Positions 1-64,000 of a stretch of DNA of 64,000 bases are shown here, one piece after another. This stretch comes from CAVYHJ01 sp963768165 [NCBI: uncultured bacterium]. GTDB lineage: Bacteria > UBP4 > UBA4092. Positions within the stretch are counted from its first letter, which is position 1. Each line of letters opens with the position of its first letter. Both the position numbers and the translations under genes were made by a program. Below the pieces are notes generated by a model that worked only from the letters and a program-made list of their open reading frames with translations, had not been told where the DNA came from and ran no database searches. The DNA lies in assembly GCA_963768165.1 (NCBI GenBank), contig CAVYHJ010000003.1:310001-374000 (forward strand), in the 5' to 3' direction.

Positions 1-403
1 GAATTTTAGATTGCAGTGCTTTGGGAGCAGAAGGACTGTTGGGATATTGATCAGCTACTTTTTGATAGTAATTCAATGCTCCATGATAGTCGTGAACCAA
101 GAATCGTAGCGATTCCGCATAGCGCAGGTATGCCTCAGGCATTACATCCGCTTGTGGATAGGAGGTGGTTAATTGTATAAAACTGGTACTCAATAGGGTG
201 AAATTATTTTGTTGCAAAGCCACCTGCATCTGGCAATATAAAGCCCCGTCCTGATATCCGCTCGAAGTTTCCCCAGACTTTGAATCCGATACCTCGCTAC
301 TCGTCAAATCATCGGACGATGTAGCTACACTGTAGGAAACTGATATAAAAAGAGTTATGATTAGACCCAATAATATACCTTTAGAAAATTTACACTGATT
401 CAT
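1..403 (-). CDS. Secreted TPR-like repeat protein (3' end beyond window)
   Basis: Reading from ATG at 403 on the minus strand gives an open frame that runs off the left edge (134 codons visible). GAGGAGG lies 8-9 bases before the ATG and fixes the start. The N-terminus has a basic n-region and a hydrophobic stretch (GILLGLIITLFISVSYSVA), a clear signal peptide. After a Ser/Asp/Glu-rich linker come helices typical of tetratricopeptide or YbgF-like repeats, with an ALNYYQKVADQYPNSP-type motif near the cut. This is probably a periplasmic protein-protein interaction scaffold; its partner is unknown. A promoter-like element of the local ECF class lies at 571-604, so it is probably controlled by the sigma factor at 2335-2916. 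Confidence 0.75.
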   Translation of the reverse strand, partial: MNQCKFSKGILLGLIITLFISVSYSVATSSDDLTSSEVSDSKSGETSSGYQDGALYCQMQVALQQNNFTLLSTSFIQLTTSYPQADVMPEAYLRYAESLRFLVHDYHGALNYYQKVADQYPNSPSAPKALQSKI

Positions 404-721
404 TTTCCTAACCTCCTCAACTAATATTTATTTCTTTAGAAACGAGTTAATAATTTAAGAACTAGAATTGTGATTAATAATTCCAAAAGACTAAAATTAG
501 GTTTTAAATTAGATATTCCGTTTTTATGAATAGGTATGGATTGCATTTTATTTTCCTTATATTTAATCTTAAAGACCGTAAAATCACTTTTAGGCTTACA
601 AAAAAATGTTAAAAGCATGTAAAGTAAAATAGTAAGAATTTACCTAAAGACTTATAAATAAAGCAGTTAGTTGAATTTGGGAGGAAATAATAAACTTTTT
701 GAGTAAAAAATATTACAGTTG
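404..721. other. Intergenic region with ECF-type promoter
   Basis: AT-rich spacer between the TPR-like gene and the anti-sigma gene, both on the minus strand. It holds one recognisable signal, the bipartite promoter-like element at 571-604. The short open frames here have no ribosome binding site and no recognisable product. Confidence 0.6.
571..604 (-). promoter_or_regulatory. ECF-type promoter motif, class 1
   Basis: On the minus strand: TTTTTGTAAGCC, 16 bases, GTCTTT. The same layout occurs at 2922-2955, 3046-3079 and 45590-45623 with the same 16-base gap. It lies 168 bases before the ATG of the TPR-like gene. That a sigma factor reads it is inferred from conservation and position. Confidence 0.65.
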
Positions 722-2338
722 TTAGGAAGCAGATTTTAATACTGCCAGACGTAATTCTGCTTCCTGAGCATACCCACCCCGAGGATCTGTTCGTAAATAG
801 CTTTGCCAAGCAGATTCTTCTGCACCAGTATTTTTCAAGTCATGAGCAAGACGGGCGGTAATCGCATAGAAGATTCCGGGGTGCCGATTGGGGTTATACT
901 TCTCTGCTTTGGCAAGTTCCGCCTGTGCGGTTTGAAAATCTTTTTGTTGCCGTGCGATTTCCGCCAGCGCGGCATGCATGCGGGGGCCGCAATTGGGACA
1001 ACTTTCCGCGCCGGTTTCTTTGGCATGTTGGTACATTTCCCGCGCCTTAGTAAAGTTCCCCTGCAACATTGCCAACTCACCTAATAACACCCAACCCCCA
1101 TGATTTGAAGGTTGAAAGGTGGTAAGTTGTGTAGCGTATCGTTCGGCGTCTGCATATTGATGTAATTCAATCAGACATCGGGCTAACTGAAATAAACAGT
1201 AATATTCTTTAGGACTACGCTTGAGAGCCAGAATGTATCCACTAGTCGCTTGAGCATATTCACCCAGTGCCAAGTAACTTCTACCAATACAATAATAGGC
1301 GCTGAAGTATTTAGAATCAACTAGTACCGCTTTCCGGTCATTGGTAATAGCTTCTTCGTATCGTTGTTGATCATACAGTTGATTTCCTAGAGAGATATAT
1401 TTTTTTCGTAATTGTTCTCGCTCTTGATCGGATAGTTTGGTAAATTGGTCAAATTGTAATTTCCATTCTACAACGGAATTGACATCAACGAGTTGTGGCT
1501 CACCTAGCTGGGTATTGGCAGCAACTATCGCCTGGTATCCCGCCGGAATGATGACTTGGCCCAATGAATTTTCAAAAAAAACAGTATCTTGCAGGCATGT
1601 CACTACCGTGCGTAAAGCGGTATCCACCGCAATATTAAAGTCTGTACCATAGACTTCCACCCAACCGATCGGTGTAGAGACACGAAACTTTTTATCAGAA
1701 TATGCCGCAGAGACATAGATTTCACCCTGGTATAAAATTAATGTGGTAGATCGGTTCATGCATAGAGTCATTTTGGTGGAATTGTTCAACCATACCTGCC
1801 CTAATTTGCCCAGTTTTAAAGAAACCAAGGAATATTCATCCGTTTGAATTTGGTCGTTTCGTTGTAATTTGGTTGTTATATCAAGCTTGTCCCAGACAGG
1901 ATTATCTTGGGATTTTCGTAAAGATGGGGGACCCAGAAGTAGTCTCACTTGAAGGGAGCTTAACTTGGATGTATACCACTGATACCCGAGGACACCAACA
2001 AATACCAGTAAAGCAACGCTTGCCACAGTCAAAGCAATACGCAAAGGTCTAAAGGGAAAGAAACTAATTTGTTCTCGTTCTAAAGTGGTTTGTGTTCTTG
2101 GATAGCTAGAATATGGGGGGAGGGTATTAATCCGAGTTTCGATTCTTTCCCAAGTTCCGTCCAATAGTTTACATCCATCTTTAATTCTCAGGTTTAATTG
2201 TTGCTCTTGATTGAGAATATAATGGCATTTCTCACAATGATCTATATGTCTTTCCAAAAATACGCGGTCTTGGGCAGACAATACTCCTGCTAAGTATTGG
2301 TGTATCAACCGTCGCGTTCGCCAATGAATGAACTTCAT
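722..2338 (-). CDS. Membrane anti-sigma factor with FecR and TPR domains
   Basis: 538 residues. The N-terminus carries a zinc-binding anti-sigma (zf-HC2) motif: H5, H31, C35, C38 with His in place of the usual first Cys. One membrane segment follows at about 102-123. Residues about 133-275 resemble a FecR domain, and about 310-530 are TPR helices. The expected role is to hold the ECF sigma factor at the membrane until an extracytoplasmic signal arrives; the TPR tail would make it a scaffold as well. Its ATG overlaps the stop of the sigma gene by four bases (ATGA), so the two are translationally coupled. It is a paralogue, with the same domain order, of the protein at 42098-43747. Function as anti-sigma factor is inferred from domains and context. 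Confidence 0.82.
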   Translation of the reverse strand: MKFIHWRTRRLIHQYLAGVLSAQDRVFLERHIDHCEKCHYILNQEQQLNLRIKDGCKLLDGTWERIETRINTLPPYSSYPRTQTTLEREQISFFPFRPLRIALTVASVALLVFVGVLGYQWYTSKLSSLQVRLLLGPPSLRKSQDNPVWDKLDITTKLQRNDQIQTDEYSLVSLKLGKLGQVWLNNSTKMTLCMNRSTTLILYQGEIYVSAAYSDKKFRVSTPIGWVEVYGTDFNIAVDTALRTVVTCLQDTVFFENSLGQVIIPAGYQAIVAANTQLGEPQLVDVNSVVEWKLQFDQFTKLSDQEREQLRKKYISLGNQLYDQQRYEEAITNDRKAVLVDSKYFSAYYCIGRSYLALGEYAQATSGYILALKRSPKEYYCLFQLARCLIELHQYADAERYATQLTTFQPSNHGGWVLLGELAMLQGNFTKAREMYQHAKETGAESCPNCGPRMHAALAEIARQQKDFQTAQAELAKAEKYNPNRHPGIFYAITARLAHDLKNTGAEESAWQSYLRTDPRGGYAQEAELRLAVLKSAS

Positions 2339-2916
2339 AAAACACCCCCGAGGAGTTTGAGGATCTTTTTTCTGGCGCGGGATAATCGCACCTCGGCTGT
2401 ACCGATAGAGATATTCAATCGTTTAGCAATCTCATAACAGGTTAAGTCATCCGAAAAACTCAAAAGCGCTACAACCCTATACTTTTCAGAGAGCTGTGCA
2501 ATTACATTTAGCACTTTCTCCTGTTGTGCCCGATGATCGATTTCCGCACGTATATCCCTTTGCGATTGTTGCCGTTCCATGTCTATTATGGATTTTTCGG
2601 CATAGTCCACCATTCCAATTTTTTCTCTTTTCTTTTCCTTTAAGAAATCACTACACAGATTTCGGATAACGGTCTTTCCCCAACCACCGAATTTATCCGG
2701 ATCCCGGAGCGAAAGAAGATTTTGGTAGATTTTCATAACTCCTTGTTGCACAATCTCTTCGGCATCTGTGGAATTATGAACCCAGCGGTAGGCTTGAAAA
2801 TAAAATTGACTCCAGTACCGTTGTAACAGGGCTTTAAACGCTTCCTGCTCACCTGCTTGAGAACGTTGAACAAGTTCACGATCAGATACCTCCTGGTCAG
2901 AATTGTGACTATTCAT
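2335..2916 (-). CDS. ECF RNA polymerase sigma factor
   Basis: 193 residues with the two ECF domains: sigma-2 at about 26-95 (YWSQFYFQAYRWVHNSTDAE, then the FGGWGKTVIRN promoter-melting part) and sigma-4 at about 130-190 (CYEIAKRLNISIGTAEVRLS helix-turn-helix). It directs polymerase to a small regulon and is coupled to the anti-sigma gene that follows. The class 1 motif ends five bases before the ATG, which would put the transcription start on or next to the start codon and give a leaderless transcript. No other in-frame ATG, GTG or TTG lies close by; a GGAGGT at codons 8-10 serves no in-frame start. Confidence 0.88.
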   Translation of the reverse strand: MNSHNSDQEVSDRELVQRSQAGEQEAFKALLQRYWSQFYFQAYRWVHNSTDAEEIVQQGVMKIYQNLLSLRDPDKFGGWGKTVIRNLCSDFLKEKKREKIGMVDYAEKSIIDMERQQSQRDIRAEIDHRAQQEKVLNVIAQLSEKYRVVALLSFSDDLTCYEIAKRLNISIGTAEVRLSRARKKILKLLGGVL

Positions 2917-2921
2917 AGGTT

Positions 2922-2955
2922 TATGACTGAAAATAAGGCGATAGCCTTACATAAT
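2922..2955 (-). promoter_or_regulatory. ECF-type promoter motif, class 1 (autoregulatory site)
   Basis: On the minus strand: ATTATGTAAGGC, 16 bases, GTCATA, immediately before the sigma gene. It keeps the TGTAAGG core and the 16-base gap of the other three sites. ECF sigma factors commonly transcribe their own gene, which suits this position. Confidence 0.6.
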
Positions 2956-3045
2956 TACAAAATTTCTCTAGTACAACTTCACTCGTGTGGCTTTTTCAAA
3001 CGTGTTTCATTATATCTTGAATCGATTTTTAGGAAAAGGGAAGAA

Positions 3046-3079
3046 TTTTTGTAAGGGTTTAAACGATTTTTCAGTCTAA
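3046..3079 (+). promoter_or_regulatory. ECF-type promoter motif, class 1
   Basis: TTTTTGTAAGGG, 16 bases, GTCTAA, lying 107 bases before the ATG of the OB-fold gene. The upstream box is identical over 12 bases to the one at 45590 and the spacing is the same. Confidence 0.68.
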
Positions 3080-3185
3080 CGTATATTATAGTAATATATA
3101 TTCTATAAACTATAAACCCAAATTTGTTATTAGAAATCAGGTTTTAATAATAAGCAGTAGACAAAACTTTAAAAAGGAGAAAATC

Positions 3186-3884
3186 ATGAGATTTTTGAAA
3201 AGATTTTTTGCATGGGGCGCTTTTCTTACTATGGCTGTGTTTGGTTTGGCTCAAAATATCCCCACCATTAGTCCGAATGAGGTTCCTTCTTATGTGAATA
3301 AGACTGTAAGTGTTCAGGGGACCGTCATTCGTGTAGACCATATCAGTAAATTATATTTAATGCATTTTACTCAGGAAAAAGGGGGATTTACCGGCGTGAT
3401 CCCCGAAGCGAAATATATTGATATGGAGAGTGCAGGGATTGACATTAATGCCATTGAAGGCAAACGGGTAACCGTAACCGGACAGATTATTAAAGACCAA
3501 TATGGCATGGAAATGAATTTGACGGATCCAGCCAATCAAATGATATTACCGGAAGCCGCCACGGAAATCAAATATGCCTCCGGTCAGATTTCCGTAGATG
3601 AGGTTCCGAACCATGTCGGACAATATGCGACGGTCCAGGGAAAGGTGCTTACGGTGGATATATCCCGAACCGGGACCACCTATTTATTACGGCTAACCAA
3701 TCGGAAAAACGGGTTTACCGTGGTCATTTTTCCGCCCTTGGCAAGCATTTTTAAAAAAGCCAACATTGACCTAAAATCCTATGCCGGGAGAACCGTACGG
3801 GTGACGGGAAATATCAAATATTATGAACAATACGGGTATGAAATTATTTTGGATAAAATGGATAATCTTAAGGAAGTAAATTAG
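3186..3884 (+). CDS. Secreted protein with two tandem OB-fold-like domains
   Basis: 232 residues; AAAGGAG precedes the ATG. Residues 1-22 are a signal peptide ending AVFGLA. The mature protein is an internal duplication: residues about 27-120 and 132-230 both begin I-S-x-x-E-V-P-x-x-V and continue with a V-x-G-x-V strand, later V-x-V-T-G-x-I, as in periplasmic or nucleic-acid-type OB folds. No catalytic residues are apparent. It stands alone on the plus strand behind a class 1 ECF motif, so it is probably part of the envelope regulon of the divergent sigma factor. The ligand is unknown. Confidence 0.75.
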   Translation: MRFLKRFFAWGAFLTMAVFGLAQNIPTISPNEVPSYVNKTVSVQGTVIRVDHISKLYLMHFTQEKGGFTGVIPEAKYIDMESAGIDINAIEGKRVTVTGQIIKDQYGMEMNLTDPANQMILPEAATEIKYASGQISVDEVPNHVGQYATVQGKVLTVDISRTGTTYLLRLTNRKNGFTVVIFPPLASIFKKANIDLKSYAGRTVRVTGNIKYYEQYGYEIILDKMDNLKEVN

Positions 3885-4426
3885 TAACGCAAGGAGGGGA
3901 TACAGTTAACATATTTGTTCAACGATGGGATATTTTGAATACCAGTATCTTACTGGTTTATCTATTTCACTTCCAACATAAAGACCCGCACTCGTGATTA
4001 CCTTTTTATGGATAATTACTCGTGCATCAGGGGAAAATTCAGCGATTGCAATACCACGATCTCGGCTTAATTCTACATACAACCAGGTAGTCAATTGAAA
4101 CGTACTAAAATTCATTCTAGGGAGTCATTATTATGGGAAATACAGTAATTGAGCGTTATTTAATGGTTTTTGATAGATAACCACTAGATCGGATTATCGT
4201 TTGTTATATCGCAATCTTGGAACTCTTTTCCTCTAGAGACCGTATCCTAAGACTAAATTACTATACCCCACGTATAAGGGTGTTACCACTTTTGGTACTA
4301 CCCTTGATATAAATATTTGTTTTGAAGTCAATTTATTGGAATGATATTAAACAATTGAGATGGTAAAATAAAGTAATGAAAATGGGGACGAATTGCTAAG
4401 TTCCCCAAAATCAATAAAACCATTAT
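3885..4426. other. Gene-poor spacer between OB-fold gene and rpoD block
   Basis: Holds only one weak minus-strand open frame (3906-4115) and, at 4384-4406, a short hairpin with GGGGA arms. I see no promoter, terminator or RNA gene that I can support. The 3' half of the broken tRNA at 4427-4470 is not present here in either orientation. Confidence 0.5.
3906..4115 (-). CDS. Doubtful small hypothetical protein
   Basis: 69-residue open frame with ordinary amino acid composition, no signal peptide and no recognisable motif. No Shine-Dalgarno sequence precedes its ATG. It lies alone between the OB-fold gene and the tRNA fragment. It may be a remnant or chance. Confidence 0.2.
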   Translation of the reverse strand: MNFSTFQLTTWLYVELSRDRGIAIAEFSPDARVIIHKKVITSAGLYVGSEIDKPVRYWYSKYPIVEQIC

Positions 4427-4470
4427 TTGAATTATGAATCCACTGCTCTGACCAGCTGAGCTATGGGTCC
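4427..4470 (-). pseudogene. Truncated tRNA with CAT anticodon (5' half only)
   Basis: Read on the minus strand from 4470: a 7-base acceptor arm (GGACCCA), TA, a perfect D stem (GCTC/GAGC) with the loop AGCTGGTCA, then the anticodon arm GTGGA-TTCATAA with CAT at 4434-4436. The 3' side of the anticodon stem is already degraded (TTCAA for an expected TCCAC), and no variable loop, T arm or 3' acceptor strand follows within 500 bases. The intact gene would be elongator tRNA-Met or tRNA-Ile2. It begins 30 bases behind the rpoD stop. Confidence 0.75.
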
Positions 4471-4499
4471 TATTTTACAAAAGAATGAATAGAATTATA

Positions 4500-6263
4500 C
4501 TATTCGTCAAGAAATTCGCGCAACCGTTTACTGCGGCTGGGATGGCGCAATTTCCGCAAGGCTTTGGTTTCAATTTGCCGGACACGTTCGCGGGTCACGT
4601 TGAATATGGCACCGACTTCCTCAAGAGTACGCGGATACCCGTCCCCGATTCCAAACCTCAGACGGAGAACTTTTTCTTCCCTTTCTGTCAGAGTTTTCAA
4701 AATTTTCTCAATTTGTTCATGCCGCAAAACACTGGTGGTGACATCCAAAGGTGATTCTACTTTTTGGTCTTCGATAAAATCACCAAAATGGCTATCTCCA
4801 TCTTCCCCGATGGGTGTTTCCAGAGAAATCGGCTGTTGCGCGATTTTGAATACTTTACGGACTTTGTCCACGGATAAACTCATCGCCTTGGCGATTTCTT
4901 CGGGAGTCGGCTCACGACCCAATTCCTGTACCAGGAGACGTGAGACACGATTCAGTTTATTAATCGTTTCAATCATGTGCACGGGGATACGAATGGTACG
5001 CGCCTGATCAGCAATCGCACGTGTTACCGCCTGCCGAATCCACCAGGTGGCATAGGTGCTGAATTTATACCCGCGTTTGTATTCGAATTTATCCACCGCC
5101 CGCATTAATCCGATATTTCCTTCCTGAATCAAATCCAGAAAATGTAAACCGCGATTGGTATATTTTTTGGCAATACTGACAACCAACCGAAGATTGGCTT
5201 CCACCACTTTCATCTTGGCTTCGTGGGCTTCAGCTTCCCCCTCCCCAATCAGTTTCATCATTACGGTTAATTCATCTTTGGTGTTGCCCGCTTCTTCTTC
5301 GGAAAGTTCAATCTTGCGAAGGTATCCTTTGATTTCCCGGTGAAATTGAATAATATGATCAATGGTTTCCGCGGCGTCTTCAATTTTATCTCGCAACCTG
5401 CGGGATACTTTGTTTTTCTTGCGGGATACTTCCTGAATTTCATCCCACGTCATTTTGGTATAGATTTCAATCCCATGAATTTTCCGGCCGGCGTCTTCAA
5501 TTCGTAGAAAAATCTTTCTGATTTTGTGGGTAATCTTGTCAATCTCATCGAAATTCAAACTCATTTCGTCGAGTTTGGCGTGCAAATTTTTGTAGACGCC
5601 ATCCAATTTCTTTGTATCATGGGTGGAGGGCTTACGTTTTCCAATTCGTTTTCTTAACCGGCTAGCGGACGCCATTTCCCGTTCCAGAGAACGGACCTGT
5701 GCCCGAAGCCTCGCCAAAATGGGGCCGCGGTCTTCAATCATGTTCTCTTCCATTCCCAACCGGAATACTTCGTTGATCACCGCCGACCCGCTTTCCACAC
5801 GCTCCACCAACCGGTTGAGTTCCGGAATCAGAACGCCCGAACATAATACCGCCCGAATGATTTTTTCGCGACCTTTTTCAATCCGTTTGGCAAGATACAC
5901 TTCCTCATCGCGGCTCAAAAGAGGAGTACGTCCCATTTCCCGAAGATACATCCGAACCGGGTCATCGCCTTTAATGGCTTCCGTGACTTTCAAAATTTCT
6001 TTAGGTTGTTTAACCGGTTCAACTTTGGTTTCGACCTCTTCTTCCCTGTCCACCACCTCAATCTTCAACTCGTTCAAATCCATGATGACCTGGTCGAAGG
6101 CTTCTTCCTGAGAATCCATGTCTTCCGGCAATGCTTCGAGAATATCCTCATGAGTGACCCGGCCTTTTTCCTTGCCGATTTTAATCAGGTCATTCATTCC
6201 ACTTTGGGAAATATTCGACTTTTTGTTTTTCTCTTTGGTTTCTTTTTTGGCAGATTTTGCCAT
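4500..6263 (-). CDS. rpoD: Primary RNA polymerase sigma factor RpoD (sigma-70)
   Basis: 587 residues, usual length for the family. Region 1.1 is at about 22-75, and region 1.2 contains [13 protein letters not shown] near residue 100. A long non-conserved helical insert follows. Region 2 has the conserved [19 protein letters not shown] and [13 protein letters not shown] stretches that bind core enzyme and melt the -10 element. Region 3 follows, and region 4 ends in the [19 protein letters not shown] helix-turn-helix that reads the -35 box. AAAGGAG precedes the ATG at a rather long distance. It follows dnaG by 48 bases on the same strand, the classical macromolecular-synthesis arrangement. Confidence 0.98.
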
Positions 6264-6311
6264 AGTAAGTGTGTTATCTCCTTTTAGGATGAACTTGCTT
6301 ATGCGAACACT

Positions 6312-8084
6312 TTAACGGATTCTTGTAAGTGTATCAAATTGCTCCTGTAATTCCCTGAAGAGCTTCTGATTCTTGGACTCCTCAGCTTCCCTTATTTTCT
6401 CTTGCAATTCTTTTTGTATTCGTTTTGCTTTTTGTTGTTCAAATTTTCGTACATATCCTTGAAACTTATCATCGAGATTTTCCATTTCATCCGATTCCAT
6501 TAACCATTTGGAGATCAAAGGGATTAGGGTTTCATCGGTAAAATAGTCCAACCAAGACACAGATGGACCCGCTAATTTTTTCTCATCCATATTGAAAATA
6601 ACTTCCGCGATTTTGCGATGCGATGAGTCTGTAAAATATTCAATACTCAATAACTGTTTCAAAGGAATACTCAAATCCGACCGAGCCAGTAGAATTTTCA
6701 ACAATTCTTCTTCAGCTTTCGCTTGTCCAGTAATCAAAGGTTCAAACCGGTTGGCTTGCGCATCGGCAGCCGCTGGTTTCCCCTTTTTTCTTAGCCTGTA
6801 TTGGGAAAAGATCACTTCTTTATCCAAACCCACTCGTTCGGCCATAATCCGCAAATATAATTCCCTTTCTACGGGCTGACCGATTCGGTCGAATAATGGA
6901 AACATGGCATTGACGACATTGGCTTTGGCGGTGACAGTATCCAATCCATACTGCCGGATAGTTAAGTCCAGGGCAAACTCAACAGGTGTTTTGGCTTTAC
7001 CAACTTCTCGATAAAATTCCTCTTTTCCTTTCTCTTGTAAAAATTCATCAGGGTCTTTGCCCGATGGCAGGGTAACTACTTTAACATTTAATCCCGTAGA
7101 TACCAAAGGTTCCAAGCCGCGAAGTGCTGCCTGAATACCGGCGGTATCCGTATCATACATCAAAACGACATCACTGCAATACCGTCTCAATAACTTGGCC
7201 TGTTCTGTGGTTAAGGCGGTGCCTAATGTGGCAACAGCGTTAGTGACATCATATTGATGTGCGCGCAAAACATCCATGTACCCTTCCATCAGAATGGCAA
7301 ATTTTTGTTCACGAATTTCCGTCAATGCTTGATGCAAAGCGTATAACGACCGGCTTTTGGCAAACACCGGTGTCTCCGGCGAATTCAAATATTTGGGTTC
7401 GCGGTTATCCAAGAACCGTCCGCCAAATCCGGTAACCCGGCCTTGCACATCCACAATCGGGAAAATCACCTGATCCCGGAACCGGTCATAGAATCCCGGA
7501 CCACCGGACTGGCGAGGCAAAATTAATCCTGCTTTTTCCAAAAGCTGTGCCGAAAATCCTTTCTTTTGCGCTGCCTGCAAAAGACTGTCCCAATCAGGTT
7601 TGGCATACCCCAAATGAAATTGTTTAATGATATCTTTGGAGACTTTTCTCTTTTCCAAAAAATATTGCCGTGCATTCTGTGCCGCTTCCGAGCTTAATAA
7701 AGTTTGATGAAAATAATTTCTAGCGAATTCATTCGCTTTATAAATATGCTCTTTTTCATTTTTCGACGTATCCGGCTTGGTATCAAATTCGGATTTTGGC
7801 AGAGGAATCCGTGCCCGTTCCGCTAATAATTGAACGACTTGTGGAAATTGCAGATTTTGCAATTTCATCAAGAAATGAAATACATTCCCCCCGACATTAC
7901 ATCCGTAACAATGAAAAAATTGTTTTTCGGGGTTAACCATGAAAGAAGGTGTCTTTTCGCCATGAAACGGACAGAGTCCTTTTAAAAGTTTTCCCGCCGG
8001 TTTTAACGCGACATGCTCACCAATAATCTCCACAATGTCATTGGCTTCCCGTACTTTTTCGATAAAACTGTCTGTGTAACGCAT
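6312..8084 (-). CDS. dnaG: DNA primase DnaG
   Basis: 590 residues from ATG 8084. A TTG 12 bases upstream lies inside a dispersed repeat and is the less likely start. It makes RNA primers at the replication fork. The N-terminal zinc-binding domain has C-x2-H and, 17 residues on, C-x2-C (CPFH...CYGC). The catalytic core contains the DRFRDQVIFPI motif. The TOPRIM domain follows with the EGYMD glutamate and the MYDTDTAG aspartates. The C-terminal part is the helicase-binding region. It sits between yaiI and rpoD, probably as one transcript. Confidence 0.97.
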   Translation of the reverse strand: MRYTDSFIEKVREANDIVEIIGEHVALKPAGKLLKGLCPFHGEKTPSFMVNPEKQFFHCYGCNVGGNVFHFLMKLQNLQFPQVVQLLAERARIPLPKSEFDTKPDTSKNEKEHIYKANEFARNYFHQTLLSSEAAQNARQYFLEKRKVSKDIIKQFHLGYAKPDWDSLLQAAQKKGFSAQLLEKAGLILPRQSGGPGFYDRFRDQVIFPIVDVQGRVTGFGGRFLDNREPKYLNSPETPVFAKSRSLYALHQALTEIREQKFAILMEGYMDVLRAHQYDVTNAVATLGTALTTEQAKLLRRYCSDVVLMYDTDTAGIQAALRGLEPLVSTGLNVKVVTLPSGKDPDEFLQEKGKEEFYREVGKAKTPVEFALDLTIRQYGLDTVTAKANVVNAMFPLFDRIGQPVERELYLRIMAERVGLDKEVIFSQYRLRKKGKPAAADAQANRFEPLITGQAKAEEELLKILLARSDLSIPLKQLLSIEYFTDSSHRKIAEVIFNMDEKKLAGPSVSWLDYFTDETLIPLISKWLMESDEMENLDDKFQGYVRKFEQQKAKRIQKELQEKIREAEESKNQKLFRELQEQFDTLTRIR

Positions 8085-8087
8085 AAT

Positions 8088-8114
8088 AAGTTTCAAGTTT
8101 CAGGTTTCAAGTTA
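8088..8114. repeat. Dispersed GTTTCAAG-type repeat
   Basis: AAGTTTCAAGTTTCAGGTTT followed by CAAGTTA. Related copies lie at 12885-12908, 17934-17967 and 35428-35462. This copy supplies the stop codon of the yaiI gene and reaches almost to the dnaG start. Confidence 0.7.
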
Positions 8115-8558
8115 CTTATTTACGATTGATTGAATCATTTTACGCAACGATTTGTCAAACTGTTTTTCATCTTTTTCCAAAAAAGGCGCCGGGCCTTTCA
8201 TTCGCCCACCCGCTTCACGAATCTTTTGTGACATGTATCTCTGTTCTAAAAGAGCATCCATTCGATTTTCCTGATAGACCATTCCTCGGAAAGAGATTGC
8301 CTGTGCCCCTTTTCCAATCACCAGCGATGCCAATCCATAATCCCCTGTCACAATAATATCTTCCGGCTGCGACAGATTGATAATTTCAATATCCGCAGCT
8401 TGCGGTCGTCTTTCCACCCAGCGGATTTCTGAGATCTCGTTTTCCGGCATGGCATGGGCAATACTGCAAACTAAAATTACAAAAATACGATATTCACGAG
8501 CGATAGTGAAAATAATCTCTTTAACAGGACACGCATCGGCATCAACAATTAATCTCAT
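8112..8558 (-). CDS. yaiI: YaiI/YqxD family protein (UPF0178, DUF188)
   Basis: 148 residues, the usual length. The N-terminus MRLIVDADACPVKEIIF is the family signature and belongs to a PIN/NYN-like fold with acidic residues suited to metal binding. Further family blocks are VVLVCSIAHAM-like and DIIVTGDYGLASLVIGKGA, and the C-terminus has the conserved R-x-KGPAPF stretch. The biochemical role is not established; nuclease activity is suspected from the fold. It is the first gene of the yaiI-dnaG-rpoD run. Confidence 0.92.
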   Translation of the reverse strand: MRLIVDADACPVKEIIFTIAREYRIFVILVCSIAHAMPENEISEIRWVERRPQAADIEIINLSQPEDIIVTGDYGLASLVIGKGAQAISFRGMVYQENRMDALLEQRYMSQKIREAGGRMKGPAPFLEKDEKQFDKSLRKMIQSIVNK

Positions 8559-8757
8559 GTAAAGATAATAACGGCAAGAAGGGCCAATAATAACTTTGTA
8601 TTCTTTTAGAACCCAGCCAATCCTACCCTTGACTTATATTTTATTACAAATTGACATTTTCATCAATTATATTTTAATTTACACCTATAAAATCCTTTCA
8701 TAATAAAGATATATCCTCCTGCTTGCAGTTTGCGTGAGTCGTTACTATAATACTGTT

Positions 8758-9156
8758 ATGCCATGGTGTCCTGAATGTGGAATGGAATATCTTACGGGAA
8801 TCACTGTTTGTTCCGATTGCCATGTTACACTCGTAAACAAACCACCTGACCACAAAGAAGATTTTCATTCAGACTCTGATATGGTCTCCGTTATCAAGTT
8901 AGAGAATCAAGTCGAGGGAGCGGTTCTGAAAGGGGTACTGGAAGAACAAGGGATTCATTCGGAGATACGGGATTTTATCATCAGCGTACATCAATTACCA
9001 GAAGCGGGAATGAATTTTTGGGGGGAATTGCTGGTTCTGAAAGAAGATTATGAAAACGCCAAATTCATTATCACAGAATATTTGAATTCTTTGGATACCG
9101 GAATTCAAGATGAGAACGACTCCGAAGGTGATACCGACGGTCATCCCCAACCATGA
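8758..9156 (+). CDS. Zinc-ribbon protein with DUF2007 domain
   Basis: 132 residues from ATG 8758. A GTG at 8734 would add eight residues, but family members begin at MPWCPECG, so I prefer the ATG. The first 25 residues have a zinc ribbon with two C-x2-C knuckles (CPEC, CSDC). Residues about 45-115 form a DUF2007 (putative signal-transducing) domain: VSVIKLENQVEGAVLKGVLE, then a strand-helix ending KFIITEYL. The acidic tail is disordered. No enzymatic role is known. The stop overlaps the next ATG by four bases (ATGA), coupling it to the polyphosphate enzyme. Confidence 0.75.
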   Translation: MPWCPECGMEYLTGITVCSDCHVTLVNKPPDHKEDFHSDSDMVSVIKLENQVEGAVLKGVLEEQGIHSEIRDFIISVHQLPEAGMNFWGELLVLKEDYENAKFIITEYLNSLDTGIQDENDSEGDTDGHPQP

Positions 9157-10637
9157 ATTATTTGGATAAAGTAGATTTATCTCTCCAACTGAATAAAAGA
9201 GAATACAAAAAAATATTGCCTGATATAACCATCCGTTTAGGTGAATTACAGCGGAAGGCCCGCGAATTGAATATTCCCATATTGGTGGTATTCGCCGGAT
9301 GGAGTGCCTCCGGAAAAGGAACCCTGGTCAATCAATTTATCTCTCCCTTGGACCCGCGCGGTTTTAAAGTCTATAACATTGCTAAGGCAACCGAGGATGA
9401 AAAAGCGCGTCCCTATTTTTGGCGATTCTGGACCAAGACTCCAGCACGTGGAAGGATGTCAATTTTTATTCGAGGATGGTATCAGCGAGTCTGGGCGGAG
9501 CGGATTGAAAAATTGGTTTCCAAAAAAGAATGGATGAGAACCTACGATGAAATCAATTCCTTTGAAAAACAACTAATGGATGACGGCGCGCTCATTATTA
9601 AATTTTGGCTACATATTGATAAAAAAGAACAAAAGAGAAGATTAAGAGAACTGGAATCTGACCCTGCCACCTCATGGAGAGTGACCAAAGATGACTGGAG
9701 ACAACATAAACATTATAAAAAATATCTAGTGGCTGTTGAGGAAATGTTTGACAAAACAAATAATTCTTATGCACCGTGGACAATTATCGCAGCCACTGAT
9801 GAAGGATATGCCACAATCAATATCCTAGAAACCTTCAAAAGACAAATTGAAAATAAAATCAAGTCCATTGAACAACCGAAGAAGGAAATTATCGTAAAAT
9901 CTGATTTACCGAAAGATGCAAAGAAATCTATTTTGGGCAAAGTGGATTTATCCAAGTCGCTGAATCAGAAAGAATATGAAGAAAAATTGCAAAAATATGA
10001 AAAAACAATTCGGGAAATCCAATTTGAATTGTATGAGAAAAGAAAACCGATGCTTATTCTTTACGAGGGATGGGATGCCGCCGGTAAGGGAGGAAATATT
10101 AAAAGACTTACCCATAATCTGGACCCACGGGGATATGAGGTTGTCCCTATTGCCGCACCCAATGACCTGGAAAAGTCTCACCAATACCTTTGGCGGTTTT
10201 GGGTTAACCTTCCCAAAGCGGGACATATTACCGTATTTGACAGAACATGGTATGGGAGAGTGATGGTAGAACGTATTGAAGGGTTTTGTGCGGAAAAGGA
10301 TTGGAAACGTGCCTATCAGGAAATCAATGATTTTGAAAAGCAATTGACTGATTTTGGCGCGATAATCATAAAGTTCTGGTTGCAGATTGGTAATGCAGAA
10401 CAACTGAAACGGTTTAAAGAGCGCGAGACCATTCCCTATAAGAAATGGAAAATCACTGATGAGGACTATCGGAATAGGGAGAAATGGAATTTATATAAAG
10501 TTGCCGTGGATGAAATGTTATTGAAAACCAGTACACCACACGCTCCCTGGACAATTGTGGAATCCAACTCTAAATACTACGCACGGATTAAAGCGTTGAA
10601 GACAGTGATCGATACGGCGCAAGAACATCTTTCTTAA
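9153..10637 (+). CDS. pap: Polyphosphate:AMP phosphotransferase (two PPK2 domains)
   Basis: 494 residues made of two fused PPK2 domains, the architecture of class II PPK2 enzymes that phosphorylate AMP to ADP using polyphosphate. Domain 1 (about 1-230) has a Walker A FAGWSASGKGT. Domain 2 (about 265-490) has YEGWDAAGKGG, the LDPRGY motif and the lid motif FDRTWYGRVMVERIEGF. In domain 1 the equivalent lid reads IFIRGWYQRVWAERIE, lacking the Asp, so domain 1 is probably degenerate and domain 2 catalytic. It is translationally coupled to the DUF2007 gene. Confidence 0.92.
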   Translation: MNYLDKVDLSLQLNKREYKKILPDITIRLGELQRKARELNIPILVVFAGWSASGKGTLVNQFISPLDPRGFKVYNIAKATEDEKARPYFWRFWTKTPARGRMSIFIRGWYQRVWAERIEKLVSKKEWMRTYDEINSFEKQLMDDGALIIKFWLHIDKKEQKRRLRELESDPATSWRVTKDDWRQHKHYKKYLVAVEEMFDKTNNSYAPWTIIAATDEGYATINILETFKRQIENKIKSIEQPKKEIIVKSDLPKDAKKSILGKVDLSKSLNQKEYEEKLQKYEKTIREIQFELYEKRKPMLILYEGWDAAGKGGNIKRLTHNLDPRGYEVVPIAAPNDLEKSHQYLWRFWVNLPKAGHITVFDRTWYGRVMVERIEGFCAEKDWKRAYQEINDFEKQLTDFGAIIIKFWLQIGNAEQLKRFKERETIPYKKWKITDEDYRNREKWNLYKVAVDEMLLKTSTPHAPWTIVESNSKYYARIKALKTVIDTAQEHLS

Positions 10638-10695
10638 TTCCACTTGTAGAAATTATTACTTCGTTATATCATCAAATCACGGGTAAGGAATAATA

Positions 10696-10965
10696 ATGAG
10701 CAGGATTCAAATATTTTTTTATATTCGAGGGTTGATTAATGTGTATGAATTTATCCTACTAATTCGTATTATTATTTCCTATTTGGATGTGAATGTTTAT
10801 CACCCGGTAGTTCAATTATTATTTCGGATAACCGACCCTGTGATGAGCACTGTGCGGCGGTATATTCCCTGCCAATTTGGGATGATGGATTTCTCCCCTA
10901 TGGTGATTATATTTCTACTTTTTATAATTCAGCGCGCTCTCGCCACTCTACTTTTCGGAATGTAA
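10696..10965 (+). CDS. yggT: YggT family membrane protein
   Basis: 89 residues; AAGGAA precedes the ATG. It has two hydrophobic segments, about 5-30 and 62-86, around a short loop with the family pattern IISYLDVNVYHPVVQLLFRITDPV. Members are small inner-membrane proteins linked to osmotic balance, cell division or photosystem assembly in different bacteria; the molecular role is unclear. It lies 58 bases behind pap on the same strand. Confidence 0.85.
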   Translation: MSRIQIFFYIRGLINVYEFILLIRIIISYLDVNVYHPVVQLLFRITDPVMSTVRRYIPCQFGMMDFSPMVIIFLLFIIQRALATLLFGM

Positions 10966-11000
10966 AATAAAATATTTTTCCGAAAAAATACATTTTTCTC

Positions 11001-11028
11001 TTGACAAGTAAAATAGTTGTGCTACTAT
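11001..11028 (+). promoter_or_regulatory. Sigma-70 promoter of the Lys-rich micro-gene
   Basis: TTGACA at 11001-11006, 16-base spacer, TACTAT at 11023-11028. The -35 box is a perfect match. The predicted start would fall near 11035, just before the AGGAGGTGAT ribosome binding site of the 19-codon gene. Confidence 0.65.
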
Positions 11029-11054
11029 TTTGGTGGAGAAGGAGGTGATTTGCT

Positions 11055-11114
11055 TTGGCTGGTGCAAAGAAAAAAGTAGCAAAAAAGAAAGCGGCAAAGA
11101 AAAAAAAGAAATAA
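11055..11114 (+). CDS. Lys/Ala-rich 19-residue micro-protein
   Basis: A TTG start at 11055 follows AGAAGGAGGTGATTTGC, an almost complete match to the 16S anti-Shine-Dalgarno sequence at ideal spacing. The product is MAGAKKKVAKKKAAKKKKK: 12 Lys, 5 Ala, no acidic residue. The composition resembles histone H1-like or ribosomal-protein tails, so nucleic-acid binding is plausible but unproven. The gene is a closed unit with its own promoter (11001-11028) and terminator (11158-11188). It is too short for standard gene callers. Confidence 0.6.
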   Translation: MAGAKKKVAKKKAAKKKKK

Positions 11115-11157
11115 CTGGCTGAATACACCTTCTAAGTGATCTTGCCATCACATAGAA

Positions 11158-11188
11158 ACCGTCCCGGAAGTTCGGGACGGTTTTTTTT
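11158..11188 (+). terminator. Rho-independent terminator
   Basis: Nine-base perfect stem ACCGTCCCG / CGGGACGGT with a six-base loop, followed by eight T. It closes the micro-gene unit on the plus strand. Confidence 0.93.
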
Positions 11189-11304
11189 GTCTCCATCAAT
11201 TTTTCAAAACCCTTCCGAACCTTTGTCATTACTGGAAAATATTAGAATCTCAGGAGAAGAAAAAACAACAAGATTCAGCGTATTACAGAAAAAAATGAAT
11301 ACTC

Positions 11305-12162
11305 TCAGCCCTTGTGACAAGAATGATTTTCTGACATAGAAATCATTTTGGGGGTAATTAATTTGTTTAATTCCTGCTCGGGTAAATCTGAAGTAGCGGT
11401 ATAAATCAAATTATTATTTTTCCAAATTAATACATTGTTTTTGTAATACGTTCCCAAATAATAAGATTGACCATTCACCGACTTGGCAACGGCTTTGGGA
11501 AATTTTATATCCATAGCACTAATCATTTCCAACGAAACCAAATGCCCGGCGTGTCTTAAGGAAAGATAGATACTGGGCTTTCCCGCCAACTCCCCAAACC
11601 GGCAACCGGATATACTGAAAGATTGGGTATCAAAATTAGGAACTACCATCGTAAATTTCCGTTGATGAGAAGCGTTAACTTTTTGAATCAAAGTCTTGGG
11701 GTCCGAGTCTGTATAGTTCATGGTATATTTCCCGTGTTTGTCCAAGTCATAACTATTGGAGGCACTTTTACAAACCCACCATTGGGCAACATCTGTAACC
11801 GGAGGTTGATAAATCCATGTCATGTAAGCAAAGTACACCACCACAAGGCTGGCTATCGCCGTGGTTAAGGGTACGGGCCGGGTAATTGGTGTGCTTAGAA
11901 CATTTTTTATTCTTTGCCAGAATGATATTTGACTGGATTCCGATTGAATTTGTATAAGAATCTTATCGCGCAGACCGACAGGGGTGTTGACGGTAGGAAG
12001 TTTTGTCTTAACCAGTTTGCGGGTATATTGTTCCAAGGACACTTTTTCCTGACATACCATACAACTCTCGATATGGAGGGACACGTCCTCATGTTCCCGG
12101 GACTCCAGCCGGTTATCTATCCAGGCGCTGATTCTTTCGCTTATGTCTTTACAATTCAACAT
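11305..12162 (-). CDS. Membrane anti-sigma factor, zf-HC2 type
   Basis: 285 residues. The N-terminal zinc-binding anti-sigma domain has the full motif C4, H30, C34, C37. One membrane segment follows at about 98-118 (TTAIASLVVVYFAYMTWIY), then an extracytoplasmic domain of about 165 residues that I do not recognise and that carries no FecR or TPR features. It follows the sigma gene by 15 bases on the same strand and is its likely antagonist. It differs in architecture from the two FecR/TPR anti-sigma factors in this window. Confidence 0.82.
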   Translation of the reverse strand: MLNCKDISERISAWIDNRLESREHEDVSLHIESCMVCQEKVSLEQYTRKLVKTKLPTVNTPVGLRDKILIQIQSESSQISFWQRIKNVLSTPITRPVPLTTAIASLVVVYFAYMTWIYQPPVTDVAQWWVCKSASNSYDLDKHGKYTMNYTDSDPKTLIQKVNASHQRKFTMVVPNFDTQSFSISGCRFGELAGKPSIYLSLRHAGHLVSLEMISAMDIKFPKAVAKSVNGQSYYLGTYYKNNVLIWKNNNLIYTATSDLPEQELNKLITPKMISMSENHSCHKG

Positions 12163-12177
12163 CGTTTATTCGTACCC

Positions 12178-12765
12178 TTATTCTTTCACATACCCCTGTT
12201 GTTTGCCATATTCCCACAAACTGATTTGGAGCATTTTCCGACCACGAGATATTCTAGACCGAACCGTACCTGTGGGACAATCCATGATTTGAGCAATTTC
12301 CTCATAAGTCATTTCTTGTAAATCACACAAAATTACCGCTGTCCGGAACTCTTCCGGTATTTTATCCAAAGCATCCATTATCTCATCGCCCATCATTTCA
12401 CCAAAAACATCCTTTTCAACGGCTCTTAATAATTCCCCCGGGTTACTTTTGGCCAATTGTTCAAAATAAGGTTCAATTTCCTCAAACGCCACCTGTTTGG
12501 GTTCTTTCATTTTCTTGCGATACCTATTAATAAAAGTATTTCTCAATATTTTCAACAACCAAGCACGAATATTGGTTCCTTGCTCAAATTGATGGAAGAA
12601 CCGGTAGGCGCGTAAATAGGTCTCCTGGACCAAATCTTCCGCATCTTCCGGCCTGCGGGTAAAACGTAACGCGGCATTATATAAAAGACCCAAATGGGGC
12701 AAGGCTTGTTCTTCAAATAGCTGTTTTTGTTCTGGATTTTGACCCTTATCAACTGAAGATGCCAT
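12178..12765 (-). CDS. ECF sigma factor, SigE/RpoE-like
   Basis: Sigma-2 at about 10-85 ([20 protein letters not shown], then [18 protein letters not shown]) and sigma-4 at about 130-185 ([20 protein letters not shown], then [14 protein letters not shown]). These are close to the SigE/RpoE group. ATG 12765 leaves a normal N-terminus of about 15 residues before sigma-2; the same frame can begin at 12822 but would add 19 atypical residues, and neither start has a clear ribosome binding site. It forms an operon with the zf-HC2 anti-sigma gene. Confidence 0.9.
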
Positions 12766-12884
12766 TGCCAGCAGAGGCAACCCAATATTATGCAATATTA
12801 TGTTATAGAAGGACATATTCATTAAACAAAAGTAAATTGTATTCCAGTTTCCTTAGAAAAGGCAAGTTTATTGTTATCAATGAA

Positions 12885-12908
12885 GCAAGTTTCAGGTTTC
12901 AAGTTAAA
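12885..12908. repeat. Dispersed GTTTCAAG-type repeat
   Basis: GCAAGTTTCAGGTTTCAAGT followed by TAAA; shares the AAGTTTCAGGTTTCAAGTTA core with the copy at 8088-8114. Confidence 0.7.
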
Positions 12909-13049
12909 AGGAAAGAGGATAAAGAATTTAGGGGTTGGGGTTAAACAAAGAACGCCCAAGGTTGAAACCGTGGGCTATCCATTTCATGGAATCTCTCATC
13001 GTTTCTCCCGCTGCTGGGAGAATGTAGTCGTAGGGGGGAATTCAGTGTT

Positions 13050-13083
13050 CCCCTCACCCCAGCCATCTCCCAAAGGGAGAGGG
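13050..13083. repeat. REP-like palindromic repeat, copy 1
   Basis: CCCCTCACCCCAGCC followed by ATCTCCC AAA GGGAGAGGG. The last part forms a hairpin. The upstream flank GGGGAA..CAGTGTT is shared with copy 2, so the repeated unit is about 50-55 bases. Confidence 0.75.
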
Positions 13084-13197
13084 AAATGTTTGTGTTGGGG
13101 CTTGAGGCATCAAGCCTGTAAGTTTGTCATTACTAATGAATATGGCAATCTCGTTTTAAGAGTTGTTATTTCCGACAACGAGGGGAAGCCAGTGTTA

Positions 13198-13230
13198 CCC
13201 TCACCCCAACCCTCTCCCAAAGGGAGAGGG
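13198..13230. repeat. REP-like palindromic repeat, copy 2
   Basis: CCCTCACCCCAACC followed by CTCTCCC AAA GGGAGAGGG, with the same upstream flank as copy 1. The type is widespread in bacterial genomes. Confidence 0.75.
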
Positions 13231-13417
13231 AGAAGAAACCGACTAAATTAATATATCCATAGTTTGAAGTTTAAAGTGATATACCCATAAAGGGTTACAC
13301 TACGCGTAGTGTAGGGATTTCTTCCCGTGGGGATGGGATTTTAGATGAAAGATTTCATCCTTTGCTCCGCTCAAGGACATGGATTTAAGATTTAAAAGAG
13401 AATTACTTGGTTAGAAG

Positions 13418-13456
13418 GCGTCGGGAAATCCATAAAGAACATTTCATTCCCGACGC
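13418..13456. repeat. GCGTCGGGAA inverted repeat, copy 1
   Basis: GCGTCGGGAA and its exact complement TTCCCGACGC separated by 19 bases. A second copy lies at 18983-19015, and an isolated half (CGTCGGGAA) lies near 13533. Confidence 0.7.
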
Positions 13457-13542
13457 ATGAAAGTCTTCTGGGTTGTCATTCTTGAGGGAGTGTTTTTTAC
13501 GACCGAAGAATCTCTCGGGAAATCAAGCAATACGTCGGGAAA

Positions 13543-14469
13543 TTAATTTTCTATCAATATTTCATGGATTCTTAAGTATATATTTCCAGTTTGTGAGGCA
13601 TGCCTTCGTTTCCTTAGCAAAAGTTGTAATAAGTCAATACGTCCTTCTACTACCGCCATTAAATCACTACCATCCATTAAGATCATCAATCTTCTACCAG
13701 TAGAATGTGCCTTAATTGCATCCTCTGAATATCCATTAACAGACAAATATAATCCTAAAGTATTATCAAGTTTTCTTGACAATTTACCACTAAAAGCATC
13801 CAATTCCTGGATACGAATTTGTTCCTTTTGCCATTTACCCTCAAATAAATAATCAATATTTTCAAATGTAAAAGCACCATCTATTTGTTCACCTTGAATT
13901 TTAAATGATGCTTTAGGATCCAAATCAAATAAAGTAAAGAGTTCTTTAATAATTTTTTCAAGTGCATAGCCTCTTTTTTGCATATTGCTTTCCCTAAGCA
14001 ATTGAAAATAATTGCTTTTTAAATCTTCTAATTTTTTATATACTCCTTGGTTTTGTAATCTTTTCTCAAAAGCCTTTTTTCTTCTTTCTTCGATTTCTTT
14101 TTGTTCATCAATTATTTCAAAATGTCCTTGTACTAATTTTCTCAAAGCTTTAATAGATTCTTCGGCTTTTTTTGCTTTCTCTTTTCCATCATCCAATCTC
14201 ATTAAGTGAGAATAATCTTCAATTTTGATAACCTCTGACATTAACTTTAATAAATCATTTTGATATCTATCTTGATTTTTGGAAAAAAGCTCTATCAAAC
14301 TTGTAACAATATTCCTTTTATATTCACCCCAATTGAACCTACTTAGTATTTCAGGATTGCTTATTGTATTCATTAAAAAACTTTGAAGATCTGATTTATA
14401 CCAATACACGTTTACTAGCGCTTCTTTTAACGCATTAATGGCAGCAGGGGATATTTTCTTTTGACTCAT
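13543..14469 (-). CDS. Restriction endonuclease-like protein (PD-(D/E)XK)
   Basis: 308 residues, lower GC than its neighbours. The N-terminal ~75 residues are helical (ALVNVYWYKSDLQSFLMNTI and following), then a coiled coil at about 95-150. The C-terminal half looks like a PD-(D/E)XK nuclease: an ALEKIIKELF helix, GEQIDGAF with the Asp, and LFEGKWQ with the E-x-K catalytic pair, then the helix RIQELDAFSGKLSRKL. It lies 47 bases behind the type ISP-like enzyme on the same strand, so a defence role (Mrr or type IV-like nuclease, or accessory nuclease) is likely. The target is unknown. Confidence 0.68.
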   Translation of the reverse strand: MSQKKISPAAINALKEALVNVYWYKSDLQSFLMNTISNPEILSRFNWGEYKRNIVTSLIELFSKNQDRYQNDLLKLMSEVIKIEDYSHLMRLDDGKEKAKKAEESIKALRKLVQGHFEIIDEQKEIEERRKKAFEKRLQNQGVYKKLEDLKSNYFQLLRESNMQKRGYALEKIIKELFTLFDLDPKASFKIQGEQIDGAFTFENIDYLFEGKWQKEQIRIQELDAFSGKLSRKLDNTLGLYLSVNGYSEDAIKAHSTGRRLMILMDGSDLMAVVEGRIDLLQLLLRKRRHASQTGNIYLRIHEILIEN

Positions 14470-14516
14470 AATTTTTCTTTAATAATTGCTAAATAAATTC
14501 ATAATAATCACTCGGG

Positions 14517-17500
14517 CTATTTTATTGGCCACCCACCGTGAGAATCAATCACTTTATCAATTTCTGCCATGAGGCGAATGGTTTCGGATAAAACAGAGAC
14601 GATTTGTTGGTAATGGGAGATGTCGTCATAGGAGAGTTGTCTGCCTTTGCGGTCTTTGAGCCATTTCTGGCAGACTTGGTATCCACCGATATGGAAGTTC
14701 CAAATTTCAAGGGTAACGCCCTCAAAGTATTGGTTTTTGTTAATCCAGACTCTGCCTTTTTTAGCACCTTGTCCTAGTTCGGTGTAGCGGACATTTTCTA
14801 TAGTATGGTCTCCGTCTATAGGATAAGAGGTTATCGAAGTGCCTTGTTTTTCCATTAAATGCAGACCAACCAATTCATTTCCTAAATCACACAATTCCCT
14901 GAACAGTTTAGGATTAGAGGTTAAGGGCAATCGAGGGAAATCTATTTTTAGGAATTCGGCATAGCGTTTTCGATAGGTCGAGGAATGAAAGACAGCATAC
15001 ATATAATTGAATACATCTTCGGGTCCAAAGGTTAGGCGGGTCGCAGACCCGCCCCTACTGAGATTGCCTTTGCCATCAGGGATAAATGTCATTTTTAGTT
15101 GTTGGGAAAAATCCTTAATAAATTCAAGAGATAGATTTGGTTTTCGTTTTCCTGATCCCGTTTTTCCATAAAGGTCGTCTTTTTCAGTATCAGAATAAAG
15201 GTAGAGAGGAAAAATCGTTGCGTTATCAAGTGATGAAATAATACTCTTATCTGTAACAAATCTTGAAACAAAAAACATATAAGTTCTTTTGTCACGACTA
15301 TTACGAACTGTAATCAATCCAAGATTTTTCTGTAATAAGTTATCAAGAACATTATGCCGCGGCCAAGTTGCCAAATTTGAGGAATAATAAATCCATCTAA
15401 TATCGAATGGTCGATATTGGTATTCAACTACTTTTTTATCCTTAATATCATCTTTTTTAATAGCTATTCGAGCTTCAGATAGTTTCCAGTCTCTTTTATC
15501 ATCCAAATTGTAATCTTGTAGTATCTCTCCATCAGTTTTATTTGAACAAAGCACACTTAACCTTTGGAGTATTTCCTTACTATTAAAACCTACAGCAAAA
15601 TGATCTCTAGAAGTCTCAACCCCGAGTGAATTAACCAATATGAACTCTGAAATCTTCTTAAAACTTTCGTATTCCTTTTGTCCATCAATATTATACGGAG
15701 TGAAAAAATAGAACTTTTTTGTAGGATTTAATTTTGTCCAAGTAGTTGTGGCAACATTGTCCTCATCTAATAAAATGTATTTCTTTTCACGAAGCCCCCA
15801 GAGGTTGGCGTGTTTAATGGTTTTTTGTAGGTGTCCAGCGCGCTGGACACCTACAGGTTTTTTGACGAAGATACCAATGGCAACACCTTGTTGAATATCA
15901 AAAACATTTTCATCTTTAGAACCATCGGGACATTTTTCTTTCTTTTTACTACTACCATGCAAATCTAAGATATAAATATCGTCAAAGGTTTCAAGAAGGC
16001 TTTCTCGCATACGTCTATGGGTTATACCGTCCAAATAAGTATTATTTGATATAAATGCTAAGATTCCATATCCCGTTTCATTAATGCGCCATTGAGCAAA
16101 ACGGAAAAACTTAATAAAATCATCGTCTAGATTGAGCTTTCTTTCATTTAAATCTTTCTTATAATCATCAATTAAATTGGTTATCCAGTCACCTTTATTT
16201 TGAGAACTAACGGAATAGGGTGGATTACCTAAAACAACCATAACAGGAACATCTTTTTTAATATTACTTGCTTCATTGGCTTCTTCCGCAAGCCATTGCG
16301 CAAAAAGCGGTAACCCTGTTAATTCATAGGCTTCTTCCAAAGTATTGGTAAGATAAACTCTTAAGCGTTCCTTTTCTTTAAAATCGTATTTCATTTCTGC
16401 CAGTTGGAGACCGAGTTTCATGTGAGCGACAGCATAGGGTGCCATGAGTAATTCAAACCCGAAAAGACGGGGTAGAAGGTCTTGGGAGACGTAGGATTTC
16501 CAAGCACCTTTTTGACCTTTAGCGAGTAGATGGTCATAGATATGGTCAACGACGCCATGGAGGAATGTACCCGTGCCAGTGGCGGGGTCGAGAATCAGGA
16601 CTTTGTGGACATCGGTAGTGCCTTTGCCATCGGGATTATTCATTTTGATTTTAGAAGAATCCGCCAACCCATCTTTTAGACCGAAATCGGTTTTGAGAAT
16701 ATGGTCAACACTGCGAACGATATAAGAGACCACGGGTTCAGGGGTGTAATAAACTCCACGGGATTCCCGCATTTTGGGGTCATAGGCGGAAAGGAAGGTT
16801 TCATAGAAATGTACAACAGGGTCTTCCCTACGGGTGCGTTTGCCAAAGTCTGCGAGAATCTCATCAATCTTGGCACGATTGAGAAGGTGAATTAAATCTT
16901 CAACAATCCAAAGGATATGTTCATCCAAGTCCACTCCGGCGATGTGGTCAAACATTTTACGCAAGAATGGATTGGTTTTGGGTAAATCATAAGCGGCATC
17001 TTTGCGTGTAAATAGTTCCCCCGGTTTGGCATTACATTTAGCGGCAAAGAGACCATAGCATATTGTTTGGGCATACATATCAGCGAATTGGTCAGGGGTG
17101 AGGTCATGAAGAAGAACCTTACGAAAGCCGTCCAATTGTTCATGGAGAGTGCCTTTTTCTATTTCCTGTTTGAAAGTTAATTGGATACTATTGCGAATTA
17201 GCTTTGCCAACGATGCCATGCGTTGGGCTAAATCTTTAGGACTCATAATCGTCGGGACTTCATGAGTCAGGAAATTGGTAAGAAGTTCTAAAACCTGTTT
17301 TTCACCTTCGGGGTCAAGATTTAATTTACTTTTCTTAAGGTCAGATTTGAAACCTGACCCTACAAGAGAGGCGGTTAAGCGATGTTCGCCCAACACATAC
17401 CAGCGGAATTCGAGATAATCGGTTAGGATGAGATTGGGAAGACCGTCCCGATAGCGTTGGAGTTGTTCACTATCTTCCCATTCATCGAGGGATTCACCGA

Positions 17501-17726
17501 TTTTCTTGGTCTCCATATAACCGAGAGGGATGTCTCGTTTAGTGATAATAAAATCCGGTGCACCGCACTCGCTCCATTTGGGTTCATTGGTAGCTGTGAT
17601 GCCTTTTTCCAATGATTCAATGAGTTTTTTAAGAGCAGGGCGATGGGTATGTTCGGTAGCGTTCCCCTCTTTCAGGGCTTTGGTGATTTCTGAAATATAT
17701 GTTTGTAATGGAGTATTAATTAGCAT
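14517..17726 (-). CDS. Type ISP/IIG-like restriction-modification enzyme
   Basis: 1069 residues; AGGGG precedes the ATG. Residues about 40-130 carry a nuclease motif (APDFII, then GYMETKK, i.e. D-x(n)-E-x-K). A helical connector follows, then an N6-adenine methyltransferase with motif I DPATGTGTFLHG (about 375) and motif IV NPPY (about 510). The C-terminal half resembles the LlaBIII-type specificity domain. No helicase motifs are present, so cleavage would not be powered by translocation as in LlaBIII; it is probably a single-chain enzyme that methylates and cuts. Three palindromic elements lie inside the coding sequence without breaking the frame (15035-15060, 15826-15855, 17340-17366). It is followed by a nuclease-like gene, forming a defence island flanked by repeats. 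Confidence 0.85.
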   Translation of the reverse strand: MLINTPLQTYISEITKALKEGNATEHTHRPALKKLIESLEKGITATNEPKWSECGAPDFIITKRDIPLGYMETKKIGESLDEWEDSEQLQRYRDGLPNLILTDYLEFRWYVLGEHRLTASLVGSGFKSDLKKSKLNLDPEGEKQVLELLTNFLTHEVPTIMSPKDLAQRMASLAKLIRNSIQLTFKQEIEKGTLHEQLDGFRKVLLHDLTPDQFADMYAQTICYGLFAAKCNAKPGELFTRKDAAYDLPKTNPFLRKMFDHIAGVDLDEHILWIVEDLIHLLNRAKIDEILADFGKRTRREDPVVHFYETFLSAYDPKMRESRGVYYTPEPVVSYIVRSVDHILKTDFGLKDGLADSSKIKMNNPDGKGTTDVHKVLILDPATGTGTFLHGVVDHIYDHLLAKGQKGAWKSYVSQDLLPRLFGFELLMAPYAVAHMKLGLQLAEMKYDFKEKERLRVYLTNTLEEAYELTGLPLFAQWLAEEANEASNIKKDVPVMVVLGNPPYSVSSQNKGDWITNLIDDYKKDLNERKLNLDDDFIKFFRFAQWRINETGYGILAFISNNTYLDGITHRRMRESLLETFDDIYILDLHGSSKKKEKCPDGSKDENVFDIQQGVAIGIFVKKPVGVQRAGHLQKTIKHANLWGLREKKYILLDEDNVATTTWTKLNPTKKFYFFTPYNIDGQKEYESFKKISEFILVNSLGVETSRDHFAVGFNSKEILQRLSVLCSNKTDGEILQDYNLDDKRDWKLSEARIAIKKDDIKDKKVVEYQYRPFDIRWIYYSSNLATWPRHNVLDNLLQKNLGLITVRNSRDKRTYMFFVSRFVTDKSIISSLDNATIFPLYLYSDTEKDDLYGKTGSGKRKPNLSLEFIKDFSQQLKMTFIPDGKGNLSRGGSATRLTFGPEDVFNYMYAVFHSSTYRKRYAEFLKIDFPRLPLTSNPKLFRELCDLGNELVGLHLMEKQGTSITSYPIDGDHTIENVRYTELGQGAKKGRVWINKNQYFEGVTLEIWNFHIGGYQVCQKWLKDRKGRQLSYDDISHYQQIVSVLSETIRLMAEIDKVIDSHGGWPIK
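15035..15060 (-). repeat. In-frame palindromic element, copy B
   Basis: On the minus strand CAGTAGG then GGCGGGTC TGC GACCCGCC. It encodes part of SRGGSATRLT in the restriction-modification protein. Like the other two copies it begins with GTAGG and then forms a hairpin. Confidence 0.7.
15826..15855 (-). repeat. In-frame palindromic element, copy C
   Basis: A perfect 30-base palindrome with half-site TGTAGGTGTCCAGCG. It encodes PVGVQRAGHLQ in the restriction-modification protein and does not disturb the frame. Confidence 0.75.
17340..17366 (-). repeat. In-frame palindromic element, copy A
   Basis: On the minus strand TTGTAGG then GTCAGGTTT C AAATCTGAC C, a hairpin with one G/A mismatch. It encodes VGSGFKSDL in the restriction-modification protein. 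It shares the GTAGG lead with copies B and C although the stems differ. Confidence 0.68.
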
Positions 17727-17933
17727 AACCCCTTTTTATATACGAGTAATAGTTTTATTGATTGGAGAAGAAATGTCAAGGAAGAAAGACTGGATTCCCG
17801 TTCGGAGCCGGAAATAACAATAAAACGCAGAACGATCCCCGATTTCTCGAGGACATGGATTGCCACGCTTTGCTCGCAATGACAAAATTTAAAAAAAAGA
17901 TTGACAACGAGAAAAATGGAGATATAATAATAT

Positions 17934-17967
17934 AGTTTCAAGTTTCAGGTTTCAGGTTCAAAGTTAA
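17934..17967. repeat. Dispersed GTTTCAAG-type repeat
   Basis: AGTTTCAAGTTTCAGGTTTC followed by AGGTTCAAAGTTAA; a longer, slightly diverged relative of the copies at 8088 and 12885. Confidence 0.68.
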
Positions 17968-18136
17968 AAAAACTATTTTGCCTGATATTCATTGAAATTT
18001 GCATTAAACAAAGAGCAAAATTGGTTTGGTGATAGAATACCTTGTTTAGGGGTATATGTAGTAGTGTTTTCCTAGATTAAGGTGAGAAAGACACCTGCTA
18101 TTGACAACTTCAATCTAATTAATTCTTAATAAGGCA

Positions 18137-18166
18137 GGGATGAAGGAGATCGATCTCCTTCATCCC
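18137..18166. repeat. 30-base perfect palindrome
   Basis: Half-site GGGATGAAGGAGATC followed directly by its exact complement. Same total length as the palindrome inside the restriction-modification gene (15826-15855), but unrelated half-site. No T tract follows, so it is not a typical terminator. Confidence 0.75.
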
Positions 18167-18449
18167 AACTCCGCTTCTTCTCCGTATTATCTCCGTTTCA
18201 GCTTCGATGGTTGTTCGCTGTACGTTCGCTTGGAATTTATCCGCTTTTCAGTCCGACAATTATGTAGGATTCGGGGTCAATCGGGGGTGAACGGATTCTA
18301 AAAAACGGTATGGTAAAAAAGTGTGAAGAGCGGGAATTTTAGGGAGTTTTTGCTTGCGGTCGGTGGAATATTCAGCTTGCTTTTTAGACGTAAATATAAT
18401 AAACTGGTACAATAATCGGTTGGAGAAATAATCCAAGAGGAGAAATGAT

Positions 18450-18959
18450 ATGTCACAAGAAGAACGGCAACATGTGGTGGGAACTTTAGTCGAAAATCAT
18501 CCGGGAGTTTTGGCACGGATCGCCGGGATGTTTTCTGCACGGGGATACAATATTGACAGTTTAACCGTGGGGGCGACGGAAGATCCAACGGTATCCCGAA
18601 TGACGATTGTGGTACGCGGGGACGACCGTACATTGGAGCAAGTCATCAAACAATTGGACCGGTTACCGGTGACTATTGAAGTGAAAGATTTTGTAGAAGA
18701 TTTTGTAGACCGGGAACTTTTATTGGTGAAAGTGAACGCCAACAGCAAAACGCGGTCTGAGATTATTCAAATTATTGAAGTTTTCCGGGCACGAATCGTG
18801 GATGTGAGCCATGAAACATTAACCACAGAGTTGACCGGAGACCAAGGCAAGTTATTGGCGTTTATTGATTTATTACGACCTTTCGGGATTCAAGACCTGG
18901 CGCGAACCGGTCGGGTCGCCATGACCAGAGGACCCAATAACCCTGCAAAAAGCCGTTAA
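18450..18959 (+). CDS. ilvN: Acetolactate synthase small (regulatory) subunit
   Basis: 169 residues, usual length for the IlvH/IlvN family; AGAGGAG precedes the ATG. The N-terminal ACT domain (about 5-80) shows VENHPGVLARIAGMFSARGY and NIDSLTVG, the valine-binding part that controls feedback inhibition. The C-terminal domain (about 85-160) activates the catalytic subunit. The enzyme makes 2-acetolactate and 2-aceto-2-hydroxybutyrate for valine, leucine and isoleucine. The catalytic subunit gene, normally just upstream, is missing here, so it must lie elsewhere. ilvC follows after 171 bases. Confidence 0.95.
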   Translation: MSQEERQHVVGTLVENHPGVLARIAGMFSARGYNIDSLTVGATEDPTVSRMTIVVRGDDRTLEQVIKQLDRLPVTIEVKDFVEDFVDRELLLVKVNANSKTRSEIIQIIEVFRARIVDVSHETLTTELTGDQGKLLAFIDLLRPFGIQDLARTGRVAMTRGPNNPAKSR

Positions 18960-18982
18960 TTATCCCGATTCAATCTCACAGA

Positions 18983-19015
18983 GCGTCGGGAAAGGAAAGA
19001 GCCCATTCCCGACGC
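18983..19015. repeat. GCGTCGGGAA inverted repeat, copy 2
   Basis: GCGTCGGGAA and TTCCCGACGC separated by 13 bases, between ilvN and ilvC. Arms identical to copy 1 (13418-13456), loop unrelated. Confidence 0.7.
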
Positions 19016-19052
19016 AGCCGTAATAATATTTTCATAAAATATTCCAGAAGTC

Positions 19053-19081
19053 TTGCAATTTCAAGTAGAATGGGATATTCT
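19053..19081 (+). promoter_or_regulatory. Possible sigma-70 promoter of ilvC
   Basis: TTGCAA at 19053-19058, 17-base spacer, TATTCT at 19076-19081, 50 bases before the ilvC start. Two partial matches at the right spacing. Confidence 0.4.
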
Positions 19082-19103
19082 AAAATAGAGTAATAACACA
19101 TAA

Positions 19104-20183
<1,080 letters not shown>

Positions 20184-20210
20184 AGTTCGAAGAAATAAGT
20201 AGTAACCATA

Positions 20211-20232
20211 CCAATAAATTTATATTTATTGG
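20211..20232 (+). terminator. Possible terminator behind ilvC
   Basis: Nine-base stem CCAATAAAT / ATTTATTGG with a four-base loop, then TTTAATCT. The stem is AT-rich and the T tract short, so strength is doubtful. Confidence 0.4.
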
Positions 20233-20422
20233 TTTAATCTTGGAAAATAGGAGTTAATTACTAAAGGAGTTTTCGACAAAACGAGGCAATAACGGGTTGA
20301 GTAATAGAAAGTTATCAATCCTGATTTTGTCGGTCTTGAAAGATTGAAGGTAGACTGAACCGGATTAAAGAGTTATTTTAAAAGTTCAACGAAAGTTCCG
20401 GTTTGGTTTGTTAATCCAAAGG

Positions 20423-20620
20423 TTAACGAGAATTTGGTTTATCGTCGTACCAAACGGAAATGAATATGTATACGGTGTCACCTGATTGTGTCATGGATTG
20501 TTGGATATGCTTAATTTCAATATCACTATGTTTTTCAAACCATTGGTTAAGCAGTTCCAGTAAATTCCAAATTTGGGTTTTTTCACCAACAGCCGCTGTA
20601 GCAAAAAAATGGACTTTCAT
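20423..20620 (-). CDS. Small conserved-looking hypothetical protein
   Basis: 65 residues. GAAAGGAG stands before the ATG, and a good sigma-70 promoter lies at 20660-20688, so it is probably expressed. The sequence has a strand-helix-strand-strand look (MKVHFFATAAVGEKTQ, NQWFEKHSDIEIKHIQQSMT, DTVYIFISVWYDD) similar in feel to small alpha/beta proteins of unknown function. No signal peptide or Cys. I do not recognise the family. Confidence 0.65.
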   Translation of the reverse strand: MKVHFFATAAVGEKTQIWNLLELLNQWFEKHSDIEIKHIQQSMTQSGDTVYIFISVWYDDKPNSR

Positions 20621-20659
20621 ACGTAATCATCTCCTTTCAAGTGTCAATAAACCATGCGT

Positions 20660-20688
20660 ATCATACACTAACCCTTTGTGGATTGCAA
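20660..20688 (-). promoter_or_regulatory. Sigma-70 promoter
   Basis: On the minus strand TTGCAA, 17 bases, TATGAT; drives the small gene at 20423-20620 with a leader of about 35 bases. Confidence 0.6.
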
Positions 20689-20849
20689 ACCAATCCTACC
20701 CATTTCTCAGTTTGAATTAAATAAATAATTGAGTCAAACAGACCGATTTAAATCTACTTAACAACAGTTATTCCTCCGTTTTGAAGTACCTACTTTGATC
20801 AAGAAAGCGTCCCTGAGAGGGGTACACGAATTAAAAAGGAGGAATTGAA

Positions 20850-22421
20850 ATGTCACCGGTACAAATCACCATTATCGTAGCGATAGTTTTGGATATCCTG
20901 GGTGTGATAGTTGCCGTAGCTTATTTTGTACGGAAAATGAACTCAGATACCAAGATTAAAGCCGCACAGAAACTGGCAGAACAGATAATCTCTGAAGCCC
21001 AGAAGGAAGCCGAAGTCAAGAAAGGGGAGGCTTTACTTCATGTGAAAGAGAAAATGCTGGAAGAAAAGACCAAGTTTGAAAGGGAATGCAATGAACGCCA
21101 GTCGAAAATCTCGTCTATCGAACGGCGTACAGCGGATAAAGAAAGCAATATTACCCGGAAACTGGAACAAGTCGATAAAAAAGAAAAGGAGTTAATCGAT
21201 AAGGAAAAAGATATTTCCAAGAAAGAACTAAAGGTTACCGAAAAAGGTCAGCAATTGTCGTTTATTATCGAAGAACAAAAACAGAAGTTACAGCAAGTCT
21301 CCGGGATGACGGTGGATCAGGCAAAGAAGATGTTGCTTTCTTCGCTGGAAGAAGAATTGAAATCGGATGCAGCAGTATTAATCAAAACCGTTGAAAATGA
21401 AACCCGTGAAATAGCGGATAAAAAAGCGCGTCAATTTATATTAACCGCTATCCAGCGTTGTGCTTCGGAACATACTTCCGAAGTCACCGTGTCCTCCGTA
21501 CCCCTTCCCTCCGAAGAAGTCAAAGGAAAAATCATTGGTAAGGAAGGCCGGAATATCCGTGCATTGGAAGCCGCAACCGGTGTTACCTTTATAATAGACG
21601 ATACTCCAGAGACCATCGTGATATCGGGATTCGATCCTCTTCGCCGGGAAATCGGACGTATATCCTTGGAACGGTTATTAGCTGATGGCCGCGTACATCC
21701 TGCGAGAATTGAAGAAGTCGTAGCAAAAACCCGCAAAGAAACCATGGAAGTAGTGCGTGAGGCCGGGAAACAAGCCGCCATGGAAGTCGGAGTACACGGG
21801 TTGCATCCCGAATTATCAGCTATTTTAGGCCGCCTTCATTTCCGAACCAGTTACGGTCAGAATGTTTTGAACCATAGTAAAGAAGTAGCCTGGCTCGCGG
21901 AGAGTATGGCATCCGAATTAGGAATAGATACACATTTAGTCAAACGGGCGGCATTATTACATGACATAGGGAAGGCAGTTGACCATGAAATCGAAGGACC
22001 GCACGCATTAATTGGCGCCGAATTGGCGAAAAAATATCGTGAACGTCCTGAAGTCATCGCCGGGATAGCGGGTCACCATGGAGAAGTGCAAGAACAAAGT
22101 ATTGAAGCGATCCTGGTTCAATCCGCGGACGCGATTTCCGGTGCCCGACCAGGTGCCCGGCGGGATACTGTGGAAGGATATATTAAGAGGTTGGAAAAAC
22201 TGGAAGAAATCGCCGATTCTTTCCCCGGAGTCGCAAAAGCGTTTGCGATGCAAGCGGGACGGGAAATCCGAGTGATCGTTCAACCGGATAAAATTGACGA
22301 TTCCGGTGCCGTGAATCTGGCACGAAATATTACCAAACGGATTGAAGATGAAGTAAAATATCCTGGCATGATTAAGGTTACCGTAGTCCGTGAAACCCGT
22401 GCCGTGGAATACGCGACATAG
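20850..22421 (+). CDS. rny: Ribonuclease Y
   Basis: 523 residues, usual length; AAAGGAGG precedes the ATG. It is a membrane-anchored endoribonuclease that starts mRNA decay. An N-terminal membrane segment (about 5-26) is followed by a long coiled coil (about 35-180), a KH domain (SEEVKGKIIGKEGRNIRALE, about 212-280) and an HD domain with HDIGKAVDHE (about 372-381) as metal site. It begins a tight five-gene operon: the next gene follows after 9 bases. Confidence 0.97.
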   Translation: MSPVQITIIVAIVLDILGVIVAVAYFVRKMNSDTKIKAAQKLAEQIISEAQKEAEVKKGEALLHVKEKMLEEKTKFERECNERQSKISSIERRTADKESNITRKLEQVDKKEKELIDKEKDISKKELKVTEKGQQLSFIIEEQKQKLQQVSGMTVDQAKKMLLSSLEEELKSDAAVLIKTVENETREIADKKARQFILTAIQRCASEHTSEVTVSSVPLPSEEVKGKIIGKEGRNIRALEAATGVTFIIDDTPETIVISGFDPLRREIGRISLERLLADGRVHPARIEEVVAKTRKETMEVVREAGKQAAMEVGVHGLHPELSAILGRLHFRTSYGQNVLNHSKEVAWLAESMASELGIDTHLVKRAALLHDIGKAVDHEIEGPHALIGAELAKKYRERPEVIAGIAGHHGEVQEQSIEAILVQSADAISGARPGARRDTVEGYIKRLEKLEEIADSFPGVAKAFAMQAGREIRVIVQPDKIDDSGAVNLARNITKRIEDEVKYPGMIKVTVVRETRAVEYAT

Positions 22422-22430
22422 GAGAATTTC

Positions 22431-23216
22431 GTGAACGTACTTTTTGTCGGAGATATTTTCGGCAAGCCCGGCAGACAGGCAGCGGAACAATTTATTCCGT
22501 CTCTTCGGGATAAGTATCGAATTGATTTTTGTATCGCTAATGGGGAGAATGCCGCTGCTGGAAAAGGGTTGACACCAGCGCTGGTAAAGGATTTATTCAG
22601 TTTGGGTATTGATGTTCTAACCGGTGGAAATCATATCTGGCAACAGAAAGAGATAATTCCGTTCATAGACAAGGAACCGCGCGTCTTACGTCCCATTAAT
22701 TTTCCTCCCAAAGTCCCCGGAAAAGGGTCGGGTGTATTCTCTGTCAATGAGACACAGAAAATCGCTGTTATTTCTGTGATGGGCAGAATTTTTATGCGGG
22801 AGCTGGATAATCCGTTTTATGTCATTGAAAAAGAAATCGAGGAGTTGCGAAAGAAAACACCTATCATTATTGTAGATATTCATGCGGAAGCCTCTTCTGA
22901 AAAAGTAGCGATGGGCTGGTTTCTCGACGGTAAAGTAAGCGCCGTGATTGGCACACATACGCATATTCCGACTGCCGATGAACGTATTCTACCCGGCGGT
23001 ACGGCTTATATTACCGATGCCGGAATGACCGGACCTTTTGATTCAGTCATCGGAGTAAAAAAAGAAGTTATTATAGAAATGTTTTTAACACAGATGCCAA
23101 CCAAACATGAAGTGGCAACGGGTGATGTTCGTCTCTGCGGCGTTATAGTAACGATTGACGATACTACAGGGAAAGCAAATCACATCGAACGAATTCAATT
23201 GAAACTCAATGAGTAA
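22431..23216 (+). CDS. ymdB: YmdB family metallophosphoesterase
   Basis: 261 residues, GTG start with GGAG before it. The TIGR00282 signature is complete: VGDIFGKPGR (metal site), NGENAAAGKGL, TGGNHIWQQKE, DIHAEASSEK, and GTHTHIPTADERILPGGTAYITDAGMTGP. Homologues hydrolyse 2',3'-cyclic phosphates or cyclic nucleotides in vitro and affect biofilm formation. It directly follows rny, an arrangement known from other bacteria. Confidence 0.95.
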   Translation: MNVLFVGDIFGKPGRQAAEQFIPSLRDKYRIDFCIANGENAAAGKGLTPALVKDLFSLGIDVLTGGNHIWQQKEIIPFIDKEPRVLRPINFPPKVPGKGSGVFSVNETQKIAVISVMGRIFMRELDNPFYVIEKEIEELRKKTPIIIVDIHAEASSEKVAMGWFLDGKVSAVIGTHTHIPTADERILPGGTAYITDAGMTGPFDSVIGVKKEVIIEMFLTQMPTKHEVATGDVRLCGVIVTIDDTTGKANHIERIQLKLNE

Positions 23217-23225
23217 TAAGGAAAC

Positions 23226-24674
23226 ATGACGGCCAAACGCTCATCTTCTCGTCCAACCAAAGTACTTGAACCCTCGTTAGAACTGCCTGTTATTCCGCAA
23301 ACCAAGACCGAACGTGCAGTACTCACGGTTTCGGAAATTACCGATTTGGTGAAAGGGACATTGGAATCGGAGTTTTCGGATATTTGGGTAGAAGGGGAAA
23401 TTAGCAACAGCAAAATTTCTCAAGCGGGCCATGCCTATTTCAGTTTGAAAGACCAGGATAGTGTTCTAACTAGTGTTATGTTTCGTCCCTCTTTGACGAA
23501 ACTAAAATTTGAATTGGAAGATGGATTACATGTAATCGTACATGGTCGAATCAGTGTATATGAGGCCCGCGGGCAATATCAGCTCATTGCCGACACTATA
23601 GAAGTCGCCGGACTGGGTGCTTTGCAACAAGCCTTTGAACAATTAAAAGAAAAACTTACTAAGGAAGGCTTGTTCGATGAAGCACACAAAAGACCTATTC
23701 CTTTACTGCCGCAACGAATCGGCATTGTCACATCACCCACAGGTGCGGCTATTCGCGACATATTAAACATACTTAACCGACGTTACACGAATCTTGAAAT
23801 CGTAATATCCCCTACCCTAGTACAAGGACCACAAGCCGCACCCCAAATTGCGGAAGCGATTGATAATTTAAACTTATTAAAGAACCTGGATGTCATCATT
23901 GTGACACGGGGAGGCGGTTCTCTGGAAGATTTATGGCCGTTTAATGAAGAAATTGTGGCGCGCGCGGTATACCATTCTCAAATACCTGTCATCTCCGCGG
24001 TCGGTCATGAGATTGATTTTACGATTTGCGATTTTGTATCAGACTTACGTGCCCCGACTCCTTCCGCTGCCGCAGAACTGGTGGTGCAAAATAAATCCGA
24101 ATTGGTATCCACACTGCAAAATTGTATTGACTCTTTGACGCACACTATGGAAAGCCAAGTTAAGGATTTAAGAGGGCAACTGGATAATCTAATTTCCAGT
24201 CCCATTTTCACTCAACCGACCAAAACGTTGGAAGCATATTCCCAACGAGTGGACGATTTCTCCGACAGGCTTCACCGCCATATCACACACGAATTAACGA
24301 TTTGTAATAATAAAGTTAAGAATGTTATTACCCGGCTAAATGTCAGTAGTCCACGTACAAAATTAACAATATGGCAGGACAAATTAACTAATTCTGAGAA
24401 AAGGCTCAACGATTCGGTGGCACATCAATTGACACTCTTTCGCCAGTTGTTGGAAGCGCGAATGAGTAACCTAAATGCCCTAAGTCCACTTGCTGTACTT
24501 GGACGCGGATATAGTATTACCTTCCAATTGCCAGAAAAAAATATCGTTCGTGATACAAATCAAATTAAGATTGGTGATAAAATTGAAGTCCGTGTAAAAC
24601 AAGGACAAATGACTGCGGAAGTATTGCAAAAGGAGAAGACCCATGACGGAAACCAAGAAACCTCAAAAGTTTGA
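23226..24674 (+). CDS. xseA: Exodeoxyribonuclease VII large subunit
   Basis: 482 residues. The N-terminal OB fold (about 35-130) has VEGEISNSKISQAGHAYFSL. The catalytic region has RIGIVTSPTGAAIRDILNI, RGGGSLEDLWPFN and ISAVGHEIDFTICDFVSDLRAPTPSAAAE. The C-terminal coiled coil ends in the LSPLAVLGRGYSI motif. With XseB it degrades single-stranded DNA to oligonucleotides. Its 3' end overlaps xseB by 32 bases. The first ~25 residues are a low-conservation extension. Confidence 0.97.
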   Translation: MTAKRSSSRPTKVLEPSLELPVIPQTKTERAVLTVSEITDLVKGTLESEFSDIWVEGEISNSKISQAGHAYFSLKDQDSVLTSVMFRPSLTKLKFELEDGLHVIVHGRISVYEARGQYQLIADTIEVAGLGALQQAFEQLKEKLTKEGLFDEAHKRPIPLLPQRIGIVTSPTGAAIRDILNILNRRYTNLEIVISPTLVQGPQAAPQIAEAIDNLNLLKNLDVIIVTRGGGSLEDLWPFNEEIVARAVYHSQIPVISAVGHEIDFTICDFVSDLRAPTPSAAAELVVQNKSELVSTLQNCIDSLTHTMESQVKDLRGQLDNLISSPIFTQPTKTLEAYSQRVDDFSDRLHRHITHELTICNNKVKNVITRLNVSSPRTKLTIWQDKLTNSEKRLNDSVAHQLTLFRQLLEARMSNLNALSPLAVLGRGYSITFQLPEKNIVRDTNQIKIGDKIEVRVKQGQMTAEVLQKEKTHDGNQETSKV

Positions 24675-24912
24675 AGAAGCTCTAAAACGACTGGAAGAAA
24701 TTGTTGGGAAATTAGAGAGCGGTGACCAGCCATTGGAAAAATCTCTGGCATTATTTGAAGAGGGAATCAAATTAGCAAGGTATTGTAATGTGAAACTCAA
24801 TGAAGCAGAAAAGAAGATTTCCCTGCTTATGAAAGACAAGTCCGGGAATTTGGAGTTGAAAGAAGTGGAATCGGAAGAGAATCTCTTTGAAACAGATGAA
24901 GAAGAGAAATGA
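24643..24912 (+). CDS. xseB: Exodeoxyribonuclease VII small subunit
   Basis: 89 residues. Signature FEEALKRLEEIVGKLESGDQ, then PLEKSLALFEEGIKLARYC. It is an all-helical partner of XseA. The ATG lies inside the end of xseA after AAAGGAG. The C-terminus is rich in Glu. Confidence 0.96.
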   Translation: MTETKKPQKFEEALKRLEEIVGKLESGDQPLEKSLALFEEGIKLARYCNVKLNEAEKKISLLMKDKSGNLELKEVESEENLFETDEEEK

Positions 24913-24925
24913 AAATAAATGAACT

Positions 24926-25825
24926 ATGCCTCAAGTTAATATAAAAGAATACTTTGAACAAAAAGCGATTTTAGTCAATAGAGCATTGGGATCGTTTTTA
25001 CTCCCGGAAAACGAATACCCTCCAACAATACATGCGGCGTTGCGGTACTCGGTTTTGAACGGGGGTAAACGGTTTAGGCCGATCTTAGCGATTGCTACCT
25101 CCGAGATGCTGGGTGGCTCTATTAAAGACGTGTTACCGTGCGCCTGTGCAATTGAACTAATCCATTGTTATTCGCTGGTACATGATGATTTGCCCTGTAT
25201 GGACAATGACGATTTCCGGCGAGGCCGCCCGACAACACACCGGCAATACGGGGAACCAATAGCTATTTTAGCAGGAAATGCGTTAGTGACAGTGGCATTT
25301 GAAATCATGTGTAATTCCAACTCCAAAACAATTAAACAAACTCGACGATTGCACAAGGTTATGGTGGAAATCGGTGTTGCCGCAGGAATGCAGGGGATGG
25401 TCGTCGGACAAGCAGCTGATTTAGAATCGGAGAATAAAGATATCAGTAAAAAGATGCTGGCGTATATCCACGCACATAAGACAGGAGCGTTAATCAGTTC
25501 TTCCGTGAGAGTTGGCGCGCTGATATCCAATACGACACCTGCTCAACTTAAACGATTAACAGGTTATGGTAAAAAGCTGGGATTATTGTTTCAGATAACG
25601 GATGATATATTGGATATTGAGAGTACGCAGGAAAAGCGGGGCAAGAAGGTAGGCGGGGATATAGAACGGGGGAAGGCGACCTATCCTAAATTGCATGGGA
25701 TGAAAAACGCCAAGCAATTGGTAGAAGATTTGATACTTGGCTGCCAGCAAGACTTGAAACCCTTCGGTAAAAAGGCTGACATACTCCGCGCTATATCCGA
25801 CTATGTGGGTCATCGTCGCGCTTAA
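24926..25825 (+). CDS. ispA: Polyprenyl (farnesyl) diphosphate synthase
   Basis: 299 residues, usual for IspA. It condenses isopentenyl diphosphate with allylic diphosphates. First aspartate-rich motif DDLPCMDNDD (DDxxxxD type, as in bacterial farnesyl and geranylgeranyl synthases) followed by RRGRPTTH; second motif DDILD. GGKRFRP near residue 50 binds diphosphate. It is the last gene of the rny operon, 13 bases behind xseB; the xseB-ispA pairing is common in bacteria. Product chain length cannot be fixed by eye. Confidence 0.95.
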   Translation: MPQVNIKEYFEQKAILVNRALGSFLLPENEYPPTIHAALRYSVLNGGKRFRPILAIATSEMLGGSIKDVLPCACAIELIHCYSLVHDDLPCMDNDDFRRGRPTTHRQYGEPIAILAGNALVTVAFEIMCNSNSKTIKQTRRLHKVMVEIGVAAGMQGMVVGQAADLESENKDISKKMLAYIHAHKTGALISSSVRVGALISNTTPAQLKRLTGYGKKLGLLFQITDDILDIESTQEKRGKKVGGDIERGKATYPKLHGMKNAKQLVEDLILGCQQDLKPFGKKADILRAISDYVGHRRA

Positions 25826-25885
25826 ATTGTTATCCTGTTGATCTAAAGACTTTCAAGCAAGACCCATTCCATTATTCAAACAACA

Positions 25886-26638
25886 TTACTTAATTTTCCA
25901 ATTACCGATGTCTATCAAATTATTATCGCTACCTGAGGCTTCGAAATTGGATAATTCAACGGGAGCGAATGGGGTGGCACCGATATTATCCAAATATAGA
26001 GAACAAGCAGAAGAATAAATACCCGCAGGGACTTGCCTTAAAGTAAACGCGATGCGAGTAATATGTGCCAAGTCGGGATGTCGTGTAGGGTCAACGCCCA
26101 CTCCTTGTTTATAATAATTGAACGTAGCGGCATTAAACCAAAGGGTGGTAAAAGTACCGACGGGAATAACTCCCTGACATTGGACAGGGGTAATGGGATT
26201 TTGCGCATCGGCAGGGATAAATCCTTCATTGGGGATATCGTTAGAAATATGTGAATCTTGCAATTCGATGGATACTCCCCAACATGTATCGCCGGAATTG
26301 CTGCCCTTAATAGAAAAATAAATCCAAGGATTACCAGTTAGATTGATGGGAGTCAGAGAAATCTGTGACCCATTCCAAAAAGTCACCCAACTGCCATTAT
26401 TACCAAAACTATTATGCGATTTGGGAATTATTTTTATTTCACCAGCAAAACTGCCACTAAGTCCCACTTTAGGAGAAATGAAATTTGCTCCAGTATATAT
26501 ATTCGAATCATTATTAAATCCCTTGGGTGTAGTCGCAGAAGAATCCCAATCCCATATAATAAAGGCATGTGCAGTAATAGCCATTATGGCTATCAACATT
26601 ATGGATAAAACTAAAGTTTTCATCGAATTAGTAAACAT
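25886..26638 (-). CDS. Secreted protein with possible jelly-roll domain
   Basis: 250 residues; the start may be the second Met (26623), which gives a compact signal peptide MKTLVLSIMLIAIMAITAHA. The mature part is rich in aromatic residues and beta strands, with WVTFWNGSQISLTPINLTG and a closing SLYLDNIGATPF. The pattern of a carbohydrate-binding-like beta sandwich is suggested by the final Y-x-D-N-I strand but not proven. A consensus sigma-70 promoter precedes it. Single gene, no operon. Confidence 0.65.
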   Translation of the reverse strand: MFTNSMKTLVLSIMLIAIMAITAHAFIIWDWDSSATTPKGFNNDSNIYTGANFISPKVGLSGSFAGEIKIIPKSHNSFGNNGSWVTFWNGSQISLTPINLTGNPWIYFSIKGSNSGDTCWGVSIELQDSHISNDIPNEGFIPADAQNPITPVQCQGVIPVGTFTTLWFNAATFNYYKQGVGVDPTRHPDLAHITRIAFTLRQVPAGIYSSACSLYLDNIGATPFAPVELSNFEASGSDNNLIDIGNWKIK

Positions 26639-26708
26639 TTTGTACCTAATAAGAGTTAATTAAATACACTCCTGACAGTCAATTTTTCAACCTAGCCCTT
26701 TCAATCAT

Positions 26709-26737
26709 ATTATATGACCTGCCTAAAATCATGTCAA
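26709..26737 (-). promoter_or_regulatory. Consensus sigma-70 promoter
   Basis: On the minus strand TTGACA, 17 bases, TATAAT: a perfect consensus in both boxes and spacing. It lies about 70 bases before the secreted-protein gene. Confidence 0.85.
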
Positions 26738-26896
26738 GTCAAAATGAGGGTAGTGCGTTTCATCATTAGAAAAGAATTAAATATTTGCAGAGAATATATA
26801 TTTAATCGAGCAAATTAATGCAGTGCACCTGGAAGAAAATCCAAGGTAAAAAAATATAATATAATACTGGAAAAAATATTTTAAGACATGAAAGGG

Positions 26897-27892
26897 TTAG
26901 GATTTTAAGGTAATAGGTTTGCCAGTCTTGGCGGATTGGTAGGCGGCAAGTGCAACAGCAATATCCTGTTTACCCATTTCTCCGGTCATACGAGGAGCAT
27001 GATTATTCTGGATGGAATCAATAAAATCTTCCATCATCCAATTGTAGCTGTCGGAAACACCTTGAGGTAAATGGATTTGTCGTTTTTCTCCGCCTTTCTT
27101 AACGAGGAAGAGTCCATCAAGGTCAAAGATTGTGCCACGTGTCCCGTGCGCTTGAAAATAAGGGAGGCGGGGTTCGTTAGAGTGTGCCGTCCAAGAATAA
27201 TTGAATTGGCCGACTCCACCGTCGGCAAATTTCATCAAGGTTAGAGTCGTATCTTCACCTTGCATCTTGGTGATGGTATTAGGAGGCTGGAGAGAGAATA
27301 CTTGTTGAATCCGCCCGCCTAATTGATGAAAGACATTGATATTATGAACTCCGCCGTCAATGAGCGCACCACCGCCCATTTGTTTTTCATCCAGCCGCCA
27401 ATCATGGGGGTTGCCAGACACAAATTGGGTCGCCATGATTAAACGGAATTCACCGATTTCACCTTGTTGAATTAGTTCTTGTGCTTTTCGGACATTGCGG
27501 GAATACGCAAGACATTCGGCGATAGCAAGTTTAACTTTGTATTTTTGGGCTGCATTAATAATTTCATCCGCTTCTTTTACACTGCACGCCATGGGCTTTT
27601 CCAAGAGAATGTGCTTTTTCGCTTGGGCGCAAGCAATGGCGACATCACGATGCTGGTCATGGGGTAGAGTAATGGAAACGGCATCTATGGTTTTGTCAGA
27701 GAGGACTTCTTCGACACCTTGATACGCTTTAACCCCGCCATATTTATCGCAGTATTCCTGGGCTTTTTTTCTATCTCTACTCGCAAAAGAGAATTGGATT
27801 TTGTCTTTTAACCGTTGTAAAGATGGGGCGTGGGCGTTGCGGGTGATTTCGCCACAACCAATGATACAGATATGGAATTTGTTAGAACTCAT
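26897..27892 (-). CDS. Gfo/Idh/MocA family oxidoreductase
   Basis: 331 residues; AAGGAG precedes the ATG. The N-terminal Rossmann domain shows IIGCGEITRNAHAPSLQ, then SITLPHDQH and the EKPMACS motif, whose Lys is the usual catalytic lysine. The C-terminal domain has GGGALIDGGVHNINVFHQLGG. Members oxidise or reduce sugars and inositols with NAD(P); the substrate here cannot be told. It stands alone next to the insertion sequence. Confidence 0.9.
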   Translation of the reverse strand: MSSNKFHICIIGCGEITRNAHAPSLQRLKDKIQFSFASRDRKKAQEYCDKYGGVKAYQGVEEVLSDKTIDAVSITLPHDQHRDVAIACAQAKKHILLEKPMACSVKEADEIINAAQKYKVKLAIAECLAYSRNVRKAQELIQQGEIGEFRLIMATQFVSGNPHDWRLDEKQMGGGALIDGGVHNINVFHQLGGRIQQVFSLQPPNTITKMQGEDTTLTLMKFADGGVGQFNYSWTAHSNEPRLPYFQAHGTRGTIFDLDGLFLVKKGGEKRQIHLPQGVSDSYNWMMEDFIDSIQNNHAPRMTGEMGKQDIAVALAAYQSAKTGKPITLKS

Positions 27893-28003
27893 TTCGATTT
27901 ACTCCTTATGAAATTATTGGTACCAATGACTATATTAAAGCATTTCACCAAAGAACGCAAAGCATGCAAAGCATAATAAAAACAGTAGACAAAAAATTTT
28001 GTT

Positions 28004-28951
28004 TTAGGTACGAACATTTGGCGGTTTAGGTTTTTGGTATTGTGCCATGAACTCATTGGGTGATTTGCCCAGTAAGCCGCAATGTTCCAGATGATTGTAT
28101 TCTATATTCCAGCGTTTCAATTTATTTTGCAAGTCTTGGAAGTTCTGGAAGGTGTTTTGGTCATAAAATTTCTCCTGGTCTTCCCGGTGACTTCGTTCGA
28201 CGGTTCCATTTTGCGCGGGCTTTCCCGGATCAATAAGATAATGCACTATATTTCTTTCTTGGCAAAAGACATCCAGCGGGTGAAGGGTTTTCAGGGTTCG
28301 ATCACGGCGTTTGTTTACGCCGGTGTAGTAGTTGGTGAAGATCACCCCGTTGTCAGTTTTAATCGCTTGTATTCTATGAGGGAAACGATCCAGGACCTCT
28401 TTTAAAAACCGGAGAGAGTGGAAACTGGATTGTTCGTCATAGACCGCCAAATGTCTCCAGCGGGACGCCAGATCAATGGCGGTATACTGATAATAGCGTT
28501 GTCCCGCTACCTTTCCGGGAACATACTTCACATCGATCTCTAGAAGTTCACCGACCGATCGTGGTGCTTTCAAATACTTGTATTTCATTTTCTTCACCCG
28601 ATATTTCCTCACCAACCCTTCTTTCTTCAAGATCTTCCCGATAGTCCGTGCATGAATCCTCACTCCTTCTTTGGCCAAGTGCCAATGGATCTTTAGAGCG
28701 CACTTTTTCGTTTTCTTCCGGATTTCCAGAATTCTCTCTTTCACTCGGAGAGTGGTTTCTTTTGTACAAGTTTTGGGTCGGGTGGATTGCGGCTCCAAAG
28801 CCTTCTCTCCTCCTTTCCGATACGCCGCCGCCCATCGCTCCAAACTTCGTTGGCTGTGTGGACAAATCTTACACACCTCCTTTAACCGTATCTCTTTCTT
28901 TATTATAGGTAATACCCAGCGTAATCGTTCCTCTTGAATCGTCGTTGCCAT
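28004..28951 (-). CDS. Transposase, DDE type (rve domain)
   Basis: 315 residues from ATG 28951; a second in-frame ATG at 28963 abuts the GAGGAG and is less suitable. The N-terminal helix-turn-helix (about 10-60) is followed by a linker and an integrase core. The catalytic triad is visible as EIDVKYV (first Asp), KTDNGVIF (second Asp) and NGTVERSHRED (Glu). It resembles single-frame IS481/IS3-like transposases. The frame is intact and its C-terminus PPNVRT is encoded by the left terminal repeat. Confidence 0.88.
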   Translation of the reverse strand: MATTIQEERLRWVLPIIKKEIRLKEVCKICPHSQRSLERWAAAYRKGGEKALEPQSTRPKTCTKETTLRVKERILEIRKKTKKCALKIHWHLAKEGVRIHARTIGKILKKEGLVRKYRVKKMKYKYLKAPRSVGELLEIDVKYVPGKVAGQRYYQYTAIDLASRWRHLAVYDEQSSFHSLRFLKEVLDRFPHRIQAIKTDNGVIFTNYYTGVNKRRDRTLKTLHPLDVFCQERNIVHYLIDPGKPAQNGTVERSHREDQEKFYDQNTFQNFQDLQNKLKRWNIEYNHLEHCGLLGKSPNEFMAQYQKPKPPNVRT

Positions 28952-29001
28952 ACGTATAGACATCTCCTCATTCTAAAAAACCCGCCATATGTCTGTACAC
29001 A
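28007..29001 (-). mobile_element. Complete insertion sequence, IS481/IS3-like
   Basis: Just under 1 kb. Imperfect terminal inverted repeats: left from about 28008, GGTACGAACATTTGGCGGTT; right, read inward from about 29001, TGTACAGACATATGGCGGGT. They match at most positions. A single intact transposase fills the element. The flanking bases show no clear target duplication by eye. The end positions are accurate to a few bases. Confidence 0.78.
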
Positions 29002-29014
29002 TTACCATTTGCTC

Positions 29015-29042
29015 TTGACAAGTGTCGGATTTTTGTCATAAT
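29015..29042 (+). promoter_or_regulatory. Sigma-70 promoter of the molybdenum hydroxylase operon
   Basis: TTGACA at 29015-29020, 16 bases, CATAAT at 29037-29042. It begins about 14 bases outside the right end of the insertion sequence, 50 bases before the first gene. Confidence 0.7.
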
Positions 29043-29092
29043 AGAATTAATTCTTTTGAATTGTTTTTGCAGGCGAGCGAAGGTCATGTATC

Positions 29093-29764
29093 ATGAAAAA
29101 AAAGGAAAAGGACAAGCCGCAATCCGTCATTTCTGAGACAGAAAAGGAGTTTGGGCTAAGCCGACGTGGGTTTCTGAAATCAGTCGGGACGGGAGTTGTT
29201 GCGACTGTAGCTGCCAGTTCGGGGATATTGGTGGTGCAAGAAGCCTGTTCCGTACCTACTGCTGACCCCCCTGCAAAACCTGCCACATCTGCAAACCTAA
29301 TTACCACTCAACTCAAAATCAACGGAAAAGATTATACCGTCAAATTGGAACCCCGCTGGACGTTATTGGATACGCTCAGGGATCATCTCGGACTAACCGG
29401 CGCCAAGAAAGTTTGTGACAAAGGAGAATGCGGCGCGTGTACAGTGTTGGTCAATGGAAAATCGGTATATTCCTGCATGACGTTAACGGCGGATTGTAAT
29501 AACAAAGAAATCGTGACCATTGAAGGATTGGCACAGGGAGAAGAATTGCATCCCATTCAAAAGGCATTTGTGGGACATGACGCTTTCATGTGCGGGTTCT
29601 GCACACCGGGATTTATCATGTCGTTGAAAGCCTTGTTGGATAAAAATCCAAATCCCACTTTGGACCAAGTGAAACATGCCGTATCGGGAAATCTCTGCCG
29701 ATGCGCCGCGTATCCGCGGATATTTGAAGCGGGGTTGGCAGCAGCCAAAGAAATGAAGAGTTAG
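29093..29764 (+). CDS. Tat-exported [2Fe-2S] subunit of molybdenum hydroxylase
   Basis: 223 residues. A twin-arginine signal (SRRGFLK, residues 23-29, then a hydrophobic stretch) exports it. Two [2Fe-2S] sites are complete: C108, C113, C116, C128 and C167, C170, C202, C204 (CDKGECGACT; CGFCTPG; LCRCAAYPRI). It passes electrons from the molybdenum cofactor to FAD. The signal peptide plus the 4Fe-4S-type FAD subunit downstream match the periplasmic aldehyde oxidoreductase PaoABC more than cytoplasmic xanthine dehydrogenase. The next gene starts 5 bases after. Confidence 0.92.
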   Translation: MKKKEKDKPQSVISETEKEFGLSRRGFLKSVGTGVVATVAASSGILVVQEACSVPTADPPAKPATSANLITTQLKINGKDYTVKLEPRWTLLDTLRDHLGLTGAKKVCDKGECGACTVLVNGKSVYSCMTLTADCNNKEIVTIEGLAQGEELHPIQKAFVGHDAFMCGFCTPGFIMSLKALLDKNPNPTLDQVKHAVSGNLCRCAAYPRIFEAGLAAAKEMKS

Positions 29765-29769
29765 GTAGT

Positions 29770-31947
29770 ATGGCGAAACAAAAAGTCTCCGTAGTTGAAA
29801 ACGGAATCGAAAAAACAATTGAAGTAGATGTACCGGATCAAATTGCTGGAGGATGGGGCGATCCCAAATCTTTCCGTGTCATCGGTCATCGTATCCCCCG
29901 TATTGAAGGAAATCTGAAAGTCACAGGTTCCGCCAAATATACGTATGACATCCGGCGTCCCGGAATGTTATACGGGAGAATTTTACGCAGTCCCTATCCG
30001 GCGGCGAAAGTAATTTCGATTGACGTGAGTGCCGCAGAAAAATTACCGGGAGTAAAAGCCGTTTATTCTTTGAATAAGAAATCTATTCGATTTGCAGGAG
30101 AAGAAATTGCAGCAGTAGCGGCAGAGACGGATTATATCGCGCAAGATGCCCTTAGATTAATCAAAGTGCAATATCAGGAATTACCGTTCGTCGTGAATGA
30201 AGATAAAGCTCGGGAACCTGATTCTCCCATAGTTGCGGGAGATAGTAATATTGGTAAAGGACGGGATAAAAATGATGGCGATGTACAGGCAGGTTTCCAG
30301 CAGGCGGATGCCATTGTGGAAGCCACCTATCGTACACCGGTGCAAACCCATTCCTGTTTGGAGACACACGGCGCGGTGGCGGAATGGAATGGCGACCAAT
30401 TAACTATGTGGGTTTCCTCGCAGGCAATTTTCGGTTCCAAAAGTGAAATCGCGAATAATCTTGACTTGAAATCTAATCAAGTGCGAGTGATTTGTGAGCA
30501 CATGGGCGGCGGTTTTGGGTCAAAATTTAGCGCAGGTATACAAAGCGTTATCGCTGCGAAATTAGCAAAAGAAGCGGGCGTACCGGTGAAACTCACGCTA
30601 CCCCGTGAAGATGAATTTCTCTGTGTCGGTAATCGCCCGTCTTCGGTTCAGAAGATAAAAGCCGGTGTGACGAAAGACGGGAAAATAATTGCATTTCAGA
30701 TGGAAGGATATGGGACAGGGGGAATCGCAGGAGGAACCGGTGTTCCCCAACCTTATATTTATAGTGTACCCAATGTTAATGTGACTCAAAACGATGTGCA
30801 TATCAATGCCGGACCCGCCTGCGCGATGCGGGCGCCAGGTCATCCGCAAGCGTGTTTTGCGATGGAATCGTTAATGGATCAACTGGCAGAGAAAATCGGT
30901 ATGGACGCGTTGGAATTCCGGAAGAAAAATGATCCAAATGGAACAAGACAAAAAGAATATGCTATCGGTGCGGAAGAAATCGACTGGTATGAAAAGAGAA
31001 ATAAAATCGCAGGCGCCGGAAAAGGGCCTATCAAACGTGGAGTCGGCGTTGGCAGTTCACAGTGGGGCGGCGGCGGCGGACCCGGGTCTCAAGTGCAAAC
31101 CAAAATATTCAGTGACGGAACGGTCGAGGTTGGTGTTGGGACGCAGGATTTAGGCACAGGAATTCGGACATTGATTGGAGAAATCGTTGCAGAAGAATTA
31201 GGCTTAGAGGTTTCTCAGGTTCATGTAAAAGTTGGCGATACCGATTTATTACCCTCCGGTGGCAGTGGCGGCAGCACAACAACAGCCTCGGTCACTCCCG
31301 CGGTCAAAATTTCCGTAGATGATGCGAGACAAAAATTATTTACCGCAGTTGCGCCAATGCTTCAAGTGGATACTAAAGATTTGGATATTGCCATTGGAAA
31401 AATCATCATCAAAGGACACCCGGAAAAATTCGTGAGTTGGAGACAAGCTACTGCCAAATTGGGCATGGATGTTATCACTTCGGTTGGTGTCTGGGTGCCG
31501 GGATTGTCTAACAACGGAGTGGCGGGAACACAATTCGCGGAAGTCGAAGTGGACACGGAAACCGGTCAGGTCAAAGTGATTAAAGTTGTGGCGGTACATG
31601 ATTGCGGTTTGGTGATGAACCGGATGACAGCGGAAAGTCAGATTATTAGCGGCGTTATTCAGGGATTAAGTTTTGCGTTATTTGAAAAAAGAATTTTGGA
31701 TGAACAGACCGGTCGCATGGTAAACGCGAATTTCGAAACCTACAAAATTGCTCATGCCATGGAAATACCGGAGATCGTGCCTATCTTCGTTGATCAACCG
31801 GAACGTGGCGTCATCGGATTGGCGGAATCCTCCGTGATTGCGATTACCGGCGCCGTCGCCAATGCGGTTCATAATGCTTGTGGCGCGCGAATTTATGAAT
31901 TACCCATCACACCCGATAAAGTATTAACAGCATTGAAAACGGCATAA
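29770..31947 (+). CDS. Molybdopterin-binding catalytic subunit (aldehyde oxidoreductase/xanthine dehydrogenase family)
   Basis: 725 residues, the shorter length of PaoC-like large subunits. Recognisable blocks: RIEGNLKVTGSAKYTYDI, the THSCLETHGAVAEW loop, GGGFGSKF (cofactor binding), ACAMRAPGHPQACFAMES, VGVGTQDLGTGIRTLIGEIV, and near the C-terminus RGVIGLAESSVIAITGAVAN, where the Glu corresponds to the catalytic base. It has no signal peptide of its own and is presumably co-exported with the Tat-bearing subunit. The substrate, probably an aldehyde or N-heterocycle, cannot be told. No cofactor chaperone (PaoD/XdhC type) is encoded nearby. Confidence 0.93.
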   Translation: MAKQKVSVVENGIEKTIEVDVPDQIAGGWGDPKSFRVIGHRIPRIEGNLKVTGSAKYTYDIRRPGMLYGRILRSPYPAAKVISIDVSAAEKLPGVKAVYSLNKKSIRFAGEEIAAVAAETDYIAQDALRLIKVQYQELPFVVNEDKAREPDSPIVAGDSNIGKGRDKNDGDVQAGFQQADAIVEATYRTPVQTHSCLETHGAVAEWNGDQLTMWVSSQAIFGSKSEIANNLDLKSNQVRVICEHMGGGFGSKFSAGIQSVIAAKLAKEAGVPVKLTLPREDEFLCVGNRPSSVQKIKAGVTKDGKIIAFQMEGYGTGGIAGGTGVPQPYIYSVPNVNVTQNDVHINAGPACAMRAPGHPQACFAMESLMDQLAEKIGMDALEFRKKNDPNGTRQKEYAIGAEEIDWYEKRNKIAGAGKGPIKRGVGVGSSQWGGGGGPGSQVQTKIFSDGTVEVGVGTQDLGTGIRTLIGEIVAEELGLEVSQVHVKVGDTDLLPSGGSGGSTTTASVTPAVKISVDDARQKLFTAVAPMLQVDTKDLDIAIGKIIIKGHPEKFVSWRQATAKLGMDVITSVGVWVPGLSNNGVAGTQFAEVEVDTETGQVKVIKVVAVHDCGLVMNRMTAESQIISGVIQGLSFALFEKRILDEQTGRMVNANFETYKIAHAMEIPEIVPIFVDQPERGVIGLAESSVIAITGAVANAVHNACGARIYELPITPDKVLTALKTA

Positions 31948-31950
31948 TCT

Positions 31951-32928
31951 ATGAATTCATTTGATTACATACACGCCAAGAATTCCAAAGAAGCTGCCGC
32001 TTCGCTTGGAAAGAATTGGGATGACGCAAAGGTTATTGCCGGAGGTGTGGATTTATTGGGTGAGATGAAGGATTATATTATTTCCCCCAAAAAAGTCATT
32101 GATATCAAATCCATTCCGGAACTAAATAAAATTACGATAGAGAAAGACGGGTTACATATTGGTGCCACCGCGACTTTGGTGGAAATTGAAGAACACAATT
32201 CCATACGAAAGACGTGGACTGCGATTAGTCAGGCCGCGGGTTCAGTCGGCACGCCACAAATTCGTAATATGGGAACCATCGGCGGAAACCTCTGCCAACG
32301 CCCCCGCTGTTGGTATTACCGTGATGAACACACCATCTGCCTGAAAAAAGGGGGGAATATGTGTTATGCCGTTGACGGGGAGAACAAGTATCATTCGATT
32401 TTCGGGGACGGTCCGTGCCATATCGTCCATCCCTCGGATTTGGCACCAGCGTTATTCGCGTTAGGGGCGAAAATCAAAATCGTGGGCCCAACGGAGAGCA
32501 AAGTAATAGCATTGAAAGATTTTTATTCCATGCCGGATAAAGACCCATTGGTAGAATCCGTGCTGAAACCTAATGAAATAATTACGGAAGTCATTGTGCC
32601 GCCACCGACTACCGGTACGCGCAGTATTTATTTAAAACAAAGAGAGCTGGGGTCTCACGATTTCGCAATCGTCAGCGCCGCAGTCTGTCTCCATACGGAA
32701 GCAGGGAGATGCAAAAAAGCCCATGTTGTACTTGGAGGAGTTGCACCAATTCCCTGGCAAAGCCCGGAAGCTGAAAAAGTATTAGAAGGAAAAATTATTA
32801 CAGAGGCTATCGCCATTCAGGCGGCACAAGCGGCTTTGGCGAAAGCCAAACCCATGAAACAAAATGGATACAAAGTGCCCTTGGCCAAAACCATCATTAA
32901 ACGAGCGATTGTTTCCATCAGCGTATAA
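31951..32928 (+). CDS. FAD-binding subunit with extra Cys cluster (PaoB-like)
   Basis: 325 residues. FAD-binding PCMH fold: VIAGGVDLLGEMK near residue 30 and QIRNMGTIGGNLCQRPRC near 103-120. The stretch 115-156 adds cysteines C115, C120, C130, C138 and C156, as in PaoB and 4-hydroxybenzoyl-CoA reductase beta subunits, which carry an additional [4Fe-4S] cluster. The C-terminal CO-dehydrogenase flavoprotein domain follows (DFAIVSAAVCL). It completes the three-subunit enzyme in the order FeS, Mo, FAD. Confidence 0.92.
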   Translation: MNSFDYIHAKNSKEAAASLGKNWDDAKVIAGGVDLLGEMKDYIISPKKVIDIKSIPELNKITIEKDGLHIGATATLVEIEEHNSIRKTWTAISQAAGSVGTPQIRNMGTIGGNLCQRPRCWYYRDEHTICLKKGGNMCYAVDGENKYHSIFGDGPCHIVHPSDLAPALFALGAKIKIVGPTESKVIALKDFYSMPDKDPLVESVLKPNEIITEVIVPPPTTGTRSIYLKQRELGSHDFAIVSAAVCLHTEAGRCKKAHVVLGGVAPIPWQSPEAEKVLEGKIITEAIAIQAAQAALAKAKPMKQNGYKVPLAKTIIKRAIVSISV

Positions 32929-32939
32929 GGATTACACTC

Positions 32940-33170
32940 ATGCCAGAAGAAAAAATAGAAAAAAACGGTTTGACAGTATGCAAACACCTACGAACCAAGA
33001 TGTATTATGTGCATGTTGCGGAGGGTCAGAAGAGTATTACCGATGAAGTGGATGATTCCACAACACAATACTGGTGTTTAAAAACCATGCAGCCCGTGGG
33101 TCCGGACGACCAGTTTGTTAACCGTGATTCCTGTTGTAAACATTACCGCCGTTGTTATGAATCCACCTAA
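32940..33170 (+). CDS. Small Cys-rich protein behind molybdenum hydroxylase
   Basis: 76 residues beginning 12 bases after the FAD subunit stop, so probably in the same transcript. Cysteines occur at about 14, 46, 65, 66 and 72, the last three as CCKHYRRCYES. The pattern could bind a metal or FeS cluster; I do not recognise the family. No signal peptide. Confidence 0.6.
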   Translation: MPEEKIEKNGLTVCKHLRTKMYYVHVAEGQKSITDEVDDSTTQYWCLKTMQPVGPDDQFVNRDSCCKHYRRCYEST

Positions 33171-33226
33171 ACGCAAGTAAATCTCTATCTTGCCAAACTA
33201 ATCCACTTGTTGTATTCTCAATATTC

Positions 33227-33334
33227 ATGGAATTACATATTGAGACACTTTTAAAAGCACTAATTATCGCCGCCTCGGATAGTCCCAACGATTTAAAATT
33301 ACGGGTGCGGGGCATGATTGCGAAAACCAACTAA
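33227..33334 (+). CDS. Possible 35-residue protein
   Basis: Frame MELHIETLLKALIIAASDSP and following, ending KTN. The composition is protein-like and amphipathic, but no ribosome binding site precedes the ATG, and the frame stays open upstream into the preceding gene. It may be a real small gene or a remnant. Confidence 0.3.
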   Translation: MELHIETLLKALIIAASDSPNDLKLRVRGMIAKTN

Positions 33335-33357
33335 TTTATTTTAAGGAGGTGAATTCC

Positions 33358-33654
33358 GTGCAAGTCAATACAGATCGCTATACTAAAATAGTTTTAACGA
33401 TAATAGCCGTAACCCTGGTACTCTTGCTATTTAAACCGCAAGTCCAGCAAAGTTTGACTCCGTCGCCAGCCTATGCATTAACCAAACTGGACGGTGTCAA
33501 CGATGCCATTAACGGTCAACCGATTATGTTGACCGATGTGTACGTGCGGAATACCGATGGAGTGCCTGTACCGGTTAAAGAAATGAACAAGGTTGAGGTC
33601 TACTGGACAAAACCCATGCCGGTCTATCTCGCAGATACATCAAAAACTAAATAA
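33358..33654 (+). CDS. Small membrane-anchored or secreted protein
   Basis: 98 residues from GTG 33358, chosen because AAGGAGG lies 8 bases before it; a GTG nine bases earlier overlaps that site. One hydrophobic segment at about 10-25 (IVLTIIAVTLVLLLF) serves as signal or anchor. The rest is an unrecognised extracytoplasmic domain with VNDAINGQPIMLTDVYVRNT. A strong terminator follows. Confidence 0.65.
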   Translation: MQVNTDRYTKIVLTIIAVTLVLLLFKPQVQQSLTPSPAYALTKLDGVNDAINGQPIMLTDVYVRNTDGVPVPVKEMNKVEVYWTKPMPVYLADTSKTK

Positions 33655-33686
33655 CCAACATTAAATTTAATTGCCATACTGTTCAC

Positions 33687-33717
33687 GAGGGGTTCCAATC
33701 AACCCCTCTTTCTTTTT
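33687..33717 (+). terminator. Rho-independent terminator
   Basis: Eight-base stem GAGGGGTT / AACCCCTC with loop CCAATC, followed by TTTCTTTTT. Confidence 0.92.
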
Positions 33718-33830
33718 AACCTTGGTTATTTCTTACCAAAAGCCTTTATCTTCCATAAAATCAATCGGATAAAAATAGTTTAACAACAGTCAACTTATTC
33801 GATTGGAGAAATTGATTCCTATTTGCTTAT

Positions 33831-33873
33831 GGACTGGGAGTGGAATTGAAAATAGCAATTCCAGTCCCAGTCC
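33831..33873. repeat. Long imperfect inverted repeat
   Basis: Eighteen-base arms GGACTGGGAGTGGAATTG and CAATTCCAGTCCCAGTCC with one mismatch and a seven-base loop. It lies between two convergent genes, without a T tract on either side. Confidence 0.75.
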
Positions 33874-33938
33874 GTATCATATAAGTTGGGAATTATGGGA
33901 TGGATAATTGAGGATAAAGGGATTGGGTGGATTTTGGT

Positions 33939-34697
33939 CTATTTTTGACGGGTGAAGGCATCAACGGCAGTTTGAGCGTCTTCGCCCTGTGTGAGTTGTT
34001 TGAAAACCAGTTCAAGGGAAGATTGCTGAGTCATGGATTCCAAGTCTTTGACCTTGCCTTCAGCTACTATTTTTCCTTCGGCGATAATGGCCACCCGGTC
34101 ACAGACTTTCTCGACTACATCGAGGATATGCGAAGTATAAAAAATGGTTTTTCCCTGAGAAGCGAATTTGCGTAATAATTCTTTCACCAAGAGCACCGTA
34201 TTGGCGTCCAGTCCGTTCAAAGGTTCATCAAGAAATAGGACTGGAGGGTTATGAATAATCGCTCCGGCGAGAACAATGCGTTGTTTCATTCCTTTAGAAA
34301 AGGACGACATTTTTTGATTGGCGTGTTCGGCCATATCGAATAAATCAAGAACTTCCGTGACTTTGGCATCAATATCCATCGCATACATTTTATATAACCG
34401 CGCCACCATTTGAAGATATTCATAGGGAGTCAGTTTTTCATAAAGCGCACCGGATTCAGGAACGTAGCCAAATTGTTTTTTCGCTTCCACAGGATTTCGC
34501 GAAATATCAATCCCATTAATTAACATGGAACCGGTATCGGGCTGCAATAATCCAGTTAACATTTTGATAGTGGTGGATTTACCGGCGCCGTTTGGACCCA
34601 AATAGCCAAACACTTCACCGGGATTGATGGTAAAGGAAACATTGTCCACGACTTTTTTAGAACCGAAACTTTTATTGAGATTTTGGACTTGAATCAT
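33939..34697 (-). CDS. ABC transporter ATP-binding protein (ABC-2/CcmA-like)
   Basis: 252 residues. Walker A GPNGAGKST, signature FSKGMKQR in place of LSGGQ (typical for drug, lipid or sodium-type ABC-2 exporters), Walker B VLFLDEPLNGLD and a switch His in TSHILD. It energises export by a membrane partner. No permease gene is adjacent: the flanking gene encodes a Dabb protein. The partner must be elsewhere. Confidence 0.92.
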   Translation of the reverse strand: MIQVQNLNKSFGSKKVVDNVSFTINPGEVFGYLGPNGAGKSTTIKMLTGLLQPDTGSMLINGIDISRNPVEAKKQFGYVPESGALYEKLTPYEYLQMVARLYKMYAMDIDAKVTEVLDLFDMAEHANQKMSSFSKGMKQRIVLAGAIIHNPPVLFLDEPLNGLDANTVLLVKELLRKFASQGKTIFYTSHILDVVEKVCDRVAIIAEGKIVAEGKVKDLESMTQQSSLELVFKQLTQGEDAQTAVDAFTRQK

Positions 34698-34709
34698 CGT
34701 TTGATTTTC

Positions 34710-35006
34710 TCATTTTTTTGCCGGAAAATCCACTTCCGCAAATTTTCCCAGATATGGGATAGCACGTTGGAGTAGTTCCGCATAGATGGGATGCTGTAAA
34801 TAGGTTTCCAAGTCTTTAGCGTTTGCAAATTCAATAACCAATCCATATTCAAAACAGGTCTGGCGTTTGGAAAAATCCTTGCCGAATTTAAAAGATTTAA
34901 TTTCCGGGATATAATTGGGCAATTGTTCCATTGTCTTCAATAATTTATCTTTGATTTCTTCCGTGGCATTTTCATTAAAACTGAATAAGGCGATATGTTG
35001 AATCAT
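34710..35006 (-). CDS. Dabb family (stress-responsive A/B barrel) protein
   Basis: 98 residues, the full domain length; GGGAGGG precedes the ATG. MIQHIALFSFNENATEEIKD is the typical first strand and helix, with the conserved His-4. The end contains LETYLQHPIYAELLQ. Members form dimeric ferredoxin-like barrels; the function is generally unknown. Probably in one transcript with the ABC ATPase 12 bases downstream. Confidence 0.88.
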   Translation of the reverse strand: MIQHIALFSFNENATEEIKDKLLKTMEQLPNYIPEIKSFKFGKDFSKRQTCFEYGLVIEFANAKDLETYLQHPIYAELLQRAIPYLGKFAEVDFPAKK

Positions 35007-35067
35007 AAAACCCTCCCATTTAAAGCAAAGTGTAAGATAACCATGAAACGATTATATCAGAAAAAGG

Positions 35068-35421
35068 TCATAATCCAAGGCGACGAACCTCTTCTTCATT
35101 AAAACCAAAAAAGTGCGCCACTTCATGGAGTAGAGTTTTCCGGATTTGTAGTTTGACTTGTTCATCATTTTGGCAATATTTCTCCATAACTTTTTGGAAT
35201 AAAATAATATGGTGGGGATGATACCCCCCTTCCCAACTTTGACGAGTTAAACTTACTCCACTAAAAACCCCGAATAATCCAAATTTACCATATTGTTTTA
35301 GAAGTTCTCCCTCAGGATAATCTTGGACCAGAATAACAACGTTTTCCATTTTCTCCCGAAACTCTTGCGGGATTGAGGCTACCGCTTCTTCAACTAATTT
35401 ATCAAATTCCTGCCGGGTCAT
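35068..35421 (-). CDS. Minimal zincin metallopeptidase family protein
   Basis: 117 residues. The C-terminus carries LLHEVAHFFGFNEEEVRRLG, an HExxH zinc motif, as in the predicted metallopeptidase family PF06262. The N-terminus MTRQEFDKLVEEAVASIPQE is also typical. Activity is unproven in most members. It is monocistronic or at the head of the Dabb-ABC run; a GTTTCAAG repeat lies directly upstream. Confidence 0.88.
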   Translation of the reverse strand: MTRQEFDKLVEEAVASIPQEFREKMENVVILVQDYPEGELLKQYGKFGLFGVFSGVSLTRQSWEGGYHPHHIILFQKVMEKYCQNDEQVKLQIRKTLLHEVAHFFGFNEEEVRRLGL

Positions 35422-35427
35422 GTCTAT

Positions 35428-35462
35428 AAGTTTAATGTTTCAAGTTTAAAGTTTCAAGTTTC
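35428..35462. repeat. Dispersed GTTTCAAG-type repeat
   Basis: AAGTTTAATGTTTCAAGTTT followed by AAAGTTTCAAGTTTC, between divergent genes. A fourth member of the family. Confidence 0.65.
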
Positions 35463-35528
35463 TCCAAGAGAAAATAAAAACCATATAATTTTCTCTTATG
35501 CTATACTTTGTAACTCAAGGTTACAAGC

Positions 35529-36449
35529 ATGAAGAATTTAATACAAGAATTTCCCCGATGGATGTATTGGTACCCGTTTCGGATTGTTGCACAACGGATA
35601 CCGTTGCCATTGACTTATCCGATGGTAAAACTCACAGCTCGTGTTCTTTTCATATTGCCCATGGGAAAGTTCAAGAAAATCCATAACGGTTTTAAAAAAT
35701 CTTTCCCGGAAAAATCCGAAAAAGAACTCCGAAAATTGACCTATTTGACGTTTGAGAATTACTTATTAAACGCCTGCGAAGCGTTTTGGTATCCCAAACT
35801 CAATAAAGAGCGGATGCTAAGAATGGTCACCTATGAAGGGATGGAGAAGATTGATGCAGCGCTGAAAACGGGTAAAGGGGTAATCCTGGCGCATGGACAT
35901 TTTGGAAATGAGGAACTGTTGATGCCCGCCATTGGTTATATGGGATACACGGCGCATCAACTAGCCAGCCGTTGGGAACCGCCAAAACATGAAGGATTAT
36001 TAGAAGATATCGTGAACTATATCCGTGGGAAAGCGTTTGAAAAGAGAATTTCTTATCGAGAATCGTTTCCGGTAAATTTTCATTATGTGGATAAGAATTT
36101 ACGTCCGGCGATCCGATGTTTGAAAGAGAATGAGATATTGTTATTTGCCGTAGATGGCAGGGAAGGAACCAAATGGGAGATTATTACATTTTTAAATAGA
36201 AAGACGCGCTTTTCCCCCGGATTGGTCAATCTTGCTCGATTAACCGGTGCGGTTATTTTACCTGTTTTTTTAATTCGACTACCGGATTGCAACCATAAAT
36301 TAATTGTCCATGACCCTATTCTATATAAACCAGATGATGAATTATCGGTGTTCCGTGAATTTTTTGCCTTATTGGAAACGTATATCATAAAAAATCCAGA
36401 ACAATATGGTAAAGTCTATTTTATAGTAAACGACCTCTTTGTTGAATAA
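35529..36449 (+). CDS. LpxL/HtrB-like lysophospholipid acyltransferase
   Basis: 306 residues; AAGG seven bases before the ATG. The motif AHGHFGNEE (about 120) supplies the H-x4-E catalytic pair, and the later VDGREGTK (about 205) and TGAVILPVFLIR (about 245) blocks fit the family. Lipid A late acyltransferases and similar enzymes of this family transfer acyl chains at the inner membrane. It suggests an outer membrane, but no other lipid A gene is in this window, so the substrate is open. Confidence 0.85.
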   Translation: MKNLIQEFPRWMYWYPFRIVAQRIPLPLTYPMVKLTARVLFILPMGKFKKIHNGFKKSFPEKSEKELRKLTYLTFENYLLNACEAFWYPKLNKERMLRMVTYEGMEKIDAALKTGKGVILAHGHFGNEELLMPAIGYMGYTAHQLASRWEPPKHEGLLEDIVNYIRGKAFEKRISYRESFPVNFHYVDKNLRPAIRCLKENEILLFAVDGREGTKWEIITFLNRKTRFSPGLVNLARLTGAVILPVFLIRLPDCNHKLIVHDPILYKPDDELSVFREFFALLETYIIKNPEQYGKVYFIVNDLFVE

Positions 36450-36593
36450 CTTCATTTAAGTCAATCTAACGAATACTTTTTGTAACAACCTTTACAATTT
36501 CCCTACAAAAACGTAGAACCTGTGTATTTTTACTTCAAACCTTAGTTGCAACTTATTGAATTTATTAATGTTATGGTGGCATAGGTTTTGCGG

Positions 36594-38939
36594 ATGATAA
36601 AGAGCAGAGGTAATTTTTTATCTAAAAAACGCGGTATGCAAATACAAAGAAAACTAATTTTAATATATATAGGGGTAGTTGTAATTCTCCTTACAACCAT
36701 TCTGGCAACAATTACTACGATTCTTTATTTTCAAAGATTGGAAATGGCAAAGGATGAAGCCATCCAAGATGCGCATGAGCTCAGCGGACTATTTGAAATC
36801 AACCAACCGGAAATAAATCCAACAATCCAAAAAAGGATTATTGAGGCATACGGCCTACAAACAAAATGGCATATTTGGATTTTTGACATAACAGGGAAAA
36901 GTTTGCTTCCTACGAACACGGAAGATAACGGAACTATTTCGACTCCTGAAATTAAAGAATTCATTTCATCCATTCTTCGGGATCAAAAAGTCAGAAATAT
37001 TACGGTCAACATTTCCAGTAAACAAAGACATTTTATTGCTATTCCATGGATTTTCAAAGGAGTATTGATGGGAACAATTGTGATGGAATATGCATACTCT
37101 TCTGTATGGGAATTGACCTATCAGCAAATTGTAATATTCGCCGTCCTCATGATGATCTTCGGTTTTGTCGCGGCACGATTTATTTACATTTATACCCGCA
37201 ACAAAATCGTGTATCCCATGAGAGAACTCATGGAGGGAATAGAGAAAATGCGCCAAGGTGAACGGACGTACCGGTTCCCGGAGAAAAGAAAGGATGAGTT
37301 CGGCCAAATCGCGCTGGCATTTAACGGTCTCACACAAGAAATCAATTCCGCTTATGAACAGATACAGAAGGAAGTGAAAGAGTTGCAAGAAGCCAATGCA
37401 GAATTGCAACAATTAGAAGAATTAAAAATCATTGCAAAATTATCTTCCGATTTATTGTCCACATCGAGTATTGAAGAAATGTTGAATGTGGCTCTAAAAC
37501 AGATATGCTCAACTTTTAATGCACCAGGCGGCGCTGTTGTTTTGATTGATTCCACAAATGGAATATTTAAACGAAGGGTTACTTATGGCTTGTCGGAAGA
37601 ATATAAAAATTTAATTGATCCACAAAAAATCGTTCTGACCAAGAATAATTATATCAATGATGTATTGAAAACCCGCGAGCCCTGGGTTGTTAAAAATGTA
37701 CTCCAAGATCCGCGGTTTGAACCGTGGCGGGAAACGGCGACTATGGGAAAATATATTGGATTCATTAGTACGCCATTAATTGCGCGAAATGAAAAACTGG
37801 GAGTATTGAATCTATATTTTGACCAAGAGTGCAACTTGAAAGAAAGAGAACTTAAATTTTTGGGAATTCTAGCGGATCAAGTGAGTGTGGCCTTTATGCG
37901 GGCACAGTATGAGGAAAGTAACGCCTATAAAATAAAACAGATGACGGCTCTTTATGAATTTTCCCAAAAAATCGGTTCAAATTTAAAACTGGACGATGCA
38001 TTAAATACCGTACTTGGTGAAGTGACGCGACTACTGAAAGTAGATTACACATTAATCCGATTATTAAATGAAGAAACACAGGAATTGGAAGTTGTCGCGA
38101 CGCACGGAATTCCTGATGAGGAGAAATTGAAATTGCCACTTTTGCACAGCAGTTTAGGGCTACCGGGAGAAATCTTAAAAACGGGTAGGCCCATTTATAT
38201 CCCGGATGTTCATCAAGACCCACGTTTGCGAGAATATACTTTGTTAAAAGGCCAAGAAACCTATTTAGGAGTTCCTTTACGAGTGGGTGAAAAAATTATC
38301 GGCGTGCTTTCCTGCATGACTACCGTACCCCGGGCTTTTTCAGAAGATGAAATTGCCTATCTTTCGATTATTGCGTCAGAAGCCGGTATCGCTCTTGAAA
38401 ATGCCAGGTTGTATAGTGTGACAAAAGAATTAACATTAACCGATGCCTTGACACAATTATCCAACGTTCGCCGGTTACATCCCCAATTGGAAGATGAATT
38501 AGCGCGTGCCGAACGCTATGGACGTAAAGTTTCCTTTGTCATGATTGATATTGATCATTTCAAGAAATACAACGATACCCACGGTCATCCCCGGGGAGAT
38601 ATTGTTCTTCAGAAAGTCGCACAATTGATGATGCAACATGTCCGGGTTCTTGACCAGGTATATCGGTATGGCGGTGAGGAATTATGTATTGTTTTGCCAG
38701 AAACGGATAAAGAAACGGCCTATCAGGTTGCCGAACGGGTTCGGCAAGTAATCGCAGAATATCCCTTTTACGGAAAACAAACCCAACCAGATGGTAACCT
38801 GACGATTTCTGCCGGAGTGGCCACGTATCCAACTGACGCGGTCAGTAAAGATGGACTCATTGCCCGAGCCGATGAAGCTCTTTATCAAGCCAAGGCTCAT
38901 GGACGCGACCAAGTGCGAATTTACCCGGATAAAAAGTAG
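36594..38939 (+). CDS. Membrane sensor diguanylate cyclase (HAMP-GAF-GAF-GGDEF)
   Basis: About 781 residues from ATG 36594; a TTG two codons earlier is possible. Two membrane segments (about 24-46 and 180-200) flank a periplasmic sensor domain. HAMP follows (about 200-255), a short coiled coil, GAF1 (about 290-430), GAF2 (about 455-600) and a C-terminal GGDEF domain (about 615-780). The active-site loop is GGEEL, a permitted variant, and RVLD five residues before it is an intact product-inhibition site. It should make cyclic di-GMP in response to an extracytoplasmic or cytoplasmic ligand. A partial promoter lies at 36546-36574. Confidence 0.92.
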   Translation: MIKSRGNFLSKKRGMQIQRKLILIYIGVVVILLTTILATITTILYFQRLEMAKDEAIQDAHELSGLFEINQPEINPTIQKRIIEAYGLQTKWHIWIFDITGKSLLPTNTEDNGTISTPEIKEFISSILRDQKVRNITVNISSKQRHFIAIPWIFKGVLMGTIVMEYAYSSVWELTYQQIVIFAVLMMIFGFVAARFIYIYTRNKIVYPMRELMEGIEKMRQGERTYRFPEKRKDEFGQIALAFNGLTQEINSAYEQIQKEVKELQEANAELQQLEELKIIAKLSSDLLSTSSIEEMLNVALKQICSTFNAPGGAVVLIDSTNGIFKRRVTYGLSEEYKNLIDPQKIVLTKNNYINDVLKTREPWVVKNVLQDPRFEPWRETATMGKYIGFISTPLIARNEKLGVLNLYFDQECNLKERELKFLGILADQVSVAFMRAQYEESNAYKIKQMTALYEFSQKIGSNLKLDDALNTVLGEVTRLLKVDYTLIRLLNEETQELEVVATHGIPDEEKLKLPLLHSSLGLPGEILKTGRPIYIPDVHQDPRLREYTLLKGQETYLGVPLRVGEKIIGVLSCMTTVPRAFSEDEIAYLSIIASEAGIALENARLYSVTKELTLTDALTQLSNVRRLHPQLEDELARAERYGRKVSFVMIDIDHFKKYNDTHGHPRGDIVLQKVAQLMMQHVRVLDQVYRYGGEELCIVLPETDKETAYQVAERVRQVIAEYPFYGKQTQPDGNLTISAGVATYPTDAVSKDGLIARADEALYQAKAHGRDQVRIYPDKK

Positions 38940-38943
38940 CTTT

Positions 38944-39252
38944 TTAATTGATAGTTTTTGTAACGAACGCTTTTCCACCAGTTGGTGTGGAAATTATACA
39001 TCCTTGCATATAACGCAGATCTGTACGCATCGCAACAGTATCGTTTTTGATATCTAAGATGTTTTGATCCATGGATTTCAAATATCCTTCCATCGTGGGA
39101 CTAATCAGGTAATTTACGGCGGGGTTATCCTGGAGCTGCGCTTTCGCCTGCGGGAGCAACGGCAGGTTCACCAGCAAATGCACTCCTAACAATATGGCTA
39201 TACCTAATAATAAAATATTGGTAGTAGTTTTTTTCTCTAACCAGTTTTTCAT
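38944..39252 (-). CDS. Small secreted or membrane-anchored protein
   Basis: 102 residues from ATG 39252, chosen because AAGGAGG stands just before it; an open frame 10 codons longer lacks such a site. Hydrophobic residues about 11-32 (TNILLLGIAILLGVHLLVNL) then an A-x-A-like site form a signal or anchor. The remainder is a short helical domain ending in a strand GGKAFVTKTIN. I do not recognise it. It follows comB by 47 bases. Confidence 0.6.
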   Translation of the reverse strand: MKNWLEKKTTTNILLLGIAILLGVHLLVNLPLLPQAKAQLQDNPAVNYLISPTMEGYLKSMDQNILDIKNDTVAMRTDLRYMQGCIISTPTGGKAFVTKTIN

Positions 39253-39299
39253 AACAAACCTCCTTGAAATATTAGTTGACACTTAAAAAATAACATAAT

Positions 39300-40016
39300 T
39301 TATCGCAAGATTCCATGAGCTAATTCCGGCACACGATCCCGGACATCGGTTTCAGCACAGAACTTTAAATCTTCTTGAAACCCCATAGATATTAAATATT
39401 TACCATGTTCACAATCCTCCAACATTTTCAGAATATTTTCTTGATACTTTTTAAATAAAATTTGAGCCGCAACGGCACTATCCGATAATTTAAAGTCCTT
39501 TTGACGAGAAAGAAACAAATCTATCATAGCTCCCGCACAGACCATATCCTCCAGACAAAATTGACCAAATTTCCCCGACCCTAAAAAATAAATATCTGTC
39601 GGGATATCTCTTATTCTATTTACCACGGCTGTTAAATTTCTAAAACAACCCAGAATAACCTGTCGAGCGCTGGAGGCAAAAACAATTGCCTTGGTCCCGT
39701 TTGTCGAGCACATAATAATCGATTTACCGGCAACTTGAATGGGTAAAAAGTCGGCGGACGAATTCCCCATATCAAACCCTTGTATTTTGACACCCATTCT
39801 TTCCCCCGATAATAGCGTCCGTCCAACAGGATAGCGGGCTTTCACGTTCATAGCCTGTTCCGGTTCACTGACCGGGATTACTTCTTTGGCACCATTGTAC
39901 AACGCTTCTAAAATCGTAGAACTCGCACGTAACACATCAATAACGACCACAAATGATGAACGGAGTTTGTCGCGAGAATCAGGATGAGGAACAGGTAGTA
40001 CATGTAATATCGGCAT
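39300..40016 (-). CDS. comB: 2-phosphosulfolactate phosphatase family protein (ComB)
   Basis: 238 residues, full length. Family signatures: VVVIDVLRASSTI (about 23-35), GRTLLSGERMGVKIQGFDMGNS, and MCSTNGTKAI. In methanogens the enzyme dephosphorylates 2-phosphosulfolactate on the way to coenzyme M; in bacteria the family is widespread and the substrate often unknown. No other coenzyme M or sulfolactate genes are present. Confidence 0.92.
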   Translation of the reverse strand: MPILHVLPVPHPDSRDKLRSSFVVVIDVLRASSTILEALYNGAKEVIPVSEPEQAMNVKARYPVGRTLLSGERMGVKIQGFDMGNSSADFLPIQVAGKSIIMCSTNGTKAIVFASSARQVILGCFRNLTAVVNRIRDIPTDIYFLGSGKFGQFCLEDMVCAGAMIDLFLSRQKDFKLSDSAVAAQILFKKYQENILKMLEDCEHGKYLISMGFQEDLKFCAETDVRDRVPELAHGILR

Positions 40017-40065
40017 AATTCATACACTCTACCATATCACATTAGAAATAGAAATTAATACGAAT

Positions 40066-40094
40066 AAAAAAAGGTCCCGATTTATCGGGACCTT
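40066..40094 (-). terminator. Rho-independent terminator
   Basis: Stem AAGGTCCCGA paired with TCGGGACCTT and a four-base loop; on the minus strand it is followed by a run of T (A run at 40066-40072 of the plus strand). It ends the gene at 40124-41827. Confidence 0.88.
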
Positions 40095-40123
40095 ATATAA
40101 ACTTCCAGGAAATAACAGGTAAT

Positions 40124-41827
40124 TTATAACAATAACTTCCACGAAACCGGTAAGACCTGATCACTGACCGGAACCAATGCAATGAAATGTTCCATAGGAA
40201 TATTCGCAATCCGCGTATTCTCCGGATTATTTTCATTTACTTGAACCGTTGTATAGGTCGATCCTTGACAGTAAGCCGTCAACGAAAAATTGACCACCGT
40301 AGTCTGGTTGTCCAGAACGGTAGCCTGTTGTTTCGAGACATTATATCCACTGTCAATCGCAATCAAATACAGAGATCCTGTAGAAACACTGTAGATTGAA
40401 TAGTTTCCATTGGCATCCGTGGTTGCAAATAAGACATTATCTCGCGGTCCAAAACACCGGCTATCGAAATCTTCACGTATCGACACATTCACGCCTGCCA
40501 GCGGCAATCCCGTACTGGAATCGCTTACCGTACCGGTAATAGTTCCTACAGGTGGAGGAGGTGTTTCATTCAAAGCAAAGTTCGCGATGACCGTATCATT
40601 GGCTACGATAGTGACGGTTTGTACACTATATTCATAACCGGTGGCCGAAGTTTTTACGACCTGATTTCCGGAGGGAACCCCGTCAATTTCATAAGTACCT
40701 GTCGAATCGGTTTGTGCTTTCAGATAACCAAGATTTCCGTACCAGTTTTGTGCACCGATGGATACAAACACAAAGGCTCCAACAATCGGATTCCCTGTAC
40801 TGGCATCACTTACCGTACCGGTAATAGAACCACTGGTTGTAACTTGGGACTGTAAGGCAAAGTTCACAATTGTCGTATTGTTGCCTGTTACTGTGGCAGG
40901 TTGCGTTTGGGATTGATACCCATTAGCGGATGCGATAATATTGTAGTTTCCTGCGATTAAATCCGACAGCGTGTAAAATCCTGTACTATCTGTTTCGGCA
41001 TATTGACTGCCGCCATTGTTGCAATCGGGACCATCTCCATCTTCACTTTGTTGAGAGGACGAACTTGCGTAAACATAGGCCCCTGTTATTGGTAATCCTG
41101 TAGTCGCATCAGTGATCGTGCCTTGTACCGTACCCTTTGACGGCTGCACAATAGCTGTCAAGCTTAGATTGGCAATCGTTGTACTATTGGCAATGACACC
41201 GATACGTTGGTACCCCGTAAGGTAACCAGGTGCTTGAGCATAAACGAGCGTTGAACCTGCTGAAATTCCGGTTAAGAGATAGTTTCCATTGGAATCTGTG
41301 CTTGTCTTTGCCCAACCCCATCCATACGAATAATTGTTAGCTCCATTGGATGTCACACTGACTGAAGCTCCGGCAATTGGATTTCCGGTACTGGCATCGG
41401 TTACTGTACCACTAATATCGCCTTGTGCAGGTGGAGGAGGTGGTGGAGGCGGTGGCGGAACAGGGGTCAGTGATATATCCGCTTCAATAGTGTCATTTGC
41501 TACAACTTGAACGCCTTGATTGGAAAAGATATATCCATCTTTTTCTGTGTATATTTCCGTAGACCCTGCGGATACTCCATCCAAAATGTAATATCCCGTC
41601 GAATCCGTCTCTGTAAATCTTGGAGAATTTTCACCATCATAGGATCTGTTTCCCGCTACACTTACCGAAGCGCCTGCAATCGGATTTCCCGTGCTCACAT
41701 CGCTTACTATCCCTTGGATTGATCCCGTATTTTGGTTTACCGTACTCGGATTCTCAAAGGCACTTGCCCTACAAGTTAGTGCCATTATGATCATTACTAA
41801 CGTACTTGCATAAAAAACTCTCTTCAT
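40124..41827 (-). CDS. Secreted protein with five carboxypeptidase-regulatory-like repeats
   Basis: 567 residues from ATG 41827; AAAGGAGG eight bases before it decides this start over a GTG at 41836. Signal peptide of about 21 residues ending CRASA. Five repeats of about 95-105 residues follow, each opening with G-x-I-x-G-x-V-x-D-x-S-T-G-x-P-I-x-G-A and containing D-S-x-G-x-Y; these are beta-sandwich domains like CarboxypepD_reg. A run of ten Pro separates repeats 1 and 2. A unique tail of about 50 residues closes the protein. Probably a surface or extracellular adhesion or stalk protein. A class 2 ECF motif lies upstream (42022-42052). Confidence 0.85.
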   Translation of the reverse strand: MKRVFYASTLVMIIMALTCRASAFENPSTVNQNTGSIQGIVSDVSTGNPIAGASVSVAGNRSYDGENSPRFTETDSTGYYILDGVSAGSTEIYTEKDGYIFSNQGVQVVANDTIEADISLTPVPPPPPPPPPPAQGDISGTVTDASTGNPIAGASVSVTSNGANNYSYGWGWAKTSTDSNGNYLLTGISAGSTLVYAQAPGYLTGYQRIGVIANSTTIANLSLTAIVQPSKGTVQGTITDATTGLPITGAYVYASSSSQQSEDGDGPDCNNGGSQYAETDSTGFYTLSDLIAGNYNIIASANGYQSQTQPATVTGNNTTIVNFALQSQVTTSGSITGTVSDASTGNPIVGAFVFVSIGAQNWYGNLGYLKAQTDSTGTYEIDGVPSGNQVVKTSATGYEYSVQTVTIVANDTVIANFALNETPPPPVGTITGTVSDSSTGLPLAGVNVSIREDFDSRCFGPRDNVLFATTDANGNYSIYSVSTGSLYLIAIDSGYNVSKQQATVLDNQTTVVNFSLTAYCQGSTYTTVQVNENNPENTRIANIPMEHFIALVPVSDQVLPVSWKLLL

Positions 41828-42021
41828 CTGATGCACCTCCTTTCATTTCGGGTTATCTAGCTACTAATATTATGTAACTTACTCTATTGGAATGCTAATA
41901 AACAAAAATAATTATCATTATCACATATACCTCTAACCGATACACCTTAATTCGTATGGTCTTTTAGCCTTTGTTTTTGGAAATTTGACCTAACCTTTCA
42001 AGATTTACTTTATTATATTAC

Positions 42022-42052
42022 AACAGAGACATTTCAAATGTATTATATTACA
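42022..42052 (-). promoter_or_regulatory. ECF-type promoter motif, class 2
   Basis: On the minus strand TGTAATATAA, 12 bases, GTCTCTGTT. The site at 44479-44509 has TGTAATAGAA, 12 bases, GTCTCTGTT. It lies 195 bases before the carboxypeptidase-regulatory-like gene. Confidence 0.55.
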
Positions 42053-42097
42053 CATGAATTCAAAGTTTTTATGACATTGGGAAACATTGTCCAATTT

Positions 42098-43747
42098 TTA
42101 AAGAGAATCCATTTGTTTAATCCGACTTCGTGCTTCTTCTGCAAAGGCGCCATGAGGAGTAAGTTTTAAATAATTCTCCCAAGCCGACTTTTCGCCCTTC
42201 AAATTCTTGGTATCCCGATAAATCCAGGCGGCTTCCGCATAAACTTGGCTGGGAATGGATTGTGCCTGAAGGGCTTTGGTGATTTCCATAATTGCTGTTT
42301 CATTATCTCCCCGCTGGTGAGCGATTTCTGCCCATCCACCATGGATTTGGGAATAATTTTCTTTGCTTATCTCTGCTCCCCAATTGGCTGCATTCTGAAA
42401 CGCCTGTTCTGCTTTATCCGGAGAATGTTGCAAGACATAGCAATCGCCCAACAATACCCATTCAGACTGATTAGTGGATAGTTTCTTTATTGTATGAAGA
42501 AGAGTGAATTCGGCATCTCTGTATTGTTTAAGTTCAATGAGACATTCGGCCAATTGATAGTTAAGGGCATATTCATTGGGATTTTTATCCATCATACGGA
42601 CATAGATAGCAGTTGCCATTGTATATTGACCTTGATCCCGGTACACCCTGCCAATTCCATAATATGGAATAAAATCGTTAGGATCCAATATAACCGCCAT
42701 TTGGTATAACTTTAACGCCTTATCATACGCTTTAACGTCAAAAAACATATCTCCCTGTTTGAGAAAAGATTGATGTAATTGTTTTCGTTCTTCATCTGAT
42801 AATAAACTCAACTGGTCAAATTGTGTTTTCCAATAAACCCTTTGGGTAAAATCAAACATAACGGGATCGCTGGGTTTGGTTTGCGGACTATTTTCTGATT
42901 CATATCCCGCCAAGATTTCTACTTTCCCCAATGGATTCTCAAAATAGACCGCGTGTTGGAAACAACTGACTTTGGTTTTTTGAGTGGCTTTATCCACGGC
43001 AATTTGAAATTGGGTTCCGTAGACGCGCACCATTCCACTTGGAGTTTTGACTTGGAAAGGTCCATGAGGTTGATTTAAGGCGATATAGACTTCCCCGCTG
43101 GTTATCTCAAACGCCGCATCCACATTGCTCATCACCCGAATCTGGGTGGATTGGTTTAACCATAGTTCACAATACTTCCCTAAATTAATTAATCCCCGGC
43201 CATATTCATCGGTACGGATGTTATCACCCGGATTCACCTGAGTTTTCACGCTCAACTTATGCCAATTGGGACTGGTATGATTTTGCAACCAAAGGCCTTC
43301 CCCCAAAGATTTTGCTACCTCTCCAGAAAATTGGGTTGTACCCACCAGGTTGGGAATAAAATGACCAATGGAAAAATACTCTCCCAGTAATAATAGAATC
43401 ACTACCACCACCAGCGATACCGCAATACTAGGCGGTATCTGCCAATTCCAAACTTGCCAATTCGGTGTGCGTTTAATTTTTTTCGGTCGCACAATCGCCT
43501 CTGAAGCGTAATAGTTTGGTAGTTCCTCCAAACGGGAACGGGTACGATTCATGGCTGAACCTAAAGGCGCGCAGGCAGAAAATACTTTTTTATTAAACAG
43601 ATCTTCCTGTTGAATCTGTCGCCGACATTTATAGCATTGTGATAAATGCTTTTCAAAGGACCACCGTTGATCTACCGGTAACGCGCCCATTAGATAAAGC
43701 ATAATCAGTTTTTTACTGTGTAAATGTATAAAAAAATCCTTGATCAT
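42098..43747 (-). CDS. Membrane anti-sigma factor with FecR and TPR domains
   Basis: 549 residues, same plan as the protein at 722-2338. Zinc-binding residues H8, H34, C38, C41. One membrane segment at about 105-130 (PPSIAVSLVVVVILLLLGEY). FecR-like domain at about 140-280, with FQVKTPSGMVRVYGTQFQIA matching FRVSTPIGWVEVYGTDFNIA of the paralogue. TPR helices to the end. Its start overlaps the sigma gene stop by four bases (ATGA). Expected to sequester the sigma factor at the membrane. The two modules clearly derive from one duplication. Confidence 0.82.
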   Translation of the reverse strand: MIKDFFIHLHSKKLIMLYLMGALPVDQRWSFEKHLSQCYKCRRQIQQEDLFNKKVFSACAPLGSAMNRTRSRLEELPNYYASEAIVRPKKIKRTPNWQVWNWQIPPSIAVSLVVVVILLLLGEYFSIGHFIPNLVGTTQFSGEVAKSLGEGLWLQNHTSPNWHKLSVKTQVNPGDNIRTDEYGRGLINLGKYCELWLNQSTQIRVMSNVDAAFEITSGEVYIALNQPHGPFQVKTPSGMVRVYGTQFQIAVDKATQKTKVSCFQHAVYFENPLGKVEILAGYESENSPQTKPSDPVMFDFTQRVYWKTQFDQLSLLSDEERKQLHQSFLKQGDMFFDVKAYDKALKLYQMAVILDPNDFIPYYGIGRVYRDQGQYTMATAIYVRMMDKNPNEYALNYQLAECLIELKQYRDAEFTLLHTIKKLSTNQSEWVLLGDCYVLQHSPDKAEQAFQNAANWGAEISKENYSQIHGGWAEIAHQRGDNETAIMEITKALQAQSIPSQVYAEAAWIYRDTKNLKGEKSAWENYLKLTPHGAFAEEARSRIKQMDSL

Positions 43748-44349
43748 ATCTGTCCGTCTAACATCCTTTGTAGCTTTTTCCTTGCTCTAAACAACCGGGT
43801 ATTCGCGGTCTGGACGGATAACCCCAGCCTTGTGGAGATTTCTGCTAATCCTATGTTTTCAATATAATAGTACCTTAAAATTTCTCGATAATTGTCCGGG
43901 GAAATTTCAGCAATGGCTTGTACAATGGTTTCAGCTTTCGCGCGATTGGTCACTTCTTCCATAGGTTTGTTTTGGGATTTGTCCTGGAGTTGTCTCAATA
44001 CTTCCATTTCTGAATATTCTTTCAGGGTTGCCGACTCGCTTTTTAAATCTCGAATGGCCCGCAGAGCTTTTCTATGAATGATAGTATAACCCCAAGAGCC
44101 AAACCGTTCCCGGTCTTTCAAAGTCTCTAATTCCTTATACATTATCATTAAGCCTTCTTGCACAATATCCTCCGCACGACCCGTGTCATGGACAATACCT
44201 AATGCCACTGAATAAAATATTACATAATAAGCTTCCACCAACGCTGTAAATGATCTACTATCTCCCTTTAACGTTCTTTCTACTAACTCTTTATCTAATC
44301 TACCCCGGTCTCTGTATTCCGACCGACCTTCCAATATTTCCTCGTCCAT
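43744..44349 (-). CDS. ECF RNA polymerase sigma factor
   Basis: 201 residues. Sigma-2 at about 34-100 (YYVIFYSVALGIVHDTGRAE, FGSWGYTIIHRKALRAIRD) and sigma-4 at about 140-198 (LAEISTRLGLSVQTANTRLF). The same subfamily as the protein at 2335-2916, sharing the FG-x-WG melting-region block. Translationally coupled to the FecR/TPR anti-sigma gene. A class 2 motif 130 bases upstream suggests autoregulation through a different promoter sequence from that of the paralogue. Confidence 0.88.
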   Translation of the reverse strand: MDEEILEGRSEYRDRGRLDKELVERTLKGDSRSFTALVEAYYVIFYSVALGIVHDTGRAEDIVQEGLMIMYKELETLKDRERFGSWGYTIIHRKALRAIRDLKSESATLKEYSEMEVLRQLQDKSQNKPMEEVTNRAKAETIVQAIAEISPDNYREILRYYYIENIGLAEISTRLGLSVQTANTRLFRARKKLQRMLDGQI

Positions 44350-44478
44350 ATATTACAGGCTGCTTGAACTCTTTTCGCTGCACTTTTTTAGCGTTGTATT
44401 TCTTAGAATACATTATATATTCTTTTCCCTTCAAGCATAACCTAAATATATCCATTGTCCACTTATTCTCTCCTGTAT

Positions 44479-44509
44479 AACAGAGACATCCCAACCCCTT
44501 TCTATTACA
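44479..44509 (-). promoter_or_regulatory. ECF-type promoter motif, class 2 (autoregulatory site)
   Basis: On the minus strand TGTAATAGAA, 12 bases, GTCTCTGTT, 130 bases before the sigma gene. Both boxes and the gap are shared with 42022-42052, while the 12-base spacers differ. Confidence 0.55.
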
Positions 44510-45533
44510 CTTTTATATACATTTTTCAGTTCTGTTGTGAAATTCAACTTCAAAATAAACTGGCATTACTAAACAATTAGGTACATTTGAATATTCCATT
44601 TTAGGAACTTTGGTGGACAAAAAAGTCTTGCCCAACGAACAATCACCCGTTTTCTAGTAAGCGTTTGTCCGGCGAAGACAAAACGAAAAGAGTACGTAAA
44701 AAGTGCAGTAAAAATATAGAAGATGTATCATTTTAGAATATCCCCAAAATCATAATCTTTATCCCTACAATTATCAAAATTCAGTTGGAACGCCGTTTAA
44801 TATGGGCTCGGTGAACCCAACTGGACAATGTCCCCATTGCTAACAAGTCCGTTTTGGTCGGCTCATAAAACTTATAACAAATCTACAGAATAAAAGAGGG
44901 ACTGCCCATACAACCTAACCGAATTTTCGTCACGCACATAGACATATTTACCTGGTATAACCCATGACAAACTGTTATACCGCAGCGCATGATACGGCTA
45001 TCTTTCGGAAGAGAACCTCCTGTGACAGCTTTATATCTCTAATAAGCAAAACGTACTCCCTCGGTAAACCAGTGTAGGAGACATTCCTAATTCGAAAGAA
45101 CCGATTTGGCTATGGAGTGCAACCTAAGAGGCTCAGACCCTCCTAGGTATACCTCCCGATATTTCTCCCTATAAAAACCAAAATTACCGGCTCCTCTTTT
45201 AAAACCTTCAAGAAACACTTAAAATTGACGTAGAAACCACAAACTCACCCAAAAGAGCCTTAAATATAGTCCCGAACCAAATCCCCACTTTTTTTCATTG
45301 GGAGATGGTACGGACTTGGTACGGTGATGGTACGGAGATAACCCATACCCAATTTTGAAACATTTTGAGCCCCTTAAATCGCAAATTTAGCTATGCCAAA
45401 TTGGCACACTCCACCTTGTCTTAATCTATTGAGCAACCATTTGTCCAGCAAAGAACAAAATATCCCTGAAGTAAAGAAATTACCTCACAAAATAAGAAAC
45501 ATTACTATGATTAAACTATCCTAAAAAAAGTAC

Positions 45534-45562
45534 TTGACAGAGGGTTCTTATTGGAATATTAT
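45534..45562 (+). promoter_or_regulatory. Sigma-70 promoter upstream of the secreted array
   Basis: TTGACA at 45534-45539, 17 bases, TATTAT at 45557-45562. Lies 28 bases before the class 1 ECF motif, giving two tandem promoters about 130-190 bases before the first gene of the array. Confidence 0.68.
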
Positions 45563-45589
45563 TTCCGGTGGATTAGAAAAAAGAAAATA

Positions 45590-45623
45590 TTTTTGTAAGG
45601 GGATGAACCTGTATTGAGTCTTA
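45590..45623 (+). promoter_or_regulatory. ECF-type promoter motif, class 1
   Basis: TTTTTGTAAGGG, 16 bases, GTCTTA. The upstream box is identical to that at 3046-3057. Located 136 bases before the 1594-residue beta-helix gene, 42.5 kb away from the sigma factor that carries the same motif. Confidence 0.68.
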
Positions 45624-45758
45624 TACTCTAGAAAGCATAATGATCTGGATAGGAAAGGAGGTGAAGAAGTAGTAACCTATCTGTTTGACCGTATGCCATT
45701 TGAGGACTGTAGAGATTCTCGTCCAAGAAAGTAAAAATACCAATGGAGGATATATACC

Positions 45759-48700
45759 ATGAACCACCGTTTCTGCGTTACCTTATTAATCTTTTTGCTT
45801 GCTTTTAGTTTTTATGGTTTGACCTGTTCTGCGGATACCCCAACCCAGGGTACCAATACTGTCACCGAAGTAGTCTCCGGTCGCAATCAAAATACCCGAG
45901 TCTGGCAAACCACCAATATCGAAAACGCAGTAGATTTAGTTACCGGATTGCCCACCGGAACCCAAAACACCACCTACCCACTTTACTACGAAAAAGCAGA
46001 CGGACTTAATTATTTGAGTTCTGGGACAACTTGGCTCCCGACCGTAGAACAAATCACTATCTCCTCTGATATAAATTATCTGTACCAAGCCCTGCAAGAT
46101 CCTTATCAAATTAAATTTACTGGATCAATAAGCGCCTCCTTTCCTGTTACTTACACCGCGAATGGCGATATACTCCGGATGGGTCTGCGTTCCATCGGGT
46201 TTTATAATATGCAAACTAACACATTACAGACCTTACAAGTCGTTTCCCCATCCTATCCCGTTCTCAAGGGGAATACCTTAACCTATCCCGGCGTGTTTCC
46301 GGGAATAGACGTCCAATATCAATATTTGAGAGGTTCTTTTGAGCAGAAACTAATTTTACAAAACAACTCTTCCCTCCCCTCTCCCTCCATCTTTAATATG
46401 GACACCACCGTCTATTTGGTGAGTATCACGGAAATTGATACGAGTAGCGTATCCTGTTCCATCACCAACAGTGCTGGACAATCCTTAACGAATGGTTTTC
46501 TATCGGGAGAAAATCAGAGTTTATATTTTACCGACAGTTCAACCGGAAACACCATTTGTCAATTTATAGTAAGTCAAGCTTTTGACAGTCAAAACAACGA
46601 CTTTCCTCTAAACATGTATAAACAGATTTACCAAGCGGATGGACACTTATACCTTTTGGAAGGAGTCCCCTATAGCTGGGTACAATCGTCACAATATCCG
46701 ATAACGCTCGATTACCAAACCCTGTCGGGTTCGCAAACTGGTAACGAAGTTTGGAAGTCAGAAAATACGTATTATCTCAGTGGGCCATATACCGTTGGCT
46801 CCCCGTGGAGCTTGGCAATTGAGGGGGGCACCGTCATTAAGTTTTCTAAGGGAGCTCTAATTATCGTTCCGTCCAATTCTAAAATTATCGCCAAAGGGGA
46901 TAAGTTTAGTTTTATAATGTTTACCAGTACCAATGATTCAACCGTAGGAGTTGCCACTCCGACCTGGGCGAGTGCCCCTGCTCCGGGAGATTATACCACG
47001 GCCATTTATTTGGAACCTTCTTCGTCTACCACCAGTTGGATTGAATATTGTAAAATCGCGTATGCCATGAATGGGCTTAAAATTCAAACTCAATTAAATA
47101 ACCCTGTGGAAAATAATATCATCCGTTTGTGCAGTGCGGCGGATGTCTGGGTAAGCAATGGAGTTTCTAATGGGGTTACTTTACTCAACAATTTAATTTT
47201 GGGTCAAGCAGGCTATGGAATTTATGGTTATAATACGACAACCACTGCCTATATCAATGCCCTGAATAATACCGTGGATGGGTTTACCACGGGTATCTAT
47301 GCCTATGCTACTACCGGTCCCGGCCCTTATTTGAGTTGTAAAAACAACCTAATCACCAATGGCGCCTTTGGGTTGTATGCGGGTAATAGTACGTTCTTTG
47401 GGACGCATTGGTATAATAAATTTTATGATGTAGCAACTCCTTGGTTTGGAGTAATTCAAACTACGGGTGAGAATATTATAGCAATTTCTTCTACTGGTGG
47501 TCCCCTCTATAGTAGTTCCCCCAATGGAAGTTATTATTTGAATCAGTCTTATAATGTGAATCGGAGTTCTAGTGGAAGTTTTAGCGGTGATTCATCGGCA
47601 TCGGTCTATGGATTGGATACCAAAACCACCGAAACCGCTACGTTGATTCTTTCCAACATCACCAATTCTACAACTTGGTCATTGGTTCCCAGAGATACGG
47701 GGACGGGGGATGATGTTGTAAATATCGGCTATCATTATGATCCGGTGGATGTGATTATTGGAAACAGTTCGACCAATGATCAAATTTATATCAGCGGTAC
47801 AGTCAACATTAGTACCGGCGCGGTGATTTCGTTCTTCCGGTCGGATACGACCACCAATGCAGAACTTTATGTAACCAATGGCGGGGGAATATTATTATCT
47901 GCCGCCAGCACTACCAACGCTGCTTTAGTAGAGTTTACTTCGATTTATGCGACAGGCAGTTTACATGCCATGCCCTTGCGCGGGGGGTTGGATTCACAGG
48001 ACTATTACTGTGGTATTTTCAGGGAATCGGGATCGAATCCGGAGTCGAGTATCCAGTATGCGCGGTTTCAGTATGCCTATGCGGGTGTGTTGAGTCTGGA
48101 TACGCAAAACATTGACCAGCCGATTCAGAATAACGTCTTTCAGTCAAATCAATACGGGGTGTATTTCAATGGGTTCAGCGGGAATGTGGTGAATAATTTG
48201 TTTATCAATGATTCCGTAGGAATAGTTTGCAAGAACAATACCAATCCCCGCCAGGTTCACTACCTCCAGAGCAATACCTTCTATGGGAATCAGACGGGGG
48301 TACTGATTGTCAATTTGTCAGCATCCACCTGTACGACGGTAGTACGTCTGGAGAATAATATTTTCGAGGGGAATGGAGCGGGGGCGTGGGGACTCAATAA
48401 TTCTACTTGTTCTTGGATCAGCATTGAGACGCGTAATAACGTGTATTACGATAATAATACCAATGTGGATGGAACCTATGTCAGTGTCAATACGACGGGC
48501 GGGGATAATGCGGATATCACGGGGAGTAATCCGATGCTGGTACACCAGACCCAATTGAGCAGTACAACCTTTTTGAGTTCCACGACCCATGACGGGTTTT
48601 ATCTGGCGCAGAATAGCGGGGATGCCAGCCGGTTCCCTCTGCAAATCAGTAGTGTGTCGGGGATGTCCTTTTCGTTTGCCAGCACACCTCCGAGCGGTGT

Positions 48701-50543
48701 CAAAATCACGGTATCCTCTTATACCAATGGATTGAGCGGGAGTGTACAACTGGGGTATGCTACCACATTGAATGGGGGTGGTTGGTCGTATACGTCCACC
48801 GGTTCCGGATTGGGAAATATCTTAATTACCCTGAACGCCGGTGCGAATGGGTGGACTATTAGTTCGACCGATTCAATCATCTTGATGTTTGGCAGTGATT
48901 CTATCCGAGTGTATCTTCTCAAGGTTTCGGTGTACGAAGGCCAAGTGCGGTACTGGGCGGCCTTGGATGGTAGTATTTATTACTCAACACCCGGTCCGAC
49001 AGGATTATATGAAGATGCCTGGTATGCCATGGAATATGACAGTAGCGGGTTGGCCCATTCTGCCTATAGTGCGGGGGGACGAAGTGCAGCGGTAGATAAA
49101 GGTTCCGTCAAGGTGACCACGATTAACAGCACTACCTATCGCTATACCACGATGGCGTCTTTGGGCAGTACCAATACCAACGGGACAGCGGATAATAGTT
49201 CGACCTATCGCATAATCCCTGCCACTTTGAGTACCAGTACCATTGATCCTATTGGACGACTAGATATTGGCTACCACTACAATGGCAATGTGGTATATAC
49301 TACAGATGTATTTGGGAATATATCCACGGTGTACAGTGGTGAGACGGTTCTGATGACGGAATCTAACACTAATTTTATCGGAAACGATGTGGTGTCCGGG
49401 GCATGGAATTCCAATACTCTGGTAGATCAATCCATGGTGCTTTACGGCAATGGGTGTCATACCAGTTCCCTCTATTTAGGTGGATGCGGGTATCATGTGC
49501 TAAATACACCCATTAACAATCAGCTTGTGACGGTGAATGGCATTGAGTCGGAGCCCTTTCCAGGGATTGCATCGTTAGCGGTATCTCCCTTTGATAATAC
49601 CATTGTCGGGGGAGTGGTGTATAGCGACCTAACTAATCATTTGCGAATTTACAAGTATCTAAGCGACACCAGCGGGTGGACGTTGTTGGGTCTTTTAGAT
49701 ATTGCCTCGACCTATCCGAGCTATATAGCAGACCTTTCGCTTTCCGTCGGGCAGGACAGCGATGTCTGGGTAACGTGGGATTGGAATGTCCAAAATGCAA
49801 ACACACTCTACGCAACGCGGGTTTCCCTGAGTGCCAGCAGTGCCAATTTGAATGCTAATAGTAATCTCCTTATTTCTAATTGGAATGGTGCGGCTATAGA
49901 GGGAGGACATGCCATCAGTATGTCTTATGACCCGCAAAGCATAGATACCACTAGTGGACAATATGGAATTCGCTTGGTTTTTCTGGATGATACCACCGGG
50001 GGAAGTAACCCGCAGTTACGGTCGAGTCCGTTGCAAATTAACTCTCAGGGTCAAGTTGCTTTAGTATATAGTAGCCCCCTAGGAAAATTGGTGACAGAAT
50101 CAGGGGGTACCGCTTCTAGTAATGCGCGGATTGTGTACAATCCTTGGTCAACCAATACAGTACCCGCCTATCAGGATTTTGCGGGAGCGTATGATGGTTA
50201 TGTACGCGCCTATGACTTAGTTACGGCTTCGTACCCCTATGAGACGTGGGGAGTGGACAGTAATTTTGGACCGAAAGGTATAAGTATTGGTTCCGCACAG
50301 ATGGATTTAACCTATGAAGTGACCGGAAGTAAATTCGTGACCTGGGCAACCAGTAATACCTTAACTTCCAATCGCGGGAATATCGCGACCTTCTTTAAGA
50401 CGGCTTCTCTCGCGGGGTATCCGCGCATCACGACCAATACCCGCAACCAACGGGACTTGCTGGTAAGCTGGACTGACGGCTATGATTTAGATAACAGCGG
50501 AAGTGCGGAACAAGCCTTGTTTGTGCAGGAACTGTATCCGTAA
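45759..50543 (+). CDS. Large secreted beta-helix protein, first gene of the array
   Basis: 1594 residues; GGAGG nine bases before the ATG. Signal peptide 1-25 (VTLLIFLLAFSFYGLTCSA). Residues about 55-330 form an unrecognised beta-rich domain. About 340-1100 read as a right-handed beta-helix: repeated N-N-x-I/V-x-x-C/G turns such as NNPVENNIIRLCSAADVWVS and NALNNTVDGFTTGIYAYATT. From about 1107 (GGRSAAVDKGSV) to the end is a separate module, possibly sialidase-like propeller, that recurs without signal peptide in the following units. It ends LFVQELYP. No catalytic site or sorting signal is visible; a surface or extracellular structure is likely. Preceded by sigma-70 and ECF promoters. Confidence 0.82.
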   Translation: MNHRFCVTLLIFLLAFSFYGLTCSADTPTQGTNTVTEVVSGRNQNTRVWQTTNIENAVDLVTGLPTGTQNTTYPLYYEKADGLNYLSSGTTWLPTVEQITISSDINYLYQALQDPYQIKFTGSISASFPVTYTANGDILRMGLRSIGFYNMQTNTLQTLQVVSPSYPVLKGNTLTYPGVFPGIDVQYQYLRGSFEQKLILQNNSSLPSPSIFNMDTTVYLVSITEIDTSSVSCSITNSAGQSLTNGFLSGENQSLYFTDSSTGNTICQFIVSQAFDSQNNDFPLNMYKQIYQADGHLYLLEGVPYSWVQSSQYPITLDYQTLSGSQTGNEVWKSENTYYLSGPYTVGSPWSLAIEGGTVIKFSKGALIIVPSNSKIIAKGDKFSFIMFTSTNDSTVGVATPTWASAPAPGDYTTAIYLEPSSSTTSWIEYCKIAYAMNGLKIQTQLNNPVENNIIRLCSAADVWVSNGVSNGVTLLNNLILGQAGYGIYGYNTTTTAYINALNNTVDGFTTGIYAYATTGPGPYLSCKNNLITNGAFGLYAGNSTFFGTHWYNKFYDVATPWFGVIQTTGENIIAISSTGGPLYSSSPNGSYYLNQSYNVNRSSSGSFSGDSSASVYGLDTKTTETATLILSNITNSTTWSLVPRDTGTGDDVVNIGYHYDPVDVIIGNSSTNDQIYISGTVNISTGAVISFFRSDTTTNAELYVTNGGGILLSAASTTNAALVEFTSIYATGSLHAMPLRGGLDSQDYYCGIFRESGSNPESSIQYARFQYAYAGVLSLDTQNIDQPIQNNVFQSNQYGVYFNGFSGNVVNNLFINDSVGIVCKNNTNPRQVHYLQSNTFYGNQTGVLIVNLSASTCTTVVRLENNIFEGNGAGAWGLNNSTCSWISIETRNNVYYDNNTNVDGTYVSVNTTGGDNADITGSNPMLVHQTQLSSTTFLSSTTHDGFYLAQNSGDASRFPLQISSVSGMSFSFASTPPSGVKITVSSYTNGLSGSVQLGYATTLNGGGWSYTSTGSGLGNILITLNAGANGWTISSTDSIILMFGSDSIRVYLLKVSVYEGQVRYWAALDGSIYYSTPGPTGLYEDAWYAMEYDSSGLAHSAYSAGGRSAAVDKGSVKVTTINSTTYRYTTMASLGSTNTNGTADNSSTYRIIPATLSTSTIDPIGRLDIGYHYNGNVVYTTDVFGNISTVYSGETVLMTESNTNFIGNDVVSGAWNSNTLVDQSMVLYGNGCHTSSLYLGGCGYHVLNTPINNQLVTVNGIESEPFPGIASLAVSPFDNTIVGGVVYSDLTNHLRIYKYLSDTSGWTLLGLLDIASTYPSYIADLSLSVGQDSDVWVTWDWNVQNANTLYATRVSLSASSANLNANSNLLISNWNGAAIEGGHAISMSYDPQSIDTTSGQYGIRLVFLDDTTGGSNPQLRSSPLQINSQGQVALVYSSPLGKLVTESGGTASSNARIVYNPWSTNTVPAYQDFAGAYDGYVRAYDLVTASYPYETWGVDSNFGPKGISIGSAQMDLTYEVTGSKFVTWATSNTLTSNRGNIATFFKTASLAGYPRITTNTRNQRDLLVSWTDGYDLDNSGSAEQALFVQELYP

Positions 50544-50552
50544 GGTAAATTA

Positions 50553-51686
50553 GTGAAAAGAATAATTCTACAGATGGTAATGGTTCTACTAAGCTGGGGG
50601 ATGACCTCTCCCGGCTTGGCTCATCTTGCCTATTACAATCTGTTTATTGTGGAGGGGGAAACCCCTACATTGTATCAGTTACAAGTTTTACCCAATGGAC
50701 AGGTTGTAGACCCGCATCTGAACTATCCTCTTGCCCCCGGAGGTTTTTTTTTAGCGGGTTCTTTAGGCGTAACTACAGATTATCAATTTCTCTTAATAGC
50801 AGGTGGAGGAGGAATTGACCGTTTTAAGATTCAATCCAATGGGAATTTACTTCCTTTGGGAATTACCACATCCTCCAACTTGGGCAGTATTGCTATTACT
50901 CTTGATAAGCAACTTGCCATTGTCGCCACAATGAGCGGACCCTCCATGATCTATTCTTTTACTTCCAGTGGAGATCTAGTTAATGAAACTTCAGGTCCTC
51001 CCATTGCGAATCCAAGAATGGATCCACTAGGACGTGGAATTCTAGCGAGAGATTATGGAGATTCATTTAGTTCCTTTACTATTAATTATGTTTTGCAATC
51101 TTTAGATTCCACTACAACTTTTCTTACGGGAACGAACGTATCCGGTTTTCAATTTACCCATAATGGGAAACTGGGATTCATCTATGGTATGGATGCTACA
51201 CCCGAAGGATATGGATTAGGGGTTATGAAAATCGGAGCGAATTTTACGTTCAGCACTACGCAAATTCTCAATCCCGGTGATTTTTTTGTGGAAATAGCGT
51301 CAAATAGTTACCTCTTGGGAGTTGATAATAGCTGTGGTTGCATTAAACTTTTTAGTATTGATACCTTGGGTAATGTAACCGATACCGGAAAAGTGTTCGG
51401 TGTGCCGAGTGTCGGAACGACCGGAGGGACATTGGCTGGGAATATCCGACAAACCCCCGGGGAACAAATGGCCGTAGTTTATTATGAAGACGGCAGTTTA
51501 GACCCTCAGGGCGGAAGTTTTGCTACAGCATGGGTTGCACCGGATGGAAGTCTGAGTTGGACGGGTTATAGTTATGCTTTTGATTCCGTGTACGGGGGTA
51601 ATGATTCTGTAACCGATTTTGTTATCGTACCGGTGTATACCACTGACGTCCCAAAGGAGCTATGGGACGTATTTGATGATCAATAA
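50553..51686 (+). CDS. Secreted beta-propeller protein, group B1, copy 1
   Basis: 377 residues, GTG start nine bases after the preceding stop. Signal peptide MKRIILQMVMVLLSWGMTSP... ending about residue 23. The mature protein shows the propeller-blade pattern of lactonase/YVTN-type seven-bladed proteins: YYNLFIVEGETPTLYQLQVL, then repeated strands such as FTHNGKLGFIYG. No catalytic residues of lactonases can be assigned. The 3' part (from 51161) is identical in DNA to the copy at 54859-55998. Its end overlaps the next open frame by 11 bases. Confidence 0.78.
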   Translation: MKRIILQMVMVLLSWGMTSPGLAHLAYYNLFIVEGETPTLYQLQVLPNGQVVDPHLNYPLAPGGFFLAGSLGVTTDYQFLLIAGGGGIDRFKIQSNGNLLPLGITTSSNLGSIAITLDKQLAIVATMSGPSMIYSFTSSGDLVNETSGPPIANPRMDPLGRGILARDYGDSFSSFTINYVLQSLDSTTTFLTGTNVSGFQFTHNGKLGFIYGMDATPEGYGLGVMKIGANFTFSTTQILNPGDFFVEIASNSYLLGVDNSCGCIKLFSIDTLGNVTDTGKVFGVPSVGTTGGTLAGNIRQTPGEQMAVVYYEDGSLDPQGGSFATAWVAPDGSLSWTGYSYAFDSVYGGNDSVTDFVIVPVYTTDVPKELWDVFDDQ

Positions 51687-51896
51687 TGTGCGGCTGGTAT
51701 ATAATCCGAATAACACGGGGAGTGCTCCCGCCTTTCAAGATTTTTCTTCGGCTCTGGAAGAGCAAGGAACTAACTCTCTGCGGGCGTATGATTTAAGTAC
51801 TCCATCCAGTGATTCTTGGACCCCGGATAATACCTATGGCCCCACTAGCGTAGAGTATGAGTCGGGTGCCGGTGAAACAGATTTAACGTATAGAAG
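51161..51896 (+). repeat. Perfect 736-bp direct repeat, copy 1
   Basis: Identical by eye to 55473-56208 (shift 4312 bases). It covers the 3' half of the B1 propeller gene and the start of the short C-terminal module gene. Sequence on the left side is clearly diverged, on the right side diverged again. Confidence 0.85.
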
Positions 51897-52143
51897 TACC
51901 GGAGAAAAACTGACAGTGTGGCAAACGTCGGGTTCGGGAACCCTCCTTTACCTGACCACTAATCAGGGGGGTGCGGTAACCCTGTTTAATTCGAATGATA
52001 TTAATACTATTATAGGTCATCCGCGCATTACGACCAATGCGGTCAACCGCCGAGACCCGGCATTATTATGGGACGATAGTTATGATTTGGAAGGGGACGG
52101 GACTCCCATCGCAGCCCTATTTGTCAGAGAGTTGTATCCGTAA
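51676..52143 (+). CDS. Short C-terminal-module gene (no signal peptide), copy 1
   Basis: 155 residues from ATG 51676, in the +1 frame relative to the propeller gene and overlapping its last 11 bases. It corresponds to the last third of the module that ends the 1594-residue protein: NVRLVYNPNNTGSAPAFQDF matches NARIVYNPWSTNTVPAYQDF there, and it closes ALFVRELYP. Either a coupled small cistron, the product of a frameshift extending the propeller, or a gene remnant. No signal peptide. Confidence 0.55.
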   Translation: MINNVRLVYNPNNTGSAPAFQDFSSALEEQGTNSLRAYDLSTPSSDSWTPDNTYGPTSVEYESGAGETDLTYRSTGEKLTVWQTSGSGTLLYLTTNQGGAVTLFNSNDINTIIGHPRITTNAVNRRDPALLWDDSYDLEGDGTPIAALFVRELYP

Positions 52144-52170
52144 TTAAATGTTATCCTATGATGAACGTAG

Positions 52171-52176
52171 TATAAT
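52171..52176 (+). promoter_or_regulatory. Conserved -10 box before B2 propeller, copy 1
   Basis: TATAAT followed by GTACCTAGAAGAAAGAAG and the ATG. The same arrangement precedes all four B2 genes. The -35 region here reads TTATCC where the others have TTGTCA. Confidence 0.5.
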
Positions 52177-52194
52177 GTACCTAGAAGAAAGAAG

Positions 52195-53349
52195 ATGAAA
52201 AAACGGAATGTGACATTCTTCATAATCGCCATTATTCTGGTAGGCATGACCTCTTTGTGTCATGCCTACGTGGCGTATTACAGTTTATTTGTGGTGGATG
52301 GAGAAGATAACCCAGGAAAGATTTATCAATTAAAAATTCTTCCTAATGGACAAATTCTCGATACTTATATCCAATATACTACTGGCGGAAATGGATTTAT
52401 TAACGGTTCATTGGCGGTTTCCCCGCATGATCGGTTTCTCTTTGCTGCGAGTGATGCCATTTACCGGTTTCAAACCCAACCGGATGGGAGTTTGGTTTCC
52501 ATCGGGTTAACCACTCCTAGTAGTTTTATTGCTTTTACTCCCAACGAACAATTAGTCATCGGGGATAACATTATCTATTCCCTTACCTCCACGGGAGATT
52601 TGGTTAATGGAACACCGGGACCAGAAATAGGCTTAGCTACAGTGGATCCACTAGGACGTGGGGTTTTGGCAGGAATAATTTCAGCCTTCAGTGCTTATAC
52701 CATCAACTATAATACCCGTACATTGACTCAAATGACTACTTTCCCAAGAGGGAATGGGATACCTTACGGATTTAATTTCACGCCCGATGGGAAATTGGGG
52801 TTTATGTACGGTTTTAATCTCGCCCCCAATAATACAGGGGATTTATGGGTATTTACTATTGACAGCATCTTTAATGTTTCGACAACCCAAGTTCTTAATA
52901 TCCCTGGCAGATCCATAGATGACTTAGCTGTATCCAAGGATGGTAGATACCTTTGGGCGCCTACTGGATATTATATAGAATTGTTTGCCATTGATACACT
53001 GAAAAATGTAATCGATACAGGACAGAAATATTACGTGTTGAACAATACGGCGGGAACACAAGAAGCAACCTATCAACGTAATACACCGGATGGCAACTTA
53101 GCGATTGTGGAATATAATAATGACGATTTAGCACCAGAAGCAGGATGTTTTGCCACGGCTTTTATTAATGGGGATGGAAGCTTAACGTGGACAGGATATA
53201 CCTTTGCGTTTGATTCGGCGCATCCTACTGGGGGAACAGTAGTTGATTATGCCATTGTCCCTGTGTATGCCACAGGAATTCCGGAAGAGTTATGGAAAGA
53301 TCCACCGCCAGAATTGATTATCCATGATTCTCAAAAGATTCTTAACTGA
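52195..53349 (+). CDS. Secreted beta-propeller protein, group B2, copy 1
   Basis: 384 residues. Signal peptide ending SLCHA; mature start YVAYYSLFVVDGEDN. Blade motifs such as VSPHDRFLFAASDAIYRFQT, FTPNEQLVIG and FTPDGKLGFMYG recur. It ends HDSQKILN at a TGA. Behind the TGA the same frame stays open for 499 codons and encodes the C-terminal module of the first array gene. The signal-peptide codons contain an 11-base-stem hairpin (52240-52269) kept in all B2 copies. Confidence 0.78.
   Translation: MKKRNVTFFIIAIILVGMTSLCHAYVAYYSLFVVDGEDNPGKIYQLKILPNGQILDTYIQYTTGGNGFINGSLAVSPHDRFLFAASDAIYRFQTQPDGSLVSIGLTTPSSFIAFTPNEQLVIGDNIIYSLTSTGDLVNGTPGPEIGLATVDPLGRGVLAGIISAFSAYTINYNTRTLTQMTTFPRGNGIPYGFNFTPDGKLGFMYGFNLAPNNTGDLWVFTIDSIFNVSTTQVLNIPGRSIDDLAVSKDGRYLWAPTGYYIELFAIDTLKNVIDTGQKYYVLNNTAGTQEATYQRNTPDGNLAIVEYNNDDLAPEAGCFATAFINGDGSLTWTGYTFAFDSAHPTGGTVVDYAIVPVYATGIPEELWKDPPPELIIHDSQKILN
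52240..52269 (+). repeat. Conserved hairpin in B2 signal-peptide codons
   Basis: Arms GTAGGCATGAC and GTCATGCCTAC around an eight-base loop. The same arms occur at 56528-56557, 59245-59274 and 60925-60954, while the loops vary. Confidence 0.8.
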
Positions 53350-54242
53350 TTTCTTGCAAAAGGACGAAGTGCGTCGGTAGATCAAGGTGCCGTGAAAACG
53401 ACAACACTCACGGGTGGAACGACCTATCGTTATTCCATCTTCGCCTCCTTGGGCAATACTAATACCAATGGGACAGCGGATAATAGTTCGACCTATCGCC
53501 TTATCCCTACCACTTTGAGCGCCAGTACCATTGACCCGATTGGACGCTTGGATGTTGGGTATCATTATAACGGTTCTGTGGTCTATACGACAGATGTATT
53601 TGGGAATATAACCACGGTGTGCAACACTGTCTACAACGTTGAGACGGTTTTGATGACGGAATCTAACACTAATTTTATCGGGAACGATGTGGTGTCCGGG
53701 GCATGGAATTCCAATACTCTGGTAGACCAATCCATGGTGCTTTACAACAATGGGTATGGTTATAGCACCAGCAGTGCCCTTTTCGATGGATGCGGGTATC
53801 ATGTGCCGAATACACCTATTAACAATCAGCTTGTGACGGGGGTATATTACAGTGTGCTGTCGAAGCCTTGGCCAGGAGTTGCATCGTTAGCGGTCTCTCC
53901 CTTTGACAATACCATTGTCGGGGGTGTGGTGTATACAGACCAGGATAGCACTTCTTCTTATTACAATAATCATGTGCGAATTTATAAGTATGTAAGCGAT
54001 ACCGGCGGGTGGGCGTTGTTGGGACTTTATGATATTATCTCGACCCAAACCGGTATGCAAGACCTTGCGCTTTCCGTGGGACAGGACAGCAATGTCTGGG
54101 CGACGTGGGGATTTACAACGGAACTTTACGCCGCGCGGGTTTCCCTGAGTGCCAGCAGTGCCACTTTGCCTAGTAATCTCCTTATTTCTAATTGGAATGG
54201 TGATGCTGCGGCTGGAGGACATGCCATCAGTATGACTTATGA
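53281..54242 (+). repeat. Perfect 962-bp direct repeat, copy 1
   Basis: Identical by eye to 57566-58527 (shift 4285 bases). It spans the end of the B2 gene, the in-frame TGA and the first ~280 codons of the C-terminal module. Beyond 54242 the two copies continue with unrelated versions of the module. Confidence 0.85.
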
Positions 54243-54849
54243 TCCCCAAAGCATAGATACGGCTAATGGACGCTATGGAATTCGCTTGGTTTTTCTGGAT
54301 GATACCACCGGTGGAAGTAACCCGCAATTACGATCGAGTCCATTGCAAGTTCAAAGGAGCGTTGTTAGTTTACAATATTCAAGTCCAGTTTACGGAAAAC
54401 CAGTGACTGAATCCGGGGGTACTGCTTCTAATAACGCGCGTATTGTGTATAATCCCTGGTTCACGAATGCCGCCCCTGCCTATGAGGATTTTGCGGGAGC
54501 GTATGACGGCTATGTACGTGCCTATGATTTGGTTACGGCTTCTAATGAGACATGGGAAAAGGATAGTAATTTTGGGCCGAAGGAAATAAGTATTGGTTCC
54601 GCACAGATGGATTTAACCTATGAAGTGACCGGAAGTAAATTCGTGACCTGGGCAACCAGTAATACCTTAACTTCCAATCGTGGGAATATCGCGACCTTCT
54701 TTAATACGGCTTCTCTTGTGGGGTATCCGCGCATCACGACCAATACTCGCAACCAGCGGGACTTGCTGGTAAGCTGGTCCGACGGCTATAATTTAGATAA
54801 CAGCGGTAATGCGGAACAAGCCCTGTTTGTGCAGGAACTGTATCCCTAA
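53392..54849 (+). CDS. C-terminal-module gene (no signal peptide), copy 1
   Basis: 485 residues from a GTG at 53392, but the frame is open from 53350, directly behind the TGA of the propeller gene and in its frame. It matches the last ~490 residues of the 1594-residue protein (GRSASVDQGAV, SSTYRLIPTTLSASTIDPIG, NARIVYNPW, end ALFVQELYP). No convincing ribosome binding site precedes any early start. It may be made by read-through of the TGA, be a separate cistron, or be a pseudogene kept open by recent origin. Confidence 0.5.
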   Translation: MKTTTLTGGTTYRYSIFASLGNTNTNGTADNSSTYRLIPTTLSASTIDPIGRLDVGYHYNGSVVYTTDVFGNITTVCNTVYNVETVLMTESNTNFIGNDVVSGAWNSNTLVDQSMVLYNNGYGYSTSSALFDGCGYHVPNTPINNQLVTGVYYSVLSKPWPGVASLAVSPFDNTIVGGVVYTDQDSTSSYYNNHVRIYKYVSDTGGWALLGLYDIISTQTGMQDLALSVGQDSNVWATWGFTTELYAARVSLSASSATLPSNLLISNWNGDAAAGGHAISMTYDPQSIDTANGRYGIRLVFLDDTTGGSNPQLRSSPLQVQRSVVSLQYSSPVYGKPVTESGGTASNNARIVYNPWFTNAAPAYEDFAGAYDGYVRAYDLVTASNETWEKDSNFGPKEISIGSAQMDLTYEVTGSKFVTWATSNTLTSNRGNIATFFNTASLVGYPRITTNTRNQRDLLVSWSDGYNLDNSGNAEQALFVQELYP

Positions 54850-54858
54850 GGTAAATCA

Positions 54859-55998
54859 GTGAAAAGAATAATTCTACAGATAGTAATGTTTCTACTAAGC
54901 TGGGGGATAGCCTCTCCCAGCTTAGCCGATATTGCTTATTATAACCTGTTTATTGTGGAGGGAGAAACTCCCATTATATATCAATTAGAAGTTTTATATA
55001 ATGGTCAGATTGTAGACCCGCATATTCAGTATGACGTGGGGGGAGATGGTTTTGATACTGGGGATATCGCTATCACTAATGATTATCGTTTTCTGTTAGC
55101 CATTAAAAGCGGGAATAATAATTATGGAATTAACCGGTATCAAATCTTACCTAATGGAAACTTGTTTTTGTTAGGTTCTACTCCGGGGACCATAGGATAT
55201 TTAGCGATTACTCATAACAATGAGTTGGTAGTGGTAGGATCCTACGTTGGGAATTCGTTAATCTATTCGCTTACTTCCACAGGAGACTTAATTAACGGGA
55301 CTGTTGGACCTGTGATTTCAAGTCCCCAAGCCGATCCTTTAGGACGGGGGATTTTGGCTTTATCTGCTTTTGCTGCTTTTAGTGCGTATACCATCAATTA
55401 TGCTTTGCAATCCTTAGATTCTATCACGACTTTTCCCACAGGAACGAATGTGTCAGGATTTCAGTTTACCCCTAATGGGAAACTGGGATTCATCTATGGT
55501 ATGGATGCTACACCCGAAGGATATGGATTAGGGGTTATGAAAATCGGAGCGAATTTTACGTTCAGCACTACGCAAATTCTCAATCCCGGTGATTTTTTTG
55601 TGGAAATAGCGTCAAATAGTTACCTCTTGGGAGTTGATAATAGCTGTGGTTGCATTAAACTTTTTAGTATTGATACCTTGGGTAATGTAACCGATACCGG
55701 AAAAGTGTTCGGTGTGCCGAGTGTCGGAACGACCGGAGGGACATTGGCTGGGAATATCCGACAAACCCCCGGGGAACAAATGGCCGTAGTTTATTATGAA
55801 GACGGCAGTTTAGACCCTCAGGGCGGAAGTTTTGCTACAGCATGGGTTGCACCGGATGGAAGTCTGAGTTGGACGGGTTATAGTTATGCTTTTGATTCCG
55901 TGTACGGGGGTAATGATTCTGTAACCGATTTTGTTATCGTACCGGTGTATACCACTGACGTCCCAAAGGAGCTATGGGACGTATTTGATGATCAATAA
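54859..55998 (+). CDS. Secreted beta-propeller protein, group B1, copy 2
   Basis: 379 residues, GTG start nine bases after the preceding stop. The signal peptide is nearly the same as in copy 1; residues about 30-205 are clearly diverged, whereas the C-terminal half is identical. This sharp change points to conversion or recombination between copies. Propeller blades as in copy 1; function unknown. Confidence 0.78.
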   Translation: MKRIILQIVMFLLSWGIASPSLADIAYYNLFIVEGETPIIYQLEVLYNGQIVDPHIQYDVGGDGFDTGDIAITNDYRFLLAIKSGNNNYGINRYQILPNGNLFLLGSTPGTIGYLAITHNNELVVVGSYVGNSLIYSLTSTGDLINGTVGPVISSPQADPLGRGILALSAFAAFSAYTINYALQSLDSITTFPTGTNVSGFQFTPNGKLGFIYGMDATPEGYGLGVMKIGANFTFSTTQILNPGDFFVEIASNSYLLGVDNSCGCIKLFSIDTLGNVTDTGKVFGVPSVGTTGGTLAGNIRQTPGEQMAVVYYEDGSLDPQGGSFATAWVAPDGSLSWTGYSYAFDSVYGGNDSVTDFVIVPVYTTDVPKELWDVFDDQ

Positions 55999-56208
55999 TG
56001 TGCGGCTGGTATATAATCCGAATAACACGGGGAGTGCTCCCGCCTTTCAAGATTTTTCTTCGGCTCTGGAAGAGCAAGGAACTAACTCTCTGCGGGCGTA
56101 TGATTTAAGTACTCCATCCAGTGATTCTTGGACCCCGGATAATACCTATGGCCCCACTAGCGTAGAGTATGAGTCGGGTGCCGGTGAAACAGATTTAACG
56201 TATAGAAG
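55473..56208 (+). repeat. Perfect 736-bp direct repeat, copy 2
   Basis: Partner of 51161-51896. Confidence 0.85.
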
Positions 56209-56422
56209 CACCGGAGAGAAGCTGACAGTGTGGCAAACGTCGGGGTCGGGGATCCTGACCACCAGTCAAGGGGGTGCAGTGACATTATTTGAGACGAGCA
56301 ATATGGGTCATCCGCGCATTACGACCAATGCGGTCAATCTCCGAGACCCGGTGCTGGTGTGGGACGATAGGTATTCCGGGTTTCCTCTTCCACTCCTGTT
56401 TGTCAAAGGGTTGTATCCGTAA
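55988..56422 (+). CDS. Short C-terminal-module gene, copy 2
   Basis: 144 residues from ATG 55988, with the same 11-base overlap and +1 frame as copy 1. Identical to copy 1 up to the repeat end (56208), then divergent with several short deletions, closing LLFVKGLYP. No signal peptide. Confidence 0.5.
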   Translation: MINNVRLVYNPNNTGSAPAFQDFSSALEEQGTNSLRAYDLSTPSSDSWTPDNTYGPTSVEYESGAGETDLTYRSTGEKLTVWQTSGSGILTTSQGGAVTLFETSNMGHPRITTNAVNLRDPVLVWDDRYSGFPLPLLFVKGLYP

Positions 56423-56439
56423 TAATGAATAAATAAATG

Positions 56440-56465
56440 TTGTCACATGACTTAAGTAGTATAAT
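56440..56465 (+). promoter_or_regulatory. Conserved promoter-like element before B2 propeller, copy 2
   Basis: TTGTCA, 14 bases, TATAAT, then AGAGGAAAGAAG and ATG. A 14-base gap is short for a standard -35/-10 pair. Confidence 0.5.
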
Positions 56466-56482
56466 ATCTAAGAGGAAAGAAG

Positions 56483-57634
56483 ATGAAAAAGCTTAATGTG
56501 ACATTCCTTATGATAGCCATTATTCTGGTAGGCATGACATCCCTGTGTCATGCCTACGTGGCATATTACAGTTTGTTTGTGGTGAGTGGAGATGACAATC
56601 CTAATAGAATCTACCAATTAAAAATTCTTCCCAATGGACAGATACTGGATACTTATGTCCAGTATACTGCTGGAGGGAATGGTGGATCCTTTGGCACTGG
56701 TTCATTGGGAGTCTCTCCGGGTTATCGGTTTCTCTTTGCTGCGAGTGATGCGGTTTACCGGTTTCAAATCCAAGCGGATGGAAGTTTGGTTTCCATTGGA
56801 TCAACCAATCCTGGGGGTGTTGCTTTTACACCCAACGAACAATTAGTTATCGGTTGGAACACTATTTATTCCCTTACCTCCACAGGAGATTTAATCAATG
56901 GAACACCAGGACCGAATATAGGTTCACCGAAAGTAGATCCATTAGGCCGAGGAATTTTAGCTTATTGGTATCCTACCTTCAGTGCCTACACTATCAACTA
57001 TGACACCCGAATATTGAGTTTGACTACCACGTATCCTTTAGGAAATGGAAACTACTATAATTTTGTATTTACGCCCGATGGGAAATTAGGATTTCTTGCT
57101 GGTTTTGGAGTATCACCTAATGGAGGAGATTTACAAGCCCTAAAGATTGACAGTACGTTTACAGTTACCACAACTCAAGTAATGAGTGTATCTCAAGGAG
57201 GAATTTATGATATGGCAGTTTCAAATGATAGCCGTTATCTTTGGGCTGATACGGGGTATTACATTGAATTATTTTCCATTGATACATTAGGAAATGTTAC
57301 AGATACGGGAAAACAATATTATGCATTGAATGTCATGCATCGGACAGGGGTAAACTTTCAACGCAATACGCCGGATGGCAACTTAGCGATTGTGGAATAT
57401 GATGATGACGATTTAGCTCCAGAAGCAGGATGTTTTGCCACGGCTTTTATTAATGGGGATGGAAGCTTAACGTGGACAGGATATACCTTTGCGTTTGATT
57501 CTGCGCATCCTACTGAGGAAACAGTAGTTGATTATGCCATTATTCCTGTGTATGCCACAGGAATCCCGGAAGAGTTATGGAAAGATCCACCGCCAGAATT
57601 GATTATCCATGATTCTCAAAAGATTCTTAACTGA
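56483..57634 (+). CDS. Secreted beta-propeller protein, group B2, copy 2
   Basis: 383 residues; signal peptide ending SLCHA. Same fold as copy 1. Its third quarter (LGNGNYYNF...GFLAGFGVSPNGGDLQ) closely matches that of copy 4 at 60880. It ends at the same HDSQKILN-TGA junction with an open in-frame continuation of 503 codons. Confidence 0.78.
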   Translation: MKKLNVTFLMIAIILVGMTSLCHAYVAYYSLFVVSGDDNPNRIYQLKILPNGQILDTYVQYTAGGNGGSFGTGSLGVSPGYRFLFAASDAVYRFQIQADGSLVSIGSTNPGGVAFTPNEQLVIGWNTIYSLTSTGDLINGTPGPNIGSPKVDPLGRGILAYWYPTFSAYTINYDTRILSLTTTYPLGNGNYYNFVFTPDGKLGFLAGFGVSPNGGDLQALKIDSTFTVTTTQVMSVSQGGIYDMAVSNDSRYLWADTGYYIELFSIDTLGNVTDTGKQYYALNVMHRTGVNFQRNTPDGNLAIVEYDDDDLAPEAGCFATAFINGDGSLTWTGYTFAFDSAHPTEETVVDYAIIPVYATGIPEELWKDPPPELIIHDSQKILN

Positions 57635-58527
57635 TTTCTTGCAAAAGGACGAAGTGCGTCGGTAGATCAAGGTGCCGTGAAAACGACAACACTCACGGGT
57701 GGAACGACCTATCGTTATTCCATCTTCGCCTCCTTGGGCAATACTAATACCAATGGGACAGCGGATAATAGTTCGACCTATCGCCTTATCCCTACCACTT
57801 TGAGCGCCAGTACCATTGACCCGATTGGACGCTTGGATGTTGGGTATCATTATAACGGTTCTGTGGTCTATACGACAGATGTATTTGGGAATATAACCAC
57901 GGTGTGCAACACTGTCTACAACGTTGAGACGGTTTTGATGACGGAATCTAACACTAATTTTATCGGGAACGATGTGGTGTCCGGGGCATGGAATTCCAAT
58001 ACTCTGGTAGACCAATCCATGGTGCTTTACAACAATGGGTATGGTTATAGCACCAGCAGTGCCCTTTTCGATGGATGCGGGTATCATGTGCCGAATACAC
58101 CTATTAACAATCAGCTTGTGACGGGGGTATATTACAGTGTGCTGTCGAAGCCTTGGCCAGGAGTTGCATCGTTAGCGGTCTCTCCCTTTGACAATACCAT
58201 TGTCGGGGGTGTGGTGTATACAGACCAGGATAGCACTTCTTCTTATTACAATAATCATGTGCGAATTTATAAGTATGTAAGCGATACCGGCGGGTGGGCG
58301 TTGTTGGGACTTTATGATATTATCTCGACCCAAACCGGTATGCAAGACCTTGCGCTTTCCGTGGGACAGGACAGCAATGTCTGGGCGACGTGGGGATTTA
58401 CAACGGAACTTTACGCCGCGCGGGTTTCCCTGAGTGCCAGCAGTGCCACTTTGCCTAGTAATCTCCTTATTTCTAATTGGAATGGTGATGCTGCGGCTGG
58501 AGGACATGCCATCAGTATGACTTATGA
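57566..58527 (+). repeat. Perfect 962-bp direct repeat, copy 2
   Basis: Partner of 53281-54242. Confidence 0.85.
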
Positions 58528-59146
58528 CCCGCAAGCGTTAGATACAATCGGTAGTGATACGTGCTATGGAGTTCGACTAGCTTTCTTAAATGATCTCGGA
58601 AGTGTGGGCACAACCTTGTTGCGTGAAAGTCCGTTACAAATAGATCAACTAGGAAATATTAGTTTGCAATATCCAAATGGTAATAAATTGACAGAGAATG
58701 GACAAAGTGCAGAAGCCAATGTACGGTTGGTATATAACCTGAATAATACGGGGAGTGCGCCAGCATTTCAAGATTTTTCATCGGCTTTGGAACAGGGCTA
58801 TCTGCGGGCGTATGATTTAAGTACTCCATCCAGTGATTCTTGGACTCCTGATAATAGCTATGGCCCCTCCACCGTAAAGTCGGGTAACGGTGAAACGGAT
58901 TTAACCTATAGAAGTACTGGAGAGAAACTGACCGTGTGGCAACCGTCGGGGAATCTCTACCTAACCACCAGTCAGGGAGGTGCGGTGACCCTGTTTGGGT
59001 TGACGAACCATATAGTAGGTCATCCACGCATTACGACCAATGCGGTCAATCTCCGAGACCCGGCACTGTTATGGGAGGACGGTTATGACTTGGAACAAGA
59101 CAGGACTCCCATCGCTGCCCTGTTTGTTAAAGAGTTGTATCCATAA
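57677..59146 (+). CDS. C-terminal-module gene, copy 2 (hybrid)
   Basis: 489 residues from GTG 57677; frame open from 57635 behind the in-frame TGA. The first ~280 residues equal copy 1; from the end of the repeat it switches to the version seen in the short modules (NVRLVYNLNNTGSAPAFQDF, end ALFVKELYP). It is thus a hybrid of the two module types. No signal peptide and no convincing ribosome binding site. Confidence 0.5.
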   Translation: MKTTTLTGGTTYRYSIFASLGNTNTNGTADNSSTYRLIPTTLSASTIDPIGRLDVGYHYNGSVVYTTDVFGNITTVCNTVYNVETVLMTESNTNFIGNDVVSGAWNSNTLVDQSMVLYNNGYGYSTSSALFDGCGYHVPNTPINNQLVTGVYYSVLSKPWPGVASLAVSPFDNTIVGGVVYTDQDSTSSYYNNHVRIYKYVSDTGGWALLGLYDIISTQTGMQDLALSVGQDSNVWATWGFTTELYAARVSLSASSATLPSNLLISNWNGDAAAGGHAISMTYDPQALDTIGSDTCYGVRLAFLNDLGSVGTTLLRESPLQIDQLGNISLQYPNGNKLTENGQSAEANVRLVYNLNNTGSAPAFQDFSSALEQGYLRAYDLSTPSSDSWTPDNSYGPSTVKSGNGETDLTYRSTGEKLTVWQPSGNLYLTTSQGGAVTLFGLTNHIVGHPRITTNAVNLRDPALLWEDGYDLEQDRTPIAALFVKELYP

Positions 59147-59155
59147 TATTAAATG

Positions 59156-59181
59156 TTGTCACACGATGAATGGAGTATAAT
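59156..59181 (+). promoter_or_regulatory. Conserved promoter-like element before B2 propeller, copy 3
   Basis: TTGTCA, 14 bases, TATAAT, then ATACCTAGAGGAAAGAAG and ATG at 59200. The TATAAT lies inside a longer open frame starting at 59170, which argues for the later start. Confidence 0.5.
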
Positions 59182-59199
59182 ATACCTAGAGGAAAGAAG

Positions 59200-60336
59200 A
59201 TGAAAAAGCGGATTGTGACATTCCTTATGATCGCCATTATTTTAGTAGGCATGACCTCCCTGTGTCATGCCTACGTGGCGTATTATAGTTTATTTGTGGT
59301 CTCGGGAGAAGATGGGAACATTTATCAATTAAAAATTCTTCCCGATGGGCAGATACTTGATACCAATATCCAATATACGAATGGAGGATCATTTGGTAAC
59401 GGGTCATTGACCATCTCTCCAGATAACCGGTTTCTTTTTGCTGCGGGAGATGCGATTTACCGGTATCAAATTCAACCGGATGGCAGTTTGCTTTCCATCG
59501 GGTCAACAACTCCCGGTAGCTTTATTGCTTTTACCCCAAACGATCAATTAATCATCGCAGAAAACACTGTTTATTCTCTCACCTCCACCGGAGATTTGAT
59601 TAATGGGACAAGCGGTCCTTTAATTGACTATCCTCGAATTGACCCCTTGGGTCGAGGGCTTTTAGCCCTATCTTCTTTTAGTACTTTCAGTGCCTATACC
59701 ATTAACTATAACTCAAGGACTTTGAGTTTAACGACCTCCTATCCTCTTGAAGTAGATTCGCCTTTTAATTTTGCTTTTACACCCAATGGAAATCTAGGAT
59801 TTTTTTATAGTACGGTTTGGGATGGCTTGGGAATTCTTACTTTTGATAGCATCTTTAATGTTTCAACCACTCAAGTTTTAAATATTAATGGAGAATCCAT
59901 TTTTGATTTAGCCGTATCGAAAGATAATAAATACCTTTGGACACCTACTAACAATTACATTAAGTTATTTTCCATTGACACACTGGAAAATGTAACCGAT
60001 ACCGGACAGCAATATTATGTGTTGAATGACTTCGGTGGAACATTAGCACGATATCAGCGCAATACGCCGGATGGAAATCTGGCGATTGTGGAATATGTTG
60101 ATTTGAATTCAAATTCAAGTGGGGGTAGTTTTGCCACGGCTTATATTAATGGGGATGGAAGTCTAACTTGGACGGGATATAGCTTTGCTTTCGATTCTAC
60201 GTATCCCTCGCCGGAAACGATAGTAGACTTTACCCTAGTGCCTGTATACGCCACGGGAATCCCAGAAGAGTTATGGAAAGACCCACCGCCAGAAATGATT
60301 CTCCATGATTCTCAAAAGATACTTATGAATCCCTGA
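59200..60336 (+). CDS. Secreted beta-propeller protein, group B2, copy 3
   Basis: 378 residues from ATG 59200, chosen because AGAGGAAAG precedes it and all B2 copies align there. Signal peptide ending SLCHA. Propeller blades such as ISPDNRFLFAAGDAIYRYQI. Unlike the other three copies it ends KILMNP, and the following module is one base out of frame. Confidence 0.78.
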   Translation: MKKRIVTFLMIAIILVGMTSLCHAYVAYYSLFVVSGEDGNIYQLKILPDGQILDTNIQYTNGGSFGNGSLTISPDNRFLFAAGDAIYRYQIQPDGSLLSIGSTTPGSFIAFTPNDQLIIAENTVYSLTSTGDLINGTSGPLIDYPRIDPLGRGLLALSSFSTFSAYTINYNSRTLSLTTSYPLEVDSPFNFAFTPNGNLGFFYSTVWDGLGILTFDSIFNVSTTQVLNINGESIFDLAVSKDNKYLWTPTNNYIKLFSIDTLENVTDTGQQYYVLNDFGGTLARYQRNTPDGNLAIVEYVDLNSNSSGGSFATAYINGDGSLTWTGYSFAFDSTYPSPETIVDFTLVPVYATGIPEELWKDPPPEMILHDSQKILMNP

Positions 60337-60377
60337 AAATAGTTATCACGGAACCGGGACAAAGTGCGGAAGCCAAT

Positions 60378-60818
60378 GTGCGGTTGGTGTATAACCCAAA
60401 TAATACGGGGAGTGCGCCAGCATTTCAAGATTTTTCTTCGGCTTTGGAAGGGGGCTATCTACGGGCGTATGATTTAAGTACCCCGTCCAGCGATATCTGG
60501 ACTCCCGATAATAGCTATGGCCCTTCCACCATAGGTTCGGGTGCCGGTGAAACGGATTTAACGTATAGAAGTACCGGTGAGAAACTGACGGTGTGGCAAA
60601 CGTCAGGTTCGGGAACCCTCCTTTACCTGACCACTAATCAGGGAAATGCGGTAACCCTGTTTAATTCGAATGATATTAATACTATTATAGGTCATCCGCG
60701 CATTACGACCAATGTGGTCAACCGCCGAGACCCGGCATTATTATGGGACGATAGTTATGATTTGGAAGGGGACGGGACTCCCATCGCAGCCCTGTTTGTT
60801 AAAGAGTTGTATCCATAA
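60378..60818 (+). CDS. Short C-terminal-module fragment, copy 3
   Basis: 146 residues from a GTG at 60378; the matching sequence begins upstream (about 60357, GQSAEANVRL) without a start codon, so this is a 5'-truncated copy or a frameshifted extension of the propeller. Its 3' half is nearly identical to the module at 51676-52143. It ends ALFVKELYP. Confidence 0.42.
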   Translation: MRLVYNPNNTGSAPAFQDFSSALEGGYLRAYDLSTPSSDIWTPDNSYGPSTIGSGAGETDLTYRSTGEKLTVWQTSGSGTLLYLTTNQGNAVTLFNSNDINTIIGHPRITTNVVNRRDPALLWDDSYDLEGDGTPIAALFVKELYP

Positions 60819-60835
60819 TAATAAATAAATTAATG

Positions 60836-60861
60836 TTGTCACAAGATGAATGGAGTATAAT
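60836..60861 (+). promoter_or_regulatory. Conserved promoter-like element before B2 propeller, copy 4
   Basis: TTGTCA, 14 bases, TATAAT, then GTACCTAGAGGAAAGAAG and ATG at 60880. Confidence 0.5.
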
Positions 60862-60879
60862 GTACCTAGAGGAAAGAAG

Positions 60880-62007
60880 ATGAATAAATGGAATGTGAAA
60901 CTCCTTATGATAGCCATTTTTCTGGTAGGCATGACATCCCTGTGTCATGCCTACGTGGCATATTACAGTTTGTTTGTGGTCTCGGAAGAAGATGGGAGTA
61001 TCTATCAATTAAAAATTCTTCCTAATGGGCAGATACTTGATACCAATATCCAATATACAAATGGAGGATCTTTTGGCATTGGCTCGTTTGGGGTCTCTCC
61101 AGATAATCGGTTTCTCTTTGCCGCGGGCGGGTATGCGGTTTACCGGTATCAAATCCAATCTGATGGAAGTTTGGTTTCCATTGGGTCAACCAATCCTGGG
61201 GGTATTGCCTTTACACCCAACGAACAATTAGTTATCGGGACAAACATTATTTATTCCTTAACCTCCACCGGAGATTTGGTCAATGGAATAAGTAGTCCTG
61301 GAATTGATTATCCTTACATAGACCCTTTGGGTCGGGGGCTTTTAGCTATCTCTTCCTTTAGTACATTCAGTGCCTATACCATTAACTATAATTCGAGGAT
61401 TTTGAGTTTGACTACCACGTATCTCTTGGGAAATGGGAACTACTATAATTTTGCTTTCACACCGGATGGAAAGTTAGGATTTCTAGCTGGTTTTGGGGTA
61501 TCTCCCAGTGGGGGAGATTTACAAGTCCTAAAGATTGACAGTACGTTTGCAGTTATCACAACTCAAGTCATGAGTGTATCTCCAGGAGGAATTTATGATA
61601 TGTCAGTTTCAAACGATAGTAGATTTCTTTGGGCGGATACGGGGTATTATATTGAATTATTTGCCATTGATACGCTAGGAAATGTTACAGACACGGGGAA
61701 AGAATATTATGTGAGTAATGATACCGGAGGAACCTTGGCTGTTTTCCAACAGAATACACCTGACGGAAGGTTGGCGATTGTATTATATGATGATTTAAAC
61801 GCACCTGCACCGGGCAATTTTGCTACAGCTTATATTAATGGGGATGGGAGTTTAACATGGACGGGGTATACTTTTATTTTTGAATACGGAGAGTCGGTGG
61901 AAGATTACGCCTTGGTTCCTGTGTATGCCACCGGAATACCGGAAGAGTTTTGGAAAGACCTACCTTCGGAAATAACCATCCATGATTCTCAAAAGATTCT
62001 TAACTGA
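60880..62007 (+). CDS. Secreted beta-propeller protein, group B2, copy 4 (mosaic)
   Basis: 375 residues from ATG 60880. Signal peptide ending SLCHA. Residues about 25-190 resemble copy 3 (EDGSIYQLKILPNGQILDTN, SSFSTFSAYTINYNSR), while about 195-270 resemble copy 2 (GNGNYYNFAFTPDGKLGFLA). It ends at the same HDSQKILN-TGA junction, with 527 in-frame open codons behind. Confidence 0.78.
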   Translation: MNKWNVKLLMIAIFLVGMTSLCHAYVAYYSLFVVSEEDGSIYQLKILPNGQILDTNIQYTNGGSFGIGSFGVSPDNRFLFAAGGYAVYRYQIQSDGSLVSIGSTNPGGIAFTPNEQLVIGTNIIYSLTSTGDLVNGISSPGIDYPYIDPLGRGLLAISSFSTFSAYTINYNSRILSLTTTYLLGNGNYYNFAFTPDGKLGFLAGFGVSPSGGDLQVLKIDSTFAVITTQVMSVSPGGIYDMSVSNDSRFLWADTGYYIELFAIDTLGNVTDTGKEYYVSNDTGGTLAVFQQNTPDGRLAIVLYDDLNAPAPGNFATAYINGDGSLTWTGYTFIFEYGESVEDYALVPVYATGIPEEFWKDLPSEITIHDSQKILN

Positions 62008-62094
62008 TTTCTTGCAAAAGGACGCAGTACAGCGGTAGATAAAGGCGCCGTCAAAGTCACCACTATTAATTCTACCACCTATCGCTATACTACG

Positions 62095-63591
62095 ATGGCA
62101 TCTCTCGGTAGTACCAATACTAATGGAACGCAGGATAATAGTTCGACATTTAGGATTATTTCACCTACTTTGCCCACCAATACCACAGACCCAATAGGAC
62201 GATTAGATATTGGCTACCACTACAATGGCAATGTGGTATATACTACAGATATGGTGACTGCGTTTATATATCAACCATCGGGAAGGCTGTATACCTATTC
62301 TCCGGCAACAAATTATTCAACATTGGGGCGCGATCCTCCTTATCCTGATTACCAGAATGATATTGAATTACGGAAAGCTGTTTCGGGAAAATATGATTCT
62401 ATATCTTTGAATCCCACAGAGATTATTACGATGACTGGTATTGGACCTCTTATAAATACCGGTGTTCCTTCCAGTGTAAATTACACCGCACCGGGGTATC
62501 ATATCTACAATACCCCCATCCTCGCGGCGTTCGATGAAATATACTCTTATCCCTATTCGGAGAATGTATCGGGTTTGGAAGCGCGGTCATTGGGACCCTA
62601 TTACAGATTTTCAGGGTTGGCAGCGTCCTCGACAGGGCAGGTCTTTTCCCTGTGGCAAGGGTATAATCATTTTGGGAATGCTTCAGCCTGCACTACGGCA
62701 GAGTTTCTTTATGCCTACCAGTATAATGATAGTTCCAATTCATGGACAAAGGTAGTTACCCTTGAAACGACTTGGTGGGATTCCCAAGGCGCAGGTGGTG
62801 TTATTTTTCAAGGAGCAGATATTGCTGTGGATACTGCTAATCTATGGATCACTGTCTCCGCTATCGCCAATATTCCCAATATTAAAGGCTTTATCGGCGT
62901 TGATTTGATACCTTTGAATACTTTACCACAAACAATTGGACTCGGGTCTTTTACACAATTGCAAGGGGAGACTACTTATGCGAATCCGGTGAAGATAACT
63001 TATGATTCTTCCACAGGTTGGGTACGAATCCTTTACAATGATCAGGATGATTCCAATAATATGCATGAACTTGCTGTTGATACGAATGCTTTAACTGGAC
63101 TACCACAAAAAGTATATGATCATGTAGCTGCTCTGAATGCAGTGGGTGGCGGGATTGATTCAAGAAATTATGAGCTTGTCTATAATCCCAATGATCCAAC
63201 TGGCGGAACGGAAAGAACGTATGCCGTATATAACGTGAATGCGAACACCTTTTATGCTCATTTGGATGCCTCCAATCCCACCAATGAGTATTGGAGTTCG
63301 TATTCCACGATATTCAGTAATGGTGGAATACAGGATGTGACGTATCGGTATGACGGGAGTGCCTTGGTGGCTTATTCCGCTAACCGCGATGATTTACCTA
63401 CTACTGGCGGAAGTATGAGTACCAATGCTGGAGGTATCTCAGCTTTTTACGGCGATGGCGGGTTTTATCTGGATGTAAAAACCAATACTATTAATCATAG
63501 AGACATCCTGGCATCATGGCATGAATGGACGGATGTCAGTGGTTCCAATGACTTTTCAGGAGCGGTATTATGTCAGGAGTTGTATCCCTAA
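62095..63591 (+). CDS. C-terminal-module gene, copy 4 (divergent)
   Basis: 498 residues from ATG 62095; frame open from 62008 behind the in-frame TGA. The first ~45 residues match the other modules (ASLGSTNTNGTQDNSSTFRI), but the middle and end are far diverged and still free of stops, with TNTINHRDILASW and a terminal CQELYP preserved. Long divergence without stops suggests that this stretch is under coding selection. No signal peptide of its own. Confidence 0.55.
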   Translation: MASLGSTNTNGTQDNSSTFRIISPTLPTNTTDPIGRLDIGYHYNGNVVYTTDMVTAFIYQPSGRLYTYSPATNYSTLGRDPPYPDYQNDIELRKAVSGKYDSISLNPTEIITMTGIGPLINTGVPSSVNYTAPGYHIYNTPILAAFDEIYSYPYSENVSGLEARSLGPYYRFSGLAASSTGQVFSLWQGYNHFGNASACTTAEFLYAYQYNDSSNSWTKVVTLETTWWDSQGAGGVIFQGADIAVDTANLWITVSAIANIPNIKGFIGVDLIPLNTLPQTIGLGSFTQLQGETTYANPVKITYDSSTGWVRILYNDQDDSNNMHELAVDTNALTGLPQKVYDHVAALNAVGGGIDSRNYELVYNPNDPTGGTERTYAVYNVNANTFYAHLDASNPTNEYWSSYSTIFSNGGIQDVTYRYDGSALVAYSANRDDLPTTGGSMSTNAGGISAFYGDGGFYLDVKTNTINHRDILASWHEWTDVSGSNDFSGAVLCQELYP

Positions 63592-64000
63592 AGCGGGTAA
63601 TTCAGTATGGCTTATTATTCATGATAATAAGTCTTTCGGGCTGGAGCATTGCTTCAGCCCGAAAGATTTTGTTGTTTGCGAGTAATGCAGGTGGTTTATA
63701 TTATTGTCTTCAATTGCAACCGACAGGACAATTGGTTTGGACGGGAGAGATATTAACAACTGGAAGTTACAATACCTATGGATTTGCCGTTAGTCCTGAC
63801 CAACGCTATCTATGGGTTCAATATTCTAATTTACCTTCTTCGGAAGGAATCATGCAATATGTTGTGACTCCTTATGGACAGATAACGGCGACGGGGAGAT
63901 CTGTACAATTACCTGAACTTCCAGCAGATATTTCATTTACTCCTAATGGACAATTGCTACTCCCTGTACCAGGTCCTATTTTTCGGGTGAATCCTGACAG
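63570..64000 (+). CDS. Secreted beta-propeller protein (3' end beyond window)
   Basis: Start ATG 63570 lies inside the end of the preceding gene (22-base overlap) with AGGAG seven bases before it. The N-terminus MSGVVSLKRVIQYGLLFMII and following residues to WSIASA form a complete signal peptide. Mature blades: KILLFASNAGGLYYCLQLQP, FAVSPDQRYLWVQ, ISFTPNGQLLLPV. It resembles the array propellers only in fold. An ATG at 63621 would truncate the signal peptide. Confidence 0.72.
   Translation, partial: MSGVVSLKRVIQYGLLFMIISLSGWSIASARKILLFASNAGGLYYCLQLQPTGQLVWTGEILTTGSYNTYGFAVSPDQRYLWVQYSNLPSSEGIMQYVVTPYGQITATGRSVQLPELPADISFTPNGQLLLPVPGPIFRVNPD

Follow-up and report, generated by a model that had tools for sequence, protein, structure and literature searches.

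Two paralogous ECF sigma factor modules with related candidate promoters in a 64-kb stretch of bacterial DNA

RESULTS

A two-box motif around an ECF sigma factor gene

Which sigma factor, if any, reads a two-box motif that occurs both around an ECF sigma factor gene and, 42 kb away, in front of an array of secreted-protein genes? The initial annotation of this 64-kb stretch of DNA (the window) proposed that four copies of the motif, with constant spacing, form the core regulon of the sigma factor encoded at 2335-2916. The genes around this sigma factor (module 1) and the four motif-1 sites are as follows.

2335..2916, minus strand: ECF1 sigma factor (P0001, 193 aa); Pfam Sigma70_r2 (4.1e-11) and Sigma70_r4_2 (1.2e-12)
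722..2338, minus strand: anti-sigma 1 (P0002, 538 aa); zf-HC2, hydrophobic stretch, FecR and TPRs
1..403, minus strand: secreted-looking TPR protein, truncated where the window ends; TPR_6 1.6e-4, below the Pfam cut-off
3186..3884, plus strand: secreted-looking OB-fold protein (232 aa); PF01336 (2.4e-8) and PF13742 (5.8e-7), signal-like N-terminus by eye
571..604, minus strand: motif-1 site 1, TTTTTGTAAGCC-N16-GTCTTT
2922..2955, minus strand: motif-1 site 2, ATTATGTAAGGC-N16-GTCATA, upstream of ECF1
3046..3079, plus strand: motif-1 site 3, TTTTTGTAAGGG-N16-GTCTAA, upstream of the OB-fold protein gene
45590..45623, plus strand: motif-1 site 4, TTTTTGTAAGGG-N16-GTCTTA, in front of the array of secreted-protein genes

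The four sites read as described, and each of them is intergenic and directed at a gene. The constancy of the spacing holds as well, since neither TGTAAG-N17-GTC nor TGTAAG-N19-GTC has a match in the 64-kb window. Between GTCNNN and the start codon lie 167, 5, 106 and 135 nt at sites 1, 2, 3 and 4, respectively. Site 1 is followed by the gene of the TPR protein, whose start codon is at 403, and by a 36-aa ORF (436-546); site 2 ends 5 nt before the ECF1 ATG, so a leaderless mRNA would result. The intergenic DNA between ECF1 and its divergent neighbour carries one motif-1 copy per direction.

The ECF label given to the sigma factor is confirmed: Pfam matches of ECF1 at E<=0.001 are Sigma70_r2, Sigma70_r4/r4_2 and Sigma70_ECF, that is, region 2 and region 4 only, and the nearest solved chain is SigW (5.6e-17). 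Pfam also agrees with the OB-fold label of the divergent neighbour, whose structure model is poor (mean pLDDT 40.5).

Statistical support for motif 1

The pattern TGTAAG-N18-GTCWWW, picked after the sites were known, has exactly four matches on both strands of the 64 kb (0.07 expected), and none of 100 shuffles had four. The sequence TTTTTGTAAG occurs three times in the window, always within motif-1 sites. In a leave-one-out weight matrix analysis each held-out site was the top-ranked non-training position of 127,934; the weakest of the four sites scored 23.5 and the next match after them 13.6. With the DNA upstream of ECF1 as anchor and seven gaps, the real motif-1 score was reached in 0 of 300 shuffles.

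A blind dyad search of intergenic DNA omitted the array from 45759 on; a local direct duplication near 13050/13197 dominated its first run, and 12823-13542 was then excluded as well. In the rerun the four motif-1 sites were the top group at gaps 14-17 (with a tie at 16), and the foursome is borderline by blind search alone because its best score was reached in 2 of 80 shuffles (at gap 18 only), a figure uncorrected for the 10 gaps tried. A hexamer present at least four times at a fixed distance before GTC was seen in 15 of 300 shuffles. When upstream regions were compared pairwise, the ECF1 and OB-fold sites were matched, with ECF1 as anchor, in 11 of 245 shuffles, and in 126 of 245 with no anchor; taken pairwise, these two sites are not exceptional.

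A second, paralogous module with a variant motif

The initial annotation linked ECF1 to genes 42 kb apart. The assignment to ECF1 stands as the preferred one, but a second ECF and zinc-finger/FecR/TPR anti-sigma pair, paralogous to the first and adjoining site 4, had been overlooked. The features of this module 2 are as follows.

43744..44349, minus strand: ECF2 sigma factor (P0003, 201 aa); shares 35% identity with ECF1
42098..43747, minus strand: anti-sigma 2 (P0004, 549 aa); zf-HC2, FecR and TPRs; shares 34% identity with anti-sigma 1 over 549 columns
40124..41827, minus strand: secreted-looking repeated-unit protein, carboxypeptidase-regulatory-like by eye; ATG with Shine-Dalgarno, partial NCBIfam matches only
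42022..42053, minus strand: motif-2 site A, GTGTAATA-N13-ATGTCTCTGTT, in the DNA that separates anti-sigma 2 from the next secreted-protein gene
44479..44510, minus strand: motif-2 site B, GTGTAATA-N13-ATGTCTCTGTT, upstream of ECF2, 129 nt from its start codon

ECF2 matches Sigma70_r2 and Sigma70_r4/r4_2 at E<=0.001. Both sigma factors thus have regions 2 and 4 only, without regions 1.1, 1.2 and 3, as is characteristic of group IV (ECF). In both modules the anti-sigma gene lies directly downstream of the sigma gene, in the same orientation and with a 4-base overlap. Pfam detects zf-HC2 (3.6e-7 in P0002, 4.1e-5 in P0004) and FecR in both anti-sigmas, and a hydrophobic stretch is visible by eye near residues 100-120 of each. 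The zinc-finger residues of anti-sigma 1 are H31-x3-C35-x2-C38 (HIDHCEKC) and the corresponding signature of anti-sigma 2 is HLSQCYKC; both have the form Hx3Cx2C, which passages of PMC7406223 give as the signature of class I (ASDI) zinc-binding anti-sigmas.

The two modules share one layout, with a motif before the sigma gene and another before the secreted-protein gene that follows the anti-sigma, so that each sigma gene has a candidate two-box promoter of its own. Motif 2, TGTAAT-N16-GTCTCT, shares TGTAA and GTC with motif 1; it has T after TGTAA where motif 1 has G, and 16 rather than 18 bases between hexamer and GTC, and GTCTCTGTT is restricted to motif 2. Among 24 upstream regions compared pairwise, motif 2 was the top-scoring pair, its score being reached in 1 of 245 shuffles with ECF2 as anchor and in 7 of 245 with no anchor. 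The second-ranked pair (35068-35421 with 35529-36449) was rejected as one divergent stretch matching its own opposite strand. A sequence at 4235-4262 (minus strand), one mismatch away from TGTAAT-N16-GTCTCT, was left out of the motif-2 sites because an uncharacterised 69-aa ORF (start 4115) follows it. The relaxed pattern TGTAA-N16..20-GTC occurs 13 times in the window; six occurrences are intergenic and are the six module sites, and seven are inside genes, with intergenic DNA making up 16% of the window.

Site 4 and the secreted-protein array

Site 4 is of motif-1 type though it lies beside module 2, divergent from ECF2 and 1.24 kb from the ECF2 start. The features around it are as follows.

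45534..45562, plus strand: sigma-70-like promoter TTGACA-17-TATTAT, a consensus match only (11 of 12)
45759..63591, plus strand: secreted-protein array of closely spaced, mostly secreted-looking genes, with six beta-propeller-like copies
63629..63669, plus strand: strong hairpin of 19 pairs that resembles a terminator, downstream of the array

The sigma-70-like promoter and site 4 are separated by 27 bases. The array possibly forms one long transcription unit. A beta-propeller fold of its proteins is only a hint, because the model of a propeller protein has low confidence (mean pLDDT 48.4) and the TM-scores of its fold matches are about 0.3; the beta-helix label proposed for 45759-50543 found no Pfam match.

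The short distance and divergent arrangement might suggest that ECF2 reads site 4 and ECF1 reads sites 1-3 only. We consider this improbable: TTTTTGTAAGGG-N16-GTCT is common to sites 3 and 4, and site 4 has neither the motif-2 spacing nor GTCTCT. Moreover, the presence in module 2 of its own variant motif makes the assignment of site 4 to ECF1 likelier.

The position of a motif-1 site beside module 2, along with the paralogy of ECF1 and ECF2 and the TGTAA and GTC present in both motifs, could also mean that the two factors overlap and both read TGTAA-N17-19-GTC at all six sites, with cross-talk. Such a shared regulon is unlikely given the consistent differences between the two sets of sites and, by eye in the alignment, between the region-4 helix residues of ECF1 and ECF2; a rigid spacer is, in addition, reportedly demanded by ECFs (passages of PMC6411747).

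Finally, the sites could be bound by another regulator or be chance likenesses in AT-rich intergenic DNA. The borderline blind search, the sigma-70-like promoter directly upstream of site 4 and the leaderless ECF1 mRNA all fit such an explanation, which the anchored test, the leave-one-out ranks, the placement of the sites before module and secreted-protein genes and the parallel second motif in the paralogous module make a poor bet. Most dimeric repressor sites are palindromic, unlike the boxes found here.

The best reading of the four motif-1 sites is a set of candidate promoters of an autoregulated ECF factor. We put the probability of the whole explanation, in which ECF1 reads sites 1-4 as its putative core regulon and ECF2 reads its own diverged pair of candidate promoters, at about two in three. 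ECF1 would be held by anti-sigma 1, presumably a membrane protein with its zinc-finger domain inside and its FecR and TPR parts outside, and would be freed by an envelope or extracellular signal. Freed ECF1 would then act on its own operon via site 2, on the divergent OB-fold gene via site 3, on the TPR gene after anti-sigma 1 via site 1 and on the distant array via site 4, the array having a putative sigma-70-type promoter as well. ECF2, in what would be a duplicated module adjoining the array, would use TGTAAT-N16-GTCTCT before its own gene and before the secreted-protein gene after anti-sigma 2. More tentatively, the modules may have duplicated and been caught in the course of insulation, the paralogous sigmas keeping the TGTAA and GTC cores and being split by the 2-bp difference in spacing and by the flanks, with the array promoter kept or recruited by ECF1.

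DISCUSSION

Comparison with known ECF systems

ECF factors commonly autoregulate and use boxes of the AAC/CGT type, FecI-type ECFs being exceptions to autoregulation (passages of PMC8103513 and PMC3817407). Motifs 1 and 2 lack the canonical AAC in -35 and CGT in -10: TGTAAG and TGTAAT have AA without C, and GTC is preceded by A, G or T. To judge from the boxes, this weakens the description 'canonical' but not 'ECF-type', and two boxes at fixed spacing with GTC in -10 would fit the form of an ECF promoter.

Promoters of E. coli RpoE and B. subtilis SigX, SigV and SigM have GTCTAA-like -10 boxes, TGTAA(C)-like -35 boxes and spacing near 16-18. The sites described here resemble them in all three respects and differ in having AAG or AAT for AAC and, in three of the four motif-1 sites, a T-tract before -35.

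Both modules are like RsiW/SigW and E. coli RpoE/RseA in the two-region sigma factors (with SigW as the nearest solved chain to ECF1), the overlapping anti-sigma gene after the sigma gene, the Hx3Cx2C signature and the two-box motif before the sigma gene. They are unlike these systems in the presumed outer part, here FecR and TPR, in the AAG or AAT of -35, and in that a single 64-kb window contains a pair of paralogous modules whose boxes differ. A FecR domain in the partner protein is shared with FecI/FecR and, according to passages of PMC13118517, with Leptospira LIC12757/LIC12756; unlike in these pairs, zf-HC2 and TPRs are found here and the sigma factor looks autoregulated. In FecR-type dual regulators the N-terminal part is needed for sigma activation and the signal comes via a TonB-dependent receptor. 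No TonB receptor is among the matches listed for the 37 scanned window proteins.

The kind of circuit is already known; the window may offer an unusually clear case of promoter divergence after duplication. If the explanation is true, two related stress-type modules, each seemingly activating itself and nearby secreted genes, operate via slightly different signals. This would offer a promoter code for the ECF type with FecR/TPR anti-sigmas, connect a large array of secreted beta-propeller proteins with envelope sensing and provide a natural side-by-side case of duplicated sigma factors that maybe avoid cross-talk. A literature search for a TGTAAG box of an ECF sigma with GTC found no paper, and the listings of papers searched by topic contained no description of an ECF module with a FecR/TPR anti-sigma.

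Homologue searches and other features of the window

No full-length homologue was among the matches listed from the contig, plasmid and viral collections searched. Genome contigs searched with both anti-sigmas returned only L005 (a weak 39-residue match), and an anti-sigma profile run against 398 genomes of the phylum of L005 matched 14 at E<=1e-10, none of the 14 listed matches extending over more than 202 of the 560 positions. On plasmids P0002 had no match, P0004 matched 12 records (the best 8 of 12 being short TPR or FecR stretches) and P0001 matched 321 (the best 20 of 321 at 28-34% identity). In viral contigs neither P0002 nor the sigma pair nor a propeller protein had a match; exact motif 1 occurs there in four stretches, which by rough estimate is close to what 18 fixed bases would give by chance, considering the size of the collection.

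In the window no Rfam family reached the gathering score and no tRNAs were found. Relatives of IS481 on plasmids are ∼30% identical (best 8 of 1478 records). The window also holds a third sigma/anti-sigma pair, SigH/RsrA-like, at 11305-12822, which was absent from the initial annotation.

Two related sigma factor modules

The initial annotation had described four copies of a promoter-like motif (motif 1, here scanned as TGTAAG-N18-GTCWWW) and had read them as the core regulon of the ECF sigma factor encoded at 2335-2916 (ECF1, minus strand). All four copies are present exactly at the positions and with the sequences claimed:

571-604, minus: site 1, before the gene of a TPR protein
2922-2955, minus: site 2, before ECF1
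3046-3079, plus: site 3, before the gene of an OB-fold protein
45590-45623, plus: site 4, before an array of secreted-looking proteins

The main part of the regulon reading stands; it was incomplete in that a second ECF/anti-sigma pair, absent from that annotation, has to be added: ECF2 (43744-44349) and anti-sigma 2 (42098-43747), both on the minus strand. ECF1 and ECF2 are 35% identical over 181 columns, and anti-sigma 1 (722-2338, minus) and anti-sigma 2 are 34% identical over 549 columns; zf-HC2, FecR and TPR matches and an Hx3Cx2C signature are common to both anti-sigmas. No full-length relatives of the anti-sigmas were found in the sequences searched, where the 398 genomes are those of the phylum of a weak match and have little bearing on how rare the module is.

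On the minus strand, module 1 runs in the order site 2, ECF1, anti-sigma 1, site 1 and TPR protein, with site 3 and the OB-fold protein on the plus strand. The corresponding order in module 2 is site B, ECF2, anti-sigma 2, site A (A and B being sites of a second motif) and a repeat protein, with site 4 and the array on the plus strand 1.24 kb off. The plan is common to both modules, yet the divergent position of module 2 bears a site of motif-1 type; for this reason site 4 would belong to ECF1 despite its neighbour ECF2. We likewise infer the assignment of sigma factors to the other sites, the signal, the membrane topology and a single transcript for the array. The circuit is of a known kind, and the pair of paralogous modules makes promoter divergence after duplication testable.

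According to a published account, ECF sigma factors usually autoregulate, their promoters have AAC and CGT boxes, and their anti-sigma genes adjoin them (PMC8103513); by that rule the boxes of the sites found here are non-canonical. Promoter motifs of ECF groups were obtained by the same logic of upstream search, in a survey that left out FecI-like groups because they lack autoregulation (PMC3817407). Published accounts also describe the rigid spacer required by ECFs (PMC6411747), class I anti-sigmas and their zinc signature (PMC7406223), a FecR-like regulator with both inhibiting and activating roles on a Leptospira ECF (PMC13118517) and mapped promoters of S. meliloti, one of which contains TGTAAC (PMC6180224).

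By NCBIfam, a third ECF/anti-sigma pair (12178-12822 and 11305-12162, minus) is of SigH/RsrA type. Here GGAAAC-N19-GTT immediately precedes the listed start codon, a position which suggests that translation may in fact begin further downstream.

Significance of motif 1

The pattern of motif 1 has four matches in the window versus 0.07 expected from dinucleotide shuffles (none of 100 shuffles had four), a ratio that overstates significance because the pattern was derived from the sites themselves. When a weight matrix was built from any three sites and 127,934 positions were ranked, the omitted site was each time the top remaining position (ranks 4, 4, 4 and 1, training sites counted). With all four sites in the matrix, the weakest scores 23.5 and the next-best position 13.6.

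In an anchored test, any 10+6 dyad was taken from the DNA between ECF1 and its divergent neighbour (2917-3185), an anchor justifiable beforehand since ECF sigma genes usually have their own promoter, and its best three other intergenic matches were scored. The motif-1 sites reach 84.0 (best of seven gaps); 300 shuffles gave a mean of 75.9 (sd 1.4) and a maximum of 80.8. A blind test used the same scoring seeded from every intergenic place, leaving out the array from 45759 onward and 12823-13542, where a local direct duplication (at about 13050 and 13197, upstream of the SigH-like gene) had topped the initial run. The motif-1 group ranks first at gaps 14-17 (with a tie at 16); among 80 shuffles at gap 18 (mean 80.4, maximum 84.7) two reached its best score, and ten gaps were tried on the real data. 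Counting against motif 1, 15 of 300 shuffles contained a hexamer seen at least four times at a fixed distance before GTC.

Upstream regions were also compared in pairs for 24 of the 33 genes, those preceded by 45 nt or more of intergenic DNA; only the first array gene was among those given. The best module-1 pair (ECF1 and the OB-fold gene) is unexceptional, being reached by 11 of 245 shuffles when anchored on ECF1 and by 126 of 245 when unanchored. By themselves, the sequence statistics of motif 1 are borderline; they become strong once the known autoregulatory habit of ECF genes is taken into account.

A second motif at ECF2

A search of the 300 nt before each listed gene, for TGTAAG (up to one mismatch) with GTC at a spacing of 16-20, returned three matches beyond sites 1-4. 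One, at gene 35068-35421, is dissimilar. The other two, which precede ECF2 and the secreted-protein gene that follows anti-sigma 2, both read TGTAAT-N16-GTCTCT and on extension share a longer sequence:

42022-42053, minus: motif-2 site A, GTGTAATA-N13-ATGTCTCTGTT
44479-44510, minus: motif-2 site B, GTGTAATA-N13-ATGTCTCTGTT

They form the top-scoring pair among the 24 upstream regions, with a score reached by one of 245 shuffles anchored on ECF2 and by seven of 245 unanchored. The looser pattern TGTAA-N16..20-GTC occurs 13 times in the window: the six intergenic occurrences are all six module sites, and seven lie within genes (two of them copies inside the duplicated array). The intergenic share of the window is 16% (10,482 of 64,000 nt by our own gene list).

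A copy of TGTAAT-N16-GTCTCT with one mismatch lies at 4235-4262 (minus). Some 120 nt further on, at 4115, an uncharacterised ORF of 69 aa begins; a small gene or RNA controlled by ECF2 is conceivable there.

Starts and leaders

The ATG of ECF1 lies 5 nt past the end of site 2; it is the earliest start codon after an in-frame stop, and no further ATG, GTG or TTG occurs within the first 45 codons. Transcription of ECF1 from site 2 would therefore yield a leaderless message. A strong AGGAGG (2889-2894, minus) is located within codons 8-10 of ECF1, and no in-frame start codon of these three kinds follows it in the first 45 codons. For the remaining motif-1 targets, the site ends 106-167 nt short of the start codon, and Shine-Dalgarno-like sequences are present.

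A 36-aa ORF (436-546, minus) with a Shine-Dalgarno-like sequence lies downstream of site 1 and ahead of the TPR gene; it contains FSLLELLITILVL, which we take to resemble a type IV prepilin N-terminus without the preceding glycine. The ECF2 leader (44350-44479, minus), inspected by eye, has AGGAG followed by GTG and a six-codon ORF ahead of the listed start, possibly a leader peptide.

The secreted-protein array

The array covers 18 kb (45759-63591, plus) and encodes beta-propeller-like and other secreted-looking proteins; its genes are closely consecutive, and a terminator-like hairpin of 19 pairs is found at 63629-63669. Site 4 is preceded by a promoter-like match, TTGACA-17-TATTAT (45534-45562), the best of 64 such matches found in 44300-64000 (shuffles yield 47), and the array may therefore have two transcription starts. 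The array includes six propeller-like members, five of which share 46-76% identity with the remaining one. The propeller model is of low confidence (pLDDT 48), and 6-phosphogluconolactonases are among its best fold matches, with TM-scores near 0.3. The first 286 residues are identical between the products of 53392-54849 and 57677-59146, pointing to a recent duplication.

Elsewhere in the window, the gene at 14517-17726 (minus) encodes a protein with matches to a Type ISP specificity domain and an N6-methylase, likely a single-chain restriction-modification enzyme.
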